The notes: generated by a model from the sequence alone, not told the origin. A stretch of DNA of 64,000 bases from Rhodothermales bacterium (GCA_017643395.1 JAEPNP010000005.1:124001-188000); one strand, 5' to 3'. Positions 1 to 64,000 are shown, numbered from the stretch's first letter. Made by a program: numbers and translations.

Positions 1-929
1 ACATCCAGACGGACCGGCACGCCGAAAGACGCGCCCTGGTCGTCAGAAAACGCCACTTTGACGGCCGGATCGTCATTTGCAGCCGTGAACCAGGCCAACG
101 CCACGGAGTCGCTGCGCACCGATAGCGCCGGTCCGTTGACGGGGCAGGCGGCGATATTCCACCCATCCGCCGCCACCGGCTTCGGCTCCTGCCACGCACG
201 ATTTACCCGGCGCGTCACGTAAATGTCCCTAACCTCTTCCGGGCTACGGTCGCGGTATGCGACGATCAGGTCATCGTCTCCGACCACGGCCATGTCCGTC
301 GGGCAGCACTCACACGTGCGGGCATCCAGTTCACGTTCTGGCCCGAGTCCTACCGCCATTCGTCGTGTGCGCACGGTCATTTCGTGCACGCCGTCGGCCC
401 AGTTGCGCCCGTCCAACCATACGGCCTGAAGTTCGTCGCCGATCGGCACCAGGGAGGCAAATCCGTGCTCAGCCGGGGAATTGTCGTCATGCAACCAGAC
501 GGCGTCGGACCAGCTCTCGCCTCCATCATCCGACTGCGCCGCGCGCACACCATAGGCGTATCTGCCTGTGCCGTTGTACTGCAACCAGTGGGCCCAAACC
601 CGCTCACCGGATACGGCAATGGACGGCACATCCGCCCAGTTCACGAACAGGCTGTCATCCTCGACAATGGTGCCGATACGACCCCATGCGCCGCCGTCCA
701 TACGGGCCAGCTTCATGGCCGCACCGCCACGCGTGCGCTCCATCCAGGACAGCATCGCCCCGTCCGGAGTCGCCACGAGAAACGGTTCTCCGCTGACGGT
801 ATCGGTCGGCACCACCATCTCGTGCACGTCCAGGCGCAGGGTGATGTCACCCTCTGGAAGGCTCGGGATCAGGTCTCCCCCCTGACAGCCCGCAAGGACG
901 AGGGCGAGCGCCGGCAGTAGATATCTCAT
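1..929 (-). CDS. Sialidase/BNR-repeat-like lipoprotein (3' end outside window)
   Basis: Reading leftward from an ATG at 929, this frame stays open to the window edge (about 309 codons), so the C-terminus is missing. The N-terminus is a lipoprotein signal with lipobox LAGC (Cys15), so an envelope-anchored protein is expected. Asp-box-like motifs SDDGGESW (about residue 133) and SDDQGASF (about 295) indicate a sialidase-type beta-propeller. A cysteine cluster CECCPT lies at 206-211 and CPVNGP near 262. Glycosidase activity is not shown: the cysteine cluster hints at metal binding or a disulfide knot, and many such proteins are annotated only as exo-sialidase-like. The ATG overlaps the stop of the upstream aminotransferase gene as ATGA, so the two are probably translationally coupled. 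Confidence 0.8.
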   Translation of the reverse strand, partial: MRYLLPALALVLAGCQGGDLIPSLPEGDITLRLDVHEMVVPTDTVSGEPFLVATPDGAMLSWMERTRGGAAMKLARMDGGAWGRIGTIVEDDSLFVNWADVPSIAVSGERVWAHWLQYNGTGRYAYGVRAAQSDDGGESWSDAVWLHDDNSPAEHGFASLVPIGDELQAVWLDGRNWADGVHEMTVRTRRMAVGLGPERELDARTCECCPTDMAVVGDDDLIVAYRDRSPEEVRDIYVTRRVNRAWQEPKPVAADGWNIAACPVNGPALSVRSDSVALAWFTAANDDPAVKVAFSDDQGASFGVPVRLD

Positions 930-2053
930 TGTCCGATCTCCGGCGAGACCGCCACGAGCGCCTGGGCAAACTGGTCCATTTCCGCGCGCGTGCCGATGGA
1001 AATGCGCGCCCAGTCCGTGTAGGGCTGGAATGCCCGCCCTACCCGAATCCCCCGCTCTGCCATGCGACGCTGGAAGCGGGCGATGGGCTCACCGACATGG
1101 ACAAAGACGTAGTTGCCCTGTGACTCCAGACTGGTCATGCCCGCATCTGCCGCAGCCTGATAGACAATTTCCCGTCCGGCGGCATTTTCGCGCCGGCTGA
1201 ATGCCACGAAGTCCGCATCGTTGTAACAGCCCATGGCGGCGGCCACCGACACCGAACTCACCGAGTGCCGGTTCCGGTAGTCCAGCAACCGGCGCACCGT
1301 GGTCGCCCGGCCAATGGCGTAGCCTACGCGCAGGCCTGCCAGCCCGAAGATCTTCGAAAACGTGCGGGACACCACCACGTCCGCCCCCTGCTTCACCAGC
1401 GGCACGCAGCTCTCGTAGCCAGGGTGGTCGACATACTCGTGGTACGCCTCGTCCACGAGCACGGCACATCGCCCGTCCATGCGGCTGATAAACGCGTTCA
1501 GGTCTGCGCTTGGCACGATGCGCCCGGTCGGGTTGTTGGGGTTGCAGATGAAGACCAGCCGGGTGTCGTCCGTCACTGCGCCCTCTACGGCCGTCAAATC
1601 GATTTCCTTGCCCGGGGTAAGCGGTACGCGCTCCACCAGGCCACCCACCGCGTCCGCGTATGCACCGAAGGCTTCATACGTCGGGAAGGGTGCCACAAGA
1701 TGACCGCCCGAAATGCCGAACAGGGTGCCGCAGACGCGCAGCACCTCGTGCGAGCCGGCACCCAGGAAAATCATGTCTTCGGATACACCCTCGGCGGCGG
1801 CAATCTGGGCGATGAGCGCCGGGTAGGACTCACTGGGGTACTTCCACGAAGCGTCCATGGCAGCCATCATGGCCTGCCGGGCGCCGTCGCTGGGACCGAA
1901 CGGATTCTCGTTACTGTGCAGTCGGATCGGATCCGCTGCGGTACCCGCGTGGCGCAGGCTGGTCGGGGCGGTGGCGCGCGCCGCGGAGGGCATCGCCAGC
2001 ATCATGCCTGCGGCCGCTGTTGAGGACCGGGCCAGCCACTGTCGGCGATTCAT
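926..2053 (-). CDS. Tat-exported histidinol-phosphate-aminotransferase-like PLP enzyme
   Basis: A 375-residue fold-type I aminotransferase of the HisC family. Visible motifs are NPNNPTG (171-177), the cofactor Asp-Glu pair at 201-202 and the Schiff-base Lys234 in SRTFSKIFGLAG. The start at 2053 is chosen because it begins with MNRRQWL, a twin-arginine-like signal, followed by a hydrophobic stretch and an Ala-X-Ala site near residue 27. An in-frame start 120 bases further upstream would bury that signal and overlap the divergent GH13 gene. A signal peptide on a HisC homologue points to a periplasmic aminotransferase rather than histidine biosynthesis, and no other his gene is nearby. It overlaps the downstream lipoprotein gene by four bases. 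Substrate unknown. Confidence 0.85.
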   Translation of the reverse strand: MNRRQWLARSSTAAAGMMLAMPSAARATAPTSLRHAGTAADPIRLHSNENPFGPSDGARQAMMAAMDASWKYPSESYPALIAQIAAAEGVSEDMIFLGAGSHEVLRVCGTLFGISGGHLVAPFPTYEAFGAYADAVGGLVERVPLTPGKEIDLTAVEGAVTDDTRLVFICNPNNPTGRIVPSADLNAFISRMDGRCAVLVDEAYHEYVDHPGYESCVPLVKQGADVVVSRTFSKIFGLAGLRVGYAIGRATTVRRLLDYRNRHSVSSVSVAAAMGCYNDADFVAFSRRENAAGREIVYQAAADAGMTSLESQGNYVFVHVGEPIARFQRRMAERGIRVGRAFQPYTDWARISIGTRAEMDQFAQALVAVSPEIGQ

Positions 2054-2184
2054 GCGTCTTGTCGGATGGTGAAGCGGGTAAATGTACATCTGCCCGTGAA
2101 ACCCCGTTGGATTGCGGGGGGCAATCTGGTCGCGCCCCTCGAAAGGCGCGTATTCTGTGGCATCGAACCCCATCGCACGAGCCC

Positions 2185-3795
2185 ATGTCCTTCAAGTGGT
2201 GGCAGACCGGCGTGGTCTACCAGATCTATCCGCGGAGTTACCAGGACTCCACCGGCGACGGAATTGGTGATTTGCCCGGCATTATCGAGCGATTGGACTA
2301 TGTGCAGGACCTCGGAGTCGATGCCATCTGGATCTCGCCTTTCTTCACGAGTCCCATGGCGGACTTCGGGTACGATGTGGCCGACTACTGTGATGTCGAC
2401 CCGATTTTCGGTTCGATTGCCGATGCGGAGCGCCTGATTGAGGAAGCCCATGCGCGCGGCATGAAGGTGCTCTTGGACTTCGTGCCCAGTCATTCGAGTG
2501 ACCAGCATCCCTGGTTTCTGGAGTCGAAATCCAGCCGCGACAATCCGAAGCGGGACTGGTACAATTGGCGGGATCCGGCCCCCGACGGCGGCCCGCCGAA
2601 CAACTGGCTGTCGATTTTTGGGGGCAGCGCCTGGGAAATGGACGAGACCACCGGTCAGTACTACAGGCACTCGTTTCTGAAGGAGCAGCCGGACCTGAAC
2701 TGGCGCAATCCGGAGGTGGTGGAGGCCCTGCATGACGTGCTGCGTTTCTGGATGGACCGCGGCGTCGACGGGTTTCGACTGGACGCCATTCTCTTCGGCA
2801 TGAAGGATCCCCTGGAGCGTGACAATCCGCCCGCTGCCGGGGGTACCGCCCACAAGGCCATGGGCGAATGGGACTCGCAGGAGCACCTCCACGACATCGG
2901 TCATGAGGACATTCAGGCCATCTTTGACGGGTGGCGGGCTGTGGTCGATGCGCACCCGGGCGAGCGGGTGGCGATCGGCGAAATCCACCAGTACGACTAC
3001 GACAAGTGGGCCACGTACTACGGTGCCGACGGCAAGGGCCTGCACATGCCGTTCAACTTCGGCCTGCTCAAGACGCCGTGGAACGCCGCGGCGGTGCGAG
3101 AACACGTGGAGACCATCGAGCGCGTGTCCGAGGGGCGAGGCTGGCCGAACTACGTGTTGGGCAACCATGACGAAAAGCGCCTGGCGACCCGTCTCGGATC
3201 GGACTCCGACAGATTGGCCGCCATGCTGCTGCTTACCCTGCGCGGCACGCCGACGCTGTACTACGGGGACGAACTCGGCATGGAAGAGGCGGAGATTCCA
3301 CCGGAGCTGATGGTCGATCCGTGGGGACTCAATGTGTTGCCGGAGCTGAGCCGGGACGGGTGTCGCACGCCCATGCAGTGGGACTCCGGGCCGACGGCCG
3401 GCTTCACGACGGGCACGCCGTGGCTACCCGTTCAGGACGACAAGGCGTTCCGCAACGTGGCCGTGCAAAGCGACGACCCGGACTCGATTCTCAACCTCTA
3501 CCGCCGGTTGTTGCGCCTGCGCCGCAAGCACCAGGCGCTTCATCGGGGGACCTTTGCGGCCGTCAATACCGGCAACGAAGACTGCTTCTGCTTCCTGCGT
3601 GAGGCGCCGGATGCGCCGGGGCATTTCAAGAAGCTCTTTGTCGCGCTGAATTTCGGCGACGAGGCGGCACACGTCGTGTTGCCCGGACCGGGCCGGGTGC
3701 TCCTGTGGAGTCATGCTCCCGGCGAGGACACCAATCTGGTGGAGATGGTCCGGATCGAGCCCAAGGCGGGCGCCGTCTGCGTGCTGTTTGACTGA
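2185..3795 (+). CDS. GH13 alpha-glucosidase (oligo-1,6-glucosidase / trehalose-synthase-like)
   Basis: A 536-residue glycoside hydrolase family 13 enzyme with no signal peptide, so it should act on imported alpha-glucosides in the cytoplasm. The ATG at 2185 gives the typical start MSFKWWQTGVVYQIYPRSYQ. Catalytic residues are visible: nucleophile Asp200 in GFRLD, acid/base Glu266 in IGEIHQ, and transition-state Asp329 in GNHDE. Length and motifs fit the subfamily containing alpha-1,6-glucosidases, sucrose hydrolases and isomerases, and sequence alone does not fix the bond specificity. The gene diverges from the aminotransferase and converges with vapC, its stop ending one base before the end of the vapC stop codon. 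Confidence 0.9.
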   Translation: MSFKWWQTGVVYQIYPRSYQDSTGDGIGDLPGIIERLDYVQDLGVDAIWISPFFTSPMADFGYDVADYCDVDPIFGSIADAERLIEEAHARGMKVLLDFVPSHSSDQHPWFLESKSSRDNPKRDWYNWRDPAPDGGPPNNWLSIFGGSAWEMDETTGQYYRHSFLKEQPDLNWRNPEVVEALHDVLRFWMDRGVDGFRLDAILFGMKDPLERDNPPAAGGTAHKAMGEWDSQEHLHDIGHEDIQAIFDGWRAVVDAHPGERVAIGEIHQYDYDKWATYYGADGKGLHMPFNFGLLKTPWNAAAVREHVETIERVSEGRGWPNYVLGNHDEKRLATRLGSDSDRLAAMLLLTLRGTPTLYYGDELGMEEAEIPPELMVDPWGLNVLPELSRDGCRTPMQWDSGPTAGFTTGTPWLPVQDDKAFRNVAVQSDDPDSILNLYRRLLRLRRKHQALHRGTFAAVNTGNEDCFCFLREAPDAPGHFKKLFVALNFGDEAAHVVLPGPGRVLLWSHAPGEDTNLVEMVRIEPKAGAVCVLFD

Positions 3796-3796
3796 C

Positions 3797-4195
3797 TTAC
3801 AGCAGTGCCGTCGGATGGATGGCGACGTCCGGGGCGGCTTGAAGGATGCGCTGGTCGAAGGTGACCAGGGGATGGCCCAGTAGTCGTGCTAGTTGCACGT
3901 ATTGGGCATCATAGACAGACAGCCCGCATCGAACCGCTAGCTCCAGCGTATGCCAGTCGGGATCCATCGGGTCTGTGGAAATCTTCAGTCCGGCAAGCTC
4001 CATTGCACGCGCCCCGAACTGGCTATCCAATCGGCCAGCGACCATGTAGCGCCGGATCGCGTTCAGCACTTCGGATTTCCAAAGCGAGGGTGCTTGCCAC
4101 GACAGCGTGCGTCTGGACAGTTCTTGAGCGGTCTGGCAGTTTGGATGCTCCTGGATAATTAGCGGAACGATTAGGGATGCATCCGCGACAATCAC
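3797..4195 (-). CDS. vapC: PIN-domain ribonuclease toxin, VapC/FitB type
   Basis: A 132-residue PIN domain. Acidic residues that would bind the catalytic metal are Asp5 (VADAS), Glu42 (KSEV), Asp96 (SVYDAQ) and Asp114 (VTFDQR). The start is a GTG overlapping the antitoxin's last codons in ATGTGA, which gives N-terminus MIVADAS and the first catalytic Asp at the usual position. Longer in-frame starts would run through the antitoxin gene. Family knowledge: VapC toxins are site-specific RNases held inactive by a cognate antitoxin. The residues look intact, so the toxin is probably functional. Confidence 0.88.
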   Translation of the reverse strand: MIVADASLIVPLIIQEHPNCQTAQELSRRTLSWQAPSLWKSEVLNAIRRYMVAGRLDSQFGARAMELAGLKISTDPMDPDWHTLELAVRCGLSVYDAQYVQLARLLGHPLVTFDQRILQAAPDVAIHPTALL

Positions 4196-4440
4196 ATGCG
4201 GCCCTCGCGAATGGCCTCCCGGATCTCGTGCTCGGTGATCTTGACCGGTGGCAAGGTCTGCTGGTATGCAATCCAGTGCTCCAGGGCCTGGCGCCAACGA
4301 TCTGCGTCTCCTGCCTGGCCGACGGCCCGCTCCAGGAGCTGCAGCACTTCCGAGTTGAGACTTCTTCCATGCTCGTCTGCCAGCTGCTTCAATGCGTCGT
4401 GCAAGTCGGGCGAGACGTTTCGAATTGTGAGTGTCGGCAT
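4192..4440 (-). CDS. vapB: Ribbon-helix-helix antitoxin, VapB/FitA type
   Basis: An 82-residue protein beginning MPTLTIRNVSPDLHDAL, the beta-strand and first helix of a ribbon-helix-helix DNA-binding domain. The C-terminal half, rich in charged residues, would wrap the PIN toxin. The start at 4440 is preferred over an in-frame ATG at 4476 because the longer form would lie inside the likely operator. The coding end overlaps vapC by four bases, the usual antitoxin-first arrangement. Confidence 0.85.
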   Translation of the reverse strand: MPTLTIRNVSPDLHDALKQLADEHGRSLNSEVLQLLERAVGQAGDADRWRQALEHWIAYQQTLPPVKITEHEIREAIREGRM

Positions 4441-4457
4441 CGCCGGGTTTTCGGATT

Positions 4458-4485
4458 GACTGCATTTTGACAGCATTTTGCAGTC
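4458..4485 (-). promoter_or_regulatory. Candidate vapBC operator: 7-bp inverted repeat with internal direct repeats
   Basis: GACTGCA at 4458-4464 is matched by its exact complement TGCAGTC at 4479-4485, and between the arms an 8-base word (GCATTTTG) occurs twice with an 11-base period. The site lies 18 bases upstream of the antitoxin start, where toxin-antitoxin complexes normally autoregulate. It just touches the stop codon of the secreted-protein gene. The role is inferred from position and symmetry. Confidence 0.5.
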
Positions 4486-6568
4486 ACTGGTTCCGACGAA
4501 CCAGGAGGATGGGGTAGGACCGGCCGCCGGTGCGCACGGAATAGTAGCCGGCCGCGGCCGGGATTCCGGCTCTGGTGCGCCCGTCCCAGGTGCCGCGTCC
4601 GCGCCAGATTTCCCGCCCCAGCAGATCCACGACGGCCGCTTCCTCCGAGCCCGGCAGAATCAGTTGCGCGTCGGCGTCCGGGGCGAACGGGTTCGGATAC
4701 GGGCGCGCGAGCGCCCCCTCGGGCTGCTCCGGTGGCGCCAGGGCAATCCGTTCGTGGGCAGCACCAATGGCGACTCCCATGAGCAGTTCGGGGGTCTCGG
4801 GACCGTCCGTCAATTGGGCGATGGCGTGGCTGCCCGTGGGCAACAACTCGCCGTACAGCGGTGCCCACAGAATGCGGAGTCGATCCGCGTTTTGGGCGAT
4901 GAGCGCATCGCCCAGACGGGCCGATCCACCATGCCACCGGAATTCCGCTTGCAAACCACGGATTTCCCGGGTCAATGTGACGGAAAGCCGGTGGTCTTCG
5001 AGGGTGAAATGGATATCCCCGGACTTGGAGGCGGTGGTTGCCGCTTGCGCCGCGCCGCCGCCGTCCGGGAGTAGCACCGCGTTCGGCCACTGGCCGCGCA
5101 GGACTGCCTGGGTGAGCACCGTGAGGTCGCGGATGTCGATGGCCCCATCGCCCGCCGGAAACGGGTATACGTCCAGGCTCTGGCGCTGATTGGAGGTGCC
5201 TCCGGTGCGACCGATTGCGACATCCACGCCCAGCACGATGTCGCCGACGTCTACGTAGCCATCGTCCGTGGCGTCTCCCCAACCGGCAATGCCGGTGGCC
5301 GTGAGCACGGTCTGAGGCGTGCCATCAATAAGCAGTCTGGCCGAAACGCTGCCGATTTCGGCCGTGCCCGGAGTGAATGTGACCGCAGCCAAAGCCGAAT
5401 CCGCCGCCGGAATAGTGAATAACACGGGCGAAAGTGCAAATGCCGCGTGGTCGGTGCCCGCGGCGACGGTGAGGGGCGCCGTGCCGCGATTGTGGAGCCA
5501 GAGGTCTGTCTGCACGCTGCCCCCGACCGGGGCCTCGCCTACGGTCAGGGAGTCCTGGACGTCGAATACGGCCACCAGGGGCAGAATGCGGAGCGTGCGC
5601 GCGGCGGGACCGGCCACGAGACCGGCGTCGGTACCGTGCGGGGTGGCCTGCGCGCCGACGACATTGGAGAGTGTGACGGTGGCCAGCGTGGTGTCTGCGA
5701 CAGGACCCACATCGATCACGGCCGAAATGAGTGGTGCGTAGGTGCCGGCCGTGAGTCCGTCCTGCGCGTTAGCGAGCGCGATCGACGTGCTGCCCTCGTG
5801 GGTTACCGTCCAGGCACCCAGATCTGCGACCGCCGGCCCACGGAGGAATCCCGTCAACTGCAGGGCGCTCGTGTCGGGCGACAGATCAAACTGCACCCCC
5901 TGCAAGGTTTCGCTTCCGGACCAATTGAGCGTAAGCGGCAGCAGCAATCCCGTGGTCTCCGCGAGCACATCAAGGGTGTCTGCGGAGGCGTGACCGAACG
6001 TGCCGCCCCCCGCGCCGGCGGTTTCGATGGCGACCTGGAGGTCGTCAATGCGGGCGTTACTTCCGGACGAGGATCCGCCCGCCGATTCGAATCGCAGCCG
6101 TACGGTTGCCTCGCCGAGTGCCGCCGCCGGAACAGTGAACGCGAGCGACTGCCAGGAGCTGGCCCCGGCTGGCAGTCCCGCGCCCGGCACCGCTACATCG
6201 CCGGCGGAGGTCTCCAGAATCAGGCTGAGGGCCTCCGCCGGGTAGCTGCTCGTGCGTCGCGCGAGATAGGTTATGGTGGCGCTTCCGGCACCGGCCAGAC
6301 TGAACGATGGGCTGGTTGCGGTCGCCGCGCCAGTGCCCGTGTCGACAAGGTTGTTCTGGCCGGAGCCGCTTGAGGCTGAACTCGAGCTGGTGACCCAATC
6401 GCCCGTCCAGTCCGCGGGGAGCGACGGCGCGGTCGGGGTGTCGAAGGACTCCGCGAGGCGCACGTCCTGTGCGAGCGCGGGCGTCGCGCAGGAACCCAGC
6501 GCGAGCGTGACGAGGAATAGGAGCGACGCGAGGTGCGCCGACCGGGATGGGAGCGTGATTGCAGGCAT
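4484..6568 (-). CDS. Secreted multidomain protein with cohesin-like, dockerin-like and T9SS sorting domains
   Basis: A 694-residue exported protein with a signal peptide ending near ALAQ (residue 34). In order I see a jelly-roll or 'choice-of-anchor' region (about 36-185), a cohesin-like beta-sandwich (about 198-310, VPLTL-type core and GVQFDLS), an ASH-like domain (about 335-425, LHNRGTAPLTV), a dockerin-like pair of calcium loops (GDATDDGYVDVGD at about 431 and GDGAIDIRD at about 473), and a C-terminal sorting region from about residue 625 starting YPNPFAPDA. The last element matches T9SS type-A sorting domains, implying export through the outer membrane and surface attachment or release. 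No catalytic domain is evident, so a scaffold or adhesive role is inferred. Cohesin-like and dockerin-like parts in one chain are unusual. Confidence 0.82.
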   Translation of the reverse strand: MPAITLPSRSAHLASLLFLVTLALGSCATPALAQDVRLAESFDTPTAPSLPADWTGDWVTSSSSASSGSGQNNLVDTGTGAATATSPSFSLAGAGSATITYLARRTSSYPAEALSLILETSAGDVAVPGAGLPAGASSWQSLAFTVPAAALGEATVRLRFESAGGSSSGSNARIDDLQVAIETAGAGGGTFGHASADTLDVLAETTGLLLPLTLNWSGSETLQGVQFDLSPDTSALQLTGFLRGPAVADLGAWTVTHEGSTSIALANAQDGLTAGTYAPLISAVIDVGPVADTTLATVTLSNVVGAQATPHGTDAGLVAGPAARTLRILPLVAVFDVQDSLTVGEAPVGGSVQTDLWLHNRGTAPLTVAAGTDHAAFALSPVLFTIPAADSALAAVTFTPGTAEIGSVSARLLIDGTPQTVLTATGIAGWGDATDDGYVDVGDIVLGVDVAIGRTGGTSNQRQSLDVYPFPAGDGAIDIRDLTVLTQAVLRGQWPNAVLLPDGGGAAQAATTASKSGDIHFTLEDHRLSVTLTREIRGLQAEFRWHGGSARLGDALIAQNADRLRILWAPLYGELLPTGSHAIAQLTDGPETPELLMGVAIGAAHERIALAPPEQPEGALARPYPNPFAPDADAQLILPGSEEAAVVDLLGREIWRGRGTWDGRTRAGIPAAAGYYSVRTGGRSYPILLVRRNQ

Positions 6569-6644
6569 GGGATCTCTGGCTTTTTAGAAGACAGAGAGCC
6601 TGCGGGGGAGATTTGTAACGCGAGGGGCCCGCCCTGGCCCTCAC

Positions 6645-7097
6645 CTAGGCGGCCGGGTCGCCCTTTTCGATGGCGCCGATGATGTCGGGAGGTGTCCAGT
6701 CCGGAGGCTTCATCCATTTGCCGTCATTGCGGCGATATCCCCCGGGTCCAAACTTGCGCAGGTTGGCAGAATCGACTTCTTCGAGCACCGGCTCATCGTC
6801 CACGCCGAATGCGATCAGCGTACCGACCGTCACCACCGAAATGTCCGCACAACCGTCCACAACGCCCTCGACATCGACCGGATTACCGTCGCTGTAGTGC
6901 AGATTTTCTTCGAGAACGTCGGTTTCGCCGGCTTTGACCTTCACACCGAGGGCCTCGACCGTCTCGAGGGCCTCCTCCAGGATCAGTTTCGCCCGCAGGA
7001 TGCGCGTTTCGGCGTCAGGAATGAGCGTTTCAGCCGGCGTCTCCTGGCCGGCTTTCTGCATGAAGGTGCGGACGCGCTTGAAGTGCGGACTGGGCAT
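6645..7097 (-). CDS. MazG-like all-alpha NTP pyrophosphohydrolase family protein
   Basis: A 150-residue protein. The acidic helix ILEEALETVEALG and a second helix VVDGCADISVV carry the Glu/Asp residues expected for magnesium binding in all-alpha NTP pyrophosphatases. The tail NLRKFGPGGYRRNDGKW followed by a WTPPDI segment is typical of the phosphoribosyl-ATP-pyrophosphohydrolase-like subgroup also found in phages. It probably hydrolyses a nucleoside triphosphate, substrate unknown. It diverges from the HAD gene across a 135-base intergenic region that must hold both promoters. I see no clear promoter motif there. Confidence 0.8.
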   Translation of the reverse strand: MPSPHFKRVRTFMQKAGQETPAETLIPDAETRILRAKLILEEALETVEALGVKVKAGETDVLEENLHYSDGNPVDVEGVVDGCADISVVTVGTLIAFGVDDEPVLEEVDSANLRKFGPGGYRRNDGKWMKPPDWTPPDIIGAIEKGDPAA

Positions 7098-7232
7098 GTA
7101 TCGGAGCTTTTTCGAAGGTCCCCAAAAATACGACGCCTCGGCCGGCCGCTCCGGAGTTATCCACTAGTTTCGGTGGCACGCGGCGGGAGACGCTCGCCCG
7201 CTGCCGGGCCGATTCACTTTGCCTCCGCAAAC

Positions 7233-7886
7233 ATGCGATTTTCCGCGGTCATTTTTGATATGGACGGGGTCCTGATTGACTCAGAGCCTTTGTCGATGCG
7301 CGCGCTGGTGGCGACCGCGGATGCGTTCGGAGTGACCCTGCCGAAGGACCGGCTGGAGCAGTGGCCGGGCAAAGCGGCGCACATGGTATTCGCGGAGATC
7401 GAAGAGCTGCTGCAAGGCGCTGCGGGAATTCGTGAGTTTGAGACCCTGTACAACGCCATCTACTCAGCCTGGCTGCCGCATGTAGACACGATCCCCGGCG
7501 CAGTGGAGCTGCACGCGTTTGCCCGCGGCACCGGTGTGCCTGTTGGGCTGGCCACATCCACCTCGCGACACTGGGCGCTGGGCGTGGTCCAGAAGCTGGG
7601 CCTGGATTTCGAGACGGTGGTCGCCCAGGAGGATGTGGCAAACAACAAACCTGCTCCTGATGCCTACCTGAAGGCGGCCGATGGGCTGGGCGTTTCCCCC
7701 GGCGGGTGCCTGGTCGTGGAGGACTCGCTCTCCGGTGTGGCCGCGGGCGCCGCGGCAGGCTGCACGGTGTGGGCCTACGACGGCTCGTTCCCGGCCGAGC
7801 AGCTCCTCGATCGCGGCGCGCACCGCATTTTTTCCAGCCACTTCGACCTGATCGACGCACTGCGGGCCGAGGTCCCATCGACATGA
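7233..7886 (+). CDS. HAD-superfamily phosphatase, beta-phosphoglucomutase-like
   Basis: A 217-residue HAD hydrolase. The start ATG at 7233 gives MRFSAVIFDMDGVLIDSEP, placing nucleophile Asp9 and Asp11 of motif I at the normal position. Motif II is ATSTSR, and motifs III/IV are NNKPAPDAY and VVEDSLSGVAAG. The size and the alpha-helical cap between motifs I and II fit the phosphoglycolate-phosphatase/beta-phosphoglucomutase group. The substrate is probably a small sugar phosphate. Its stop overlaps the start of the DapA-family gene as ATGA, so the two are co-translated. Confidence 0.88.
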   Translation: MRFSAVIFDMDGVLIDSEPLSMRALVATADAFGVTLPKDRLEQWPGKAAHMVFAEIEELLQGAAGIREFETLYNAIYSAWLPHVDTIPGAVELHAFARGTGVPVGLATSTSRHWALGVVQKLGLDFETVVAQEDVANNKPAPDAYLKAADGLGVSPGGCLVVEDSLSGVAAGAAAGCTVWAYDGSFPAEQLLDRGAHRIFSSHFDLIDALRAEVPST

Positions 7887-8758
7887 GTTTTTCCGGCGTC
7901 TGGGCGGCATCGCTCACTCCGCTTACCGCAGATCTGGACATTGACCACACTCGGTTCGCCGACCACGTAGGCTGGCTGCTCGAGAATGGCTGCGATGGGG
8001 TGGCGCTGTTCGGGTCTACCGGTGAGGCGAACTCGTTTTCGGTGGCCGAACGCACGGAGGCCGTGGACCGATTGATCGCGGCGGGGCTGCCGCCCACGCG
8101 CATGATTGCCGGCGCAGGTGCGTGTGCATTTCCGGATGCCGTGGCACTTTCGACCCATGCGGCCCAGCGAGGCCTGGCCGGCGTGCTGGTCACGCCGCCG
8201 TACTACTACAAAAACGTCTCCGACCGCGGGATTTTCGACTTCTTCCGGCGGCTGATTGACGATGTCGGCAACGACTGGCTGCGCATTGTGCTGTACCACT
8301 TTCCCCGGCTGGTTCAGGTCGGATTTTCGGAGGATCTGGTCGCGCAGCTGGTGCGGGCCTTCCCGCAAGTCGTCACCGGCCTGAAGGACTCTTCTGGCGA
8401 CCTGGATCGCATGAAACGGCTGGCCGGCGCGCACCCGTCGCTGGCCGTACTGGCGGGCAATGAGAAGCTGCTGCGCGAGCTCAAGGCCTCCGGCGGAGCG
8501 GGCTGCCTGACCGCCTCCGCGAATCTGACATCGCGCCTTGCGCAGGACGTGTGGCAAGGGGCGGGCGATACCGAACTGGCCGAGTACCGCGACGCACTGT
8601 CTGCGGCCCCGTTCGTGCCGGGCCTGAAGCAGATCATGGCAGATCATTCGGGCGATGCGTCCTGGCTGAGCATCCGACCGCCCCTGGAGCCGCTGTCGGC
8701 CGATGCTGCCGCCGCGTTCCGCGCCGGGCTGCCGGGCGTGGTGCCCAATCTGCGCTAG
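7883..8758 (+). CDS. DapA/N-acetylneuraminate-lyase family aldolase
   Basis: A 291-residue Class I aldolase of the dihydrodipicolinate synthase family. Visible are the pyruvate-carboxylate-binding motif GSTGE (44-48), catalytic Tyr138 in VLYHFP and Schiff-base Lys168 in GLKDSSGD. Family members condense or cleave pyruvate adducts. With a HAD phosphatase as operon partner, a 2-keto-3-deoxy sugar acid or related compound is as likely as lysine biosynthesis. The gene end overlaps the tail of the convergent MATE gene by four bases. Confidence 0.87.
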   Translation: MSFSGVWAASLTPLTADLDIDHTRFADHVGWLLENGCDGVALFGSTGEANSFSVAERTEAVDRLIAAGLPPTRMIAGAGACAFPDAVALSTHAAQRGLAGVLVTPPYYYKNVSDRGIFDFFRRLIDDVGNDWLRIVLYHFPRLVQVGFSEDLVAQLVRAFPQVVTGLKDSSGDLDRMKRLAGAHPSLAVLAGNEKLLRELKASGGAGCLTASANLTSRLAQDVWQGAGDTELAEYRDALSAAPFVPGLKQIMADHSGDASWLSIRPPLEPLSADAAAAFRAGLPGVVPNLR

Positions 8759-10083
8759 CCTCTGAGTGGTGCCCCCGCCCAACCGGGCCAGACGCGGACG
8801 ACGCCCAATAGCGCACGAATGACCACCCAGGCGGCGGTCAACCACCACACGCCGGCGAGCGTGAGCATGCCGGCTGCTTCGAACCCGATCAGAATGCCAC
8901 CGGCCAGCACGGTCGCGACCGAAGTGGCGTTGCGCAAGTAGGCGAAGTCGCCCGTCCCCCAGTGGATTCCGTCGGTGGCGAACGTCAGGCCGGAGACGGG
9001 CAGCATGGCCATCGCAACCCACCAGGCAGCGCTGAAGGCACGAACCGCGTCATCCGGCACGAGCCCTTCGCGCACAAGTCCGGTGCTCGCCAGCAAGACG
9101 GCGGTGAGTACCGCGCCGGTGGCAATGCTCCACCAGCAGGCCAGCGCGGCGATGCGACGGGCTCGGACCGCATCGCCCGAACCAATTGCGTTGCCGACCA
9201 TCGTCTGCGCACTAACGGCCCAGGCATCGAGAAAGAGCGCCGTGAAGAGCCACACCTGGCGAATGGCCTGATGGGCCGCTCCGGCCTCCGCGCCCAGCCG
9301 CGTCGCAGCGCGGGTGCCCAGGATCAGGAAAAGCGTCAACATCCCGGTTCGGACAAAGATGTCGCCGCCGATCTTGAACAGTTTGCCCACGTCGGATCGC
9401 GAAACGCCTGCGGAAAAGCCGATCCGCCTGCGCACAATGACGAATCCGGCGATCGCGCCCACCCACTGACTCAGGCTGCTGGCCGCGGCGGCGCCTTCAA
9501 TGCCGAACGCCGGGATGGGCCCGGCGCCGAAAATCAGCAGGGCGTCGAGCACGATGTTGAGCAGGTTGATCCCGACAGCGATGTACAGCGGCGTCTTCAT
9601 ATCCTGCCGCCCCCGCATCGTCCCGAAGATGCCCAGAAGCGCGAGCATCGCCGGCGCGCCCAGCAGGCGAATCTGGATGTAAGCGGTGGCCGCCGTTTCG
9701 ACCGCGCCGTCTGCTCCCATGACGCGGGAAACCGCGCCGGAGAGCGGCACGCCGACGGCCGCGACCAGTACACCCAACCCCGCGCCGACGAGAATCGCCA
9801 GCGAACTCATGCCGAGCACGTACTCGGTGCGGCCTGCCCCCTCTCCCTTTGCGACTTCGGTCTGCGTGCCGATGCCGAGGAAATTGAAGATCCAGAAGAC
9901 GCTGGACAGGGCGATGGCCCCGGCGCCGAGTCCCGCCAAGGCTTCAGACCCCAGCCGAGCTACAAAAGCCGTGTCGACGAGACCGGTCACCGGTTCCGCA
10001 ATCAGCGAAAACAGAACCGGAACCGCGAGCTTTACGAGGGTGCGATTGTCGGAGTCAGACGACACGCGGCGATGATACGCCAA
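8755..10083 (-). CDS. MATE-family multidrug/sodium antiporter (DinF-like)
   Basis: A 442-residue polytopic inner-membrane protein. The N-terminal sequence LAVPVLFSLIAEPVTGLVDT followed by AFVARLGSEALAGLG is the classic first helix and loop of MATE transporters, and the two halves show the expected pseudo-repeat of about six helices each. Length matches the family (about 440-460). It is predicted to export cationic compounds by sodium or proton antiport. Downstream of the FtsX-permease gene on the same strand with an 18-base gap, so it may share its transcript. Confidence 0.9.
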   Translation of the reverse strand: MAYHRRVSSDSDNRTLVKLAVPVLFSLIAEPVTGLVDTAFVARLGSEALAGLGAGAIALSSVFWIFNFLGIGTQTEVAKGEGAGRTEYVLGMSSLAILVGAGLGVLVAAVGVPLSGAVSRVMGADGAVETAATAYIQIRLLGAPAMLALLGIFGTMRGRQDMKTPLYIAVGINLLNIVLDALLIFGAGPIPAFGIEGAAAASSLSQWVGAIAGFVIVRRRIGFSAGVSRSDVGKLFKIGGDIFVRTGMLTLFLILGTRAATRLGAEAGAAHQAIRQVWLFTALFLDAWAVSAQTMVGNAIGSGDAVRARRIAALACWWSIATGAVLTAVLLASTGLVREGLVPDDAVRAFSAAWWVAMAMLPVSGLTFATDGIHWGTGDFAYLRNATSVATVLAGGILIGFEAAGMLTLAGVWWLTAAWVVIRALLGVVRVWPGWAGAPLRG

Positions 10084-10101
10084 CCCTGCCGCCCGGGGCG
10101 G

Positions 10102-12585
10102 CTATTCGTAGCGCAGGCTCTCTACGGGATTGGCGCGGGCGGCCTGAAAGGCCTGCCAACTGACAGACAGCAAGGCCACCGCAAGTGCCGCCGCACCGGT
10201 GGCGGCGAATATGCCGACTCCGGGCTCGATGTGGTACGCGAAATTCTCCAGCCACCGGTTCATGACGACCCAGGCGAGCGGGGCGGCCAACACAAAGGCT
10301 ACAACCACGAGCCGCACGAATTCCTTTGCCAGAAGTCCGACAAGGCCGGGCACGCTCGCACCCAGCACCTTGCGAACCCCGATCTCCTTGGTGCGCTGCT
10401 CCGCGGCGAATGTCGCCAGACCGATCAGCCCCAAACAGGCAATCACGATGCCGAGCAGGGTAAACACGCCCACGATGCTGCTGAGCCGAGACTCCCTCAG
10501 GTACATGTTCTGGATCTCCTGGTCCAGGAATGTTGCGTCAAACGGTACCGTCGGAGCGACTGCCTTGAAGGAGCGCTCGAGGCGGGCCATGGTTTCGGCG
10601 GCATCACCTCCCTCAACCTTCACCAGCGCGTAGCCGCCCATGTGACCGCGATCTGTATCGGCTAGACTGTAGGCTGCCGGCTCGATGCGGTTGCGCAGGC
10701 TCCGGTAGTGAAAGTCCTCAATCACGCCGACCACCGTGCCGCGCAAGTCAGTGTAATAGGTGCCGTTTTCGAAGGCATACAGCCGCATGTTGGTGCCCAG
10801 GGCTTCCTCCGGTGTCTTGCCCATGGCAGCCGCGGCCGTCTCATTGATCAAGAACGCCCGTTCGTAGATGTGCAGGAAATACTGGTCTTCCGGCCACACT
10901 CCCCTGTCGCTCGGGCGATTCGGGTCGAAGTCGCGGCCGGCGACGATATTCAGGCCCATCTGCTCCACAAAGTTGTAGTCAACCTGCTGGTTGGCCATGC
11001 GCGAGTCTTCTTCCTGCGCGGCGCTCATATAGTCAATGCCTGAGCGATAGGGCAGAGAGCTGCCGGAGCCAAGGCCCGGGGGCGTCGATGCGCTGGTGAC
11101 CCCAAGCACGCCGGGGGTGGCGGTCAATTCGTTTTTGAGCAGGTCATAATTGGCGCCTTCGAGGCGAATCCGCACCACCTGATCCCTCTCGAACCCGAGG
11201 TTGGAATTCTGCAGGAACCGGAGTTGGGCAAGCGCGATGAGCGTGCAGGCAATCAGAACGACGGAAATACCGAACTGGAACACTACCAGGCCCTTTCGGA
11301 CGACGACATTTCCCGATTTGCCCGCGGCAAATGTGCCTTTCAGCACCTTGACTGGTGCAAACTTCGACAGGTAGAGAGCCGGATAGGAGCCTGAAAGCAG
11401 ACCAGTGGCCAATACTAGGGAGAGGAGAATCAGCCAATACGTGCCGTTGCCCAGGTAGACGACCTCGAGGCTGCGCGCCGCAATCTGGTTGAAGGCCGGC
11501 AGAAAGATTTCGACCAGGCCGATCGCCACCACGAGTGACAGAAGGCTCAGGACAACGGCCTCTCCCAGGAACTGGGCTACCAATTGAGAGCGACCAGCAC
11601 CGACCGCCTTGCGCACGCCGACCTCCCGAGCGCGACGGGCAGATCGCGCCGTAGCCAGGTTCATGAAGTTGATGCAGGCCAGCAGCAACACCACGAGGGC
11701 GATGGCGGAGAACACCCTCACTGCCTGGATGCTTCCGGTGGGACCGTTGGTTGATCTGGCTTCGCTGTAGAGATAGAGGTCGGTCAGCGCCTCGAGTCGA
11801 GGCACATAGGACTCGGCCTCCTCGCGATGGCGTTTGGCGAACTCCGGCAGCGCCGCGTCAAGGGCAGCAGCATCAGCATTCTCTGAGAGCTTGACGTAGG
11901 TATAGGAGAACGGCCACCAGTACGAACCAAATTGCGCCTCGACGGGGAAGTCCTGGGTTCGCTTGAAGCCACTGACAGAAGCGGCGACCTCAAACTGGAT
12001 GTGGCTGTTGTCCGGAGGATCGGCGATAACGCCCGTAACGATCAGGTCAAGCGCACTACCGTAGCGCAGCGGCTGCCCCATCGGATCCTCGTCTCCGAAG
12101 TAGCGCTTTGCGGCGGATTCCGTGAGCACCACGCTGGATGGATCGGTCAGCGCGGTCTCGGCCGATCCCTGGACGAACTCGTGCGTGAAGATGTCGAACC
12201 ACTGCGGATCCAGAAATACAAAGCCCTCTTCCCGCAGGCTGACCACTGAGCCGTTTCCCCGATCCCTCACCACGACCCCGGCACTCGGCAGCATGCGGGC
12301 AGCCGTCTCCACCTGATCGGGGAAGTCTGGAACCAGGTCTTCCAGCAGGCCCCCGCCGGTCCATGCCCAGATCTCTTCTTCGCCCGGCCGCGTGACCTCC
12401 TGTGAAACGCGATAAATGCGATCCGCGTGCTCGTGGTGCTGATCGTAGCTCATCTCGTCCTGCACAAAGAGCACGATGATCAGGCAACAGGCGAGGCCCA
12501 TCGAAAGCCCCAACACATTGATGGCGGTATAGCCCTTTCGCCGCCAGAGATTGCGGAACGTCGTCTTCAGATAGTTGAACAGCAT
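10102..12585 (-). CDS. MacB/FtsX-type ABC transporter permease
   Basis: An 827-residue inner-membrane protein. MLFNYLKTTFRNLWRRKGYT at the chosen start (12585) is the standard beginning of the large Bacteroidota FtsX-like permeases. It has one N-terminal helix, a large periplasmic MacB_PCD domain, a core of three helices in the middle, a second periplasmic domain, and a final three-helix FtsX core containing EQRTKEIGVRKVLGAS. Such proteins pair with a separate MacB/LolD-like ATPase that is not encoded next to it, so the partner must lie elsewhere. Role probably mechanotransmission for antimicrobial efflux or lipoprotein/peptide handling. Confidence 0.9.
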   Translation of the reverse strand: MLFNYLKTTFRNLWRRKGYTAINVLGLSMGLACCLIIVLFVQDEMSYDQHHEHADRIYRVSQEVTRPGEEEIWAWTGGGLLEDLVPDFPDQVETAARMLPSAGVVVRDRGNGSVVSLREEGFVFLDPQWFDIFTHEFVQGSAETALTDPSSVVLTESAAKRYFGDEDPMGQPLRYGSALDLIVTGVIADPPDNSHIQFEVAASVSGFKRTQDFPVEAQFGSYWWPFSYTYVKLSENADAAALDAALPEFAKRHREEAESYVPRLEALTDLYLYSEARSTNGPTGSIQAVRVFSAIALVVLLLACINFMNLATARSARRAREVGVRKAVGAGRSQLVAQFLGEAVVLSLLSLVVAIGLVEIFLPAFNQIAARSLEVVYLGNGTYWLILLSLVLATGLLSGSYPALYLSKFAPVKVLKGTFAAGKSGNVVVRKGLVVFQFGISVVLIACTLIALAQLRFLQNSNLGFERDQVVRIRLEGANYDLLKNELTATPGVLGVTSASTPPGLGSGSSLPYRSGIDYMSAAQEEDSRMANQQVDYNFVEQMGLNIVAGRDFDPNRPSDRGVWPEDQYFLHIYERAFLINETAAAAMGKTPEEALGTNMRLYAFENGTYYTDLRGTVVGVIEDFHYRSLRNRIEPAAYSLADTDRGHMGGYALVKVEGGDAAETMARLERSFKAVAPTVPFDATFLDQEIQNMYLRESRLSSIVGVFTLLGIVIACLGLIGLATFAAEQRTKEIGVRKVLGASVPGLVGLLAKEFVRLVVVAFVLAAPLAWVVMNRWLENFAYHIEPGVGIFAATGAAALAVALLSVSWQAFQAARANPVESLRYE

Positions 12586-12721
12586 GGGAGTGGGTGGCTT
12601 GGCTGCGCGGACTAGTTCAAACGCGATGCCAACTGCCGAATTGCCGGTCATTCCCTCCTTTTGACCGGTTTATCGGTTGCCGCTTGTCCATGACCGGGCG
12701 AAGGTGTTCGGATGCGGACAC

Positions 12722-12729
12722 TATCTTTG
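12722..12729 (+). promoter_or_regulatory. Bacteroidota-type -7 element (TAnnTTTG match)
   Basis: TATCTTTG matches the Bacteroidota -7 consensus TAnnTTTG exactly and ends four bases before the GTG proposed as the hydrolase start. No convincing -33 TTTG is seen upstream. If used, transcription would begin at or beside that GTG, giving an almost leaderless mRNA. An exact 8-mer match can be chance. Confidence 0.3.
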
Positions 12730-12733
12730 CGGT

Positions 12734-13699
12734 GTGAACAAGGGCAAACTCATACTCGGAGCGCTGGCCGCCGTTGGCGGAGCGATTGCGATGGGGCCGC
12801 GCGTGCGTGTGCGCGACGAGGTCTCTGCCCCGGTCCTGCCCGGCGATCTCGACGCCTATCTGGCGGGTGCCGAGGCGCAGTATGCGAACATCACTCCAGG
12901 CACAGAGAAGACCATTGTATGGGCGGGCGAACGCGGGGTGCGCACTGCCCTGAGCCTGGTCTACCTGCATGGATTCACAGCCACCCGACAGGAGACGGCG
13001 CCGCTTTCGGACCTGGTGGCCCGGGAATTGGGGGCAAACCTGTTTTATACCCGGTTGACCGGGCACGGGCGGTCGGGGCGTGATCTGGCGGATGCCCATG
13101 CGCATGACTGGCTGGCCGACACGGTCGAGGCCATGGCGATCGGCGAACGCATTGGCGAACGGGTCGTCGTGATCGGCACGTCCACAGGCGGCACATTGGC
13201 CACATGGGCGGCCTGTCGGGCCGAGCTCCGGGCTGCGCTGGCTGCCGTTGTGCTGCTATCACCGAATTTCGGACCGGCAAATCGATTCGCGGATCTCCTG
13301 CTCATTCCGTGGGGCCGGCACATCGCCGATACCGTGCTGGGCATCGAGCAACACTGGCAGCCCTACAACGAGCGGCACGGGAAATACTGGACTTCCAGGT
13401 ATCCGACGAGGGCGCTGCTGCCCATGATGGCGCTGGTCCGACTGGTCCGCAATCTGCCGCTTGAGGGAATCCAGGTCCCCGTGATGATGGGTTATTCCCG
13501 AGAAGACCGGGTGGTCGATGTGGAAAAGGCCCTGAGGTTCGTGCACCGGTTTGGATCTCCGCTCAAGGAAATCCTGGACCTGGGCGACATCAACGACCGG
13601 AACGACCACGTCTTGGCCGGGGACATTCTCGCTCCGCACAACACAGAGCTCCTGGCCGCACGGGTGGTGGACTTTATTCGGAGCGCGACGTTGCGGTGA
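12734..13699 (+). CDS. Membrane-anchored alpha/beta hydrolase
   Basis: A 321-residue alpha/beta-hydrolase. After an N-terminal hydrophobic anchor (about residues 5-20) come the oxyanion motif LHGF (78-81), the nucleophile elbow GTSTGG with Ser150, an acid in YSREDRVVD and the His in NDRNDHVLAG. It resembles carboxylesterase/lysophospholipase-like hydrolases, substrate unknown. The GTG at 12734 is preferred because it places the anchor at the N-terminus. An in-frame ATG at 12677 adds 19 residues that do not look like a signal. No clear ribosome-binding site is present at either. Confidence 0.8.
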   Translation: MNKGKLILGALAAVGGAIAMGPRVRVRDEVSAPVLPGDLDAYLAGAEAQYANITPGTEKTIVWAGERGVRTALSLVYLHGFTATRQETAPLSDLVARELGANLFYTRLTGHGRSGRDLADAHAHDWLADTVEAMAIGERIGERVVVIGTSTGGTLATWAACRAELRAALAAVVLLSPNFGPANRFADLLLIPWGRHIADTVLGIEQHWQPYNERHGKYWTSRYPTRALLPMMALVRLVRNLPLEGIQVPVMMGYSREDRVVDVEKALRFVHRFGSPLKEILDLGDINDRNDHVLAGDILAPHNTELLAARVVDFIRSATLR

Positions 13700-13700
13700 C

Positions 13701-13780
13701 GGCCCCTGCGTTGCGCTGGCAGCCCCCGCGTTGCGCTGGCGGCCCCCGCGGCGCGCTGGCGGCCCCCGTGGCGCAGGCCG
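13701..13780. repeat. Four imperfect 20-bp tandem repeats
   Basis: Four consecutive 20-base units of the form GGCCCCnGCGnnGCGCTGGC begin two bases after the hydrolase stop. The last copy is the most divergent. No reading frame across them resembles a protein I know. Extremely GC-rich. Confidence 0.8.
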
Positions 13781-13858
13781 GAGCCTGGGTGCCCCCCAGG
13801 GTGTCTGCCAGATCCGGGGTTTAATCTTCTATAGTGGGCCTCCAGAGAAGCCGTTTTA

Positions 13859-13869
13859 GGGGGTTCACG
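13859..13869. repeat. Left arm of 11-bp inverted repeat around the DUF4143-type ATPase
   Basis: GGGGGTTCACG here is exactly complementary to CGTGAACCCCC at 15233-15243. The two arms sit 59 bases outside the 3' end and 19 bases outside the 5' end of the ATPase gene. No target-site duplication is obvious next to the arms, so mobility is only a possibility. Confidence 0.4.
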
Positions 13870-13885
13870 GGTATTCGCGAATTGT

Positions 13886-13918
13886 CCGCGGCGAGATCGA
13901 CCGTGACCGCGGCGAGAT
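13886..13918. repeat. 12-bp direct repeat, 21-bp period
   Basis: CCGCGGCGAGAT occurs at 13886-13897 and again at 13907-13918, just before the 3' end of the ATPase gene. Function unknown. Confidence 0.55.
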
Positions 13919-13927
13919 TCGCCTCAA

Positions 13928-15214
13928 CTACGGAGCCGGCTCCCGTCTCCCCCAGCGCAGCCCCACAAATCGGGAGGACTCCCAGACCGGGATTTCAAGA
14001 CGACCGAAACAGGGTGTCAACTCTCGCGGGAAGTTGTACCAACACACGCCGGCCCCGGGGCCCTCACGGGGGTCGGTCAACAGGCGCATGGTGAACCAGT
14101 CCCTGCCCGCCAGCTTTGTCCACTTCTCCAAGCTTCGACTCCGCAGCCGGGGGGAGTCGAACGCGAAGACGCAAGCTGCTTTCCGCTTGCCGCGAATGAC
14201 GACCGGAATCTCATGGCCATATCGGTCTCGGAAATAGCCGATTCCACCTTCGAGACCTCTCGCGATCGCATACTTGCGAATTTCGCCGACCGCCCACGTG
14301 CGTAGGATGGCGTTGCGATCAGGGTGCCCGGCCAGCTCATCGACCGAAGTGATACCAAGTAGACGGCACGCCAGACCGGTGTCCCACAGGTAAAACCGGG
14401 GACGGCGGGTCGTGCGCTGGCCGTACGTCTCGGTCACGGCCGGCAAGAAATGAGCGATGTGGAAGCGGCAGGCCAACGCAATCCACCTCCTGACCGTACT
14501 CGTCGACACCCCGACCATGCGCGCAAGCCGCGCATAGTTCAGGTTTCTACCTGCTTCCTGTACACAAAGCTGCATTAGCCTGCGGAAAATGGGGATTTGA
14601 CTGGGCCGAATGTGATTGCGCTCGAGTTCTCCGAACAGCGCTCGGAGTTCGTCTTCGTACCAGACTTCGGGGGTCGTCGATGGGCTCCGCGCCCCCGGAT
14701 ACCCGCCTCGAAACAGGAGCTCATGGAAATCATCGGGTGAAGTGCCGTCTGCGCGCGCCTCTTCCAGGGACATAGGCAACACAGTAACTCGCACGGTCCA
14801 ACCATCTCGATGGTGGAAGTAGCCAGGAAACGGTTTCTCCAGCGGCATCGGGTCCTTCTCGATGACGTACATCGTCCCGTCCTCGAGTTCAGCAAGAATC
14901 GACTCGTCCTCGGTCTCTATTACTTCGCGGCGAATCACCCGGCAGACTTCTGGGTGGCGCTGCACGCCGTCGAGGATCGCGCCCTCGTAGATGCGTTCGA
15001 TGGCCTTGCGATCCACCCGCTTCACCAAGTCGACCGTTTCCGGATTGTCGAAATCGAACACCGGAGCACCCGTGATGTATTTCAACAACGTGCTCTTGCC
15101 GATACGTCTCGGGCCTTGAATGACCACGAACGGAAAGCGCGTTTGGGCACGCATAATGAGGTCTCCCACAGCCCTGGGGAAGAACCGATCGGATAAAAAA
15201 GACGATCTGTGCAC
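13928..15214 (-). CDS. AAA-type ATPase with C-terminal DUF4143-like domain
   Basis: A 428-residue protein of the AAA_14/DUF4143 group. Walker A is GPRRIGKS (34-41). The Walker B region reads AILDGVQRHPEV (79-90), where family members normally have Asp-Glu-Val-Gln, so the catalytic glutamate is replaced by glycine. A winged-helix-like segment (ARLARMVGVSTSTVRRWI) and the C-terminal region with LWDTGLACRLLGI and a nuclease-like core follow. Such genes are usually solitary and patchily distributed, often beside repeats or mobile DNA, and their role is not established. Reduced ATP hydrolysis is inferred from the Walker B change. Confidence 0.82.
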   Translation of the reverse strand: MHRSSFLSDRFFPRAVGDLIMRAQTRFPFVVIQGPRRIGKSTLLKYITGAPVFDFDNPETVDLVKRVDRKAIERIYEGAILDGVQRHPEVCRVIRREVIETEDESILAELEDGTMYVIEKDPMPLEKPFPGYFHHRDGWTVRVTVLPMSLEEARADGTSPDDFHELLFRGGYPGARSPSTTPEVWYEDELRALFGELERNHIRPSQIPIFRRLMQLCVQEAGRNLNYARLARMVGVSTSTVRRWIALACRFHIAHFLPAVTETYGQRTTRRPRFYLWDTGLACRLLGITSVDELAGHPDRNAILRTWAVGEIRKYAIARGLEGGIGYFRDRYGHEIPVVIRGKRKAACVFAFDSPRLRSRSLEKWTKLAGRDWFTMRLLTDPREGPGAGVCWYNFPRELTPCFGRLEIPVWESSRFVGLRWGRREPAP

Positions 15215-15232
15215 GGGTAAATCCTGTTTTGA

Positions 15233-15243
15233 CGTGAACCCCC
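15233..15243. repeat. Right arm of 11-bp inverted repeat around the DUF4143-type ATPase
   Basis: CGTGAACCCCC, the exact complement of 13859-13869. It also lies 19 bases upstream of the ATPase start and could instead be part of its promoter. Confidence 0.4.
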
Positions 15244-15626
15244 GAAATCAGGTGATTTGAGAGGGAGGAAAAGCGTATCGGGCCGCTAGTCTCGAACCGC
15301 CGCGAACAGGGTGGCTTGTTTCAAAGCCCGCGGGGTGCGTCCGGCACGGCCAGGGCGCTGGCGCGGCCGGGGCGCAGGCGCGGCCAGGGCCGCCGGGTCC
15401 AGACACCCCCCAGCAGCACCGAAAAACAGCCCCACCGCCAGAGCCCCAGGCCACCAGAAACCAACACCGCAGGTGCCTGGGACTCCGGCGAGCGGAACCG
15501 CCGGGGAGATCACGCCGAGCCACAACCTGACTTCGGCGCAGCCTCTACCTCCTCCTGAAACACTACCGGACCGTGGGCGCGCCCGCATGGGGTGGGGACG
15601 GCGGACAAGCCCATCGGCCCGGCACC
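15244..15626. other. GC-rich stretch without a supported gene
   Basis: Open frames exist on both strands but their translations are Ala/Pro/Gly/Arg-rich and change composition with the frame, as expected of non-coding GC-rich DNA. Two imperfect copies of a 17-base unit (GGCGCGGCCnGGGCnGC) lie around 15361-15394, echoing the repeats on the other side of the ATPase gene. Confidence 0.5.
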
Positions 15627-15875
15627 TCAGCAGACTGCGATGAAAACACCATCGCCTGTCATGAATCCCGGAGCTTCCGGGGTTTCCAGCAGCTTGCTGT
15701 GGCGGTGTTCGAAAGCCAGAAGGGCGATCTGCTCATGCAGGACCTCCCTGACTTTGGTGGCGCGCTGGCGACGGGTGCAATCCATCATGGAAGGCAACCT
15801 CTCCGCAAGCGCCTGATCCAGGCGGATCTTGATGACCGCCCGGGAAACTGGTTCGTGATCGAGATTCTGAGGCAT
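15627..15875 (-). CDS. Small protein, possible ribbon-helix-helix DNA-binding protein
   Basis: An 82-residue frame from the ATG at 15875. Its middle (VSRAVIKIRLDQALAERL and the helix that follows) has the strand-helix pattern of ribbon-helix-helix antitoxin-like proteins. No toxin gene adjoins it. A longer in-frame start at 16037 exists but would overlap the region upstream of the TonB receptor and adds residues of unlikely composition. I cannot exclude that this is a non-coding frame. Confidence 0.35.
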   Translation of the reverse strand: MPQNLDHEPVSRAVIKIRLDQALAERLPSMMDCTRRQRATKVREVLHEQIALLAFEHRHSKLLETPEAPGFMTGDGVFIAVC

Positions 15876-16043
15876 GACTCGAGGGGAGTGTGGTGGGTTT
15901 GATCGTGTCCTTGCCCACTGGACACACCCCATAGAGGAAACCACTTTTGCCGTTGTAACGGATCCGCCGGAAAAAATGGACGATGCGGGCCGAAGCGGAT
16001 CACCACCGTGCGCAATCGCCCCGATACACCCTATCATCTACGT

Positions 16044-18875
16044 ATGCGCCGTCCCCATTGCCCATTTGCCGCCTTCCTGGCCGCCAGCGCGCTGCTCCTC
16101 GCCGCCGCGAACCCGGCCACCGGGCAAATCAGCGGCACAGTGACGGACGGGCAGACCGGTGAGTCGGTCATCGGCGCCAACGTGGTCCTCAAGAACTTCC
16201 GTGACCCCGACATCTGGACCGGCCAGGCAACCGGTATCGGCGGCGAATTCGGTTTTCCCGGCGCGCGCGGACGATTCATCCTGGAAGTGACGCATATCAA
16301 CTTCCGCCCCCACACGGATACGCTCTGGGCACCGGCGGAAATCACCATAGCTCTCCAGGAGGCCGCCAATTCGTTCAATCAGGTGACGATCACGGCGAGC
16401 CGACGCGCGGAACGCAAGCTGGACGCTCCGGCGCGCGTCACGGTAATCGAGCCGACCACGCCAAGCACGCTGACGGTCGCCGACCATCTCCAGGAGGCCC
16501 CGAGCGTCGATCTCATCCGGACCGGCCTGAACCAAAGCCGCGTCGTCGTGCGTGGCTTCAACGACAACCTCTCCTCCTCCCTCCTGACGCTGGTCGATGG
16601 GCGAATTGCCCGCGCACCGGCCGTTCGACTCACAGCGCTCCAGCTTCTGCCGACTGCGCAGGACGACATCGCCCGGATCGAGGTCGTCTCAGGCCCGGCT
16701 TCCGCGCTGTATGGACCCAATGCGGCGAATGGGGTCGTGCACGTCGTGACGACTTCCGCTTTTGACGCTCCCGGCACTCGATTTTCCCTTACCGGCGGAC
16801 AACAGTCGGTACTTGCTGGGAGCGTGCGCCACGCGGCCGCGCTCAACAGCCGATGGGCCTACAAGGTCACAGCCCAGTACTACGGGGGCGAAGACTTCGA
16901 GTACGTTTCGCCCGCTGAGCAGGACGCCCGCCGCGCCGCGATTGCCGCCGGCAACGACCCCGGGCGGATCGGGCAACGCGACCTGAACGTGTCCAACACC
17001 GCCGTTACCGGCCGCGTGGAAGGACGGCTCCCCGGAGGCACCAACCTGCGCATCGACTCTGGCTTCACGCAGGGCGACAACATCGAAACGACCCCGACCG
17101 GGGCGGCGCAGGTCGTCGGCGCGCGCCTCTCCTACGGGCAGATCCAACTTTCCCGCGACAAATCGTTCTTGCAGGCCTACGGGAATTTCCTCAACTCGGG
17201 CGATTCGTTTTTCCTGCGCACTGGGGAATCGTTTGTCGACAAGAGTCGCCTATTCGTGCTGCAGGGGCAGCAACGTCGGGATCCGGGCGATGGACTCCGG
17301 GACGGCCTGGAGGCCGCACTGGGGCGGCGAATCGGCGGCGCGATGGGCAGAACCGGCCTCACGTACGGATTTGACTGGTACCGCACGGTTCCGCGCAATG
17401 AAGGCACGGTGTCCGGCGGCTACGAGGACGACGACACCATGAACGAGCCGGGTCTCTATGTGCAGACAGACACCGAATTGTCTGCGCGATGGGCCCTTAC
17501 CCTGGCCGGCCGTCTGGATTACCACGACCGACTGGAGGACCTCTACTTCTCCCCACGCGGAGCGATCGTGTTCAAGCCCGATCCCACAACAAGCGTGCGC
17601 GTCACCTACAACCGCGCGCTCAAAACGCCGGCATCCAATCAGATCTTCGGTGATGTGCTCGGCCTGCGGGACGCGTTTGGCCTGTCCGGACTCGGCAGCC
17701 TGTTCGGCGTTTCCGGACGGACAGACATCCGCGCTCAGGGCATGATCACCGGATTCACGTTCGAGCGCGGGCAAAACGGCTTTCCCCGGTGGCATTCACC
17801 GTTCGCGGCGGATCCTTCGCAGGCCTTCGACCTGCACGATCCGGCCATGACGGCCGTCATGTGGGATATTGCGCGATTTGCCAGCGTGGCCGGCCTGGCG
17901 GAGAATCTCGCGTCGAGCGGATTCATCGAAGCCGGCGACGTCGCAGCCGTTTCAGCGGCGCTGGAGACCGTCTTGCCGGCCACTGTCGATGGGGTACTGC
18001 ACCAACTGCAGGTGCTGGATCTCGACAATCAGCAGTTCTTCGCCGTGCCGGACGTGGAGGATCAGCCTGCGCTCGGAATTACGCGCACGGAAACCGCCGA
18101 GGTTGGATTCCAGGGACTGATCGGCCGCGGCACGGTTGTCGGCATCGATGCCTACTGGAGCCGCGTGCGCGATTTCGTCGGTCCGCTGTTTGTCGGCACG
18201 CCGAACGTATTCCTGGACGCCGGCACGCTCAACGCCGCACTCCTGAACGATTTGCCCGCGGCCCTCGCGGCAAATCCGGACGCCGCTGCCGCACTCATCG
18301 CCCTGGATGAGGCCGCGTTTGTCGGCAACCGCAATGGCAGCGCCGCCGAGGAAATCGCCGGCCTCGTTTCGACCGGGGTCGCCGGAGCGATTCCCTTCGG
18401 TACCGTGACCCCGCGCGAAAGCTTCGACCCGACCGCCGTCGTACTCATGCGTCGAAACTTCGGCGACATTTCCCTTTTTGGCGCAGACATATCGGTCACT
18501 CAGTTCCTCAGCGCCGGCACTCAGGTCGGCGCTTCATTTGCCTGGGTCAGCGACGACGAGTTCCGATCTGACGGTCAAACCGTCGCCCTGAACGCCCCTC
18601 GCTGGAAGTACACCGCGTTCGGGCGCGCTGCCCGGGGCCCATGGACCGCCCAGGCCCGCGTGCGCGGATCAGCCGGATTTCCCGTTCGAAGCGACGTGTA
18701 CGTCGGCGAAACCGAAGCCTACACGGTTGTCGATCTGTCCATCGCCCGGGAAATCCGCCGTGACACCCGGCTAAGCCTGACGGTGCAGAATCTCGCGGAT
18801 CGCCGCCACCGCCAGTTTGTGGACGTGGCGGAGATCGGGAGGCTGGCGATGTTGAGGCTGGAGGTGGGGCTGTAG
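16044..18875 (+). CDS. TonB-dependent outer-membrane receptor
   Basis: A 943-residue outer-membrane transporter. A signal peptide ending near ATGQ is followed by a carboxypeptidase-regulatory-like domain (ISGTVTDGQTGESVIGANVV), then the plug domain (QVTITASRRAERKLDAPARV through RIEVVSGPASALYGPNAANG) and a 22-strand-type beta-barrel ending LSLTVQNLADRRHRQFVDVA and a terminal aromatic/hydrophobic strand. The start at 16044 places a compact signal peptide first. Substrate unknown: no paired SusD gene follows, so it is more likely a siderophore/cofactor or small-molecule receptor than a polysaccharide one. Part of its barrel has a decayed copy at 50.7 kb. Confidence 0.92.
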   Translation: MRRPHCPFAAFLAASALLLAAANPATGQISGTVTDGQTGESVIGANVVLKNFRDPDIWTGQATGIGGEFGFPGARGRFILEVTHINFRPHTDTLWAPAEITIALQEAANSFNQVTITASRRAERKLDAPARVTVIEPTTPSTLTVADHLQEAPSVDLIRTGLNQSRVVVRGFNDNLSSSLLTLVDGRIARAPAVRLTALQLLPTAQDDIARIEVVSGPASALYGPNAANGVVHVVTTSAFDAPGTRFSLTGGQQSVLAGSVRHAAALNSRWAYKVTAQYYGGEDFEYVSPAEQDARRAAIAAGNDPGRIGQRDLNVSNTAVTGRVEGRLPGGTNLRIDSGFTQGDNIETTPTGAAQVVGARLSYGQIQLSRDKSFLQAYGNFLNSGDSFFLRTGESFVDKSRLFVLQGQQRRDPGDGLRDGLEAALGRRIGGAMGRTGLTYGFDWYRTVPRNEGTVSGGYEDDDTMNEPGLYVQTDTELSARWALTLAGRLDYHDRLEDLYFSPRGAIVFKPDPTTSVRVTYNRALKTPASNQIFGDVLGLRDAFGLSGLGSLFGVSGRTDIRAQGMITGFTFERGQNGFPRWHSPFAADPSQAFDLHDPAMTAVMWDIARFASVAGLAENLASSGFIEAGDVAAVSAALETVLPATVDGVLHQLQVLDLDNQQFFAVPDVEDQPALGITRTETAEVGFQGLIGRGTVVGIDAYWSRVRDFVGPLFVGTPNVFLDAGTLNAALLNDLPAALAANPDAAAALIALDEAAFVGNRNGSAAEEIAGLVSTGVAGAIPFGTVTPRESFDPTAVVLMRRNFGDISLFGADISVTQFLSAGTQVGASFAWVSDDEFRSDGQTVALNAPRWKYTAFGRAARGPWTAQARVRGSAGFPVRSDVYVGETEAYTVVDLSIAREIRRDTRLSLTVQNLADRRHRQFVDVAEIGRLAMLRLEVGL

Positions 18876-18886
18876 GATCGGATCCG

Positions 18887-19429
18887 CTATTCGGGGAATA
18901 GCGACGCCACCGCTAAGTGCAGGCCCGGCAGCGCCGCTGAGGTGAGGCTGTCCGGACGACGTTCCGAACCTCCGAACCAGACTCTCGCCGACCGGGAAAC
19001 CACATCTACGACCCAGACCTCCGGAATCCCGGCGGCCAGATAAAGTGGCACTTTGACCGCCAGATCCTGCTCCAGGGACGTCTCGGCGACTTCAACCACG
19101 AGGACCGCATCGCTCGCGTCCGGATGCGTCGACCAGTGCCGTCCGGGCCCCGAATGGACCACGGCCAGATCGGGCTCGGGCTGTGAGTGCTTCGAGAGGT
19201 TCAGCGGCTCTTGCACGCGCACGGACAGCGTTTCTGGTGCGTGCCTGATCAGAGCCCTGGCGAGGGTCGTGACGAGGTAAGAATGACGGCTTCCGGATGG
19301 CGACATGAGGACCACATGCCCGTCAAGCAGCTCCACTCTTTCGTCTGGGGCAAGGATGCCGGCACCTGCCATGGCCAGATACTCCTCGATGTCAAACCGC
19401 CGGGGTGCTATTGGGACTGGATCCGTCAC
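18887..19429 (-). CDS. Uma2-family (DUF820) restriction-endonuclease-like protein
   Basis: A 180-residue protein. YLAMAGAGILAPDERVELLDG, PEPDLAVV, VLVVEVAETSL and a Lys before VPLYLAAGIPEVWVVD match the Uma2 family, whose fold is that of PD-(D/E)XK nucleases, with the acidic residues and Lys of the active site in place. Nuclease activity has not been established for most members. Common in cyanobacteria, Deinococci and some Bacteroidota as scattered copies. It converges with the TonB receptor (11-base gap). Confidence 0.87.
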   Translation of the reverse strand: MTDPVPIAPRRFDIEEYLAMAGAGILAPDERVELLDGHVVLMSPSGSRHSYLVTTLARALIRHAPETLSVRVQEPLNLSKHSQPEPDLAVVHSGPGRHWSTHPDASDAVLVVEVAETSLEQDLAVKVPLYLAAGIPEVWVVDVVSRSARVWFGGSERRPDSLTSAALPGLHLAVASLFPE

Positions 19430-19533
19430 CTAATTGCCCACGCATGTCGGGCGAGGTGGTTTCGTGGTGGTGGCATCCTTGCCCTGAGCCCTGCGGCCAA
19501 GCCGGACGCAGGCGGACCTACGGTGGGCATACG

Positions 19534-19568
19534 AAAAAAAGGCCCGACGCTGGCGGGCGTCGGGCCTT
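19534..19568 (-). terminator. Rho-independent terminator of the DJ-1/PfpI gene
   Basis: A perfect 12-bp stem (arms 19539-19550 and 19557-19568, loop of six bases) is followed, reading leftward, by a run of seven T residues. It begins 40 bases past the stop of the DJ-1/PfpI gene. This is the clearest terminator in the window. Confidence 0.9.
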
Positions 19569-19607
19569 GGTAGGATCCGAGAGTCGGGTCTAACCGGACC
19601 CCTTGGA

Positions 19608-20174
19608 TCAGGCGTGCTGACCCGCGTGTTTCCCCTCGTAGAACTCCTCGACCATCTTGTCGCAGAAGGCCGGGAGGTCGTCCGGGTTGCGGGAGGTGAC
19701 GAGGCCCTCGTCCACGACGACTTCCTCATCGACCCAGGTCGCGCCGGCGTTCTTGACGTCGCGTTTGATGGACTTGAAGCTGGTGACCGTGCGGCCCTCG
19801 AGCACGTCTGCTTCGACGAGCATCCAGGGTGCGTGGCAGATGGCTGCGACCGGCTTGGACTGCACGAAGAAGTCGCGCACGAAATCTACCGCGTCCTCGT
19901 TGCGACGCAGCAGGTCCGGATTGATCACGCCGCCCGGGATCAGCAGACCGTCGTAGTCGCTCGCGTCCACATCGTACACGAGTTTGTCCACGTTGAACTC
20001 GCGGTTCCAGTTGCCGTCGTTCCAGCTTCGAATGGTCCCGCGATTGATGGAAATCACGTGCGTCGTCGCCCGCGCGTCCTTCAGCGCCTGGAGCGGCTCG
20101 GTGAACTCCACCTCCTCGAACCCGTCGGCAACGAGGATCGCAATGTTGGTGTCTTCAAGATTGTACTTCTGCAT
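19608..20174 (-). CDS. DJ-1/PfpI-family protein (glyoxalase/deglycase/chaperone type)
   Basis: A 188-residue single-domain protein. ILVADGFEEVEFTEPL near the N-terminus carries the conserved Glu (residue 21), DGLLIPGGV the central strand, and AICHAPW the nucleophile elbow with Cys113-His114. Length and motifs match the PfpI/YhbO group, to which glyoxalase III, deglycase or protease activities have been assigned; the true substrate is debated. Probably involved in carbonyl stress or protein damage control. Monocistronic, with its own terminator. Confidence 0.9.
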   Translation of the reverse strand: MQKYNLEDTNIAILVADGFEEVEFTEPLQALKDARATTHVISINRGTIRSWNDGNWNREFNVDKLVYDVDASDYDGLLIPGGVINPDLLRRNEDAVDFVRDFFVQSKPVAAICHAPWMLVEADVLEGRTVTSFKSIKRDVKNAGATWVDEEVVVDEGLVTSRNPDDLPAFCDKMVEEFYEGKHAGQHA

Positions 20175-20558
20175 GTGTGCGTTGGAATTAATGGAATGAA
20201 ACGCACGTAATTGTATGGGATTACCCCCCCTGCGTGTTTCGCGATTCGTTCAAAACGTCCAGGGATTTGCGGGAGGTTCATACTGCACTGGGGGCTGCAG
20301 GCAACCGTGCTGACAGCAAGACCAGTCACCTCGGTTGCCGTCCCTCGCCAACCCGCAACCGAACACCAGGCAGGGCCGAAACCTAAAGCCCCCCTCTTCC
20401 CAGACTACTCGGCGCTCCCGACACCGCAAGCCGTCTGGCGGCACCTGGTTGGCGCTCCCGATGTTCACGGCGTTCTGGCCCGCAAGGTCGAAGCTCCAAA
20501 GCTGAGCTAGGGTCCGGGGCGGTTGCTGCTGCAGCGACCGCGCGACGAGCTGCGGAGC
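20175..20558. other. Intergenic region with no supported gene
   Basis: 384 bases between the DJ-1/PfpI start and the end of the 74-residue gene. A 99-codon open frame on the plus strand (20211-20510) has no family resemblance and unlikely composition. The word GGCGCTCCCGA occurs twice (around 20411 and 20451). I see no hairpin or promoter I would defend. Confidence 0.5.
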
Positions 20559-20783
20559 CTATTCCTCAGAGGGGGGCGCATCCAGCCGAAAGAATGTCCT
20601 TTGCCGGGTTTCAATGCTGATTCTGTGTAGCCTATTCCCCGGCCGACTTCGGTGTCGGTCAGCATCCTCATAGGCCGTTATCAAGGCCTCCCTCCACGTA
20701 CCACGATATGAGTCGTCCTCACAGACCGCACGATGGCGTATCTCAAAGCTCCCGGTTTCGGTGTCTATCCTTTGTCGCGTCAT
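20559..20783 (-). CDS. Hypothetical 74-residue protein, translationally coupled
   Basis: Its ATG overlaps the stop of the 492-residue gene as TAATG, an arrangement typical of coupled genes, and that decides the start at 20783 over a longer upstream one. The protein is polar and basic with no signal peptide and no motif I recognise: MTRQRIDTETGSFEIRH, then a Tyr/Trp-containing helix and a charged tail. Presumably works with the exported protein encoded upstream. Confidence 0.5.
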   Translation of the reverse strand: MTRQRIDTETGSFEIRHRAVCEDDSYRGTWREALITAYEDADRHRSRPGNRLHRISIETRQRTFFRLDAPPSEE

Positions 20784-22261
20784 TAGTCCCTTGGCTTGAA
20801 GATGAAGGGAGTGGTAATCCGCACCCCGATCCGAGCACGATCCCACAGGGATTGAGAAGAATCCTTTGGTGTCAATACGTCATCCGCGCTACCAAACAGT
20901 TCGATGTTGAGTTTTGACTTGCCATCGGCGGTAAGCGCCGCAACAAGTAGTCCAACACCGAGTCGCAGCCGCAGGACATCCCGGAGCCTGCCCCCGGCAA
21001 ACACGTGAATGGCTGTCCTGTTATCTGTGCTGGTGAACAGGTAGTAGTCAACCTGGCCCTCAAGGAATTTCTGCCCGCCGCTGTACTCACCCGAGTAGGC
21101 GGTAGTGGTGCGTTCTTCGGTCCGCTCCGGATCTGACTCGGAATAGACGAAACGATCCTTGATGTTGTGCTTCGTGAGATCTGGCAGGTTGTGGTCGTGT
21201 GCCAGCCCTACACCAAAAGCGAAATACCGAGACTCCCCAAAGGCGGAACTCGTCCGATAGTTGTTCCAGGTTATGCCGACTTGATATGCCGTGAAGCTGA
21301 GCTTCTGAATCTGATCGCTGGGAGCTCGCATCGGGTCGAAGAGACTGAACGCGTTTGCCGCCAGTAGGAAGCGAAAACTCACCCATTCCATCGCAGCGCC
21401 CCTGACTATCAGCCGCCCCTCCGCTGCTCGCACCGCGGCGTTTCGTCTTGCTATGGCATCCTCGCGAAGGGACCATCTCCCGGTCGATTCCGTTGACGCC
21501 ACATCGCCCGCCAGCTGGCGCCGCTGTTCTGCCAGGTGTGCTGCCGAGGCTTCAAGGCTGTCCGCCTTCTTTCCGAGCGCTTGGCGCCTTTCCACGGAGA
21601 CGCCGACTTGTGCAGCTGTTCGCTCCTCCTGACGCTTTCTCTCGGCCCTCGCTCGGGTTGTCTCGATTTTGGTGTCGAGGCGGTCCAGTTCCAGCCGCTG
21701 GTTGGCAAGCACCTGCCCTGGTCGAATATCGAAACCCGTTTCGTCGACCCCCAGAGCTACTAGCTCCGTCCGCAGCTTGTTCTCGGCGGCCAGAACGTCC
21801 CTTAGATACGATCTACACGAGGCGTTGTCGAAGGTGATTGAGTTCTTTTCCCGAGACAGGAGATGCCAGTCGGCCTTTACCGAGAACCCTGATGCGAATC
21901 GACCTCCCCCAAGGACGGGAACTGTTCCGTCAGCCACCCTACCAGAGGCCTGAAGCGTGAAAACGCTATTGCCGTCAAGAAGGGTCAGCCCTACAGTGGC
22001 CTTACCGTCCTGTGTAGAGACGGAAGCGTGAGAATTCACATCAAGGGGACCCTGTGATCCGACCAGGCTGGAAAACTCCTCTTGGAGCACGCGAGCGAAA
22101 ACATTCTTCCCAACTCCCTGCTCGCAGGTCTGGGCCAGAACCAGGCCGGGGTTGATGAGCACGCCGAGGCACATCGACACAAGAATTAGTCCCCTAAGTC
22201 CGTACTGCCAACGACGTATGCGGTACTCTGGTCGGTAGTGGTGAAATCTTTGAACGTACAT
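20783..22261 (-). CDS. Unrecognised exported protein with coiled coil and beta-rich C-terminus
   Basis: 492 residues. A signal peptide or N-terminal anchor (hydrophobic about 22-43, ending VLAQ) is followed by a beta-rich region (about 45-150), a charged heptad-like coiled coil (about 185-280, rich in Arg/Glu/Lys, ERKRQEERT) and a C-terminal half with alternating hydrophobic strands (FAFGVGLAHDHN, FLEGQVDYYLF, IHVFAGGRLRDVLRLRLGVG) like a small outer-membrane barrel or porin-type domain. I do not recognise the family. Outer-membrane localisation is inferred. Preceded by about 260 non-coding bases, so it likely has its own promoter. Confidence 0.7.
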   Translation of the reverse strand: MYVQRFHHYRPEYRIRRWQYGLRGLILVSMCLGVLINPGLVLAQTCEQGVGKNVFARVLQEEFSSLVGSQGPLDVNSHASVSTQDGKATVGLTLLDGNSVFTLQASGRVADGTVPVLGGGRFASGFSVKADWHLLSREKNSITFDNASCRSYLRDVLAAENKLRTELVALGVDETGFDIRPGQVLANQRLELDRLDTKIETTRARAERKRQEERTAAQVGVSVERRQALGKKADSLEASAAHLAEQRRQLAGDVASTESTGRWSLREDAIARRNAAVRAAEGRLIVRGAAMEWVSFRFLLAANAFSLFDPMRAPSDQIQKLSFTAYQVGITWNNYRTSSAFGESRYFAFGVGLAHDHNLPDLTKHNIKDRFVYSESDPERTEERTTTAYSGEYSGGQKFLEGQVDYYLFTSTDNRTAIHVFAGGRLRDVLRLRLGVGLLVAALTADGKSKLNIELFGSADDVLTPKDSSQSLWDRARIGVRITTPFIFKPRD

Positions 22262-22503
22262 CGGCTGACGCTGTCAGGAACGAGGGAATCATGCTCTCTG
22301 CCACGTCCAGTCTAGCCGCGTCGCCACCATGCGCGAAAGGCGAGCAGACACCAACATTTCACTCAAAAGACACTATTCTCCAGGCAGCCAGACACCATCG
22401 GGACTGGCAAAAACTGACAACTGACACCTCAGGGCTTTAGAGGCCGTTGGCCGGAGTAGGCTTGGTCGGGCGCCAAACGAGACTTAACGCCCGTTCCACC
22501 GGA

Positions 22504-22539
22504 GCCGGCGACTCGCTCAACCTCACTGAGCTCGCCGGC
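22504..22539 (-). terminator. Imperfect hairpin overlapping the end of oppF-like gene
   Basis: Arms GCCGGCGA (22504-22511) and TCGCCGGC (22532-22539), plus an inner GCTCA/TGAGC pair offset by a three-base bulge, form a strong hairpin whose loop contains the stop codon at 22523-22525. There is no T-run after it, so it may be an mRNA-end-stabilising structure or a weak terminator. Confidence 0.4.
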
Positions 22540-23362
22540 GCCGCACCGGCTCGGAGGCACTGACCCAACCTCGAGCGAACGCAACCGCGTCGATGTCCAA
22601 ACTGGCCGCGAGCAGTTTGCGACCGTATTCGGACCGTAGCCGCCCGGTGGCGAATTGCTCTCTTTGGGCAATCTCCACCACCCGGCCTGACCGCAGAATG
22701 CAGACCCGATCGCACACCGCAGCGGCAAGCCGCAGGTCGTGTGTGATAATGAGGAGCGTTAAATCGAGCGACTCCTTGAGTTCCAACAGGAAACGCAGCA
22801 GCTCCCGCTGCCAGGCCACGTCAAGGCCGGATGTCGGTTCATCGCAGATCAACAGCTTCGGTTGTGTGGCGACAGCCCTCGCGAATGCGACACGGCGCTT
22901 CTCCCCGCCCGACAAGCCTGCAGGTCGCCTCCCGAGGAGCGATGCTGCCAGCCCCAACCTTTCCAGGAGTGCGGCAGCCTCCGCCTCAACGTCACGGACT
23001 TCCCGTCGATGAAGCTTGAAGGCCTGCTCAAGGGTTTGAAGCACAGTGCGGCCAGGATTCAGCGATTGATCCGGGTGCTGGAAGAGCAGCCGGATTCCTC
23101 CGGAGACGACGCTTCTCCATGCGCGATGAGAGACGCTGCCTCTCTCGAGCCCTTCGTAGACCACCCTTCCGGAGCATCTCTCCAGTCCGGCAATTACGCG
23201 GGCCAGGGTGGTCTTCCCCGATCCGCTTTCGCCAATGACGCCCAACACCTCTCCCGCAGCTACACCAAGGGTGACGTCTCGAAGTATTTCGATCTCTCCG
23301 GCGCGGGATCCGCGAACCTTCTTCCGCACGGTGACATGTTCCAGTCCGAGCAATTCCGTCAT
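22523..23362 (-). CDS. Oligopeptide-type ABC importer ATPase, second subunit (DppF/OppF-like)
   Basis: 279 residues. Walker A GESGSGKT (44-51), signature LSGGEKRRVAFARA and Walker B LLICDEPTSGLD are intact, followed by the switch His in ITHDLRLAAAVCD. The QHPDQSLNPGRTV segment is typical of the OppF/DppF subfamily. It couples ATP hydrolysis to the two permeases encoded upstream. Last gene of the ten-gene operon; its ATG overlaps the preceding stop as ATGA. The usual cysteine-rich iron-sulfur C-terminal motif of Opp ATPases is not evident here. Confidence 0.92.
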   Translation of the reverse strand: MTELLGLEHVTVRKKVRGSRAGEIEILRDVTLGVAAGEVLGVIGESGSGKTTLARVIAGLERCSGRVVYEGLERGSVSHRAWRSVVSGGIRLLFQHPDQSLNPGRTVLQTLEQAFKLHRREVRDVEAEAAALLERLGLAASLLGRRPAGLSGGEKRRVAFARAVATQPKLLICDEPTSGLDVAWQRELLRFLLELKESLDLTLLIITHDLRLAAAVCDRVCILRSGRVVEIAQREQFATGRLRSEYGRKLLAASLDIDAVAFARGWVSASEPVRRRRAQ

Positions 23363-24162
23363 GAAGCCAGTCCTGCGTACGCGTCTCGAAGCCGCAGCGT
23401 GTAGGGATGTCTATTCTCTCGGGAGCCAATCAGCAGCTCTTCTGCGGTGCCCCCGTCCACCAGTTCTCCCTGGCGCATGACCACGATGCGGTCCACCATG
23501 GCTCCCAGTACCGCCAGGTCGTGAGAAACAAGCACCAACGCCGTCTCGGCCGGCGGACACGCTCGGGATATCGCATCGAGCACGGACACCTGAACCAAAG
23601 CGTCCAGCTGGGTGGTCGGTTCGTCGGCAAGAAGCACGACCGGGTTCTGCAGGAGTCCGAGTGCCGTGGCCACACGCTGACACTCGCCGCCGGAGAGCTG
23701 ATGCGGATAGGACCTGAAAACGCGTTCCGGATCCCGAAGGCCGAGACTGCCGAGTGTGTCCATCACCCGACTCCCGGCCTCATCGGTGCCCCATCCACGA
23801 AGGGCCGGAAGCTGCAAGGCCTGTCGGCCTATGGACAGGTACGGCGAGAGGGAGTTCTTGGCTTCCTGGAAAACCATGGCCGCCCCGCCGCTTGCTCTCA
23901 GCAAGGGCGATTCGTCTGGTGGCACGGTGCTCAAGTCCCACTCTTCGCCGATAAAGGTCAGCGATCCCGAGCGATAGAAGGGAGGCTGCAGCAGCCCCTG
24001 GATTGCTCGGAGAGTCAGTGACTTGCCAGACCCGGACTCGCCGGCAATGCCGAGCCGCTGGCCCTTGTGCACGTCAAAGCTGATCCCGCGCACCAGCCTC
24101 AATTCTGACTGGTCGGTGTGCAGGCCCACCTTGAGATCTCGCACGGACAGAAGCGGTTCCAT
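23359..24162 (-). CDS. Oligopeptide-type ABC importer ATPase, first subunit (DppD/OppD-like)
   Basis: 267 residues. Walker A GESGSGKS (41-48), Q-loop in MVFQEAKNSLSPYL, signature LSGGECQRVATAL and Walker B VVLLADEPTTQLD are all present, with the switch His in LVSHDLAVLG. At 267 residues it is shorter than typical OppD (about 320-330), lacking most of the C-terminal extension. Starts four bases after the OppC-like gene and overlaps the OppF-like gene by four. Confidence 0.92.
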   Translation of the reverse strand: MEPLLSVRDLKVGLHTDQSELRLVRGISFDVHKGQRLGIAGESGSGKSLTLRAIQGLLQPPFYRSGSLTFIGEEWDLSTVPPDESPLLRASGGAAMVFQEAKNSLSPYLSIGRQALQLPALRGWGTDEAGSRVMDTLGSLGLRDPERVFRSYPHQLSGGECQRVATALGLLQNPVVLLADEPTTQLDALVQVSVLDAISRACPPAETALVLVSHDLAVLGAMVDRIVVMRQGELVDGGTAEELLIGSRENRHPYTLRLRDAYAGLAS

Positions 24163-24166
24163 CTGG

Positions 24167-25321
24167 TTACCCCTCTGTCTCTGTGGTGCGGGCCAGATAG
24201 TTCAAGGCGCCCACCGTCGCCAGCACCACGGAGATCGCTGCAGCGAACCCCCAGAACTCACCCGATGGGATGCGTTCGCGCGAGTCAAGAAGCAGAGTGC
24301 CCCAACTGACGTCCGGCGCCTGAATGCCGATGCGCAGGTAGCTGAGGGTAACCTCCAGCACCACGGCGAATGAAAACACGCCGAGTGACGCAGCGGTGAT
24401 CTGCCTCACGAGGTTGAAGCGAACGATGTCGCTGGCCACGATCGCGAAGGGAGACTCTCCGAGTTCACGAGCTGCTTCGACCCAATCTCTTGAAGCCAAT
24501 TCGGCCACCAGTTGCCTCGTCGCGGCCGCAACCCTTGGCGCCATGACAACGCCACCCATCACCGCGATCCAGATCAACTGAAATCCTGAGATGACGGCTA
24601 CCACGAAGAACGCGACGAGTATCGGAACCGACTCTACGGCGTTGCTGAACCAGTCAAAGACACGACCCGTGCGTTCGAAGTAGCCCGCAACCGAGCCTCC
24701 GAGCACACCCAGCACCATGGCAACCAGCGTAAACAGGGCTGCATAGCTCATCGCCCAGAACCCCCCTATCCGCACAATAGACAGGACCGATCGTCCAAGG
24801 CGATCCGTTCCAAGCAGGTAATTCCGGTCAGCCCCAACCAGGGTAAACGCGAGTAGCTCTGGCTGGGGGCCCCGCCTGGCGAGAACGCGGACCATGTGTC
24901 GTCCGCGCGAAACCTGCTGACCCGGCCATCTGAGCACACCGGCCTGCAGCGTCATTCCGGGCGGTCCTTCGACCAGACAGGCATCCTGATCGGCTTCTGC
25001 AAGCACCGCCTGGTAGACTCTCCCTTCAACGGCAACGCGGTTGGGGATGCGCAGGGCAGGTGCCGAGGGGATCGTTTCCAGTGCATCCGCGGAGCAGGAG
25101 CTGCCGCCGCGCGAGCCGAACAAGCCGCCACTGGAGACCTCGGCGTGAGCCCGCTTGGTGTGGTCCGCTCCCAGCCAGGTCTGAAGCAGTCTGGACGAAG
25201 GTGGTACGTTGGCCAGGCTGAGATCACTTGACGGCTGGCGCTCCCCGACACACGAAGCGACGAGCATGGCTGTCAGCCACACGACCGCGGTGAGTTTGCC
25301 GTATGACCGTGATTTCGTCAC
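24167..25321 (-). CDS. ABC importer permease, DppC/OppC-like, with inserted periplasmic Ig-like region
   Basis: 384 residues from a GTG overlapping the previous stop as ATGTGA. The first hydrophobic segment (about 10-24) ends in a lipobox-like LVASC. Instead of the short loop of normal DppC, about 140 residues follow before the hallmark GTDRLGRSVLS (171-181) and the five-helix permease core with the ATPase-contacting EAARELGESPFAIV. The inserted part contains an Ig-like pattern, EGPPGMTLQAGVLRWP then GRHMVRVLARRG (about 118-151), resembling 'putative Ig' (He_PIG) domains. The core looks functional. The insertion may contact the substrate-binding protein or a lipoprotein of the operon. Confidence 0.85.
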   Translation of the reverse strand: MTKSRSYGKLTAVVWLTAMLVASCVGERQPSSDLSLANVPPSSRLLQTWLGADHTKRAHAEVSSGGLFGSRGGSSCSADALETIPSAPALRIPNRVAVEGRVYQAVLAEADQDACLVEGPPGMTLQAGVLRWPGQQVSRGRHMVRVLARRGPQPELLAFTLVGADRNYLLGTDRLGRSVLSIVRIGGFWAMSYAALFTLVAMVLGVLGGSVAGYFERTGRVFDWFSNAVESVPILVAFFVVAVISGFQLIWIAVMGGVVMAPRVAAATRQLVAELASRDWVEAARELGESPFAIVASDIVRFNLVRQITAASLGVFSFAVVLEVTLSYLRIGIQAPDVSWGTLLLDSRERIPSGEFWGFAAAISVVLATVGALNYLARTTETEG

Positions 25322-26229
25322 ATCCCTACCGGCTGCCGCAGTCGGGGGTCGGAGGCCCACGCCACGACCTCTGCCAGAATTCTCCCGACCAGCACGACGC
25401 TGATGAAGACGAGTGAGATCGCAATGACCAGCTCCACCTCCACGACGGAGCCGGCGATTCCCTGATAGACGGCCTGCGCCAGGCCGGAGAGATTGAACAC
25501 GAACTCCACCACAATGGCGCCACCAAGCAGATAAGACAGGTTGCCGGCAAGACTCGTGGTCACCGGGCCTGCCAGCCCCAGAGCCAGGTGTGGCCAAACC
25601 GGTGATTTTCGGGCCCGGAGGGCCTCGACGAATCGAATCTCCCTGATCCGGCGGGTTCTGCCGGAAACCGTGCTCATGAAGTCCGCCATGCGGGAATCCC
25701 CCAGCGCCAGAGCCACGGTCGGAAAGAGATAGGCGACTGCGGCCGCTGTGCCACCTTCTCGAAGCGCGAAGCCGGTCACCGGCTCGTCAATTACCCACAA
25801 CCCCGCTGCCGACAGGAGCAGCGCGGTGATCAGCGTCGGGGTGCCCGAGACCAGATTCAGCACACCGGCGAGTCGATCCGCTGCACCACCACTCCACCCT
25901 GCAAGGATGGCGATGGGCAGGCCAAGGAGGAACCAGATTCCGAGGGCCCCAAGCACCAGCCAGGAGGACCGGCTCGCCTTGTAGCCGACAAGCGTCCATA
26001 TCGGGGCGCCCTCGGCATACGTCGTACCGAACTCCCATCGGACCACCGTAGCCAGATTCTCCGCGAATCGCTGGCCTACGCTGGAGTCTCGGGATCGCGC
26101 ATCGGGACCCGTACCGTCGGACGATCGATACGGGTCGGTCGGGATCAGCGCCAGCAACGCCGCAACCATGACGAAGGCGAGCAGCGCGACGGCGACCGAA
26201 CGAGCTATTGCGACTAGCAGCGGCTTCAC
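25318..26229 (-). CDS. ABC importer permease, DppB/OppB-like
   Basis: 303 residues from a GTG start (MKPLLVAIARS), eight bases after the binding-protein gene. One N-terminal helix (about 8-30), a periplasmic loop, then five helices; the EAA-type ATPase contact is in RFVEALRARKSPVWPHLAL and the end has the NLSGLAQAVYQGI segment typical of DppB (GLG-x-L equivalents). Forms the heterodimeric channel with the DppC-like permease, with which it overlaps by four bases. Confidence 0.9.
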   Translation of the reverse strand: MKPLLVAIARSVAVALLAFVMVAALLALIPTDPYRSSDGTGPDARSRDSSVGQRFAENLATVVRWEFGTTYAEGAPIWTLVGYKASRSSWLVLGALGIWFLLGLPIAILAGWSGGAADRLAGVLNLVSGTPTLITALLLSAAGLWVIDEPVTGFALREGGTAAAVAYLFPTVALALGDSRMADFMSTVSGRTRRIREIRFVEALRARKSPVWPHLALGLAGPVTTSLAGNLSYLLGGAIVVEFVFNLSGLAQAVYQGIAGSVVEVELVIAISLVFISVVLVGRILAEVVAWASDPRLRQPVGM

Positions 26230-26237
26230 GTTGGCGC

Positions 26238-27836
26238 CTACCGCAGGAAACTCCAGTCGCTGATGTAGGAAAAGAAGTAGAAGGGGTGCAGCGCGGTGGC
26301 CACCAGGGTGTTCTTTACGGCAGCCATTTGCTCGACCTGATACAGAAAGAGATAGGGCTGATCAATCGCTAGTTCGTACTGGAGCGCCTGGGATGCCTGA
26401 CGAGCTTCCTCCGGGGTCGGCGCGCTGGCAATTCTGTCCAGTTGCTCGTCCACAATGCGATCTCCGTATCCCCCGACGTTGGAGTCCCCGCGGCTGGCAT
26501 CGCTGTGGAACAGGTAGGTCATCTCATACGAGGGATCGAAGGACCACTCCACCCAGATGATGTCGAAATCACGGGTCTCATGCAGGGTAGCCTGATAGTC
26601 GGATCGAATCCGGGGCTCGATCAGTATCTCGATGCCGATGCGCTCCATATAGCCCTTGAAGGCCGTGGCGACTGCCTGCATGGTCGTTTCGGTGCCGGCG
26701 TCTTCAATGACGGTCACCAGCCTGAAAGACAGGCGCTCCCCGCTGGGCGATTCCCTGATCTTGTCGCCGTTCCTGTCTGAGTACCCGGCTGCAGCCAGTT
26801 CCCGTCTGGCCATCAGGTGGTTGTAGGACAGTCTCGGCAACCCGGCCGCGTAGTCGGGGTGACCGGTCACCACCGGACCGTCCAGGACTTGGCCCAACCC
26901 GGCGTAGAAGTTGTCCAGAATCTCCTGCCGGTTCGTGCCAAGCGCCATCGCGCGGCGAATCGGAAGATCCGCGAGCAGCGGGTTTCTGAAGTTGTACGCA
27001 AAGGCGTGGAACGAGTACGCCTCGTACACTTTCGTGACAAAGTTGCCGTTGTCCTCGAAGATGGGGATCTGACTATGCGGAATCCGGACCACCAGGTCCA
27101 GGTTGCCACTGGATGCATAGTTGACCATGGTCGACTCGTCGCTGATGCGGAGCAGTTCAACCCGATCGATATTGGGTGCTCCCTTCCAGTACCCTTGATT
27201 GGCCGCGAAGCGGATGTAGTTGTCGTAGAGATTGATCTCGTCCAGCTGGTAGGGCCCCAAACCAACGGGCTCCTCGTCGAGCGACTTGCCGCCGGCGGAT
27301 TCGGTCTGCATCCCCGATGCGTTGAAGCGATGTGCAGGCAGCATGGGGAACTCCAGCAGCGCAAGGACCGCTTCTGCCTCCCGGCGTTCGCGGAGGTGGA
27401 GCACAACGGTCCGGGGGGCTGGAGTACTTACACTCTCCACGTACCTGGAAGACACCTGGCGCGCGTAGCTTGCCCCCCGTGCGTTCTTGGCATACTCGAG
27501 CGTGAACGCCACATCCGCCGACGTAAACGGAGTGCCATCCGACCAGGCTGCCTCTACGAGCCCGAGCGTGATGGAAGAGGTCGGGCCTGACTTGGGCTCC
27601 CAGTCCTGGATCAGGCGCAGAAACGGCTGTTTGAAGTCATGGTCGTAGATGGCGAGTCCTTCGTGAATCAGGCTGAACACACGCTGCTGTGCCGCCGTTG
27701 AGCGCTTGCCCGAATAGGGATCCATCCCGGGGATCGACGTGCTCTCGGCGTAGCGAAGGGTGGTTTGTGCCGCCGAAGGGAGTGCCAGCACGAATGCCAG
27801 AAGCCAGCAGGAAGAGAGGAATGTGCGTACAGTCAT
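26238..27836 (-). CDS. Family 5 extracellular solute-binding protein (oligopeptide/dipeptide type)
   Basis: 532 residues with a cleavable signal peptide (ending PSAAQ, no lipobox, so soluble periplasmic). The SBP_bac_5 pattern is clear: LRYAESTSIPGMDPY, EAAWSDGTPFTSADVAFTLE, PVGLGPYQLDEIN, LPIRRAMALGTNRQEILD and the C-terminal DFDIIWVEWSFDPSYEM. Binds peptides or another oligomeric ligand and delivers it to the permeases. Its placement inside a lipoprotein/beta-propeller operon next to a phospho-signalling operon suggests the ligand could also act as a signal. Confidence 0.92.
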   Translation of the reverse strand: MTVRTFLSSCWLLAFVLALPSAAQTTLRYAESTSIPGMDPYSGKRSTAAQQRVFSLIHEGLAIYDHDFKQPFLRLIQDWEPKSGPTSSITLGLVEAAWSDGTPFTSADVAFTLEYAKNARGASYARQVSSRYVESVSTPAPRTVVLHLRERREAEAVLALLEFPMLPAHRFNASGMQTESAGGKSLDEEPVGLGPYQLDEINLYDNYIRFAANQGYWKGAPNIDRVELLRISDESTMVNYASSGNLDLVVRIPHSQIPIFEDNGNFVTKVYEAYSFHAFAYNFRNPLLADLPIRRAMALGTNRQEILDNFYAGLGQVLDGPVVTGHPDYAAGLPRLSYNHLMARRELAAAGYSDRNGDKIRESPSGERLSFRLVTVIEDAGTETTMQAVATAFKGYMERIGIEILIEPRIRSDYQATLHETRDFDIIWVEWSFDPSYEMTYLFHSDASRGDSNVGGYGDRIVDEQLDRIASAPTPEEARQASQALQYELAIDQPYLFLYQVEQMAAVKNTLVATALHPFYFFSYISDWSFLR

Positions 27837-27839
27837 GAC

Positions 27840-28967
27840 TCAGTTGTTTACCACAGGTCCCTGGCGCTTCTCAGGGCTCGCTATGAACTGGGAAAGCTCC
27901 AGCGCGCTCATGGCGGGGGCGAACACTTCCTGGGCGGAGACCAATTGATCTAGCGCGAACCGGTGGGCCTCCATGGAGCCGGAGCGTTGTTGCGTGGCGA
28001 GGAGTTGCCGTGCGGACGCGGCAACCAGTCGAGAGGAAAGCCCGACTCGACCGGAACGAAAGAGCCTGTCGAGATCGAGGGCCGTGGCGTATTCCGGGCG
28101 GTTGATTCTGAGCACCGCGCGCAGAAAGAACTCTGTCGTGCTGTCCATGGAGCGCACCTGATTCAGCATCGGCGCGACCAGGCCGCGCACCTGGTCGGTA
28201 TCGCCCAACAGGCTCGCCGCGACGTAGGAGGCGATGGCCCGCTCTTCTCGTGTGCTCGGTTGCCCGAAATTCAGAGAAGGGTTCGTCGCACCACGCGCTG
28301 CGATGCCGTCGGCGACGAGCCGCTCCAGGGCTGTACCCGGCGACGCCGTCACCGCCTGTTCGCCAGACTCGAAAGTGGCAAGCAGGCCCATCAACCTGAC
28401 TTCGGGCCGAGAACTGTCTCTTGAATACGTCGCGGCCAGACGCAGGTCGATGGCGCCTGCAATGCGCAGGGCCGGCGCCGAGTAATAGCGCAGCTGGAAG
28501 CGGCCGTTGGAGGCAGCCACCTCTTCTGCCATGAACGAGTGGCCTCCCAGATCACCGATGGGGTCCGAATCGAGCCCGAAGAGCCCGGACATCCTGGCGC
28601 ACAGCCGCTCCGCAAGCGCATCCGGACTTCCCGAGCATATGTCCGTGACAGAGGCCCGCCCCAGACGATTCTGATAGCCACGGGGGCGGTCCGCACGGCG
28701 ATCCCAGTTGCCGTCCTGCACCCATTCGGCGTAGGTCTCGCCGTTACGGGTCACGATCTCAGCGAGGTCCAGGAAGGCGAAGCCCCTCAGGAAGTGTACG
28801 CGCGTCAGGACATCCGGGTTTGCCCCCTGAGCGTATGCCGCCTCAACAGCCTCAAACAGCCGGCCCTCGGAAGCCAGTTGCTCGGGAGTCTGTGCGCCGG
28901 CCGGCCTGTGAGAGGCGATCAGCGTGCAGAGCAGTAGCGCCGAGGTCAACCCTGATCGGTACCTCAT
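27840..28967 (-). CDS. Unrecognised exported protein, helical-repeat-like
   Basis: 375 residues. A signal peptide ends near PAGAQ, followed by mostly alpha-helical sequence with Ala/Leu spacing suggestive of TPR or other helical repeats (EQLASEGRLFEAVEAAYAQG near the N-terminus; RLVAASARQLLATQQRSG near the end). No catalytic motif seen and no family recognised. Its ATG overlaps the upstream lipoprotein stop (ATGA) and its stop is three bases before the binding-protein ATG, so it is firmly inside the operon and probably a periplasmic accessory to the transporter or lipoproteins. Confidence 0.75.
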   Translation of the reverse strand: MRYRSGLTSALLLCTLIASHRPAGAQTPEQLASEGRLFEAVEAAYAQGANPDVLTRVHFLRGFAFLDLAEIVTRNGETYAEWVQDGNWDRRADRPRGYQNRLGRASVTDICSGSPDALAERLCARMSGLFGLDSDPIGDLGGHSFMAEEVAASNGRFQLRYYSAPALRIAGAIDLRLAATYSRDSSRPEVRLMGLLATFESGEQAVTASPGTALERLVADGIAARGATNPSLNFGQPSTREERAIASYVAASLLGDTDQVRGLVAPMLNQVRSMDSTTEFFLRAVLRINRPEYATALDLDRLFRSGRVGLSSRLVAASARQLLATQQRSGSMEAHRFALDQLVSAQEVFAPAMSALELSQFIASPEKRQGPVVNN

Positions 28968-30796
28968 TGGGCAACCCTCTCAAACTCCTGACGCCGGGCT
29001 CCTTCCCAGTTGCGGAGGACTTCGCCTTTGCTGCCCACCGACAGCACCCGGAAGGACTCGCTCGTAGCTTGCTCCAGCGCCACTTCCAGCCCTTCAGTAA
29101 TGAAGTCCGGTAGCTCGATCTCCTCCCCTGCCGGTGCCAGGAAGTACCGTTTCAGAGAGCGGTCGTTTTCGTCCCCGTCCATATCGGTAACCTCAAGAAC
29201 AAGGATCAGCTCACCCAGGGCGAGATCGCTCGAGATGGTTTTGCCGGAGAACCGTCTGTCCGAACTCGCGAAAAGGTCGATGTTTGCTGAGGCGTCCAGA
29301 TAGGACAACGTGTATTGCACGAAGGCCGTATCAGGGGTCGTGGCAGCGTTCTCGGCAATCACCGTCAGCGTGTACTCCCCACCGCGAAGCAGGCGGTCTG
29401 AGACGTTGACCTGCGAGGTTGCCTCCGGCTCAGCCTGAACATCCCCTGACACCAGACGGAGATCGTCCGGCACAGGACCGAATACCTCGTGAGGCACATC
29501 ATGCTCGAACGTGAGACTGGTCAGATGCCGGCCCTGGAGCAGCGTGTCCCTCGAGGACGCCTCCATGACCATAAGCTCACTTGCATTGTTGAGCGAAAGG
29601 GTCCACCGATGCCTTGCCGCCGCTTCGTCCCCTGTTATACCGAACATGGGGCTCTCGGCAAACGTCTCCGAGTCGATGGATACTTCGGGCTGCCGGGCCG
29701 CGGGGACGGACGAAAACGACTGACCCTCAGCGCCGGATGACGCCGAGTCCAGCACGGCCTCCATGTGGAGGACTTCGGCAATGACCTCCCAGGTGCGCGC
29801 GCCTTCCGAGCTGTCGAAGCCCGAGCAGCGACCCTCACCGTCGACCAGGTCCTGACTGGTGAGAACGCAGGCCTGCGAATCGTCTACCAACACCCGGAAT
29901 CGATCATAGTCCCTCGGCTCACGGGTCGTATAGTCGACCTGGAACACCAGCTCCTCCGCTCCTTCTGTAAACACGACCGGGTCGTCGGATGTCGGGCTGG
30001 TTGCCTGGACCGCAGTCGCTGGAAAGAGGACCTCCAGGGTGTCGCTTGCGACCAGGGCACCCAGTCTGTTGCCTAACAGAATTTCGGGGGCGGAGTCATC
30101 GAAGCCCTCGAATTGGCTGTTGGCCAGGGCCCGGTGCAGCTGAATGGTACTCTCATTTTCGGGAGTGACCGACCAGATGAACACGCCATCGTTCCCGGAA
30201 AAATCGGCCGAGAAGGCGGGTTCCGTCACCACCTCGTCATCGACGAGCGATCCGACAGCGATGTGCCACGCGTGTGTCTGTGCGTCACTGGACCAGGAGA
30301 ATTCGATGTCTCCTGCCAGGGCAACGTCACCGGAGCGTGGCGTCAGAAGCTCTACTGCATCCGGCAGGCTCGGGAGCAGTTGAATGTCTGCGGTGACCAG
30401 CGTGCCGGCCCCTCCACCCGCTTCGCCGACCTCGATCTCAACGGTGCGAGTTGACTCTTCCGTCTGGAGGTCATCCGTGGCCGACAGGGTCACCACGTCC
30501 CGATTGGCGGACACCTGGGCGGTGACCCCGGATTCCGCGGTAACGGCGACGATGACTGCCGAGTCCACGTTTGCCACAAGATCCGCTGCGTTGAATGTGA
30601 TGGTTTTGGCATGGAAGCCGGCCACCAGCCACAAGTCGTTGTCCAGCGGCGGAAGCGGCCTGGGTTGCTCGGCGACAATCTGACTACGAAGCGCATCCAC
30701 ATCGTCCGGTGGAGCACCTACGGTGTCGCATCCGAGCCCGGACACCGTCCAGAGCGTCAGGCACAGGATGCCGATGAGCAGACGTGCATGCTGCAT
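28964..30796 (-). CDS. Large beta-rich lipoprotein of unknown function
   Basis: 610 residues with lipobox GLGC (Cys23), so membrane-anchored on the periplasmic or surface side. The sequence is acidic and beta-rich, with a segment like an FN3 or Ig domain (IEFSWSSDAQTHAWHIAVG) and several similar strands, implying tandem beta-sandwich domains. No enzyme motif. A good Shine-Dalgarno-like GGAGG stands eight bases before the ATG, unusual in this window. The gene starts three bases after the beta-propeller gene and overlaps the next by four. Likely a binding or scaffold protein. Confidence 0.78.
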   Translation of the reverse strand: MQHARLLIGILCLTLWTVSGLGCDTVGAPPDDVDALRSQIVAEQPRPLPPLDNDLWLVAGFHAKTITFNAADLVANVDSAVIVAVTAESGVTAQVSANRDVVTLSATDDLQTEESTRTVEIEVGEAGGGAGTLVTADIQLLPSLPDAVELLTPRSGDVALAGDIEFSWSSDAQTHAWHIAVGSLVDDEVVTEPAFSADFSGNDGVFIWSVTPENESTIQLHRALANSQFEGFDDSAPEILLGNRLGALVASDTLEVLFPATAVQATSPTSDDPVVFTEGAEELVFQVDYTTREPRDYDRFRVLVDDSQACVLTSQDLVDGEGRCSGFDSSEGARTWEVIAEVLHMEAVLDSASSGAEGQSFSSVPAARQPEVSIDSETFAESPMFGITGDEAAARHRWTLSLNNASELMVMEASSRDTLLQGRHLTSLTFEHDVPHEVFGPVPDDLRLVSGDVQAEPEATSQVNVSDRLLRGGEYTLTVIAENAATTPDTAFVQYTLSYLDASANIDLFASSDRRFSGKTISSDLALGELILVLEVTDMDGDENDRSLKRYFLAPAGEEIELPDFITEGLEVALEQATSESFRVLSVGSKGEVLRNWEGARRQEFERVAQ

Positions 30797-30799
30797 GGT

Positions 30800-32599
30800 T
30801 CAGTCCCTCCGTCCAAGCTTGAGATTGACGCCCAATCCAGCGTTATAGCGGTCTCCACCCAGGGGCATGATGGTTGGAAACACCCGCAATGAAGCGCCGG
30901 ATGGCCTTCCTGCGCCGATGCCCGCGTCCACCGCACTGGCCAACCAGGCGGAGGCGGTCAGCGCCAGCAGAAGCTTGCCCTGACTTCTCTTTGAGGAATA
31001 CGAATCGTAGTCCGCCTGAATCTCTTCAAAGCGGGCTTCCAGGGTGGCACCCCGACATCTTCCCGCCGGGCATTCGTTTACGGCACTTGCCAGCGCCGCT
31101 TCATAGTCGTCTCCGAAACTCTGCGCCTGACTGAATGCGCCGGCCGCGCCGAGGGCTCCGACACCTACCGCGGCCCGGTACATCCAGGCACGGCGCCGCT
31201 GACCTTTATACGCCTGACCCTGGCCCGGAATGAGCAGGGAGCGCGTCACGGCAGCCCCGGCGTTGTAGTCGTCTCGGGTTTCCACGCAGGCGGGTACGGC
31301 CGCGCCCCGCGGGCCCTCGCGCACTTCCAGACGCATGCGTGAACCTTGCTGGGAGGCGAACGCAAATCGTAGCACGCCACATGCGGATGCGGTGAGCTCC
31401 TGGTTGTTGACCGTGCGAAACGTGCCGGAGAGGTCTTCCTCGTACGAATCACCGGCGCCCCCCATCCACTGCTCAATCCAGCGCAGCCGGGCCGGGTAGT
31501 CGGCCGCCTCGTCCTTTTCAACGTAGAGGATGCCGGTCCTTCCGCCGGTCGCGATCCACTGTGGGCCCATGCGCTCATTCGGAAGCACTCCGCGAGCGAT
31601 GCGCCTTCCGCTGGCCCCCACCAGCAGTTGCCCCCTCGACACCTGGCGTGTGCCGGAGTAGTAGAGCACCTGCGCGACTGCGACGTCCTGCAGCGTGCGT
31701 TCGGCCTGCTCCTGGACGGCCTCCGAGGAGGTATAGAAGGCCAGGAACCTCCCGTCGGGAGACCAGGAAGGCTTGTATCGGTCAAAGCCTTCCAGCTCAA
31801 TCGCAGCAATCTCGATCGGGTCCGCCCGATCTCCCCGGAGGGCCGCTCCGACATCAATCACCGAAACGGCGAACACGCCCCTCACCCGATGCTGGTAAGC
31901 CAGAGACTGGCCTCCCGGGGAGAACGTGGGGCCGAGTTCCGGCTCCTCGGGCGTCCATGTCAGTCGTTCGACCGGGACTGGCTCCAGGTCTGTGGAGGTG
32001 GCCTCTGCGAGGCTGAAGAGATCCTCGAGATCCTGAATCGCGAACAGGTCCTCTCCCCCTTCCCTCAGTTGGCCGCGAAACACCAAGAGCTCCCCATCCT
32101 CGGTCCAGGTCGGCTCGCGCACCTGAATCAGGTCCAGAGGTACTGGAATCGCTGAGGAGACCTGATCGCCGTCCATCCGGGCGAGGAGAAGCTCAAAGCC
32201 TCCTCCCCGCTCACCGGAAACGTACACAAACCATTGGGAACCGTCCCGGGAGAGCGTCGGACGCCAGGCCAGTTCGCCCCGGTAACCCGGGTCGGCCTCC
32301 GAGCAGTCCCGCTCTTCAAACAGACCGCCGCAGTCCTGTGCGCCGGACCATCGTTCGTCAAGTTCGACGACGTGCACGCTGCCCGAGCGTTCGTTTCGGA
32401 TCCCGATCACGCGGGTCCGCTCGCGCTGCCGCTCGAACGCGATGATGTCCGGGTTGGACGGACTGAACTTGGGGCTGGCGATGAGCCCTCCTTCGCTACC
32501 GGATTGCGCCACGGCGTCGTGGGCAAGCCCAACCATCAGGACCGCCATCGTGAGCCAACCGGTGATTCGAAAGGCCATGTATGTGGGTGCGTGTTTCAT
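30800..32599 (-). CDS. Exported TolB/WD40-like beta-propeller with C-terminal DUF5683-like membrane region
   Basis: 599 residues. A signal peptide ends near DAVAQ. Repeats with the TolB/PD40 pattern follow (ASPKFSPSNPDIIAFER, LGPTFSPGGQSLAYQ, YKPSWSPDGRFLAFY), forming a propeller up to about residue 420. The C-terminal part, LLIPGQGQAYKGQRRRAWMY then a Gly/Ala-rich hydrophobic helix, resembles the DUF5683 region of Bacteroidota envelope proteins and should insert into the membrane. Probably an interaction platform in the periplasm. Overlaps the TPR-lipoprotein gene by four bases. Confidence 0.82.
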   Translation of the reverse strand: MKHAPTYMAFRITGWLTMAVLMVGLAHDAVAQSGSEGGLIASPKFSPSNPDIIAFERQRERTRVIGIRNERSGSVHVVELDERWSGAQDCGGLFEERDCSEADPGYRGELAWRPTLSRDGSQWFVYVSGERGGGFELLLARMDGDQVSSAIPVPLDLIQVREPTWTEDGELLVFRGQLREGGEDLFAIQDLEDLFSLAEATSTDLEPVPVERLTWTPEEPELGPTFSPGGQSLAYQHRVRGVFAVSVIDVGAALRGDRADPIEIAAIELEGFDRYKPSWSPDGRFLAFYTSSEAVQEQAERTLQDVAVAQVLYYSGTRQVSRGQLLVGASGRRIARGVLPNERMGPQWIATGGRTGILYVEKDEAADYPARLRWIEQWMGGAGDSYEEDLSGTFRTVNNQELTASACGVLRFAFASQQGSRMRLEVREGPRGAAVPACVETRDDYNAGAAVTRSLLIPGQGQAYKGQRRRAWMYRAAVGVGALGAAGAFSQAQSFGDDYEAALASAVNECPAGRCRGATLEARFEEIQADYDSYSSKRSQGKLLLALTASAWLASAVDAGIGAGRPSGASLRVFPTIMPLGGDRYNAGLGVNLKLGRRD

Positions 32600-33717
32600 A
32601 GCTGGCGAAGCTTCTCTTCGATGCTTTGAATGCGTTCAGGAACCGACGCCGCGGCTGCGGTCAGATCTGCGGGAGCCGGCTGCTGCGGAGGAAATCGGGC
32701 AACCAGCGCCTCGAAGTCCCTCAGTTCTCTGGCGGCTCGAATGAGATGCGAGCGGGCCGCATTGTTGTTGTTGACGTCGATGGCTCGATCGGCGCGGATC
32801 TGGAAGGCACGTCCCTGGAAGTAGGACGCCCAGGCCTTGTAGACCGCCTTCCTGTCGTCGGGGAAAGTGCCCGAGTACCGAATCATGTTGTCCGCGGTCG
32901 CAGCGAGCTCATCGGCCATTCGGCGGCTTTCCAGAACCACTCCCAGGTTGTAGAGCGCGCGCCCGTTTCGGGGATCGGCCTCAAGCACGGTTCTGAATGC
33001 CGTCGTGGCGTCTTCCAGGTTCTGGGACTGAAAGAAGCCTATGCCACCGTCGATCAGGCCCTCCAGGCACTCCGCGACCGACAGGCCGGCCGCATCCGCG
33101 CAGTTGGTGGTCTGGGCAAAGGCGACGGCACCCCCATGCTGCCGTTCCTCTCCAGCCTGAACCGTAATCGGAATCTCACCGTCCAGACTTTGCGATCCGG
33201 TGGTGGCAGTCCAGGAGTATTGCCCCTCATTCAACTGAACACAGAGTTCCCCGTCTCCGCGCCTGACTGAAGTGGGCTCCACCTCGTCATTTGTCGCATT
33301 AAAGAAGCGAAACGACTCCACGGTGGTCTCAAAACAGTACCACCCGCTGCGTTCTCCGCAGACCGGGTTGTCACTGTTTGCGCAGTCAATGGGCTGCTCC
33401 GGTCCGCTTTCCTGAGGCTCGCCGGCGCCCGCGGGGCCTGGCGGTCTCGGCGGCAGAATCGTTACACCAGCCGTTCCTGGCGTGGGTGCTTCGCCACCTC
33501 CAACCACGATCGTTCCCTTTTCCTCGTAGGTCTCGGTGTCTTCCTGTTGGACCGGCCCAGGACCGGTTTCGGCATTCTCCTCGAAATCCAGGGGCTCGAC
33601 TTGAGCGATACCCTCAGATCCCGGCGCGGGGTTGGGATCCGAGGTCTGTTGGCCGCCACAGCCCATGCCCAGCAGGCCGGCGAGCAGCGTCGCGAGGAAT
33701 GAAGTACGGCTATTCAT
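32596..33717 (-). CDS. TPR-containing lipoprotein
   Basis: 373 residues from the ATG at 33717, which starts the lipoprotein signal with lipobox LGMGC (Cys20); a longer in-frame start upstream would bury it. A Pro/Gly/Glu-rich linker (about 21-115) leads to a small disulfide-bearing beta domain (CANSDNPVCGERSGWYCFE) and then TPR-like helices (GFFQSQNLEDATTAFRTVLE, NGRALYNLGVVLESRRM). Such proteins usually scaffold envelope complexes. Overlaps the preceding gene by eight bases and the following by four. Confidence 0.8.
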   Translation of the reverse strand: MNSRTSFLATLLAGLLGMGCGGQQTSDPNPAPGSEGIAQVEPLDFEENAETGPGPVQQEDTETYEEKGTIVVGGGEAPTPGTAGVTILPPRPPGPAGAGEPQESGPEQPIDCANSDNPVCGERSGWYCFETTVESFRFFNATNDEVEPTSVRRGDGELCVQLNEGQYSWTATTGSQSLDGEIPITVQAGEERQHGGAVAFAQTTNCADAAGLSVAECLEGLIDGGIGFFQSQNLEDATTAFRTVLEADPRNGRALYNLGVVLESRRMADELAATADNMIRYSGTFPDDRKAVYKAWASYFQGRAFQIRADRAIDVNNNNAARSHLIRAARELRDFEALVARFPPQQPAPADLTAAAASVPERIQSIEEKLRQL

Positions 33718-34162
33718 TGTTGACCGGGCGCACTCCCCGCCGGAGGATGGTCCCCATGCCGGACGCCGTCGTATCGAGTCCGGGTCTGAACTCGGCATGC
33801 CAGTTCAGTCGAATCACCATGGTGTCCAATGGAATCTGGTTGCGAGCCATGTCTACGAGAAAGACTCCGGTCTCTGCGCCGACCGTCTCCGCGGTTGCCC
33901 GGATCTCGTAGCTCTGCAGCGCTTCATTCGGCGGGTCTTCCAGGACGCGATAGACACCGAGCGAATCTGTGCGGCCGAGGATATACCGGGGCGTGGATTC
34001 GATAAGCACGTCCGGAATCGCCAACGCACTCGTGGTGTCCGGACCGAGCACAAGAATGTGAAAGGCCGCCCGAGGACCCATGACGAGGGGCTGGGGCGAT
34101 GTAGCCGTCGATGCGCAGCCGGTCAGCACCGCGGCAAGTAGCGTCGGGAGAAGCGTTTTCAT
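33710..34162 (-). CDS. Small lipoprotein, first gene of the leftward operon
   Basis: 150 residues with lipobox LTGC (Cys16). The rest is beta-rich (AAFHILVLGPDTTSALAIPD, IPLDTMVIRLNWHAEF), with the look of a carboxypeptidase-regulatory or transthyretin-like fold, and no catalytic motif. It is the promoter-proximal gene of the ten-gene operon, followed without a gap by the TPR lipoprotein. Confidence 0.75.
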   Translation of the reverse strand: MKTLLPTLLAAVLTGCASTATSPQPLVMGPRAAFHILVLGPDTTSALAIPDVLIESTPRYILGRTDSLGVYRVLEDPPNEALQSYEIRATAETVGAETGVFLVDMARNQIPLDTMVIRLNWHAEFRPGLDTTASGMGTILRRGVRPVNNE

Positions 34163-34226
34163 TCAGGGCTCTGCGGGGAAGGTTGGCGTGACCCGGATAC
34201 ACGTCTTCCTAGCATCTCACAGCACT

Positions 34227-34278
34227 TGCAGACGGCTGACCGGCATTTCCCGCAGAAAAAAGTTCGACGCCGTCTGCA
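34227..34278. promoter_or_regulatory. Perfect 10-bp inverted repeat in the divergent promoter region
   Basis: TGCAGACGGC at 34227-34236 and its exact complement GCCGTCTGCA at 34269-34278 flank a 32-base centre that includes an A-run. The site is 65 bases from the lipoprotein start and 77 bases from the FHA-protease start, so one dimeric regulator or a cruciform could control both operons. No adjacent regulator gene was seen. Confidence 0.5.
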
Positions 34279-34354
34279 GATGCGCGGAACTGGCAGGACC
34301 TGTTCACAAAGCGCTTCGCCAAGAAGGCCTCCCTAACGACCTGCCCTCACGACC

Positions 34355-36334
34355 ATGGAGATTCAACTTGAAATCACCGGAGACTCCGGATCACGTAGAA
34401 TTACCACCGATCAGTTTCCCTACCGCATCGGCCGAGATTCGCAAAACGACCTGATTTTGGAGGGAGCCACCCATGATCTGGTGAGCGCTCACCACGCCGA
34501 ACTGCGGTCAGACGGCAAGCAGATCGTGCTTCACGACCTGCAGAGCACCAACGGCTCCTGGGTTGACGGGAAGCGCGTGCAGGGCTCAGCCGTGATTCGA
34601 TCCGGCGCCAGCGTCGAATTGGGCAAACGGGGCGGTACAACCATAACCGTGCGTATTCCGGGAGCCACGGATGCTACGCGGATTGCCGCCCAGCCGACGG
34701 TGATCGCGACTTCGGCCGCAGACGAGCTTCTGCTGGACTTTTCCTCCGGCTCACTTCGCGGTCGCCAGACGACGATTGCCGGAGACGCTGTGTTGGGTAG
34801 GGATCCTTCCTGCGACGTCGTCTTCGATCCAAATCGCGATTCCGCCGCATCCGCACGCCACGCAGAGATTCGTGTCCGGGGAGGTCAGCACTGGATCCGC
34901 GATCTCGGAAGCACCAACGGCACCTTTGTCAACGGCCGACGAGTAGAAGAGAAACAACTCCGATCCGGGGATGTGATCGAGTTCGGCCAGGGCGGACCCA
35001 CTGCGCGGGTGTCCTCCGGAGCGGCAAGCGCCGTTGCTGAAACAGTTGTTGCCAGTTCTCCGAGCGCGCGGGACGTCGGGGCCACCCGGGTCGCCGACCG
35101 CAACCCCAGCCGCCCCGACATCGGCTCCTCTCCGGGGCAGGGCACCATTCAGATGTGGATTGACCGGGCCGTCGAGCAAGCCAGGCAGAACCCGGCCACG
35201 GTCTTTTTTGAGCGGGTGGCCGATGAGGCCGCAGGTCGAAGCAAGAAGACGGCTCGCCTCTATTCGGTGAGTGTGTTCGGCGTGCTCCTGCTGGGTCTCG
35301 TGGCTGTTGCCGTCATCAACTGGAGGGGGCTGCAGGGGCTGGAAGCCCGTTTTGCGAGTCAGATCAGCGAGGTTCGGGGAGAGTTGGAACTCCAGGAGGG
35401 CATTCTCCAGAACAACGTGGACAACCTGACCGCCCGACTTGACGACGTCGCCGGAGGCATGGTGGACACGACGATGTTCCAGGAGGCACTGGAAGCCGAG
35501 CGCACGAGGTTGGCGGCTGTTCGAAGCCAGATCCGCAAGCTCAACGAGCAGGCCGCATCGGCAACACCGGAAGCCGCCGCTGCCGCAGCAGGTTTCCAGG
35601 CGGCCGCCCAAAGCGTCGAGGCGTCCCTCTTCATGCTGGCTGTGCGCCGGGGCGGTGAACTGATCCCAATGTGCACGGCCTTTGCGGTAGGATCGGATGG
35701 CACCCTCTTGACGAACGCGCATTGCGTGGAAGGCGCTTCGGGGCTACCGCTTGTCGCCGTTAAATCAGGCAGCCGACGAGGCAAGGAGTACGAGGTCTTC
35801 GCCTCCGAAATCCATCCCGCGTACAACCCCAATCGCGGCGGGGCTTTTGACCTGGCGCTGCTTCGACTGGAGACCCATGGCGACGCGTTCACGGCCATGG
35901 CTCTCGCATCCGCGGAGGAACTCGAGGGCATCGGCCCAGGCTACCAGATTGCCGTCTATGGCTTCCCGGGAGAGGTCATGAACCTGAATCGGCCCAATGC
36001 GACCTATTTGCCGGGAGCGGTGACCAGACTCTCCGCCGGCGGAACCACCATGCTGCACTCAGCCACCACCAGTCGTGGCACAAGTGGCGCACCGGTACTT
36101 AACGATCGAGGGCAACTGGTGGGTGTCAACTCCTTTGGAACCCCCTCCAGCCAGCGAGCCGAGGTTGTTGTTGCTCGGGATGAGTCGGGCGCCGTGATCA
36201 TCGGTCCGGACATGCAGCCCGTGACCACCATGCGGAGGGCACCGGTCGCCGCAGCCTTTGGGGCCGTGCACGGCCGCTATGTGCGGGAATGGCTGCAGGG
36301 CAAAATAGCTGCGGGGGCACAGCAGGCCGAATGA
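34355..36334 (+). CDS. FHA-FHA-TM-coiled coil-trypsin-like serine protease
   Basis: 659 residues. Two FHA domains (about 5-100 and 125-215) carry the phosphothreonine-binding signatures GRDSQND with SAHHAEL and STNGS, and GRDPSCD with ARHAEI and STNGTF. A single membrane helix (about 304-322) is followed by a coiled coil (about 328-400) and an S1 protease domain (about 422-640) with triad His456 (TNAHCV), Asp499 (FDLALL) and Ser577 (GTSGAP). By the positive-inside rule the FHA domains are cytoplasmic and the protease periplasmic. It would thus sense phosphorylated partners inside and cleave outside. First gene of the four-gene signalling operon. Confidence 0.92.
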   Translation: MEIQLEITGDSGSRRITTDQFPYRIGRDSQNDLILEGATHDLVSAHHAELRSDGKQIVLHDLQSTNGSWVDGKRVQGSAVIRSGASVELGKRGGTTITVRIPGATDATRIAAQPTVIATSAADELLLDFSSGSLRGRQTTIAGDAVLGRDPSCDVVFDPNRDSAASARHAEIRVRGGQHWIRDLGSTNGTFVNGRRVEEKQLRSGDVIEFGQGGPTARVSSGAASAVAETVVASSPSARDVGATRVADRNPSRPDIGSSPGQGTIQMWIDRAVEQARQNPATVFFERVADEAAGRSKKTARLYSVSVFGVLLLGLVAVAVINWRGLQGLEARFASQISEVRGELELQEGILQNNVDNLTARLDDVAGGMVDTTMFQEALEAERTRLAAVRSQIRKLNEQAASATPEAAAAAAGFQAAAQSVEASLFMLAVRRGGELIPMCTAFAVGSDGTLLTNAHCVEGASGLPLVAVKSGSRRGKEYEVFASEIHPAYNPNRGGAFDLALLRLETHGDAFTAMALASAEELEGIGPGYQIAVYGFPGEVMNLNRPNATYLPGAVTRLSAGGTTMLHSATTSRGTSGAPVLNDRGQLVGVNSFGTPSSQRAEVVVARDESGAVIIGPDMQPVTTMRRAPVAAAFGAVHGRYVREWLQGKIAAGAQQAE

Positions 36335-37038
36335 TCCGCTCCTCTTCAATTTCCTACGTCTGCGCGGCCCTCCTGGCGACTGCAGTGCTGGTCGCCGGCT
36401 GCGCCGGGCCCAAGAATTCCACCTCGGAGCAGAACAAGAACGACGACGCCTCCGAAGTGCCGTACGCGGTGCTCGCCTCCCACTACGCCGCAGGCCAGAA
36501 TTTCGTGCGCTCAGCCAACTGTGACGCGGCCAGGCTCGAATTGCAGTGGGTCATGGAACGGGACGTCAACCTCCACTTCCTCAACGCGCTCCGGTTGTAT
36601 GACCTGTGCTCCACCAGTCCCGAGTCACGGAGAGAGGTGGAGCGTGCGTTCTCGGTCGTCGGTGCGCGCATGGACTCCCTGAAGGGAGACACGGTGGGCA
36701 TGGAGGCCGTGGTCCGCAGCTGGCGGGCCGACTTCGAGTATTCGGCCCGGACCGGCCAGCGCATTCAGGCTGAACTTGACCGCATCCCCCGGCTGAAGGG
36801 AGAGTTGCCTTCCCCTCGCCGGGTGGCGTCCGAAAGCGAATACTACCGGGGCCGTGTTCTCGTCACCGCGCTGATCGATGCCACGGGTCTGCCGCTGCAC
36901 GCCTTCATTTCGGAGACTTCCCTGCGGCACTCGTACGACAAGGCCGCTGTGGAGGTGATGCAGAAGATTGAATTCGAGCCGGCAGTGGCTGGCGGTACCC
37001 CCGTGCGTGAGTTCGTCACCATGCCTGTAGAGTTTTAA
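36331..37038 (+). CDS. TonB C-terminal-domain lipoprotein
   Basis: 235 residues from an ATG overlapping the protease stop (ATGA). Lipobox VAGC gives lipid-anchored Cys24. The last ~70 residues (GRVLVTALIDATGLPLHAFI through FEPAVAGGTPVREFVTMPVEF) match the TonB_C fold. Unlike true TonB there is no inner-membrane N-terminal helix of ExbB/D type and no Pro-rich spacer, so energy transduction is unlikely. Probably a periplasmic adaptor, possibly a substrate or regulator of the protease. Confidence 0.8.
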   Translation: MIRSSSISYVCAALLATAVLVAGCAGPKNSTSEQNKNDDASEVPYAVLASHYAAGQNFVRSANCDAARLELQWVMERDVNLHFLNALRLYDLCSTSPESRREVERAFSVVGARMDSLKGDTVGMEAVVRSWRADFEYSARTGQRIQAELDRIPRLKGELPSPRRVASESEYYRGRVLVTALIDATGLPLHAFISETSLRHSYDKAAVEVMQKIEFEPAVAGGTPVREFVTMPVEF

Positions 37039-37044
37039 GCCGCC

Positions 37045-38379
37045 TTGCTGGAACTGGTTGTCTACACCCATGTGGGGCTTGTCCGCTCCGCCAACGAAGA
37101 CGACTTCCTCCTGCTGTCCGGGCACACCTCCCTTACGCGTCGGCAGGGAGACGCGCTGACGTGGAACGTGCCGGTCGATGGCAGTGTGCAGGGCGTGTTC
37201 GACGGGATGGGAGGCATGGAGGCGGGCGACGTCGCGAGCGGGATTGCCGCCGGTGCCCTGGCCGATTATCTCCGTAGTTCCCGTCCGGATTTTGACTCGC
37301 CCGTGGCGTTCTGGAATCGCGCCATTGGACATGCTAACGCGTCCATCGTGCGAGAGGCCGACCGACGCGGCAAGGCTGGTCAGATGGGATGCACGGCAAC
37401 CGTACTTGCCACCTCGCCGGCCAGGATGGTGGTCGCACACGTTGGGGACAGCCGCGCCTATCTGTATCGAGACGGACGGCTCGTGCGAATCAGCGAGGAC
37501 CAGAGCCTGGTCCAGGAACTGGTCAACTCCGGTGAACTGACCGAAGAAGAAGCAGAGCGCCACCCCCAGCGCAGCGTCATCCTGCAGGCTCTCGGTGTGC
37601 AACCAACCATCACGCCGCAGATCTGTAGCTGGGCGCCAGCTACGGGAGACCTGTTGCTGATATGCAGTGACGGACTATCAAGCCTGGTTGGGGATGCGGT
37701 GCTACAGAGTATCCTCGCCGGCTCTCAGGACCTGGCCGGGACCGGGCAGCGCCTGATCGATGAGGCGATCCGGCGTGGTGGGACTGACAACGTGACGATC
37801 GTGCTGGCCCGGGTGCCAACGGTCCCTGCAGCCGAGCCCACCGGCGCCATTCAAACGCTACAAGCCTTTCGCACGGAGAAGAACACGCGGAAGCGGTCCG
37901 GCGCGCGGGCCCTGACGGTATTCACTGCCGTCGCCGCACTTGTCCTCGTGGCCGTGATTGCCCTGCTTCCCCGGTACCCGGAGGCGACGGAACCCATCGG
38001 GCCCACCGCCAGAGACCTGGCCTGGAGAGACCTCCAGGACCGGGCGGTGAACCTGGCGACTGAAGGTGAGGAGGTACTTCTCACGGCGGCCATGGTACCC
38101 GACTCGGCGCTGCGCTCCGCAAGGCCCTGGATCACTCACCTGGACTCGTTTCAGGCCTCTGCGGTCACGGATTCACTGGTGGACGGGCAACGCCACCTCC
38201 TGTCGGGTGAGCGCGCGCTTGCCGCGCACCGGGTGGCGGTGGACTCCGCCCTCAGCGTCCTGTATGCCCCGCCCGATGCGGACTCGCTCACCGTGGCAGA
38301 CACCACAGGGATCACCCTGTCGCCGACTGACGCTCCCGTGAATCCGGTACCAGACTCGTTGGAGGCCTCCCTGCAGTGA
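37045..38379 (+). CDS. PP2C-type protein phosphatase with membrane anchor and periplasmic tail
   Basis: 444 residues starting from a TTG (MLELVVYTHVGLVRSANEDD). Metal-binding motifs are VFDGMGGMEAGD (Asp53), VAHVGDSRAYLY, LICSDGLSS (Asp209) and GGTDNVTIV (Asp248), so the catalytic domain (about 1-260) looks active. A transmembrane helix lies at about 288-309 and a roughly 130-residue periplasmic tail follows. It would dephosphorylate Ser/Thr proteins, including products of the kinase gene with which it overlaps by four bases. Confidence 0.9.
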   Translation: MLELVVYTHVGLVRSANEDDFLLLSGHTSLTRRQGDALTWNVPVDGSVQGVFDGMGGMEAGDVASGIAAGALADYLRSSRPDFDSPVAFWNRAIGHANASIVREADRRGKAGQMGCTATVLATSPARMVVAHVGDSRAYLYRDGRLVRISEDQSLVQELVNSGELTEEEAERHPQRSVILQALGVQPTITPQICSWAPATGDLLLICSDGLSSLVGDAVLQSILAGSQDLAGTGQRLIDEAIRRGGTDNVTIVLARVPTVPAAEPTGAIQTLQAFRTEKNTRKRSGARALTVFTAVAALVLVAVIALLPRYPEATEPIGPTARDLAWRDLQDRAVNLATEGEEVLLTAAMVPDSALRSARPWITHLDSFQASAVTDSLVDGQRHLLSGERALAAHRVAVDSALSVLYAPPDADSLTVADTTGITLSPTDAPVNPVPDSLEASLQ

Positions 38380-40373
38380 AGCCCGGTGATCTGGTCAAAG
38401 GGAAGTACGAGCTGCTTGAGCTCGTCGGGAAAGGCGGCATGGGCCTTGTCTTCAGGGTCCGGTGCCTTGAGGGAGCGGATACACTGCCAGAAGGTCTCGC
38501 GCCTGGCGACGAATGTGCGCTCAAGGTGGTGCATCAACACTTGTTGGTGGAGGACGACTTTGTAAAGCGGTTCGCCCGCGAAGCGCGGAACTCGCTGAAA
38601 ATCCAGGGTCACCCCGGAATCGTCTCGGTCTACGAATACGATCAGACGGACGATGGCTCGCCGTACCTGGTGATGGAATTTGTGCGTGGTCGCACGTTGG
38701 CCGAGGTGCTGGAGGCCCATCCGAAGGGGGTCGACCTACAGACCGGGTACCGCATCGTGCGAGGCCTGGCGTTTGCCCTCGCTCACATGCACGGTGCCAA
38801 GAATGACCGGGGTGCTCCCGCCCCCGTCGTTCACCGAGACCTGAAGCCCGGCAACGTGGTGCTGACCGACGAGGGCGAAGTCAAATTGCTGGACTTCGGT
38901 ATCGCCAAGTCTGACGGCACCAAGCTGAGCCGGACCGGACTGGTGGTGGGCACACCGGCCTACATGTCTCCCGAGCAGTGGCGGGGGGAAGTCCTGGATG
39001 GGCGCTCGGATCAATACGCGCTCGGATTGCTCGCCTTCGCGCTCCTGACGGGCGAGGTCGCGTTTCAGTCCGAGACCGCGACCGGTTACATGCATCAGCA
39101 TCTCTCCGGGCCTATTCCGGATGCTCGACGCAGGCGCCGTGGCATCACGAGGAAGGCGTCCAAGGCCATCACACGAGCCCTTGCAAAAAAGCGGGACTCC
39201 CGGTATCCGTCTTGCTCCGCATTCGCGCTGGAGTTCCCTGCCGAGCGGGCTCCAAGGTCGAAACCAAGACCAGCTGTTGCGCCGGAGGCGAGCCCCAAGA
39301 GCCCCGTCCCGAAAACGGTTGTATCCGGCGGTCAGGCTGATGCCGGCTCGCCGGGACGCGTGCCTGGGTGGATATCGGTTCCTGCGGGCCTGCTTGCGGT
39401 CCTGGTCGTCACCCTGGGCATCGTCTACTACGGAAGCTGGGCTGGGGAAGCCACCGTCGAGGCGCCTCCACCCGTATCTCCGGATATCCAGTCCGCCACC
39501 CTGACGCCGCCGCCCCCTGCCATGGGCGCTCTGGCTCTTCAGGCCGACACGCCGGTCCGGGTCATCATTTCAGACTCTCTCACGGTTGGCGTCTCTCCCG
39601 GCTCCTCGGCGCGCAGCAACTTGCGTCCGGGGTCCTATCGCATCAGAATTCAGTCTACGCGACAGCGATCGGTAAGCGTGGTGCAGGTCGTGAACGTGGA
39701 AGCGGGCGTGCTGCAAACCCTGGACATTCGGCTGGCGGGCCAGGTGGAGGCGGCCCGGCAGAACGCGCGATTGGCCAGTGCCTGGAGTTCTTTTTCTGAG
39801 GGCGCCCGGGCGACGGCGCAGTCGACCACGACGTCGACTCCCGTTTCGCTGTTGCTCTGGGACAACTTCGCCGAGGATTCAGGGACCTGGGAATTCGCGG
39901 CCGGAGGCACCCTGCAAGAGGGGCGCCTGGTTCTGGAGGCCGATCGCGCCGCAGCGTACGTGCCCACAGGCATCACCCATCGGAACTTTGCGATACGTTT
40001 CACGCTGGCGCACCTCGGGGGCACGGCCAGCGGCGGCGCCGGGGTTTCGTTCGGATTCCGGCAGTGGGGTCGGGACCAGCACTTCGTGCTTCTCGATGCC
40101 TACGAGCGGCGTGCAGTGCGAATCGGCACGATTGCCGACACCTGGATATCCGCCCTCCCCTGGACGTCCAGCCCCGTCATCACCAGAGATGTCAACGTGG
40201 TGGAGCTCATCGTCTCCCGCGGCGAAGCCGAAGTCCTGGTGAATGGGCGGAGCATCGGCAGGGCCTCCCTGCCCAGCGCAACGGCGGGCTCCGTGGTTGC
40301 GCTCATGGTTGGTGGCGGACCCGCCACGTACGCGTTTGACGATGTAGTGGCTGTGGGGCTTGGCGACGGGTAG
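38376..40373 (+). CDS. Transmembrane Ser/Thr protein kinase with PEGA-like and lectin-like sensor
   Basis: 665 residues from a GTG overlapping the phosphatase stop (GTGA). The kinase domain (about 9-285) has GKGGMGLVFRV, Lys50, catalytic HRDLKPGN (Asp155), DFG (173-175) and GTPAYMSPEQW. After a linker comes a membrane helix (about 331-353), then a PEGA-like repeat (about 412-454, LRPGSYRIRIQ) and a beta-sandwich (about 495-660) of the LamG/DUF1080 type (DNFAEDSGTWEF, GVSFGFRQWGRDQHFVLLD). The extracytoplasmic part could bind a glycan or peptidoglycan-related ligand. With the phosphatase and FHA-protease it forms a complete write-erase-read set. Confidence 0.92.
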   Translation: MKPGDLVKGKYELLELVGKGGMGLVFRVRCLEGADTLPEGLAPGDECALKVVHQHLLVEDDFVKRFAREARNSLKIQGHPGIVSVYEYDQTDDGSPYLVMEFVRGRTLAEVLEAHPKGVDLQTGYRIVRGLAFALAHMHGAKNDRGAPAPVVHRDLKPGNVVLTDEGEVKLLDFGIAKSDGTKLSRTGLVVGTPAYMSPEQWRGEVLDGRSDQYALGLLAFALLTGEVAFQSETATGYMHQHLSGPIPDARRRRRGITRKASKAITRALAKKRDSRYPSCSAFALEFPAERAPRSKPRPAVAPEASPKSPVPKTVVSGGQADAGSPGRVPGWISVPAGLLAVLVVTLGIVYYGSWAGEATVEAPPPVSPDIQSATLTPPPPAMGALALQADTPVRVIISDSLTVGVSPGSSARSNLRPGSYRIRIQSTRQRSVSVVQVVNVEAGVLQTLDIRLAGQVEAARQNARLASAWSSFSEGARATAQSTTTSTPVSLLLWDNFAEDSGTWEFAAGGTLQEGRLVLEADRAAAYVPTGITHRNFAIRFTLAHLGGTASGGAGVSFGFRQWGRDQHFVLLDAYERRAVRIGTIADTWISALPWTSSPVITRDVNVVELIVSRGEAEVLVNGRSIGRASLPSATAGSVVALMVGGGPATYAFDDVVAVGLGDG

Positions 40374-40619
40374 GGTCGGTGGGGCGCTTGGGGGGCGGTT
40401 CTGTGCACGGGTCGGCTTCGCACGCTGCTTTTCGTCGCCCCTGACGACTCTACCATGCGCACCATAGACGGCCCGGCTCGCGGCGCGGCGCACGTGCAAT
40501 TTGAGACCGATTAGGCCGCAATCTATCGCATTCGTGACGCCATTCGAGGACGAGGGGGTCGACTACACCATGGTGCGCGAGAATCGTGAGCATATCGTGC
40601 CGCGGATTGTGGGGAGTCG

Positions 40620-41222
40620 ATGGAGTCTGAGGCGGTCGCGGAGTCCGGCGAAGAATATGACCCTGCGTCGTTCGACCCCTAGACGTTTGACGACTACGCC
40701 GGGCGGTACGCGCTGGATGGCGCCCCGCCCTTTGTGCTGACGCTCACGCGCGATGGCGACCAGTTCCTTGCCCAGGCCACCGGCCAGCAGCAGTTTGAGA
40801 TCTTTGCCACGTCAGACTCGACGTTCAAGCTGACCGTGGTGGAGGCGTCAATGACCTTTCATCGGGACGCGGACGGGTCCGTGAATCGGGTGACGCTGCA
40901 CCAGAGCGATCAGCCGGCTACGCGCATCGTCGAGGAGGGCGATGGGCCCTGGGAGCCTTCGGAGGCGGAGCTTCTCGCGTACGAGGGGCGGTACTTCTCG
41001 GCGGAGATTGAGGCGTTCTGTGCCGTCACCGTGGAGGACGGGGCGCTTATGATGAAGCACCGGCGGAGCGGGCCGTTCAAGCTGACGGCCGGGGAGCGGG
41101 ATGCGTTTTCCACCGGGACGCTGTTGGGGCAGGTTGAGTTTGTTCGGGATCGTGGGGGGAGTGTTGTGGCGTTTTATGCTGGTAATGGAAGGACTCGGGA
41201 TGTGCGGTTTGAGCGGCGTTAG
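40620..41222 (+). pseudogene. Remnant of a serine hydrolase: C-terminal DUF3471-type domains with in-frame stop
   Basis: From an ATG at 40620 the frame reads MESEAVAESGEEYDPASFDP, is stopped by TAG at 40680-40682, and continues at once as TFDDYAGRYALDGAPPFVLT. The open part is two lipocalin-like repeats (YAGRYAL... and YEGRYFSAEI...) found at the C-terminus of beta-lactamase-fold serine hydrolases. The catalytic domain that should precede them is missing. Translation from a GTG at 40734 would give a 162-residue fragment. Decay is the simplest reading; stop-codon readthrough is unlikely because the N-terminal domain is gone. About 246 bases upstream, back to the kinase, hold no gene. Confidence 0.75.
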
Positions 41223-42544
41223 GCGCGGTAGACGCCTTTTCGGGATTCGATAGCGGCGCGGGTATCCACCACACACCCAACCGTCTCTACCAACCGCTCA
41301 TGCTCCACATCCGAGTGCTTGGTTAGCACAACAGCCATATCAAAGCCCCGAAGCGTCTCGTCATCCCAACTCACCGACTCCTCCCCTTCCCACTCCGGAT
41401 GCTCGCGCGTCCGGGGAATGACGGGAATAAGCGGGTCGTAATACGACACCTCAGCCCCGTACGCCCGCAGCTTCTCCATCACAACCAGCGTCGGCGTCTC
41501 GCGCATGTCGTCCACGTTGGGCTTGTAGGCCAACCCCACGCACAGAACCCGAGCGCCGCGGAGCGCTTTGCCCTGGTCATTGAGCGCCTCCATGCACCGA
41601 CGGACCACGTAGTCCGGCATTGCCGTGTTGATCTCTCCTGCCAGCTCAATGAACCGGGTATTCAGACCGAACTCCCGCGCCTTCCAGGTGAGGTAGAACG
41701 GGTCGATTGGAATGCAGTGTCCTCCAAGTCCCGGGCCAGGATAGAACGGCATGAAGCCAAACGGCTTGGTCTTGGCAGCTTCGATCACCTCGTAGATGTC
41801 GATGCCCATCGAATGGAAAACCACCTTCAGTTCATTGACCAGCGCGATGTTGACGCTGCGGAAGATGTTCTCGACCAACTTGACGGCCTCGGCCGTGGGC
41901 GTGTCCGAGACGGGCACAACTTGGGAGATGACCTTGCTGTAGAGCAGGACGGCCAGGTCAAGCGCTTCCTTTCCTTCGGCACCAACCACCTTCGGGATGG
42001 TGGCCGTCTCAAAATTGGGGTTGCCCGGGTCCTCGCGCTCCGGGCTGTAGGCCACGAAGAAGTCTTCGCCGGACTTCAGGCCGCTGAGGCGTTCGCATTC
42101 TCGGACAATGATCTCACGCGTAGTGCCGGGATAGGTGGTGGACTCCAGGATGACCATTTGCCCCTTGCGCAGGTGCGGGCCGATCGTAGCTACGGTGCCC
42201 TCCACGTAAGACATGTCCGGCTCGCGGTGTTCATCGAGCGGGGTCGGCACGCAGAGGAGAAGGACGTCAGCCTCCGGGATACGGGAGAAATCCGTAGTGG
42301 CGTCAAAGCGATCGGAGCGGGCGAGGCTGGCGATGCGGTCTTCCGTGAAATGACGAATATAGGTCTTTCCAGCCTTTAGAAGTCGGGGCTTCTCTGCATC
42401 CACGTCGAATCCGAGCACAGGGAAGCCACGCTCATGAAACGTCCAAATCAGCGGCAAGCCGACGTATCCAAGTCCTACGACTCCGATTCGGGCGCTTTTT
42501 TGAGATAGTCCTGAATCGAGACCGTCTACTGCAGAATTACTCAC
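41219..42544 (-). CDS. UDP-GlcNAc/UDP-sugar C6-dehydrogenase, WbpA/WecC family
   Basis: 441 residues from a GTG at 42544; the NAD motif GVVGLGYVGLPL is near residue 21 at this start, while a 60-residue longer version would overlap the next gene. Other landmarks: LCVPTPLDEH, ESTTYPGTT, YSPEREDPGN, the catalytic Cys in GPGLGGHCIPIDPFY and the C-terminal GLAYKPNVDDMRETPT. These fit the WbpA/UDP-N-acetylglucosamine dehydrogenase group, making a UDP-uronic acid for surface polysaccharide. Converges with the hydrolase remnant. Confidence 0.92.
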   Translation of the reverse strand: MSNSAVDGLDSGLSQKSARIGVVGLGYVGLPLIWTFHERGFPVLGFDVDAEKPRLLKAGKTYIRHFTEDRIASLARSDRFDATTDFSRIPEADVLLLCVPTPLDEHREPDMSYVEGTVATIGPHLRKGQMVILESTTYPGTTREIIVRECERLSGLKSGEDFFVAYSPEREDPGNPNFETATIPKVVGAEGKEALDLAVLLYSKVISQVVPVSDTPTAEAVKLVENIFRSVNIALVNELKVVFHSMGIDIYEVIEAAKTKPFGFMPFYPGPGLGGHCIPIDPFYLTWKAREFGLNTRFIELAGEINTAMPDYVVRRCMEALNDQGKALRGARVLCVGLAYKPNVDDMRETPTLVVMEKLRAYGAEVSYYDPLIPVIPRTREHPEWEGEESVSWDDETLRGFDMAVVLTKHSDVEHERLVETVGCVVDTRAAIESRKGVYRA

Positions 42545-42560
42545 GATAGAGGAACAGCTA

Positions 42561-42587
42561 TTGATCAACACTCGGCCCGAATATACT
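42561..42587 (+). promoter_or_regulatory. Possible sigma70-like promoter between divergent genes
   Basis: TTGATC (42561-42566) and TATACT (42582-42587) are separated by 15 bases, slightly short of the 17-base ideal. If real it drives the outer-membrane protein and SLBB exporter and means translation begins downstream, for example at TTG 42606. Confidence 0.3.
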
Positions 42588-43148
42588 GGCCTCCTTGGCC
42601 TTGCCTTGTCGCGCTTTCTGTGGAGAAGTCTCCCCACTCGCTTATCTTCCGGCCCCACTTTCTCGATCCCTGCCATCTTCCCGAGAATCCTGATTTTGAC
42701 GGGTCTGCTGTGCGTGTGCGTCATCGACGCGCGTGCTCAGATGCGCGTCGACGGTTCGCTGTTTGCGCAGCGGTTTGAATCGCGGCCAGTGTATGGCCCG
42801 GGAGCTGGCTTCCACTTCTCGTTTTTCAACTACGCTCTCGAACTTGTCGCATCCGGCGGGTACTACCACACCCCGGCCGATGAGACAGAGTCGTGGAATG
42901 TGCGCGTAGACTGGCGGGTCAATCTGCCGACTGGTATTTCGCCCATCAGACCGTACGTCGGGGGCGGCGTTGACCGCACTATTGATGACGGGATCAGGAC
43001 CACATCGGGAGTAGCCGTGGCGGGCTTCTATCTCCGACTTGGAGACCGTATCCATCCCTTCGGCGAAGCCTGGTACCGGGCAGCCCCTCAATTGGAAGAC
43101 TTTCGATTCCGGGCCGGCCTTCGCTTTCAGTTTCTACCACCTTATTGA
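42561..43148 (+). CDS. Small outer-membrane beta-barrel-like protein
   Basis: Up to 195 residues; the start is uncertain because the frame has no ATG or GTG near the signal. TTG at 42561 gives an unusually long positive N-region, and TTG at 42606 is more plausible. The hydrophobic segment ILILTGLLCVCVIDARAQ is a signal peptide. Beyond it, alternating strands (FHFSFFNYALELVASGGYY, VRVDWRVNLPTGISPIRPYV) and a C-terminal FRFRAGLRFQFLPPY ending in aromatic Tyr indicate an eight-strand-type barrel. Precedes the SLBB exporter by 18 bases, so likely part of polysaccharide export or anchoring. Confidence 0.7.
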   Translation: MINTRPEYTGLLGLALSRFLWRSLPTRLSSGPTFSIPAIFPRILILTGLLCVCVIDARAQMRVDGSLFAQRFESRPVYGPGAGFHFSFFNYALELVASGGYYHTPADETESWNVRVDWRVNLPTGISPIRPYVGGGVDRTIDDGIRTTSGVAVAGFYLRLGDRIHPFGEAWYRAAPQLEDFRFRAGLRFQFLPPY

Positions 43149-43166
43149 TTCGTGATACCTGACTTC

Positions 43167-45923
43167 ATGAAGCCAGGACTGCTTCTTTCTTTTTTTTTGT
43201 TGGCTGTGGCGGCTCCGGTTGCAGCTCAGAACGTGCCGCCCGCGATTCAGCAGGAGCTGAACCGTCGAAACATGACGGAGGCTGAGGCGCGGGCGATGGC
43301 GCAGCAGTTGGGCGTAAACCTCAACGATCCCGTGCAGGCCGCCCAGCGGGCGCGGGAGTTGGGCGTGCCCGAGCCCACGATCCAGGAAATGTTGCGGGCG
43401 GTACGCTCGGGCGATGAGGGCGCCGTGGCGTCGACCGCGTTGCCTGGTGTGCGTACCGTTGACCCCTCGACCCCTGCTACCACCGTCGATGCGATAGCGA
43501 CAGATGAAACCACGCGGCAGGCCACCGAGGCCGCTCAACTGCGCGACGTGGCTGAGGCGGAAACAACCACGGTTGTGGAAGAGGCGGCGGTCGAGGAGGA
43601 CCTCGCATTCTTCGGCTACAGTCTCTTTGACGGCATTCCCGATGCTTTCCAGCCATCGGCCGTGGGGCCTGTCGATGACGCCTATCTCATCGGCCCAGGG
43701 GACGAACTTCGACTCACTGTCTGGGGGGCGGCAGAGTTTGCGCACGAACTTACCGTAGATGCCGAAGGCCGTATTTTCGTGCCAAACGTGGGCCAATTTC
43801 TGGCAGCTGGTCGACGAATTGATCGGCTACGCACAGATCTTCAGCGCTTCCTGTCGCGCAGTTATTCAGGGCTGACCAGCAGCCCTCCAACTGTGTTTAT
43901 GGACCTCAGCGTCGCCCGACTGCGTCCCGTACAGGTATACGTTCTCGGTGAAGTATCCAGGCCGGGTGGCTACACCGTAAGCCCGAACGCGACGGCGTTC
44001 AACGTGCTGTACAGCACAGGTGGCCCGCTCACCAGAGGATCCTTGCGAGAGATCCGAATTGTACGAGCGGGACGAAGGATCGGCACGCTTGACCTGTACA
44101 ACTATTTGCTGTCGGGATACGAGCGCAATCCGGTCCGTCTGCAGACGAATGACTTTGTGTTCGTGCCATCCCGCGGCAAGACTGTCGCCATATCGGGGGC
44201 CGTGAGGCGACCAGCAGTTTTTGAACTGAAGGGAACTGAGGACTTTACGGCGCTGCTCGAATTTGCGGGGGGCCTGCTTCCCGACGCCTATGGCAAGCGA
44301 TTTCAAATCGAACGGATTGTGCCTCTCTCTGAACGGACTGACCCCTCTATCGCCCGAGAAATCATAGACCTGCCGCTCGCAGAGACTGTTGGCGGTGAGG
44401 TGGCCGTGACGCTGGAAGACGGTGATGTGGTGCGGATCAGTGCAATCACTGATCGACTCGACAACGCGGTGACAATTCAGGGCGAGGTATTTCAGCCGGG
44501 TCGCTACCAGCTATCCAACGAACTTGTCACTATTAGGGATCTGATAGGGGCGGCGGACGGACTAACCGAAATAGCCCATCGGCAGGAAGCGTCCCTGGTC
44601 AGATTGGATGGAGAGTTCAACGAAGAACTCTATGTGGTGGACCTTGAGGAAGCAATCGCGGACAACCCGTTGCACAACCTGCCGCTTAGGGAGCGGGACG
44701 TGCTAACAGTTCGTTCCCGATTAGCGGTTCAGCAGACGGGCACAATCGAGGTGGATGGGCAAGTACGGAATCCAGGCCCGCAGCCGTTCCGGGATCGCAT
44801 GACGCTGCAGGATGCCCTCTACGCAGCCGGTGGTTTGCAGGATAGTCTGTTTGTACGCGATGTGTTTCTGCCTCGGGCCGACCTGTTTCGCAGGGAGGGT
44901 AATCGAGCTCGACCCGTTGTAGTTCCTTTTAACCTCGCCGCCGTCCTCGACGGTCGGGATGAGGCATCCTTGCGTTTGATTCCCGGAGATCGGATTCGAG
45001 TTTACCCAAGATCCGTTGAACGACTCTCTGCTGGAACGGTACAGGTGTCCGGCGCCGTGAACGCCCCCGGTACCATCACCTTTGTGGACGGGCTAACTGT
45101 CGAGGATGCTATTCTCCAGTCGGGTGGTTTTTCGCAATACGCGTACTTGCAGAGCGTCCGGGTTGCCCGACCGGACCCGTCAGGCGCCCAATTGGCTCGC
45201 GTGTTCGAGGTCGGCCTTGACGGAGTCTCTCGTGACGAAAACGGACAAGTCGATCCCGCCCGCCTCGCCGCCCTCCTAAATCGGCGCTCGTTCATCCTGC
45301 AGCCGGGGGACCAGGTTTCAGTCGTACTGGACCCTAATTACCGAGCGTTGCAAACTGTATCCATTTCTGGAGAAGTCCACTTTCCGGGGACTTACGCCGT
45401 AGAAACCGACCACGAGACAATCGGATCGATCGTCGACAAGGCCGGAGGGGTGCTGACGACGGGGTATCTGGGCGGGTCGTCTCTGGTTCGAAACGGACTA
45501 CCGGTGATCGTTGACATCGAGAAAGCCCTTCTGTCGTCGAGGCAGGACATGCAGGTGCTTCCAGGCGACGTCATCTCTGTGCCGCGAAAGCCGAACACAG
45601 TTCAGGTCGCCGGCAATGTGAATAACCCCGGGCTTATTCGATTTGCGCCCGGAAGAAGAGTCAAATACTACCTGGACCGGGCTGGCTCAGAAGCGAGAGA
45701 GACAGAAGCGGTATTCTTGACCCAAGCGGATGGGGCGACATACCGACTGCGTCGCGGATTATTTCCGCAAAACCCGGTGGTCACTGATGGCGCCGTGATA
45801 AGCGTGTCTCGAAAACAGGACGTGCCTAGTGAGGAGAGGACGGACGTTGGGCAGATCATTACGGAGACCATATCCGTTCTTTCCGCTGCGCTGACGGCGA
45901 TCGTGTTGGCATCCCGCCTGTAA
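43167..45923 (+). CDS. Polysaccharide export protein with multiple SLBB domains (Wza-like, extended)
   Basis: 918 residues. The ATG at 43167 starts a signal peptide ending VAAQ (residue 21); a GTG five codons earlier is less likely. The Poly_export motif YLIGPGDELRLTVWG is at about 180, followed by a chain of about six SLBB repeats (VYVLGEVSRPGGYTVSPN, ISGAVRRPAVFEL, IQGEVFQPGRYQLS, VDGQVRNPGPQPF, VSGAVNAPGTITF, VAGNVNNPGLIRF). The end has a hydrophobic segment (SVLSAALTAIVLASRL). Wza is about 380 residues, so this is a long, multi-SLBB variant as found in several Bacteroidota. It should form the outer-membrane or trans-envelope export channel. Confidence 0.92.
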   Translation: MKPGLLLSFFLLAVAAPVAAQNVPPAIQQELNRRNMTEAEARAMAQQLGVNLNDPVQAAQRARELGVPEPTIQEMLRAVRSGDEGAVASTALPGVRTVDPSTPATTVDAIATDETTRQATEAAQLRDVAEAETTTVVEEAAVEEDLAFFGYSLFDGIPDAFQPSAVGPVDDAYLIGPGDELRLTVWGAAEFAHELTVDAEGRIFVPNVGQFLAAGRRIDRLRTDLQRFLSRSYSGLTSSPPTVFMDLSVARLRPVQVYVLGEVSRPGGYTVSPNATAFNVLYSTGGPLTRGSLREIRIVRAGRRIGTLDLYNYLLSGYERNPVRLQTNDFVFVPSRGKTVAISGAVRRPAVFELKGTEDFTALLEFAGGLLPDAYGKRFQIERIVPLSERTDPSIAREIIDLPLAETVGGEVAVTLEDGDVVRISAITDRLDNAVTIQGEVFQPGRYQLSNELVTIRDLIGAADGLTEIAHRQEASLVRLDGEFNEELYVVDLEEAIADNPLHNLPLRERDVLTVRSRLAVQQTGTIEVDGQVRNPGPQPFRDRMTLQDALYAAGGLQDSLFVRDVFLPRADLFRREGNRARPVVVPFNLAAVLDGRDEASLRLIPGDRIRVYPRSVERLSAGTVQVSGAVNAPGTITFVDGLTVEDAILQSGGFSQYAYLQSVRVARPDPSGAQLARVFEVGLDGVSRDENGQVDPARLAALLNRRSFILQPGDQVSVVLDPNYRALQTVSISGEVHFPGTYAVETDHETIGSIVDKAGGVLTTGYLGGSSLVRNGLPVIVDIEKALLSSRQDMQVLPGDVISVPRKPNTVQVAGNVNNPGLIRFAPGRRVKYYLDRAGSEARETEAVFLTQADGATYRLRRGLFPQNPVVTDGAVISVSRKQDVPSEERTDVGQIITETISVLSAALTAIVLASRL

Positions 45924-45933
45924 CCCTAGTAGG

Positions 45934-47682
45934 ATGACCTGGCAGGGCTGGTATGTTCTGGCGGTATTGGGGTGTCTGGTTGGAGTCCTCGCCGGAAACA
46001 GGTGCAGACCCGACATCAGTTTTGTCGCTGGTCTCGGGGCGTTGCTTGCAGCCGGCCTAGTCGAGCCCGCCGCTGCGTTTTCGGGCTTCTCCAGTCCCGC
46101 GGTTGTCGCGCTGGCATCGCTGTTTGTTGTAGCGGCTGCCGTCGAAAGGTCGCCGGCAATCAGCGCAATCGACACGGTAGCGCTCTCTCGAAGTGCATCT
46201 CTGACGATGTCGCTTGCTAGGCTAATGGCAGGAGTGGCTGCACTAAGCGCAGCAATGAATAACACTCCGATCGTTGCCATGCTGATGCCAAGGGTTCAGC
46301 GTTGGTGCAAGGACCGGGGTTTCAGCGCATCACAGGTTCTCATTCCACTGTCATACGCCGCCATCGCCGGTGGGATGGTAACTCTGATCGGGACATCTAC
46401 AAACGTAGTGGTCTCCGAGGTATCGATTGATCTCGGCGGCCCTGCTCTTGGACTTCTTGATTTCACTTGGGTTGGGCTGCCGGTAGTTCTCTTTTTGCTC
46501 CTGTTTTTTGTGATAGGCGGCTGGCGCCTCCTGCCGCGCCACGATGCAGACATGATAGATGACGGCCTTGGCGACTGCCTGTTCGAGCTTGCCGTTGATG
46601 GCCCTTCCATCGCCGGCAGGTCCGTTGAAGCCGCGGACCTACGTGATCTAGGACGGGCTTTTCTCGCTCATATTCGGAGGAACGAAACGGTGATTCCCGC
46701 GAGCCCGTCAACCCTGCTAAAGGATGGAGATGTCCTTAGTTTTGTCGGGCCAATGGAGTTGCTGAATGTGCTCCTGAGGCGGGATGGGCTTTCTCGGCCA
46801 ATCGCAATGCCCACCACGGTGGCTGACCTCCCCCTGTTTGAGGCCGTGGTCGCGGAGAACTCCGTTCTGGCGGGCTCGACCCTCCGGTCGACCAAGTTTA
46901 GGGACCGCTATGGCGGAGTAGTGCTGGCTGTCCACCGGCGAGATGTGGTCGTGAGCGAGTCGCTCGGTCGACTGCGATTAATGGCCGGAGACCTGCTAAT
47001 TGTGGAAGCAGATAGTGGGTTTTCTAGGCGCGCAAACGCCGATCGTAGCGACTTTCACCTTGTTGCCCGTCGCGACCAGCCTGCTCCTGCTGCCGACACC
47101 AACTGGGTTGGGCCTGCTCTCTTGATTGCCATGGTTGTTTGTGTGGCCACTGGAGCCCTCCCTCTGGTGACCGCTTCGTTCTTGACCGCGATTGGAGCGA
47201 TCGCCATGGGCGGCGTTTCGCTCCGACGAGCTAGAGAAAGCGTCGACCTTTCGGTGCTCTTGATTATTGGTTCAGCGCTTGGGATTGGTCGGGCGATCGT
47301 AGATACCGGGCTCTCGGAGAATCTCACCAGCTTGCTACTAGCCTTAGGAGGATCCCTCGACGCGGTCTGGGGACTCGCGCTGCTCTACGTGTCGGCGAAC
47401 GTGCTCACCGAGCTAATTACCCACAAGGCCTCCGCCGTCCTCATGGTGCCAGTGGCGCTGGACTTGGCAGACCGACTTGGAATCGCAGAGGAGGCCGCTC
47501 TCTTAACCGTCGCCGCGGCTGCCGCAGCCAGTTTCCTCACGCCGGTTGGATACCAGACGAATACCATGGTTCTCTCTGCCGGAAACTACCGCTTCGCGGA
47601 CTTTCTTCGGGTAGGATTTCCGACCAGTCTGCTCGTCATGGCTGTTGCACTTACCATGATAAAGCTACGATTCCTCGGTTGA
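45934..47682 (+). CDS. SLC13/DASS-family permease with two RCK_C domains, probable sulfate transporter
   Basis: 582 residues with two sets of membrane helices flanking a cytoplasmic pair of TrkA-C/RCK_C domains (about 205-280 and 290-370). Sodium-binding hallmarks GTSTNVVV in the first half and GYQTNTMVL in the second are intact. Architecture matches the SLC13 permeases often linked to cys genes. With CysD/CysNC encoded next door on the opposite strand, sulfate uptake is the best guess, but other divalent anions are possible. Confidence 0.85.
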   Translation: MTWQGWYVLAVLGCLVGVLAGNRCRPDISFVAGLGALLAAGLVEPAAAFSGFSSPAVVALASLFVVAAAVERSPAISAIDTVALSRSASLTMSLARLMAGVAALSAAMNNTPIVAMLMPRVQRWCKDRGFSASQVLIPLSYAAIAGGMVTLIGTSTNVVVSEVSIDLGGPALGLLDFTWVGLPVVLFLLLFFVIGGWRLLPRHDADMIDDGLGDCLFELAVDGPSIAGRSVEAADLRDLGRAFLAHIRRNETVIPASPSTLLKDGDVLSFVGPMELLNVLLRRDGLSRPIAMPTTVADLPLFEAVVAENSVLAGSTLRSTKFRDRYGGVVLAVHRRDVVVSESLGRLRLMAGDLLIVEADSGFSRRANADRSDFHLVARRDQPAPAADTNWVGPALLIAMVVCVATGALPLVTASFLTAIGAIAMGGVSLRRARESVDLSVLLIIGSALGIGRAIVDTGLSENLTSLLLALGGSLDAVWGLALLYVSANVLTELITHKASAVLMVPVALDLADRLGIAEEAALLTVAAAAAASFLTPVGYQTNTMVLSAGNYRFADFLRVGFPTSLLVMAVALTMIKLRFLG

Positions 47683-47692
47683 GAGCAGCGGG

Positions 47693-49576
47693 TTAACCCA
47701 CAATGATGATGCCGGATTCCGACAGTAGTTGCATTATAGACTCGACGCTGCCCGACACCGCCGTGACGGTAGAGTCCAGTCTCATTTCCGGCTTCTCGGG
47801 CCTCTCGTAGGGAGCCGTGACTCCGGTCATCTCGAGTATTTCTCCCCTCTCCGCCTTCGCATAGAGGCCCTTGGGGTCGCGCTTCTTGGCAACCTCCACG
47901 GGACAGTCCACATGGACCTCGAAAAACCGTCCGACTGGTACCAGTCCTCTCGCTCGGTCCCGATCCTCTGCATAGGGTGAGATGAAAGTGCAGATCACTA
48001 CCGAGCCTTGTTCGAAAAAGAGCCGCGCGACCTCCCCGACCCGGCGGATGTTTTCGCGCCGCTCGTCGGGACTAAACCCGAGGTCTCCGTTGAGACCGTG
48101 CCGAATTTGATCGCCGTCCAGGAGCATGGTCTTCACGCCGCTATCGAAGAGAACGCGCTCCAACTTGCGGCCTATCGATGACTTGCCTGACCCAGAAAGG
48201 CCGGTCAACCACACTACCGCTCCAGAGTGCTTCTGCAGAGACTCCCGCTCCTCGCGCGGGATGTTTAGCGGTTCCCAGACCACACCCGGCGAGACGCTCC
48301 GCTTTCCTCTCGACGGAAGCCGCTCTATGGATCCGCGAATCATCCCAGCCGCTACTGTGGCGAAGGTGTGGGGATGGATCAGGACAAAACTACCAGTTAT
48401 GCGATTCTTGGCGTAGGTGTCCCAGCATACCGGCCGGCTGACCAACAGCTGAACCCTCCCGATTTCGTTGAGCCCAAGGAATTCCGCTTCCTGCCGATGC
48501 ATCGTATCTACATCGACTTGGTAAACCACCTCCTTGACGAATGCGGTGGCCTCGCGAGTCGTGTGCATCAGGATGTAAGGCATAGTTGGATCTAGTGGCG
48601 CCTCGCTCATCCAGCACATCATGGCATCAAATCGATCCGAAACGGTCGGCAAATTGCGCCGTCGGACAATCATGTCGCCGCGGGACACGTCGATTTCATC
48701 TTCCAGGCAGAGAACGACGGATTCTCCAGTGTCCGCCTCAGCCAATTCGCCCTCAAATCGGTCAATTCGACTGATACGGCTGACTTGTCCGCTTGGCAAT
48801 ACAGCCACCTCTTCCCCCAAGGCGACCGAGCCCGATTCCACACGACCCGCAAACCCTCGATAGTCCTGGTGAGGTCGGATCACATACTGCACCGGAAACC
48901 GGAAATCGACCGCGTTTCGCGCCGCCCCGACGTTTACGGTTTCTAGGTGATGCAGCAGCGTCGAACCGTCATACCACGGCATGTTGTCCCCGTGGTCCAC
49001 GACATTGTCGCCGTGCAAGGCACTCATCGGGATGTACGTGATGTCGCCCACATTGAGCTGTCGGGCAAAGTCGCGATAGTCGCTCTGAATCCGGTCGAAG
49101 ACCTGCCGGTCGTAGGCGACCAGGTCCATCTTGTTGATCGCGACGACAACGTGAGGGATGCGAAGTAGGCTAGCGATGAAGCCGTGACGTCTGGACTGCG
49201 TCAGGACACCCTTTCGCGCATCGATGAGCACAATTGCCAATTCGGCCGTCGAGGCGCCCGTCACCATGTTGCGGGTGTACTGAACGTGGCCCGGCGTGTC
49301 GGCGATGATGAACTTGCGGCGCGGCGTCGCAAAGTAGCGGTAGGCCACATCAATGGTGATGTTTTGCTCGCGCTCAGCGCGGAGCCCGTCGGTCAGAAGC
49401 GCAAGGTTCACGTAGCTCTCGCCCCGCCGTCGGCTCGTCTCTTCCACCGCTTCCAGTTGGTCCTGAAAGATGCTCTTGGTGTCGTACAGGAGTCTGCCGA
49501 TTAGCGTACTCTTGCCGTCGTCTACACTGCCCGCCGTTGAAAACCTCAGCAGGTCCATCGCCTCATAAGTGCTCAT
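47693..49576 (-). CDS. cysNC: Bifunctional sulfate adenylyltransferase subunit 1 / adenylylsulfate kinase
   Basis: 627 residues. The CysN GTPase part has GSVDDGKS (16-23), DTPGH (93-97) and NKMD (148-151), followed by EF-Tu-like beta-barrels. The APS kinase (CysC) part begins near residue 450 with WLTGLSGSGKSSIGR (P-loop about 459-466) and FISPYAEDRDRARG. ATG 49576 lies one base after the cysD stop. The product is PAPS, the sulfate donor for sulfotransferases and for assimilation. Confidence 0.95.
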   Translation of the reverse strand: MSTYEAMDLLRFSTAGSVDDGKSTLIGRLLYDTKSIFQDQLEAVEETSRRRGESYVNLALLTDGLRAEREQNITIDVAYRYFATPRRKFIIADTPGHVQYTRNMVTGASTAELAIVLIDARKGVLTQSRRHGFIASLLRIPHVVVAINKMDLVAYDRQVFDRIQSDYRDFARQLNVGDITYIPMSALHGDNVVDHGDNMPWYDGSTLLHHLETVNVGAARNAVDFRFPVQYVIRPHQDYRGFAGRVESGSVALGEEVAVLPSGQVSRISRIDRFEGELAEADTGESVVLCLEDEIDVSRGDMIVRRRNLPTVSDRFDAMMCWMSEAPLDPTMPYILMHTTREATAFVKEVVYQVDVDTMHRQEAEFLGLNEIGRVQLLVSRPVCWDTYAKNRITGSFVLIHPHTFATVAAGMIRGSIERLPSRGKRSVSPGVVWEPLNIPREERESLQKHSGAVVWLTGLSGSGKSSIGRKLERVLFDSGVKTMLLDGDQIRHGLNGDLGFSPDERRENIRRVGEVARLFFEQGSVVICTFISPYAEDRDRARGLVPVGRFFEVHVDCPVEVAKKRDPKGLYAKAERGEILEMTGVTAPYERPEKPEMRLDSTVTAVSGSVESIMQLLSESGIIIVG

Positions 49577-49577
49577 C

Positions 49578-50474
49578 CTAGAAGTATCCCTGCTTTTTCC
49601 GGTCCTCCATTGCGGCCTCTGATCGCTTGTCGTCACTCCGACCTCCCCTCTCCGCAATGCGCGCAGCGGCGACCTCCTGTATGATCTCCTCCAGCGTAGA
49701 AGCGGTCGACTCCCAAACGCCGGTACAGGTGATATCTCCGATCGTGCGACATCGAACCCGGCGAACATCGGACCGCTCGTCGCTCAGCACTTGGTTGTGG
49801 GCTCCTACTGCCAGTAGGACGCCGTCTCTTTCGACAACCTCCCGTCGATGGGAGAAATACAGATCAGGAAGTCGCACATCGTCGTGAGCGATGTACTGCC
49901 AGATATCCATTTCGGTCCAGTTGGAGAGCGGAAACACCCGGAAATGCTCTCCGGAGGCCTTTCGACCATTGAACAAATTCCAAATTTCCGGTCGTTGATT
50001 CTTTGGGTCCCACTGACCAAACGCATCCCGGTGGCTGAAGAAACGCTCCTTGGCACGAGCCTTTTCTTCGTCCCTGCGCCCCCCGCCGAACGCGACGTCG
50101 ACCTTCAGCTCCCTAAGGGCATCCAGCAGCGTGACCGTTTGCAGCGCATTCCTGCTCGGGTTCGGCCCCGATTCCTCCTGGGCCCTCCCCGCAATAATGG
50201 AATCCTCCACATACCTGACCAAGAGCTCGCAACCGACTTCACGCACGAGGTCATCCCTAAACTGGATAGTCTCCGGAAAGTTGTGGCCGGTGTCGATGTG
50301 TAGTAGGGGAAACGGAAACGGAGCCGGATGGAACGCTTTCTTAGCAAGATGGACCATCACGATTGAGTCCTTGCCGCCCGAGAAGAGGAGCACAGGGCGT
50401 TCGAACTGCCCCGCCACTTCCCGCATGACATGGATGGCTTCCGATTCAAGTTGAAAAATGTGGGACTTGGACAT
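49578..50474 (-). CDS. cysD: Sulfate adenylyltransferase subunit 2
   Basis: 298 residues, the normal CysD length. PP-loop SGGKDS (32-37), LLHIDTGHNFPET, the GGGRRDEEKARAKER signature and PLSNWTEMDIWQYI are all present. Forms ATP sulfurylase with CysN, making adenylylsulfate. First gene of the cysD-cysNC pair. Confidence 0.95.
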   Translation of the reverse strand: MSKSHIFQLESEAIHVMREVAGQFERPVLLFSGGKDSIVMVHLAKKAFHPAPFPFPLLHIDTGHNFPETIQFRDDLVREVGCELLVRYVEDSIIAGRAQEESGPNPSRNALQTVTLLDALRELKVDVAFGGGRRDEEKARAKERFFSHRDAFGQWDPKNQRPEIWNLFNGRKASGEHFRVFPLSNWTEMDIWQYIAHDDVRLPDLYFSHRREVVERDGVLLAVGAHNQVLSDERSDVRRVRCRTIGDITCTGVWESTASTLEEIIQEVAAARIAERGGRSDDKRSEAAMEDRKKQGYF

Positions 50475-51002
50475 AGTCGGCGTTCGCTAAAGGTCGGAGG
50501 TTATCACAGTCGCAGCTGGGCGTTCCGTCATCCTCAGGGCCTCGCGGGGTATTCACCAGCGAGGCAATCGCTTTCGTCGAGCCGCCCTCCACCCGGCTCG
50601 GCTCAGCAAACTCTGTAAAGCCAACCTGGAGCGCGAGGGCATCGCGCGGACCTTCTAGTGCTGGCGACCAGGTGGACGGGCACCGGCCGTCAATGACGGA
50701 GAGGAAGATCGCGAGTCTCGGCTCCCAGGGATTGGTCGGAGAGGGTACGTCGTCGCGATCGATGCCTATTGGAGCCGCATTCGGCAGTTCTCGAGCTTCA
50801 TTTCGTAGTCCCATCGAACGTTCTTGGAATCCTGGCTTGACTAACCTAGCGTTTATCCGCGCGGGTGCGGGTGCTTTCGGGGTGCGAAGGGTTTTCCGGT
50901 GCGTTCGGAGGTGCACCTTGGGAAGGAAAGACTCCTCTGGTGCTGGACCTGGCGGTGCTGCGGGAGATTCAGGCTGGGGCGCGTGTCTCTGACTGTATGA
51001 AA
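50475..51002. other. 528-base interval without an intact gene
   Basis: Lies between the cysD start and the end of the formyltransferase gene. It contains the TonB-receptor remnant described separately and otherwise frames with no resemblance to known proteins. The cysD promoter must be in the left part; no clear motif was seen. Confidence 0.6.
50690..50870 (+). pseudogene. Decayed fragment of a TonB-dependent receptor
   Basis: From about 50726 the DNA aligns with the intact receptor gene from about 18111: SQGLVGEGT matches FQGLIGRGT, then VVAIDAYWSRIRQF matches VVGIDAYWSRVRDF, and CGAACGTTCTTGGA matches the start of its PNVFLDAG segment. Two one-base deletions relative to the intact gene (one between the first two matches, one before the third) and a TAG at about 50807 break the frame. 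Codon positions have diverged but the protein match is plain. The rest of the gene is gone. Confidence 0.7.
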
Positions 51003-52001
51003 CTAGGTCAGCGAGCGAATACCGCTTGGCCCGTATGAGACCCTCGTGCTCATCGCGGCATCTAGTCGATCACTTGGCGTATGCAGACGATCACCTTCGC
51101 GCACCGCGCTAAGCAGGTCGCTTCCGTCTTCGGCGCGAATCCCCTCCACAAGCAAGCACCCTCCTGTGCCAGCCACTACGACGAAGTCGGGGTGGGTACG
51201 AATGATGATACCGGAATGACCCTCGTGATGGGCCATCTCTCCGCAGTGCTCTTGCACGCGTGAAACATACACTCTCTGTCCTCGCCAGAACGTACTCGCA
51301 CCTGGATAGGGACTATCGAAAGCGGTAACGAATCTGGTGATCGACGCAACCCCCCAAGACCAGTTTATCCAACCATGGTCGTCCGTTGACAGTCGCGGGT
51401 AGTACGACCCGATACTTGGTGCCTGGCGCCTGAGCGCATACTCAACCTGATCTTTCGTCGCCCGCGCCACAAGGCGGTGGACACTCGCGGCGACCCTCCC
51501 GACATAGTCCTGCTCGATCTCCGCCGGACTAATGCAGTTGCGCGGGATCGCGTACACCTCCTCATGCACAACCGCGCCCGTGTCGATCCCTTCATCAATC
51601 TGGTGGAGTAAGACGTTTCCGATGCGGTCGTGCCTCATTATTCTCCAAGAGAATCCCCCGCCGCCTTTGTCAAACGGCAACCTAGAGCCATGTGCATTCA
51701 GAAGCCGCCCTTGAAATAGGTCGATTATGGGCTTGCGGAAGATCCATCTCGCGCCAAGCGAAAGGCCCAAGACCTCGCCGGAGCCTACGCCTCGGAAAAA
51801 GGGCGCTAGCGCGCCTACCTCGAGCCGACTTGGCACCACAAGGTCGGGGGCAGCAGCCCCACCCCATTCGTCTTCCTGATGCGGAGAGCCGACATGTCGA
51901 ACCTCCAGCAAGTCGCGACAATCTCGTTTAATGCGCTCGAGAAGCGCCCCCCCGCCGAGAAGAATTAGTCGTTTGAGGGGACCGATGCGTAAGCTACTCA
52001 T
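51003..52001 (-). CDS. Formyltransferase-fold protein (Fmt/ArnA-like), probable sugar N-formyltransferase
   Basis: 332 residues from the ATG at 52001. The core LLNAHGSRLPFDKGGGGFSW followed by HQIDEGIDTGAVV contains the catalytic Asn102, His104 and Asp140 of 10-formyltetrahydrofolate-dependent formyltransferases. A C-terminal domain (GWINWSWGVASITRF... and later beta strands) resembles that of methionyl-tRNA formyltransferase. The polysaccharide-gene context points to N-formylation of an amino sugar. The N-terminal third is less typical than in Fmt. Confidence 0.8.
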   Translation of the reverse strand: MSSLRIGPLKRLILLGGGALLERIKRDCRDLLEVRHVGSPHQEDEWGGAAAPDLVVPSRLEVGALAPFFRGVGSGEVLGLSLGARWIFRKPIIDLFQGRLLNAHGSRLPFDKGGGGFSWRIMRHDRIGNVLLHQIDEGIDTGAVVHEEVYAIPRNCISPAEIEQDYVGRVAASVHRLVARATKDQVEYALRRQAPSIGSYYPRLSTDDHGWINWSWGVASITRFVTAFDSPYPGASTFWRGQRVYVSRVQEHCGEMAHHEGHSGIIIRTHPDFVVVAGTGGCLLVEGIRAEDGSDLLSAVREGDRLHTPSDRLDAAMSTRVSYGPSGIRSLT

Positions 52002-52163
52002 GGTGTTGGGACGCAGATATGCTAGTATTCCTTTGGAGGCGACATGGGGGCTTCGAACACACCGCACCCGATCATAGCCTTCGCCAAGCCCGGGTGGGTC
52101 TGGAGGTGCGGTAACCACCCGCTCCCAAGTGCCCCTCTAATGCCCGTTGCTGGGATCAGGCCT

Positions 52164-53363
52164 TCAGCTTTTGTCGGATACGCGATTGAGTACCCGTCTC
52201 GACAGCGGAGCTGGAAGGACCGAATCAACGATTTCTGTCAGTTTTTGCTGTTTCAACTTGTCCTCGCTAGCCTTTCCGACGGATTCGAGCACTAGAATCA
52301 AGGTCGTCCCAGCAGCTCCACCGATGAGGAGATAGAACAGAACGATAAGCCGACGATTGGGTCCGCTGGGCCGGAGCGGCGGGCTGGGTGCCTCGATCGT
52401 TGTAATCACCGGCTCGGATTGTTGCAGCTCGATTTGCGCCTGAGTCAGCTGGGCCTGCAGCTCGGTGTATAGTTGTGCTTTGAAACTCACTTCACGTTGC
52501 AGGCGCTGGCCCTCGAGTTGCAGTCGCGAGGAGCGGGTGTCGAGATTGCGATCCTCAAAGGAGGCAAGCGCCCGGTCAGCTTCCTCAAGCTCTTCGCGTG
52601 CGGACTCAAACTGATTCTCCACAAACCGGAGATTCTCTCGGGTCTTGGTAGTAAAAACCTCCTGGACCCTTGCTCGCAGATGAGTTGCTACCGACTCTAC
52701 CAGCTGAGAAGCTAAAACCGGCTCGTCGGCCATAGCTGAAATCGTGATAAGGCCCGAGTCCAGGTTCTCGGAAACACTGACCGCACCGGCAACGAACCGG
52801 ATAGCCGCGTCTTCCTCCTCTGTCAGGTATCCTTCTCCCCTCGGGTCCGATTGAAGTATCCTCGGGGTTTGGAAGAGACGCCTCGCACGACTGGGCAGTC
52901 CTACTGTCCACGACCGTACAAATCTAAAAATGGTACCCAACCCAAATGTCGGAGGTCGGGCCAGGTGATCGACCAGACTGACGCGGACGTCGGACTCTGA
53001 TACAAGAAAGGAGTCTCGGGCCACCCTGAGTCGAACCTCTCGTGAGCCGGCAATCTCCGGGATGGCCTGTGTGGACAGACTACCGGCTCCAGCTCCACCC
53101 GGGAGTGAGAACCCAAAGTTCCTGAGTGTAGCTCCGAGACCACCAGGCGACGCCGCATCGCCGCCAAGCTCGCTGATGACGGTCATAGAAGCTTGATACT
53201 GGGGCGGGGCACTCAGGCCCAGCACGAGGCCAAGAACTCCTCCCCCGACCAAAAACCATAATAGCAACTTCCTACGCCGCACGAGTACCAGGGCAGCGTC
53301 GAGCAACGACACGACCTCCCTGCTGCGACCGGCGTCGTCATGCTCATTCACGAATCTGTCCAA
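52164..53363 (-). CDS. Wzz-type polysaccharide chain-length determinant protein
   Basis: 399 residues. A short cytoplasmic N-terminus, membrane helix about 33-53, a periplasmic domain with a long coiled coil (about 235-325, FVENQFESAREELEEADRAL and QLEGQRLQREVSFKAQL) and a second helix about 345-366 before a basic/charged C-terminus form the Wzz/PCP topology. No C-terminal tyrosine kinase domain. Sets polymer length with the Wzy-like protein at 62 kb. Confidence 0.87.
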   Translation of the reverse strand: MDRFVNEHDDAGRSREVVSLLDAALVLVRRRKLLLWFLVGGGVLGLVLGLSAPPQYQASMTVISELGGDAASPGGLGATLRNFGFSLPGGAGAGSLSTQAIPEIAGSREVRLRVARDSFLVSESDVRVSLVDHLARPPTFGLGTIFRFVRSWTVGLPSRARRLFQTPRILQSDPRGEGYLTEEEDAAIRFVAGAVSVSENLDSGLITISAMADEPVLASQLVESVATHLRARVQEVFTTKTRENLRFVENQFESAREELEEADRALASFEDRNLDTRSSRLQLEGQRLQREVSFKAQLYTELQAQLTQAQIELQQSEPVITTIEAPSPPLRPSGPNRRLIVLFYLLIGGAAGTTLILVLESVGKASEDKLKQQKLTEIVDSVLPAPLSRRVLNRVSDKS

Positions 53364-53461
53364 ATCAGTTTCTTAGGCGAGGTTGATAGGATACACCTTG
53401 AGAGTCGCGCTGCAAACCCATGAGTCCGGGGGTCCCGCTGCCGCCCCACGCAGAGATCCGC

Positions 53462-55363
53462 TTACTTGGAGGCCCAGGAATTCAGCATTAGTACCCCCCA
53501 AAGAGACTCGCTCCAATCTACCGTCCCACTTAGATGCTCCTGCCAACGTCGCCTAACTTCAGCCGAGTCCAGCCACCCGTGGTCGTCTAACCGACCCACA
53601 GCAAGCAAGTCCTCTGCCCAATCCCTGAGCGGCCCCCTTAACCACGTCGCTATCGGCGCCGAGAAGCCCTTTTTCGGAAGGCGCGAAAGACGTCCTCCCA
53701 CTAGCTCGTCGAGCAAATCCCTAAGGATGAGCTTTCCCTTGTCCGCCGTCCTTAAGTAGTGCAGCGGTAACCCCCACGCGAACTCCACCAGCCTGTGATC
53801 TAGAAATGGGGCGCGTGTTTCGAGCCCGACGGACATTGCTGCCCTGTCTACCTTAACAAGGATGTCGTCCGGCAAGTAGGAGGCCGTATCGAGTGCCATC
53901 ATCCTCCTTTCAAAGTCAATTCCAGCAAGAGGGGGACCGGCGGTTGCAGGGAGGGGGCCTCCCCCACTCTGGATTGGGCTCCGGAGCCACTTAGCTGTGT
54001 ACCAGGTGTAGAAGCTTTCAAAGTTATTTGACACCTCGGCATCAAGGAGCGCGGATAGTCTACGCAACTTCTCTCGGCGGGCAGAGGAGAGTACACTTTC
54101 AGCAATTCCCATGCTTCTGAACAGCGACCGGCTTGGGAATCCCCCAAGTGCTCGATTCATCACCCACATCTGACGCACTCTCGAGCCCAGGTACCTCTGG
54201 TATCCGCAGAAGGACTCATCACCGCCATCCCCACTCAAAGCTACGGTAACGTAACCGCGGACCAGTCGTGACAGAAGGAGAGTTGGCAGGGCAGAAGGGT
54301 CTGCAAACGGTTCGTCGTAAGTCGCGGCAAGCTCCGGGACTAGGTCCCGCACTGATGTCGCGTCTAGGTAGAGATCCTGGTGTTCCGTTCCAAGCTGCTT
54401 GGCCAGCGCTCGAGCTTGATGTCCTTCATCAAAACCCGCTTCGTCAAAACCAATGGTAAACGTCCGGACACTACTCAACGAAACCCCTTGGGCAATCGCC
54501 GCAACCAGCGACGAGTCGATTCCACCCGAGAGCAGGACCCCAACGGGCACGTCGGCATGCAACTGACCACGAATAGCCCGCTCAAGTAGGCGCCTTATCT
54601 GGTTTCGTGATTCGATGAAGCCACCCCGTACATCGGTTGACCTTGCCCTGCCTACTGCATGGTCAAGATTCCAGTAGATTGTGCGCGCGGGATCCAATTC
54701 CCCGACCTCGCTTGAGAACCTCAGGATTTGCCCTGGGAGCACCTTCCGGATCCCCTCCACCGCCGAAAGAGGTGCTGGTATGTAGCCGCGCCGGAAGAAA
54801 AGCTCCATGGCCTGCAAGTCGATCTTGCGCTCATAGGCCGGATGCTGCTCGATTGCTCGGAGTTCAGACGCAAAAACAATATCGCCTCCCAATCTTCCGT
54901 ATAAGAGCGGCTTCTCCCCGAATCGGTCCCGCGCCAGGGACAACTGCCGGCCCTCTTGGTCCCAAACAGCCACGGCAAACATCCCGACAGACTTCTTCAG
55001 GGCGCGCTCCAACCCCCATTCCTGAATTGCTCGAAGTAGAACCTCCGTGTCGGAGTGCCCCCTCCAGTCAACCCGGCGCTCGCGCTCCAACGCCAATCGT
55101 ACTTCCACCGAGTTGTAGATCTCTCCGTTAAAGCTAAGAACATATCGGCCATTGGGAGAAACCATAGGTTGGTGTCCGGCCGCCGACAGGTCTAGTATTG
55201 CCAGCCGGGTGTGTGCAAGCGCAATCCCCACTTCGCCATCATCCCAGAACCCCTGACCGTCCGGGCCCCTGTGATTCAAGGCAGCGCGCATCTGCAGAAG
55301 CACATCTCTGGTTTGACAACGCGAACTCCCCCCGGAGGTCAGAATTCCAGCAATCCCGCACAT
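53462..55363 (-). CDS. Glutamine-hydrolysing asparagine synthase family protein (AsnB-like)
   Basis: 633 residues beginning MCGIAGIL, so Cys2 is the amidotransferase nucleophile. Glutamine-binding motifs SFNGEIYN and RDRFGEKPL, the ATP pyrophosphatase loop SGGIDSS (279-285) and ALSGDGGDESFCGY are intact. In polysaccharide loci such proteins typically amidate a uronic-acid carboxyl rather than aspartate, inferred here from context. Confidence 0.93.
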   Translation of the reverse strand: MCGIAGILTSGGSSRCQTRDVLLQMRAALNHRGPDGQGFWDDGEVGIALAHTRLAILDLSAAGHQPMVSPNGRYVLSFNGEIYNSVEVRLALERERRVDWRGHSDTEVLLRAIQEWGLERALKKSVGMFAVAVWDQEGRQLSLARDRFGEKPLLYGRLGGDIVFASELRAIEQHPAYERKIDLQAMELFFRRGYIPAPLSAVEGIRKVLPGQILRFSSEVGELDPARTIYWNLDHAVGRARSTDVRGGFIESRNQIRRLLERAIRGQLHADVPVGVLLSGGIDSSLVAAIAQGVSLSSVRTFTIGFDEAGFDEGHQARALAKQLGTEHQDLYLDATSVRDLVPELAATYDEPFADPSALPTLLLSRLVRGYVTVALSGDGGDESFCGYQRYLGSRVRQMWVMNRALGGFPSRSLFRSMGIAESVLSSARREKLRRLSALLDAEVSNNFESFYTWYTAKWLRSPIQSGGGPLPATAGPPLAGIDFERRMMALDTASYLPDDILVKVDRAAMSVGLETRAPFLDHRLVEFAWGLPLHYLRTADKGKLILRDLLDELVGGRLSRLPKKGFSAPIATWLRGPLRDWAEDLLAVGRLDDHGWLDSAEVRRRWQEHLSGTVDWSESLWGVLMLNSWASK

Positions 55364-55396
55364 GTCATTCAGCGGGCCCCATCTCGGGCCCTCGGA

Positions 55397-56323
55397 CTAT
55401 TTGGTTTGAGTTACCAGCTCGTATTGCGAGCCAAAGAACTCCGCATACCTTTGGAGGGATGAGCGCGGACCATACAGCCGCTTCCGCTCAAATAGCATTT
55501 CTGCTTCTAGGACGATTGAGTCATCGCACCTCTGGACGCGACCTTTCGTCTCCTCATCGAGTCGACTTCTAAACCACGACTCCAAGTCTGGGTAGTGCGA
55601 AAATCCTGGATGAAACTTGACCACGCTTGGGCTCTTGAGATGCCGGAGGATACTCTCTAGCACATACTCCCTATTGTCGTCACTTATCCGTCTTGGTGCG
55701 GGCAGGACGCCGATCGCTTCGACGCCCCGCAGCCCGGGCGTGTAAACCTCACGGATATGGTCGAACTCTTGTACGAGGTACCTGTCCTCCTCGTCCACCC
55801 AGGGGAACGCGGCCGGCAGCATGGCCAAGAACCCGCTGCCCCCGTCAGGAAAATATTGAGACAGATCCGCGTACTGCCTTGCCGGACCGCCGGAGGAATG
55901 GGGTTTCGAAGCCGAGAACGCCAATTGGCCTTCCTCCATGAACAGATGGCCCCGGCACCTTCGTCGGGACACGGCTGCTAGAAACTCCGGGTATGCCCAG
56001 GCGGAGTAGACGACGTACGGTCGATCGAGCCGCCGCAGGCTCCTATGCAGAGCCCGGCACGTCCACGATGTTCTCAGGACTTTCGCGGCGACCCGATCCG
56101 ACAAACGACGCTCTAGACTCACTGTTCGTCCGCCACACAGTCCGAGGTGGGTCTGCCGAATCGGCACGACAAGCGCACGTCTCGCTTCGATCCCATACCG
56201 TCGCTGGACCATTCGCGCGAGCATCCCAACGAGGGGATTGTTGACCAGAAACAAGTGGTGCCAACCCTCAGACAAAGCGTGGCTGATCAGGGCCGGTACT
56301 TCCTCTAGATCCTTAGTTGCCAA
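55397..56323 (-). CDS. Bacterial sialyltransferase-like glycosyltransferase
   Basis: 308 residues. The three short motifs shared by bacterial sialyltransferases of the GT38/GT52/GT80/GT100 group are visible: E-E-G at 130-132 in LFMEEGQLAF, His-Pro at 238-239 in VKFHPGF, and Ser-Ser at 288-289 in GPRSSLQRY. Overall identity to a named family cannot be judged by eye. The acceptor and donor are unknown; no complete CMP-nonulosonate pathway is seen, though a cytidylyltransferase domain is encoded just upstream. Confidence 0.65.
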   Translation of the reverse strand: MATKDLEEVPALISHALSEGWHHLFLVNNPLVGMLARMVQRRYGIEARRALVVPIRQTHLGLCGGRTVSLERRLSDRVAAKVLRTSWTCRALHRSLRRLDRPYVVYSAWAYPEFLAAVSRRRCRGHLFMEEGQLAFSASKPHSSGGPARQYADLSQYFPDGGSGFLAMLPAAFPWVDEEDRYLVQEFDHIREVYTPGLRGVEAIGVLPAPRRISDDNREYVLESILRHLKSPSVVKFHPGFSHYPDLESWFRSRLDEETKGRVQRCDDSIVLEAEMLFERKRLYGPRSSLQRYAEFFGSQYELVTQTK

Positions 56324-56368
56324 TAGTCTACCTAGCTGCGATTCTCGCGTCCGCGTGGAGATTGCGAC

Positions 56369-58414
56369 CTAGGTAAGGCGCCTAAATCCTGAGTGACACA
56401 CATCTGTCTCAAGTAGTTCTCCTATTTCCCGGCCGTCCTCGCAGAGCTTGATCATGGCGAATACTCGCCCCAGTGCCTCGAGGTAGGGTTGCAATAGATC
56501 TCTAGTGTGCTGTGTACAAACATATATCGCGTTGGTGGCAAGCATGCCCGACTTCAGGAGCTCTTGACTGATGAGTGTCTTGTACTGAAGCCAATTCACA
56601 CTGTCGACTCTAAATGAGGACAGTGCAGGGATTCCAGTAACGACGAGCGGGATCCCGTGACTGGCTGCGAGTTGCCGCCACTGGTCCTGTAACCAGATTC
56701 CGAGGTCGGTGACATACTGCCACGACCTGTCTCGCTCCATCACTCTGAGCGTTGCTAGAGCAGCCGACGGGCCAATTCGCTCGGTCCAGAACGTGCTGCT
56801 TATGAACGTGGACTGCGCCACCTCCATGACTTCCCGACGGCCCACCACGCTGGTGATTGCGTAGCCATTGCCCAAAGTCTTTCCGAAAATGGCGAGATCA
56901 GGTTCGACTCCGTAGAGTTTATGAAGCCCCCCGAATTCCGCTCTAAACCCCGACGTGCACTCGTCGAAGACAAGTACGGCGCCTATGCGGTCAGCCAAGC
57001 GCCTCACTCCTTCCAGGAAGCCGGGTGCCGGACCAGAATCGCGGGAGACTTCCATCTTGATCACGCCGACATTGTTATTCTGCACGATAGCCTCAAGCTG
57101 ATCGAGTCGGTTGTACTGGAACGGAAGCGCTGTGTCTTTCAGTGCTCTCGGGACACCGCGCGGGTCTAGACCGGGCAGGAGGTGTCCGTCCAAGCCTGCG
57201 TCGTCCGACAAATTTGCCGAGATATACCAATCATGCCATCCGTGATACCCACAGAAGGCCACCGTGTCCCGTCCGGATGCAGCGCGCGCGATTCTAATGG
57301 CGATCGCATTCGCCTCTCCGCCCGTTCGAGCTAGACGAACCATCTCCGCAAAAGGGTGCATGTCGCACAGCTTTTCGGCCAGCAGAACCTCTTCCGGGCA
57401 GTTGAGCGTGCTCATGTTACCTGCCTCGACAGCTTTCTTCACTGCAGCATCCACTTCCGGATTGCCATATCCAAGGAGATTCGTGCCGATTCCCATTAGC
57501 GATACGTCGAGAAACCGATTGCCATCCAGATCCCACACATGGCAACCGCGAGCCTTGGAGTAGTACGCAGGCCACTTTCCAGGGAGAAACATCTCTGGCC
57601 TCTTCGAAAGCAGCATCCCTCCGCCCGGGATTACTTGTTTCGCTCGCCGCCAAGTCTTTTGGCCGCTCCCGACAGCCGAGCCTGCATTACGCTCAGCTCC
57701 TCTGTTCCTCACAAAGAGCCACGGCTCCGAAACCTCCAACTCTCTCACCTCCGTCCAAGCGAAGTGTCTCTGTGGCCGAAAATGGGCGCAGACCGAGCGC
57801 ACCACATCCAAGTCTGGCTTCTCATCGACGGTCCACCTGCTTCCTGAGTAGTCAAAGTCACAGGAGTAGTTCTCGGTGTGGAACCGTCCCGATTCCCGCA
57901 TGAAGGAGGTCACGTGTTCTCGGTCGTACAGGCGTGTCGCGTTCTTCCAAGCAACCTTGAGCGCGGAAAAGGAAAAGACCTCCGTATCAAGTCCATCTGG
58001 AAAAGTAGGCGGGGCGATGTTGCATGAGTAGTCAGCGCCCGACTTCAGATGGAGTCCAACGACGGAATCAACGATCTTCGGGTCGATCAATGGGCAGTCA
58101 CCCGTGATGCGGACCACCGTTTCTGCGGACGTCTCTAGAGCCGCCCGGTAGTAACGGTCGAGTACATCCAACTCGCTACCGCGAAAGACGGGAAATCCCA
58201 GACTCTCGACGACTCCACACAACTCGTCATCCGTGGACTCCTTCGAAGTAACAAGCGTCACTGATTCGAGACTGGAAGCCATCGCCAGCCGATTCAATAC
58301 CCATCCTATCAACGGCCAGCCCTCAATGTCCTCAAGAACCTTGCCGGGGAACCGTGACGAACCAGTGCGGGCCTGAACAAAGGCCAGTACGCGATGCTCT
58401 TTCATCGAGACCAC
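56369..58414 (-). CDS. Fusion of SpsF-like cytidylyltransferase and class III aminotransferase
   Basis: 681 residues. The N-terminal ~240 residues are an SpsF/KdsB-like nucleotidyltransferase (AFVQARTGSSRFPGKVL at the start, RITGDCPLIDP near 102-111). From about 255 on is a class III PLP aminotransferase of the HemL/GSA type, with FGTGG-like LARTGGEANA, cofactor Asp484 (VLVFDECTSGFR) and Schiff-base Lys512 (IFGKTLGNGYAI). Such fusions occur in polysaccharide and nonulosonic-acid-type loci. I infer transamination and CTP activation of one sugar precursor. Promoter-proximal gene of the leftward cluster. Confidence 0.88.
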   Translation of the reverse strand: MVSMKEHRVLAFVQARTGSSRFPGKVLEDIEGWPLIGWVLNRLAMASSLESVTLVTSKESTDDELCGVVESLGFPVFRGSELDVLDRYYRAALETSAETVVRITGDCPLIDPKIVDSVVGLHLKSGADYSCNIAPPTFPDGLDTEVFSFSALKVAWKNATRLYDREHVTSFMRESGRFHTENYSCDFDYSGSRWTVDEKPDLDVVRSVCAHFRPQRHFAWTEVRELEVSEPWLFVRNRGAERNAGSAVGSGQKTWRRAKQVIPGGGMLLSKRPEMFLPGKWPAYYSKARGCHVWDLDGNRFLDVSLMGIGTNLLGYGNPEVDAAVKKAVEAGNMSTLNCPEEVLLAEKLCDMHPFAEMVRLARTGGEANAIAIRIARAASGRDTVAFCGYHGWHDWYISANLSDDAGLDGHLLPGLDPRGVPRALKDTALPFQYNRLDQLEAIVQNNNVGVIKMEVSRDSGPAPGFLEGVRRLADRIGAVLVFDECTSGFRAEFGGLHKLYGVEPDLAIFGKTLGNGYAITSVVGRREVMEVAQSTFISSTFWTERIGPSAALATLRVMERDRSWQYVTDLGIWLQDQWRQLAASHGIPLVVTGIPALSSFRVDSVNWLQYKTLISQELLKSGMLATNAIYVCTQHTRDLLQPYLEALGRVFAMIKLCEDGREIGELLETDVCHSGFRRLT

Positions 58415-58768
58415 TCGATTGACTCAGTAGGTAGTGAATTTGCGACTCTCCATGGCCGCAAGATCGAGTATTACAGTGGATTGATTGCATGGTTGGAACC
58501 CGATTTTCAGAATCGCAGCTCCGGATCCACCGATCTCTGACAATTCAACGAGACCAGTTGGGACAGGGTTGTTTCACGTGAGCGGTAGCATTAGTCTCCG
58601 CAGCGCGCAACTCTCCCTAGCAACTTGCTAGGCGCGGAAGCGATAGTATTCAGAGGGTCCTTGCGGGGAACGCCCGTTAAAGCACTCACTTCGGCTGGCC
58701 GGATCGAGTAGCAGTATTGTGCCCGAAGAGAGCGGCATTTACAAAAGTTCGTCACGACCGCGGTCACC
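58415..58768. other. Divergent intergenic region of the polysaccharide cluster
   Basis: 354 bases between the leftward fusion gene and the rightward epimerase, noticeably AT-richer than the rest. It must contain two promoters. TGAATTTG near 58435 is one base from the Bacteroidota -7 pattern on the plus strand. No gene is supported. Confidence 0.5.
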
Positions 58769-59782
58769 ATGGCAGAAGGTCAAGTGCTTGTTACAGGAGC
58801 TGCAGGCTTCATCGGCTTTCATCTTTGCCGACGCCTCTTGTCAGCTGGCTTTCGAGTGAAAGGAATAGACAATCTGAATTCATACTACGATCCGGCGCTC
58901 AAGCTGGCTCGCCTAGACATCCTGCAGCAGCAATCCAAGTTCGATTTCCAGCGGCTGGATATTTCAGACAGGCGCTCGACTTCCCGACTTTCTGACACCG
59001 GATTCGACGCCGTGGTTCATCTGGCTGCCCAAGCGGGGGTTCGTTACTCGCTTGACCACCCTGACGCATATGTTGACAGCAATCTGGTCGGATTCGCGAA
59101 CGTCTTGGAATTGGTCCGAGCGGTCCGGCCCGCGCACTTCGTATTTGCTTCCTCGTCCTCTGTGTACGGCAACAGCCGTGAAGTACCCTTTTCGACTCGA
59201 GACCGGGTGGACCACCCGGTTTCCATCTATGCGGCAACGAAGAAGGCTAACGAACTACTAGCTCATTCCTACGCACACCTTTTCTCGGTCCCGACAACCG
59301 GATTGAGGTTTTTCACCGTCTACGGCCCCTGGGGACGTCCAGATATGGCCTACTACAGTTTTGCGAGCGCCATCCTCGCGGGACGCCCCATCAAACTCTT
59401 CAACCACGGAGATCTGAGAAGGGACTTCACGTATGTAGATGACGTGATTGAGGGTGTTGTGAGGATTCTCCCTACCCCTCCACGGGGAGCTAGCGGAACG
59501 CCTGGCGTTCGCAGCGAGACAGCTGCGCCATTCCGGGTTTTCAACATCGGGCGCTCCCAGCCGGTCAAGCTTCTAAGTTTCGTCGAAACGCTGGAAGCGG
59601 CACTTGGCCGGGTTGCAATAAAAAAGTATGTCGCCATGCAGCCCGGGGATGTTGTAGAGACCTTTGCGGATGTTTCTGGGCTTGAATCGGAGATAAACTA
59701 TCGACCCAAGATCGAGCTTGAGGAAGGCATCAGTCGCTTCGTCGATTGGTACCTGACGTACCACGGCATCTCCCGAGGATAG
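58769..59782 (+). CDS. NAD-dependent UDP-glucuronate 4-epimerase-like
   Basis: 337 residues, extended SDR. Rossmann motif [25 protein letters not shown] and catalytic YAATKKANE are present, with the [17 protein letters not shown] signature typical of UDP-GlcA 4-epimerases (CapI/LpsL type). It would make UDP-GalA for the polysaccharide. First gene of the rightward unit; 52 bases to wecB. Confidence 0.9.
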
Positions 59783-59834
59783 TCGCAGGGATCGGCCGAT
59801 TTTATCGCCGTCCTGTCCGCTCAAACTACCCAGC

Positions 59835-60974
59835 ATGAAGAGACTCAAGATCGCTACCGTTGTCGGCACCCGGCCCGAGATCATCAGGCTTTCGCGGGTG
59901 CTGGCCGCTCTTGACCGCCATTGCGAACACGTCTTGATCCATACGGGGCAGAACTATGACTATGAGCTGAATCAAGTATTCTTTGACGACTTGGGAATCC
60001 GCAGTCCGGACCACTTCCTGGAGAGCGCAATCCACGGAGGGAGTCCGGCGGAGACGGTTGGACGGGTAATCGCAGGCAGCGACCGCGTCTTCAGGACCGA
60101 GAGGCCCGATGCGGTTCTGGTGCTTGGCGACACAAACAGCTGTATGGCTGTATACCCGGCGAAGCGCCTGAAAATCCCAATCTTTCACATGGAGGCGGGA
60201 AATCGGTGTTTTGATCGACGCGTCCCCGAGGAGACGAATCGGCGGATCGTGGACCATACGGCGGACGTAAACCTCACCTACAGCCATATCGCCAGGGAAT
60301 ACCTGCTTCGAGAGGGATTAGACCCGGACAGAGTTATTAAGACCGGTAGCCCGATGCGTGAGGTCCTCGATCATTATGCTCCCCAAATCAAGTCCTCTCA
60401 GATTCTATCGGTGCTTGGACTTCAAGAGACTGGGTACTTTGTAGTCAGCGCCCACAGGGAAGAGAATATTGACAGTGACCGAAATTTTCGTCAATTGGTC
60501 GAGCTTCTAGAAGTGTTGAGCCAGACCTATTTGCTACCCATCATTGTTTCGACACACCCCAGGACGAAGAAACGATTTGACCAGTCCGGCTTCACCCTTC
60601 CAACCCAGGTCCGGCTCCTGAAGCCTCTAGGCTTTTTCGACTACGTCGCCCTTCAACAGGCGTCCAAAGCTGTGCTGTCAGATAGTGGCACCATCACCGA
60701 GGAGTCGTCGATACTGAACTTCCCTGCTCTGAACATTAGAGAAGCTCACGAACGCCCGGAAGGCATGGAAGAGGCAGCGGTCATGATGGTGGGCCTCAAT
60801 TGCCAGAGGGTCATCCAGGCTCTTCGCGTGCTTGAGGCTCAGGGGAGGTTAGCTTCACGCAGCGTCCTGCCCGTCACAGATTACACATCTCCAAACGTCT
60901 CGGACAAGGTGGTGCGAATCATTCACAGCTACACAGACTATGTGAAGCGGGTCGTGTGGAAGGAATATTCTTGA
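59835..60974 (+). CDS. wecB: UDP-GlcNAc 2-epimerase, non-hydrolysing
   Basis: 379 residues. [52 protein letters not shown] and [11 protein letters not shown] cover the WecB family's active site, including the Asp/Glu/His residues. Converts UDP-GlcNAc to UDP-ManNAc, which the WbpA/WecC-type dehydrogenase at 41 kb could oxidise to UDP-ManNAcA. Confidence 0.92.
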
Positions 60975-61036
60975 CCGTCGACCCACTCCGGACTGTCGAC
61001 GACTAAATAGAACTCAGGAAATCGCAAGCTCATCAC

Positions 61037-62050
61037 ATGCCCGACCAGGCCCTTAGGTATCAAGCAGAGTTGCCTTCACAGTGGCTAGTCACGGGCGCCA
61101 GCGGTTTCATAGGCTCCCATCTGGTCGAGCATCTTCTGTCACTCGGCCGAAATGTTGTCGGGCTCGACAACTTTGAGACTGGTTCGAGGCGGAATCTGAC
61201 TGAAGTGCAGCATAACGTCGGCCCAGAGGCTTGGGCCCGGTTCTCGTTTATAGAAGGCGACATCCGCTCCCTAGATGACTGTAGGTCGGCCTGTGCCGGA
61301 GCCGAAGTGATCTTGCATCAGGCAGCCCTAGGGTCCGTTCCTAGATCCCTGAACGATCCAATCCGCACGAATTCCGCAAACATAGATGGATTCCTCAACA
61401 TGCTTGTTGCCGCGCGTGATGAGGGAGTACGGAGGTTCGTTTACGCGGCATCTAGTTCCACATACGGCGATCACCCTGGTCTTCCCAAGGTAGAGGCGAC
61501 AATTGGTGCCCCCCTTTCGCCATATGCCGTGACCAAGCTCGTAAATGAACTCTATGCCGACGTCTTCTGGAAGGCCTACCGGCTCTCTAGTGTAGGCCTT
61601 AGGTATTTCAATGTTTTCGGACCGAGGCAGAATCCGGCGGGCGCGTACGCGGCCGTGATCCCTCGATGGATCGAAGCCATGATTTCCGGCGAGCCGGTCT
61701 TTATCAACGGAGACGGCAAGACGAGTCGAGATTTCTGTTTTGTCGATAATGTTGTTCAGGCGAACCTGAGGGCAGCCACCGCCGATGGGATAGGATCGGA
61801 GGTCTTCAACGTGGCAGTAGGCGATAGAACCGAGCTGAACGAGCTGTTCACGCTCATTCGAGACATCCTGTCGGTCCACGGGGTAGTTTATCCACTTGAG
61901 CCAACCTACAGGGAATTTAGAGAGGGGGACGTAAGGCACTCGCAAGCCGAGATAAGCAAGGCGGTCAACCTTCTAGGCTATGTACCCGAGTTCACCGCAG
62001 CTCAGGGCTTGGCGCGGACGGTGCCAACCTACCTAGTGGAAGACGCTTGA
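61037..62050 (+). CDS. UDP-GlcNAc/GalNAc C4-epimerase, WbpP-like
   Basis: 337 residues, extended [44 protein letters not shown], catalytic [12 protein letters not shown] and [20 protein letters not shown] form the WbpP signature (preference for N-acetylated UDP-sugars). A longer N-terminal extension of ~15 residues, as in WbpP, precedes the fold. Confidence 0.9.
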
Positions 62051-62104
62051 GATTCCCGAGAAAAGCCATGCGGGTGTCCAGTAGATCCGCGGAGCCATTT
62101 TGGA

Positions 62105-63346
62105 TTGAAAGGCTTGCCTGAATATCGTCGCTGGGCGCTGGCACTCTATGCCTGCTCCCTGAACTTGGAGTCCTTGGTGCCTGAGTCAGCCTTGGGGTCC
62201 TTCTCGCTAGCCAAAGGGACAGGCTTTCTCTATCTCCTGTCCCTATTCCCCGACTACGGGACCTACTTGCTGGGCCGTGCGGAGGCGTACTTCTGGACGC
62301 CCCTGTTGCTTTTTGTAGCGCTCTTTGTCGGCTCTAATCTAGCAAACGCTGGTAGCTCTAGCGTCTCTGTTCTCCCTGGAGTGTTGTTACTCAACATAGC
62401 GGTCTTCGTGCTGGTGCTAAACCACCTATCTCTTGATAAGCGGGCCTTTCAATGGGCGCTCCGAGGGTTTGTGCTTGGGGCTTTGATTGTGTCGGTACTC
62501 ATGGTGGTTGGGGTCGGCACCAGCCTTAATGCTGACATGCGCCTCAGTGTTTTCGGCGCAAACGAGAACGAAATGGGGATGAAGCTGGCATCGGCTTTGG
62601 CGATCGTTGGAGCCTCGCTGGCGGGTGTGGGTGGCCGCATGCGGATTCACCCAATAGCGGCGGTTGGATTCTCGGGTCTTCTGCTTTGGGCTTTAGTCTT
62701 GACCGGGTCCCGATCAGCACTAGTCGTGCTAATCGCCGGTCTACTTGTCCTCGGACTTCCCAGATCTTCAACACATAATCGCGGCGGACTCGACGGTAGT
62801 CGGCGACAAATACTCATCTCACTGCTGTTGTTGGCGAGCACCCTCGTGGTTGTACTGCAGTCTGGGACTTTGCTTGAACGCCTAGCGGAAATTGCTACCG
62901 ACGGCGATGCAGGCGGTCGACTGGCGCTGTGGGTGCTTGTCCTCCCGGTGATTGCCGACAACTGGCTCCTCGGAATTGGCGCGACCGGATTTTCGGCGTG
63001 GTCCCAAGATCTATTTGGAGCCACAATTAATCCACACAACGTCCTTCTTGAAGTCGCGATCTACGTGGGAGCCCTAGGACTGCTGGTTTTTGGGGTTTTT
63101 CTCTGGAGGGTAGGGCGAGCCGCCTGGGAAAAATGGAGCTACCATGGAGATGCCGTTGGAATGGTGTTGCTGAGTTCCGTCGCCGTGCTGCTAGCTGGGA
63201 ATCAGCTCCTGGGAGTCAAGACTGGGTGGCTTTTCCTTGCCCTTGCTGCCGGCAGTCATCACGCCCAAGTCCCACAGGCGACATCGACTCACAACCAGAC
63301 AAATCAGCTCCGAACGAATATCAATACCCGGCAGCCGAATGGGTGA
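62105..63346 (+). CDS. O-antigen ligase/polymerase (Wzy-like) membrane protein
   Basis: 413 residues from a TTG start, about ten to twelve transmembrane helices. The periplasmic loop with GRLALWVLVLPVIADNWLLG and ATGFSAW, and NPHNVLLEVAIYVGALG, match the Wzy_C pattern. Low family identity is normal. Polymerises lipid-linked repeat units or ligates them. Overlaps the next gene by eight bases. Confidence 0.82.
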   Translation: MKGLPEYRRWALALYACSLNLESLVPESALGSFSLAKGTGFLYLLSLFPDYGTYLLGRAEAYFWTPLLLFVALFVGSNLANAGSSSVSVLPGVLLLNIAVFVLVLNHLSLDKRAFQWALRGFVLGALIVSVLMVVGVGTSLNADMRLSVFGANENEMGMKLASALAIVGASLAGVGGRMRIHPIAAVGFSGLLLWALVLTGSRSALVVLIAGLLVLGLPRSSTHNRGGLDGSRRQILISLLLLASTLVVVLQSGTLLERLAEIATDGDAGGRLALWVLVLPVIADNWLLGIGATGFSAWSQDLFGATINPHNVLLEVAIYVGALGLLVFGVFLWRVGRAAWEKWSYHGDAVGMVLLSSVAVLLAGNQLLGVKTGWLFLALAAGSHHAQVPQATSTHNQTNQLRTNINTRQPNG

Positions 63347-64000
63347 GAGTGTTCAGACTGTGCTCCGCTGGCTCAGCCGATCCCGAAGACTGCAGTTGGC
63401 GATGTTACTGGGACTGTCTCTGGCGGGGGCGGTTGCTGAGCTAGCAACACTTGGCGCGGTAATTCCGTTCATCGGGTTTCTTTCGGACCCAACTTCCGCC
63501 GTGGAGAGCCCCCTGGTTGCGACCGCGCTAGGGTTGCTCGGGTGGTCGGAGGGGGATTCGGCGATCGTACCCATGACGATCATATTCTTCGCGGTCGTGG
63601 TTGTCGCGGCCGGTATTCGGCTCGGCCTTGCTTGGGCGAGCGTCCATTTCGCGCGGGAGGTGGGGTACGAGTTAGGGGCGAAGATTTACGAACAGATGTT
63701 GTATCAGCCCTACTTATTCCACGTCTCGAAGAATACGAGCGAAATCATCGCTTCCGTCTCAAAGGTGGATGGAGTCATCCGGGGCGTCCTCACCCCCGCA
63801 CTCGACATGACCGTGGCCACGATTCTCTCAACGTTTATCCTGGGCGGGCTCTTCGCCATCGAGTTCAAGCTGACCGGGCTAGCGGCCGGTCTCTTCGGAC
63901 TCATATATGTGGCCGTAGGGGGACTGTCTCGATCCATGTTAGCACGGAACGCGAAGATAATTGGACAGAGCCAGACCCTGCGTGTGAAGTATATGCAGGA
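63339..64000 (+). CDS. ABC exporter, membrane-spanning N-terminus (partial)
   Basis: The reading frame from ATG 63339 (MGESVQTVLRWLSRSRRLQL) continues past the window end (220 codons visible). It has a helix at about 20-45, another at 75-98, and the exporter-type coupling region GAKIYEQMLYQPYLFHVSKN followed by helices at about 145-195. The missing 3' part should encode the ATPase. Similar to MsbA/PglK-type flippases, so probably exports a lipid-linked repeat unit, though no Wzx has been seen. Overlaps the polymerase stop by eight bases. Confidence 0.8.
   Translation, partial: MGESVQTVLRWLSRSRRLQLAMLLGLSLAGAVAELATLGAVIPFIGFLSDPTSAVESPLVATALGLLGWSEGDSAIVPMTIIFFAVVVVAAGIRLGLAWASVHFAREVGYELGAKIYEQMLYQPYLFHVSKNTSEIIASVSKVDGVIRGVLTPALDMTVATILSTFILGGLFAIEFKLTGLAAGLFGLIYVAVGGLSRSMLARNAKIIGQSQTLRVKYMQ

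Follow-up and report, generated by a model that had tools for sequence, protein, structure and literature searches.

In the T6SS of Pseudomonas aeruginosa, threonine phosphorylation runs through PpkA, Fha1 and PppA, which are preceded by the outer-membrane protein TagQ, the periplasmic protein TagR and the ABC-like TagTS (PMC10482370). In Mycobacterium tuberculosis, the kinase PknF and the ABC transporter Rv1747 are encoded in one operon, where the kinase modulates the transporter and FHA domains take part in the circuit (PMC3908365). In bacteria, networks of Ser/Thr kinases usually act on many targets, and these are hard to assign.

Here we describe a locus within 64,000 nucleotides of a Rhodothermales bacterium (GCA_017643395.1, JAEPNP010000005.1:124001-188000; hereafter the window), in which genes for an ABC transporter and several predicted envelope proteins lie beside those for a kinase, a PP2C phosphatase and an FHA protein. 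Gene content, tight packing, linkage in further genomes and the exclusivity of the phosphatase and usually of the FHA protein together indicate that transporter, envelope proteins and phospho-switch probably constitute one functional system. A literature search returned nothing on this gene composition. The composition is undescribed among known bacterial systems, and the earlier note's statement to that effect held in literature and NCBIfam searches, the T6SS pathway TagQRST-PpkA-PppA-Fha being similar in logic.

Gene content of the divergent locus

Ten leftward genes diverge from four rightward genes, and open reading frames together with Pfam matches located all fourteen (Table 1), in agreement with the earlier description of a ten-gene leftward operon facing FHA-trypsin, TonB_C lipoprotein, PP2C and kinase genes. 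The left arm matched ABC_tran twice, BPD_transp_1 twice, SBP_bac_5 and PD40, with sub-threshold matches to DUF5683 and TPR; the right arm matched FHA twice with Trypsin_2, TonB_C, PP2C and Pkinase. Two starts were corrected, that of permease C (PermC) to GTG 25321, four bases within the end of permease B (PermB; mechanical call, TTG 25597), and that of the TPR lipoprotein to ATG 33717. With refined starts the left-arm spacings are -4, 4, -4, 8, 3, -4, 3, -4 and -8 bp and those of the right arm about -4 (ATG at 36331), 6 and -4 bp, such that neighbours within each arm do overlap or lie at most eight bases apart (-8 to +8 bp), as had been claimed; the enforced stoichiometric co-expression claimed with it goes beyond what a DNA sequence shows. 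Around the 192-bp gap between the arms there was no match to a sigma-70-type promoter or terminator; because the two halves are divergent in the window, separate regulation is possible. Lipoboxes and signal peptides of the locus proteins were read by eye. The right flank (window 41219-63346) reads as a polysaccharide cluster with a UDP-sugar dehydrogenase and an SLBB/Poly_export protein, and by eye also sulfate-activation, chain-length, asparagine synthase-like, epimerase and polymerase-like genes.

Table 1. Features of the locus in window coordinates
Feature	Position	Strand	Evidence
ABC ATPase 2, OppF/NikE-like	22523..23362	-	PF00005 9e-29; Walker A GESGSGKT, LSGG, DEP intact
ABC ATPase 1, OppD/NikD/CntF-like	23359..24162	-	PF00005 3e-25; motifs intact
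Permease C, DppC-like TMD with predicted Ig-like insert	24167..25321	-	BPD_transp_1
Permease B	25318..26229	-	BPD_transp_1 5e-07
Periplasmic solute-binding protein (SBP), SBP_bac_5	26238..27836	-	2.8e-62
Exported protein	27840..28967	-	signal peptide by eye; without Pfam match
Large lipoprotein	28964..30796	-	lipobox VSGLGC by eye
Periplasmic beta-propeller with C-terminal DUF5683 (TM2-like) membrane region	30800..32599	-	PD40, sub-threshold DUF5683
TPR lipoprotein	32596..33717	-	sub-threshold TPR; hhalign
Small lipoprotein	33710..34162	-	lipobox VLTGC by eye
Divergent intergenic region, 192 bp	34163..34354	.	spacing of refined starts
FHA-FHA-TM-trypsin protein	34355..36334	+	FHA x2 and Trypsin_2; motifs, TM
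TonB_C-domain lipoprotein	36331..37038	+	TonB_C 3e-06; ATG 36331 overlaps FHA-trypsin stop
PP2C phosphatase, one TM, periplasmic tail	37045..38379	+	PP2C match; motifs, TM
Ser/Thr kinase: N-terminal kinase, one TM, periplasmic C-terminal region	38376..40373	+	Pkinase 7e-33; motifs, TM

The Opp/Dpp-type importer set is complete, with an SBP_bac_5 protein, two BPD_transp_1 permeases and two ATPases with intact Walker and signature motifs. The closest solved structure to the SBP family profile is AppA (1xoc, 2e-89). None of the five ABC proteins reached an NCBIfam equivalog cut-off (the best SBP match, Opp4A, scored 123 bits against a cut-off of 650, and permeases and ATPases also fell short), and the oligo_HPY domain was not detected in ATPase 1. 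The transporter probably takes an oligopeptide or a comparable oligomer as its ligand; a guess based on the amine-binding Asp of OppA was dropped, as AppA too seems by sequence to lack this residue.

Compact DppC/OppC permeases have no domain before the LGTD motif, whereas in PermC about 100 additional residues, on the periplasmic side, separate TM1 from LGTD, its core TMD aligning from residue 163 and that of E. coli DppC from residue 74. The insert is common to all four complete Rhodothermia PermC sequences read (the window genome and G018, G041 and G035, whose kinship is given below), and is shorter or absent in relatives from other phyla. The modelled insert is a beta-sandwich (pLDDT about 72-88 over residues about 70-139) whose best Foldseek matches include many Ig, FN3 and cadherin domains (best E 0.01). 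We therefore assign it, with moderate confidence, as a predicted periplasmic Ig-like domain, an unusual permease architecture.

On the rightward strand, the kinase, PP2C, FHA and trypsin-triad motifs are intact, and each signalling protein has a single strong hydrophobic segment (FHA-trypsin 303-321, PP2C 290-308, kinase 332-350). At the level of sequence, the signalling half is thus complete, with kinase, phosphatase and phosphothreonine reader, and all three proteins appear to cross the membrane once, both as the earlier note proposed; the set has the make-up of a Hanks-type Ser/Thr signalling module. Predicted topology gives the kinase and phosphatase periplasmic regions and places the trypsin domain on the periplasmic side. 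The model of the kinase ectodomain (pLDDT 32) was too low for use. A sequence search of 195 other class genomes sampled yielded no full-length FHA-FHA-TM-trypsin orthologue. The TonB_C lipoprotein, not seen at the other loci, is accessory. An anti-phage role was considered and rejected, the search giving generic kinase and protease matches only.

Linkage of transporter and signalling genes in other genomes

A three-sequence SBP profile, run across the class Rhodothermia (all 245 genomes), identified the family in five: the window genome, G018 (same family), G041 (same order), and two further class members, G035 and G211. The family stands clearly apart in a sample of 394 genomes from the phylum, its members scoring 718-743 bits against 279 for the best sequence outside it. 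The family is absent from two same-genus genomes, and a comparison with same-genus G181 gave differing flanks and no clean empty site. A Ser/Thr kinase was found at the locus in all five SBP-bearing genomes, accompanied by PP2C and FHA in four.

The closed single-contig genome of G035 (4.3 Mb) contains a co-directional array of kinase, FHA, PP2C, small lipoprotein, TPR/PEGA lipoprotein, DUF5683 propeller and exported protein, which continues in the same direction through SBP, PermB, PermC, ATP1 and ATP2, with all gaps between -20 and 24 bp. G211 has the same order up to the contig end after PermB. For G018 and G041 linkage was inferred from matching contig ends. In G018, kinase, FHA, PP2C, vWA, small lipoprotein, TPR lipoprotein, propeller and exported protein run to the end of C8, and SBP to ATP2 begin C11; in G041, kinase, TPR lipoprotein, propeller and large lipoprotein run to the end of C85, and C106 begins with lipoprotein, exported protein and SBP to ATP2. 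The G041 kinase has no PP2C or FHA match nearby. In G018, the genes just upstream of kinase-FHA-PP2C (L036:4400-8775) encode a SUMF1-like protein of the FGE-sulfatase type and a vWA protein of 1040 aa. The suggestion that the two halves belong together is upheld by the kinase at five of five Rhodothermia SBP loci and by the single operon-like array in G035 and G211; judged by these sequence comparisons, the locus is real and conserved.

Family counts over whole genomes (window genome, G018, G035 and G211; PF00481 and SpoIIE families not counted) gave exactly one PP2C_2 match in each of the four, always at the locus. The locus FHA protein is the sole one in the window genome, G018 and G035, while G211 has one further match. 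The only Pkinase match in the whole of G035 is at the locus; in the window genome (4.5 Mb) the locus kinase is one of nine. By a hand estimate, which ignores shared descent (the true figure is larger) and assumes joined contigs in G018, the probability that the sole PP2C of four genomes would by random placement fall no farther than about 11 kb from the SBP is ~1e-9. Since the sole PP2C (four genomes), sole FHA protein (three) and sole kinase (G035) adjoin one ABC transporter, the genome itself here indicates the target.

The envelope proteins are conserved to different degrees. Orthologues of the beta-propeller/DUF5683 protein are 29-34% identical in G018 and G041 and were also found in G035 and G211, and the C-terminal 140 residues of the TPR lipoprotein align with its relatives (hhalign E 1e-7). 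The exported protein occupies the same position in relatives, and the small lipoprotein shares its position with small lipoproteins of G018, G035 and G211; homology to these positional equivalents was not detectable for either, and both are matched by position alone. In G041, the place of the large lipoprotein is taken by an Ig-rich lipoprotein. Downstream of the G035 ABC genes (L046:5967-17282), 655-aa and 2413-aa proteins both match the G041 large lipoprotein; the former ends by eye in a T9SS-like tail, and a transposase-like ORF separates the two.

A scan of genome contigs detected relatives of the ABC half in several other groups. One Poribacteria contig has the order kinase-PP2C-Ig lipoprotein-propeller-TPR-SBP-PermB-PermC-ATP1-ATP2. 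In contigs from Deltaproteobacteria, Deferrisomatales and Handelsmanbacteria, the ABC genes usually have genes for propeller, TPR or PEGA proteins beside them, and the sequence read, short for some contigs, contained no kinase; the transporter can thus exist without the switch. The earlier note regarded separation of the halves in most genomes as evidence against their association: this describes the relatives in other phyla, mostly without a kinase nearby, but not the Rhodothermia, where the halves are linked. At one Handelsmanbacteria locus (L055:2675-5823), two adjacent SBP genes of the same family precede the permeases.

Ordinary peptide-SBP loci taken from other parts of the phylum had no PP2C (0/20). 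Half of these loci (10/20; L089-L093, L095-L097, L103, L105) carry a different Ser/Thr kinase near the ABC operon, a kinase-NTPase-TPR protein of ~1190 aa, which in several immediately follows a permease C of enlarged size (>400 aa) and in both loci checked is itself followed by a GAF-histidine kinase. This linkage is a separate association on the SBP tree. These loci were therefore rejected as a kinase-free control, and PP2C alone gives a clean contrast.

Trees and architectures of the signalling cassettes

The five Rhodothermia SBPs form one clade (99/97) in which the window and G018 sequences are sisters (98/95), whereas a single clade for the five locus kinases was rejected (AU p 0.014). 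With the ABC half monophyletic and the kinases not, it follows that kinases of separate origin adjoin the same ABC half. The kinase of G041 falls among those of FHA-SLT cassettes (99/99); the window kinase took no firm place. The window PP2C falls with those of stand-alone cassettes, which are also its closest BLAST relatives, and a grouping with ABC-linked PP2Cs was not rejected (AU p 0.376). With this alternative standing and the window kinase unplaced, the idea that the trees prove a cassette swap was rejected.

Architecture provides a further view. The ABC-linked FHA proteins of G018, G035 and G211 consist of signal peptide, periplasmic domain, TM and FHA, an opposite topology to that of the window protein and with no protease, and the kinase topology of the window is likewise reversed relative to G018 or G035. 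Further class genomes contain FHA-TM-trypsin/PP2C/kinase cassettes without an ABC operon (L019-L023). Stand-alone cassettes with trypsin or SLT resemble the window in their three-protein signalling set and gene order, and differ in having no adjacent ABC or lipoprotein operon. In two SLT versions (L017:7662-14111, L018:5400-12058), FHA-TM-SLT, PP2C and kinase genes adjoin a fused VipA-VipB sheath gene. The FHA-trypsin protein, proposed earlier as a signature for finding the system, does not serve as one, given that such cassettes stand alone and that the relatives' ABC-linked FHA protein has neither protease nor the same topology. These architectures suggest, short of proof, that the signalling switch was replaced in the window lineage, and the trypsin domain, which lies outside the conserved system, is best regarded as having been added locally.

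Interpretation and comparison with known systems

We propose a model in which an Opp/Dpp-type binding-protein-dependent transporter, with an envelope assembly of lipoproteins and beta-propeller, would be served by its own membrane-bound phospho-switch: the kinase would write, PP2C erase and the FHA protein read. The periplasmic parts of kinase and phosphatase, the propeller, the lipoproteins and the Ig-like insert of PermC may form an envelope complex around the transporter, and cytoplasmic phosphorylation, with the FHA domain as its reader, would adjust transporter assembly or working. That the switch regulates the transporter is a tentative proposal, if a quite plausible one. More speculatively, and on a class sample of five genomes that partly share descent, the locus might represent a phospho-signalling machine of a new class in the envelope: a complete ABC importer with an Ig-domain permease would be its sensory/effector core, the cell's Ser/Thr phosphatase and FHA complement would be dedicated to it, and different kinase cassettes would have been recruited in evolution to the same transporter core.

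The main rival reverses the direction, with the transporter complex informing the kinase, and resembles TagQRST-PpkA (PMC10482370). The ABC proteins and lipoproteins would mainly sense a ligand or damage in the periplasm and act ahead of the kinase, following the logic of TagQ, TagR and TagTS ahead of PpkA, Fha1 and PppA (PMC10482370), with output elsewhere and transport secondary. The periplasmic regions on kinase and phosphatase fit this order of events. So does the FGE-sulfatase protein upstream in G018, as TagR is also of this type. We nevertheless consider it the less likely direction: the locus keeps the full set of a functional importer, including the binding protein and intact ATPase motifs, while TagTS has, to our knowledge, no SBP_bac_5 partner. 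A T6SS output is also missing from four of the five genomes, with no match to the sheath protein VipB in the window genome, G018, G035 or G211 (it is present in G041); without VipB in the window genome, T6SS membership of the locus was ruled out.

Two accessory operons might instead merely be neighbours in a variable envelope region, without direct phospho-control. The patchy distribution (5/245 genomes, with the two same-genus absences), the divergent halves in the window and the FHA-trypsin/PP2C/kinase cassettes that occur alone elsewhere are in keeping with this, yet it is improbable in view of the single co-directional arrays of G035 and G211, the placement of the sole PP2C (the hand estimate above, descent ignored) and the separately derived kinases beside the same ABC half. 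Least credible of all is a peptide-salvage role, in which the kinase switch controls the periplasmic trypsin domain and this makes peptides for the adjacent importer, since for all the intact triad and an SBP whose closest solved relative is the oligopeptide-binding AppA, the idea finds no support outside the window genome, the ABC-linked FHA proteins of G018, G035 and G211 (the last by sequence) having no protease and FHA-TM-trypsin elsewhere no adjacent ABC operon.

The preferred reading, of one system with its own switch, makes a question testable: whether Ser/Thr phosphorylation switches a binding-protein-dependent importer, or an importer drives a kinase. Among known systems, the MoxR-vWA ternary conflict system (PMC7159879) has no counterpart here, as the locus in the window encodes neither a MoxR AAA ATPase nor a vWA protein; at that of G018, vWA proteins are present. 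Opp/Dpp/App/Nik-type importers share the SBP_bac_5 protein, paired BPD_transp_1 permeases and paired ATPases, with AppA nearest by SBP profile, whereas the locus differs in scores under the equivalog cut-offs, the PermC insert, the absence of a detected oligo_HPY domain and the linked phospho-switch and lipoproteins. TagQRST-PpkA-PppA-Fha1 likewise joins kinase, phosphatase and FHA protein to an ABC-type complex and an outer-membrane protein (PMC10482370). The ABC component of the window locus differs from it in being of importer type, dependent on a binding protein and built from two permeases and two ATPases. We know of no counterpart in the TagQRST pathway to the propeller, the TPR lipoprotein or the Ig-insert permease. 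For an ABC transporter under the control of a kinase, PknF-Rv1747 is the closest precedent. Rv1747 is a predicted ABCG-type exporter with FHA domains inside the transporter polypeptide, whereas no FHA match was found in the ABC proteins of the window locus, where FHA is fused to TM-trypsin in a separate single-pass protein, the ABC transporter is of importer type, and PP2C and lipoproteins are linked to it.
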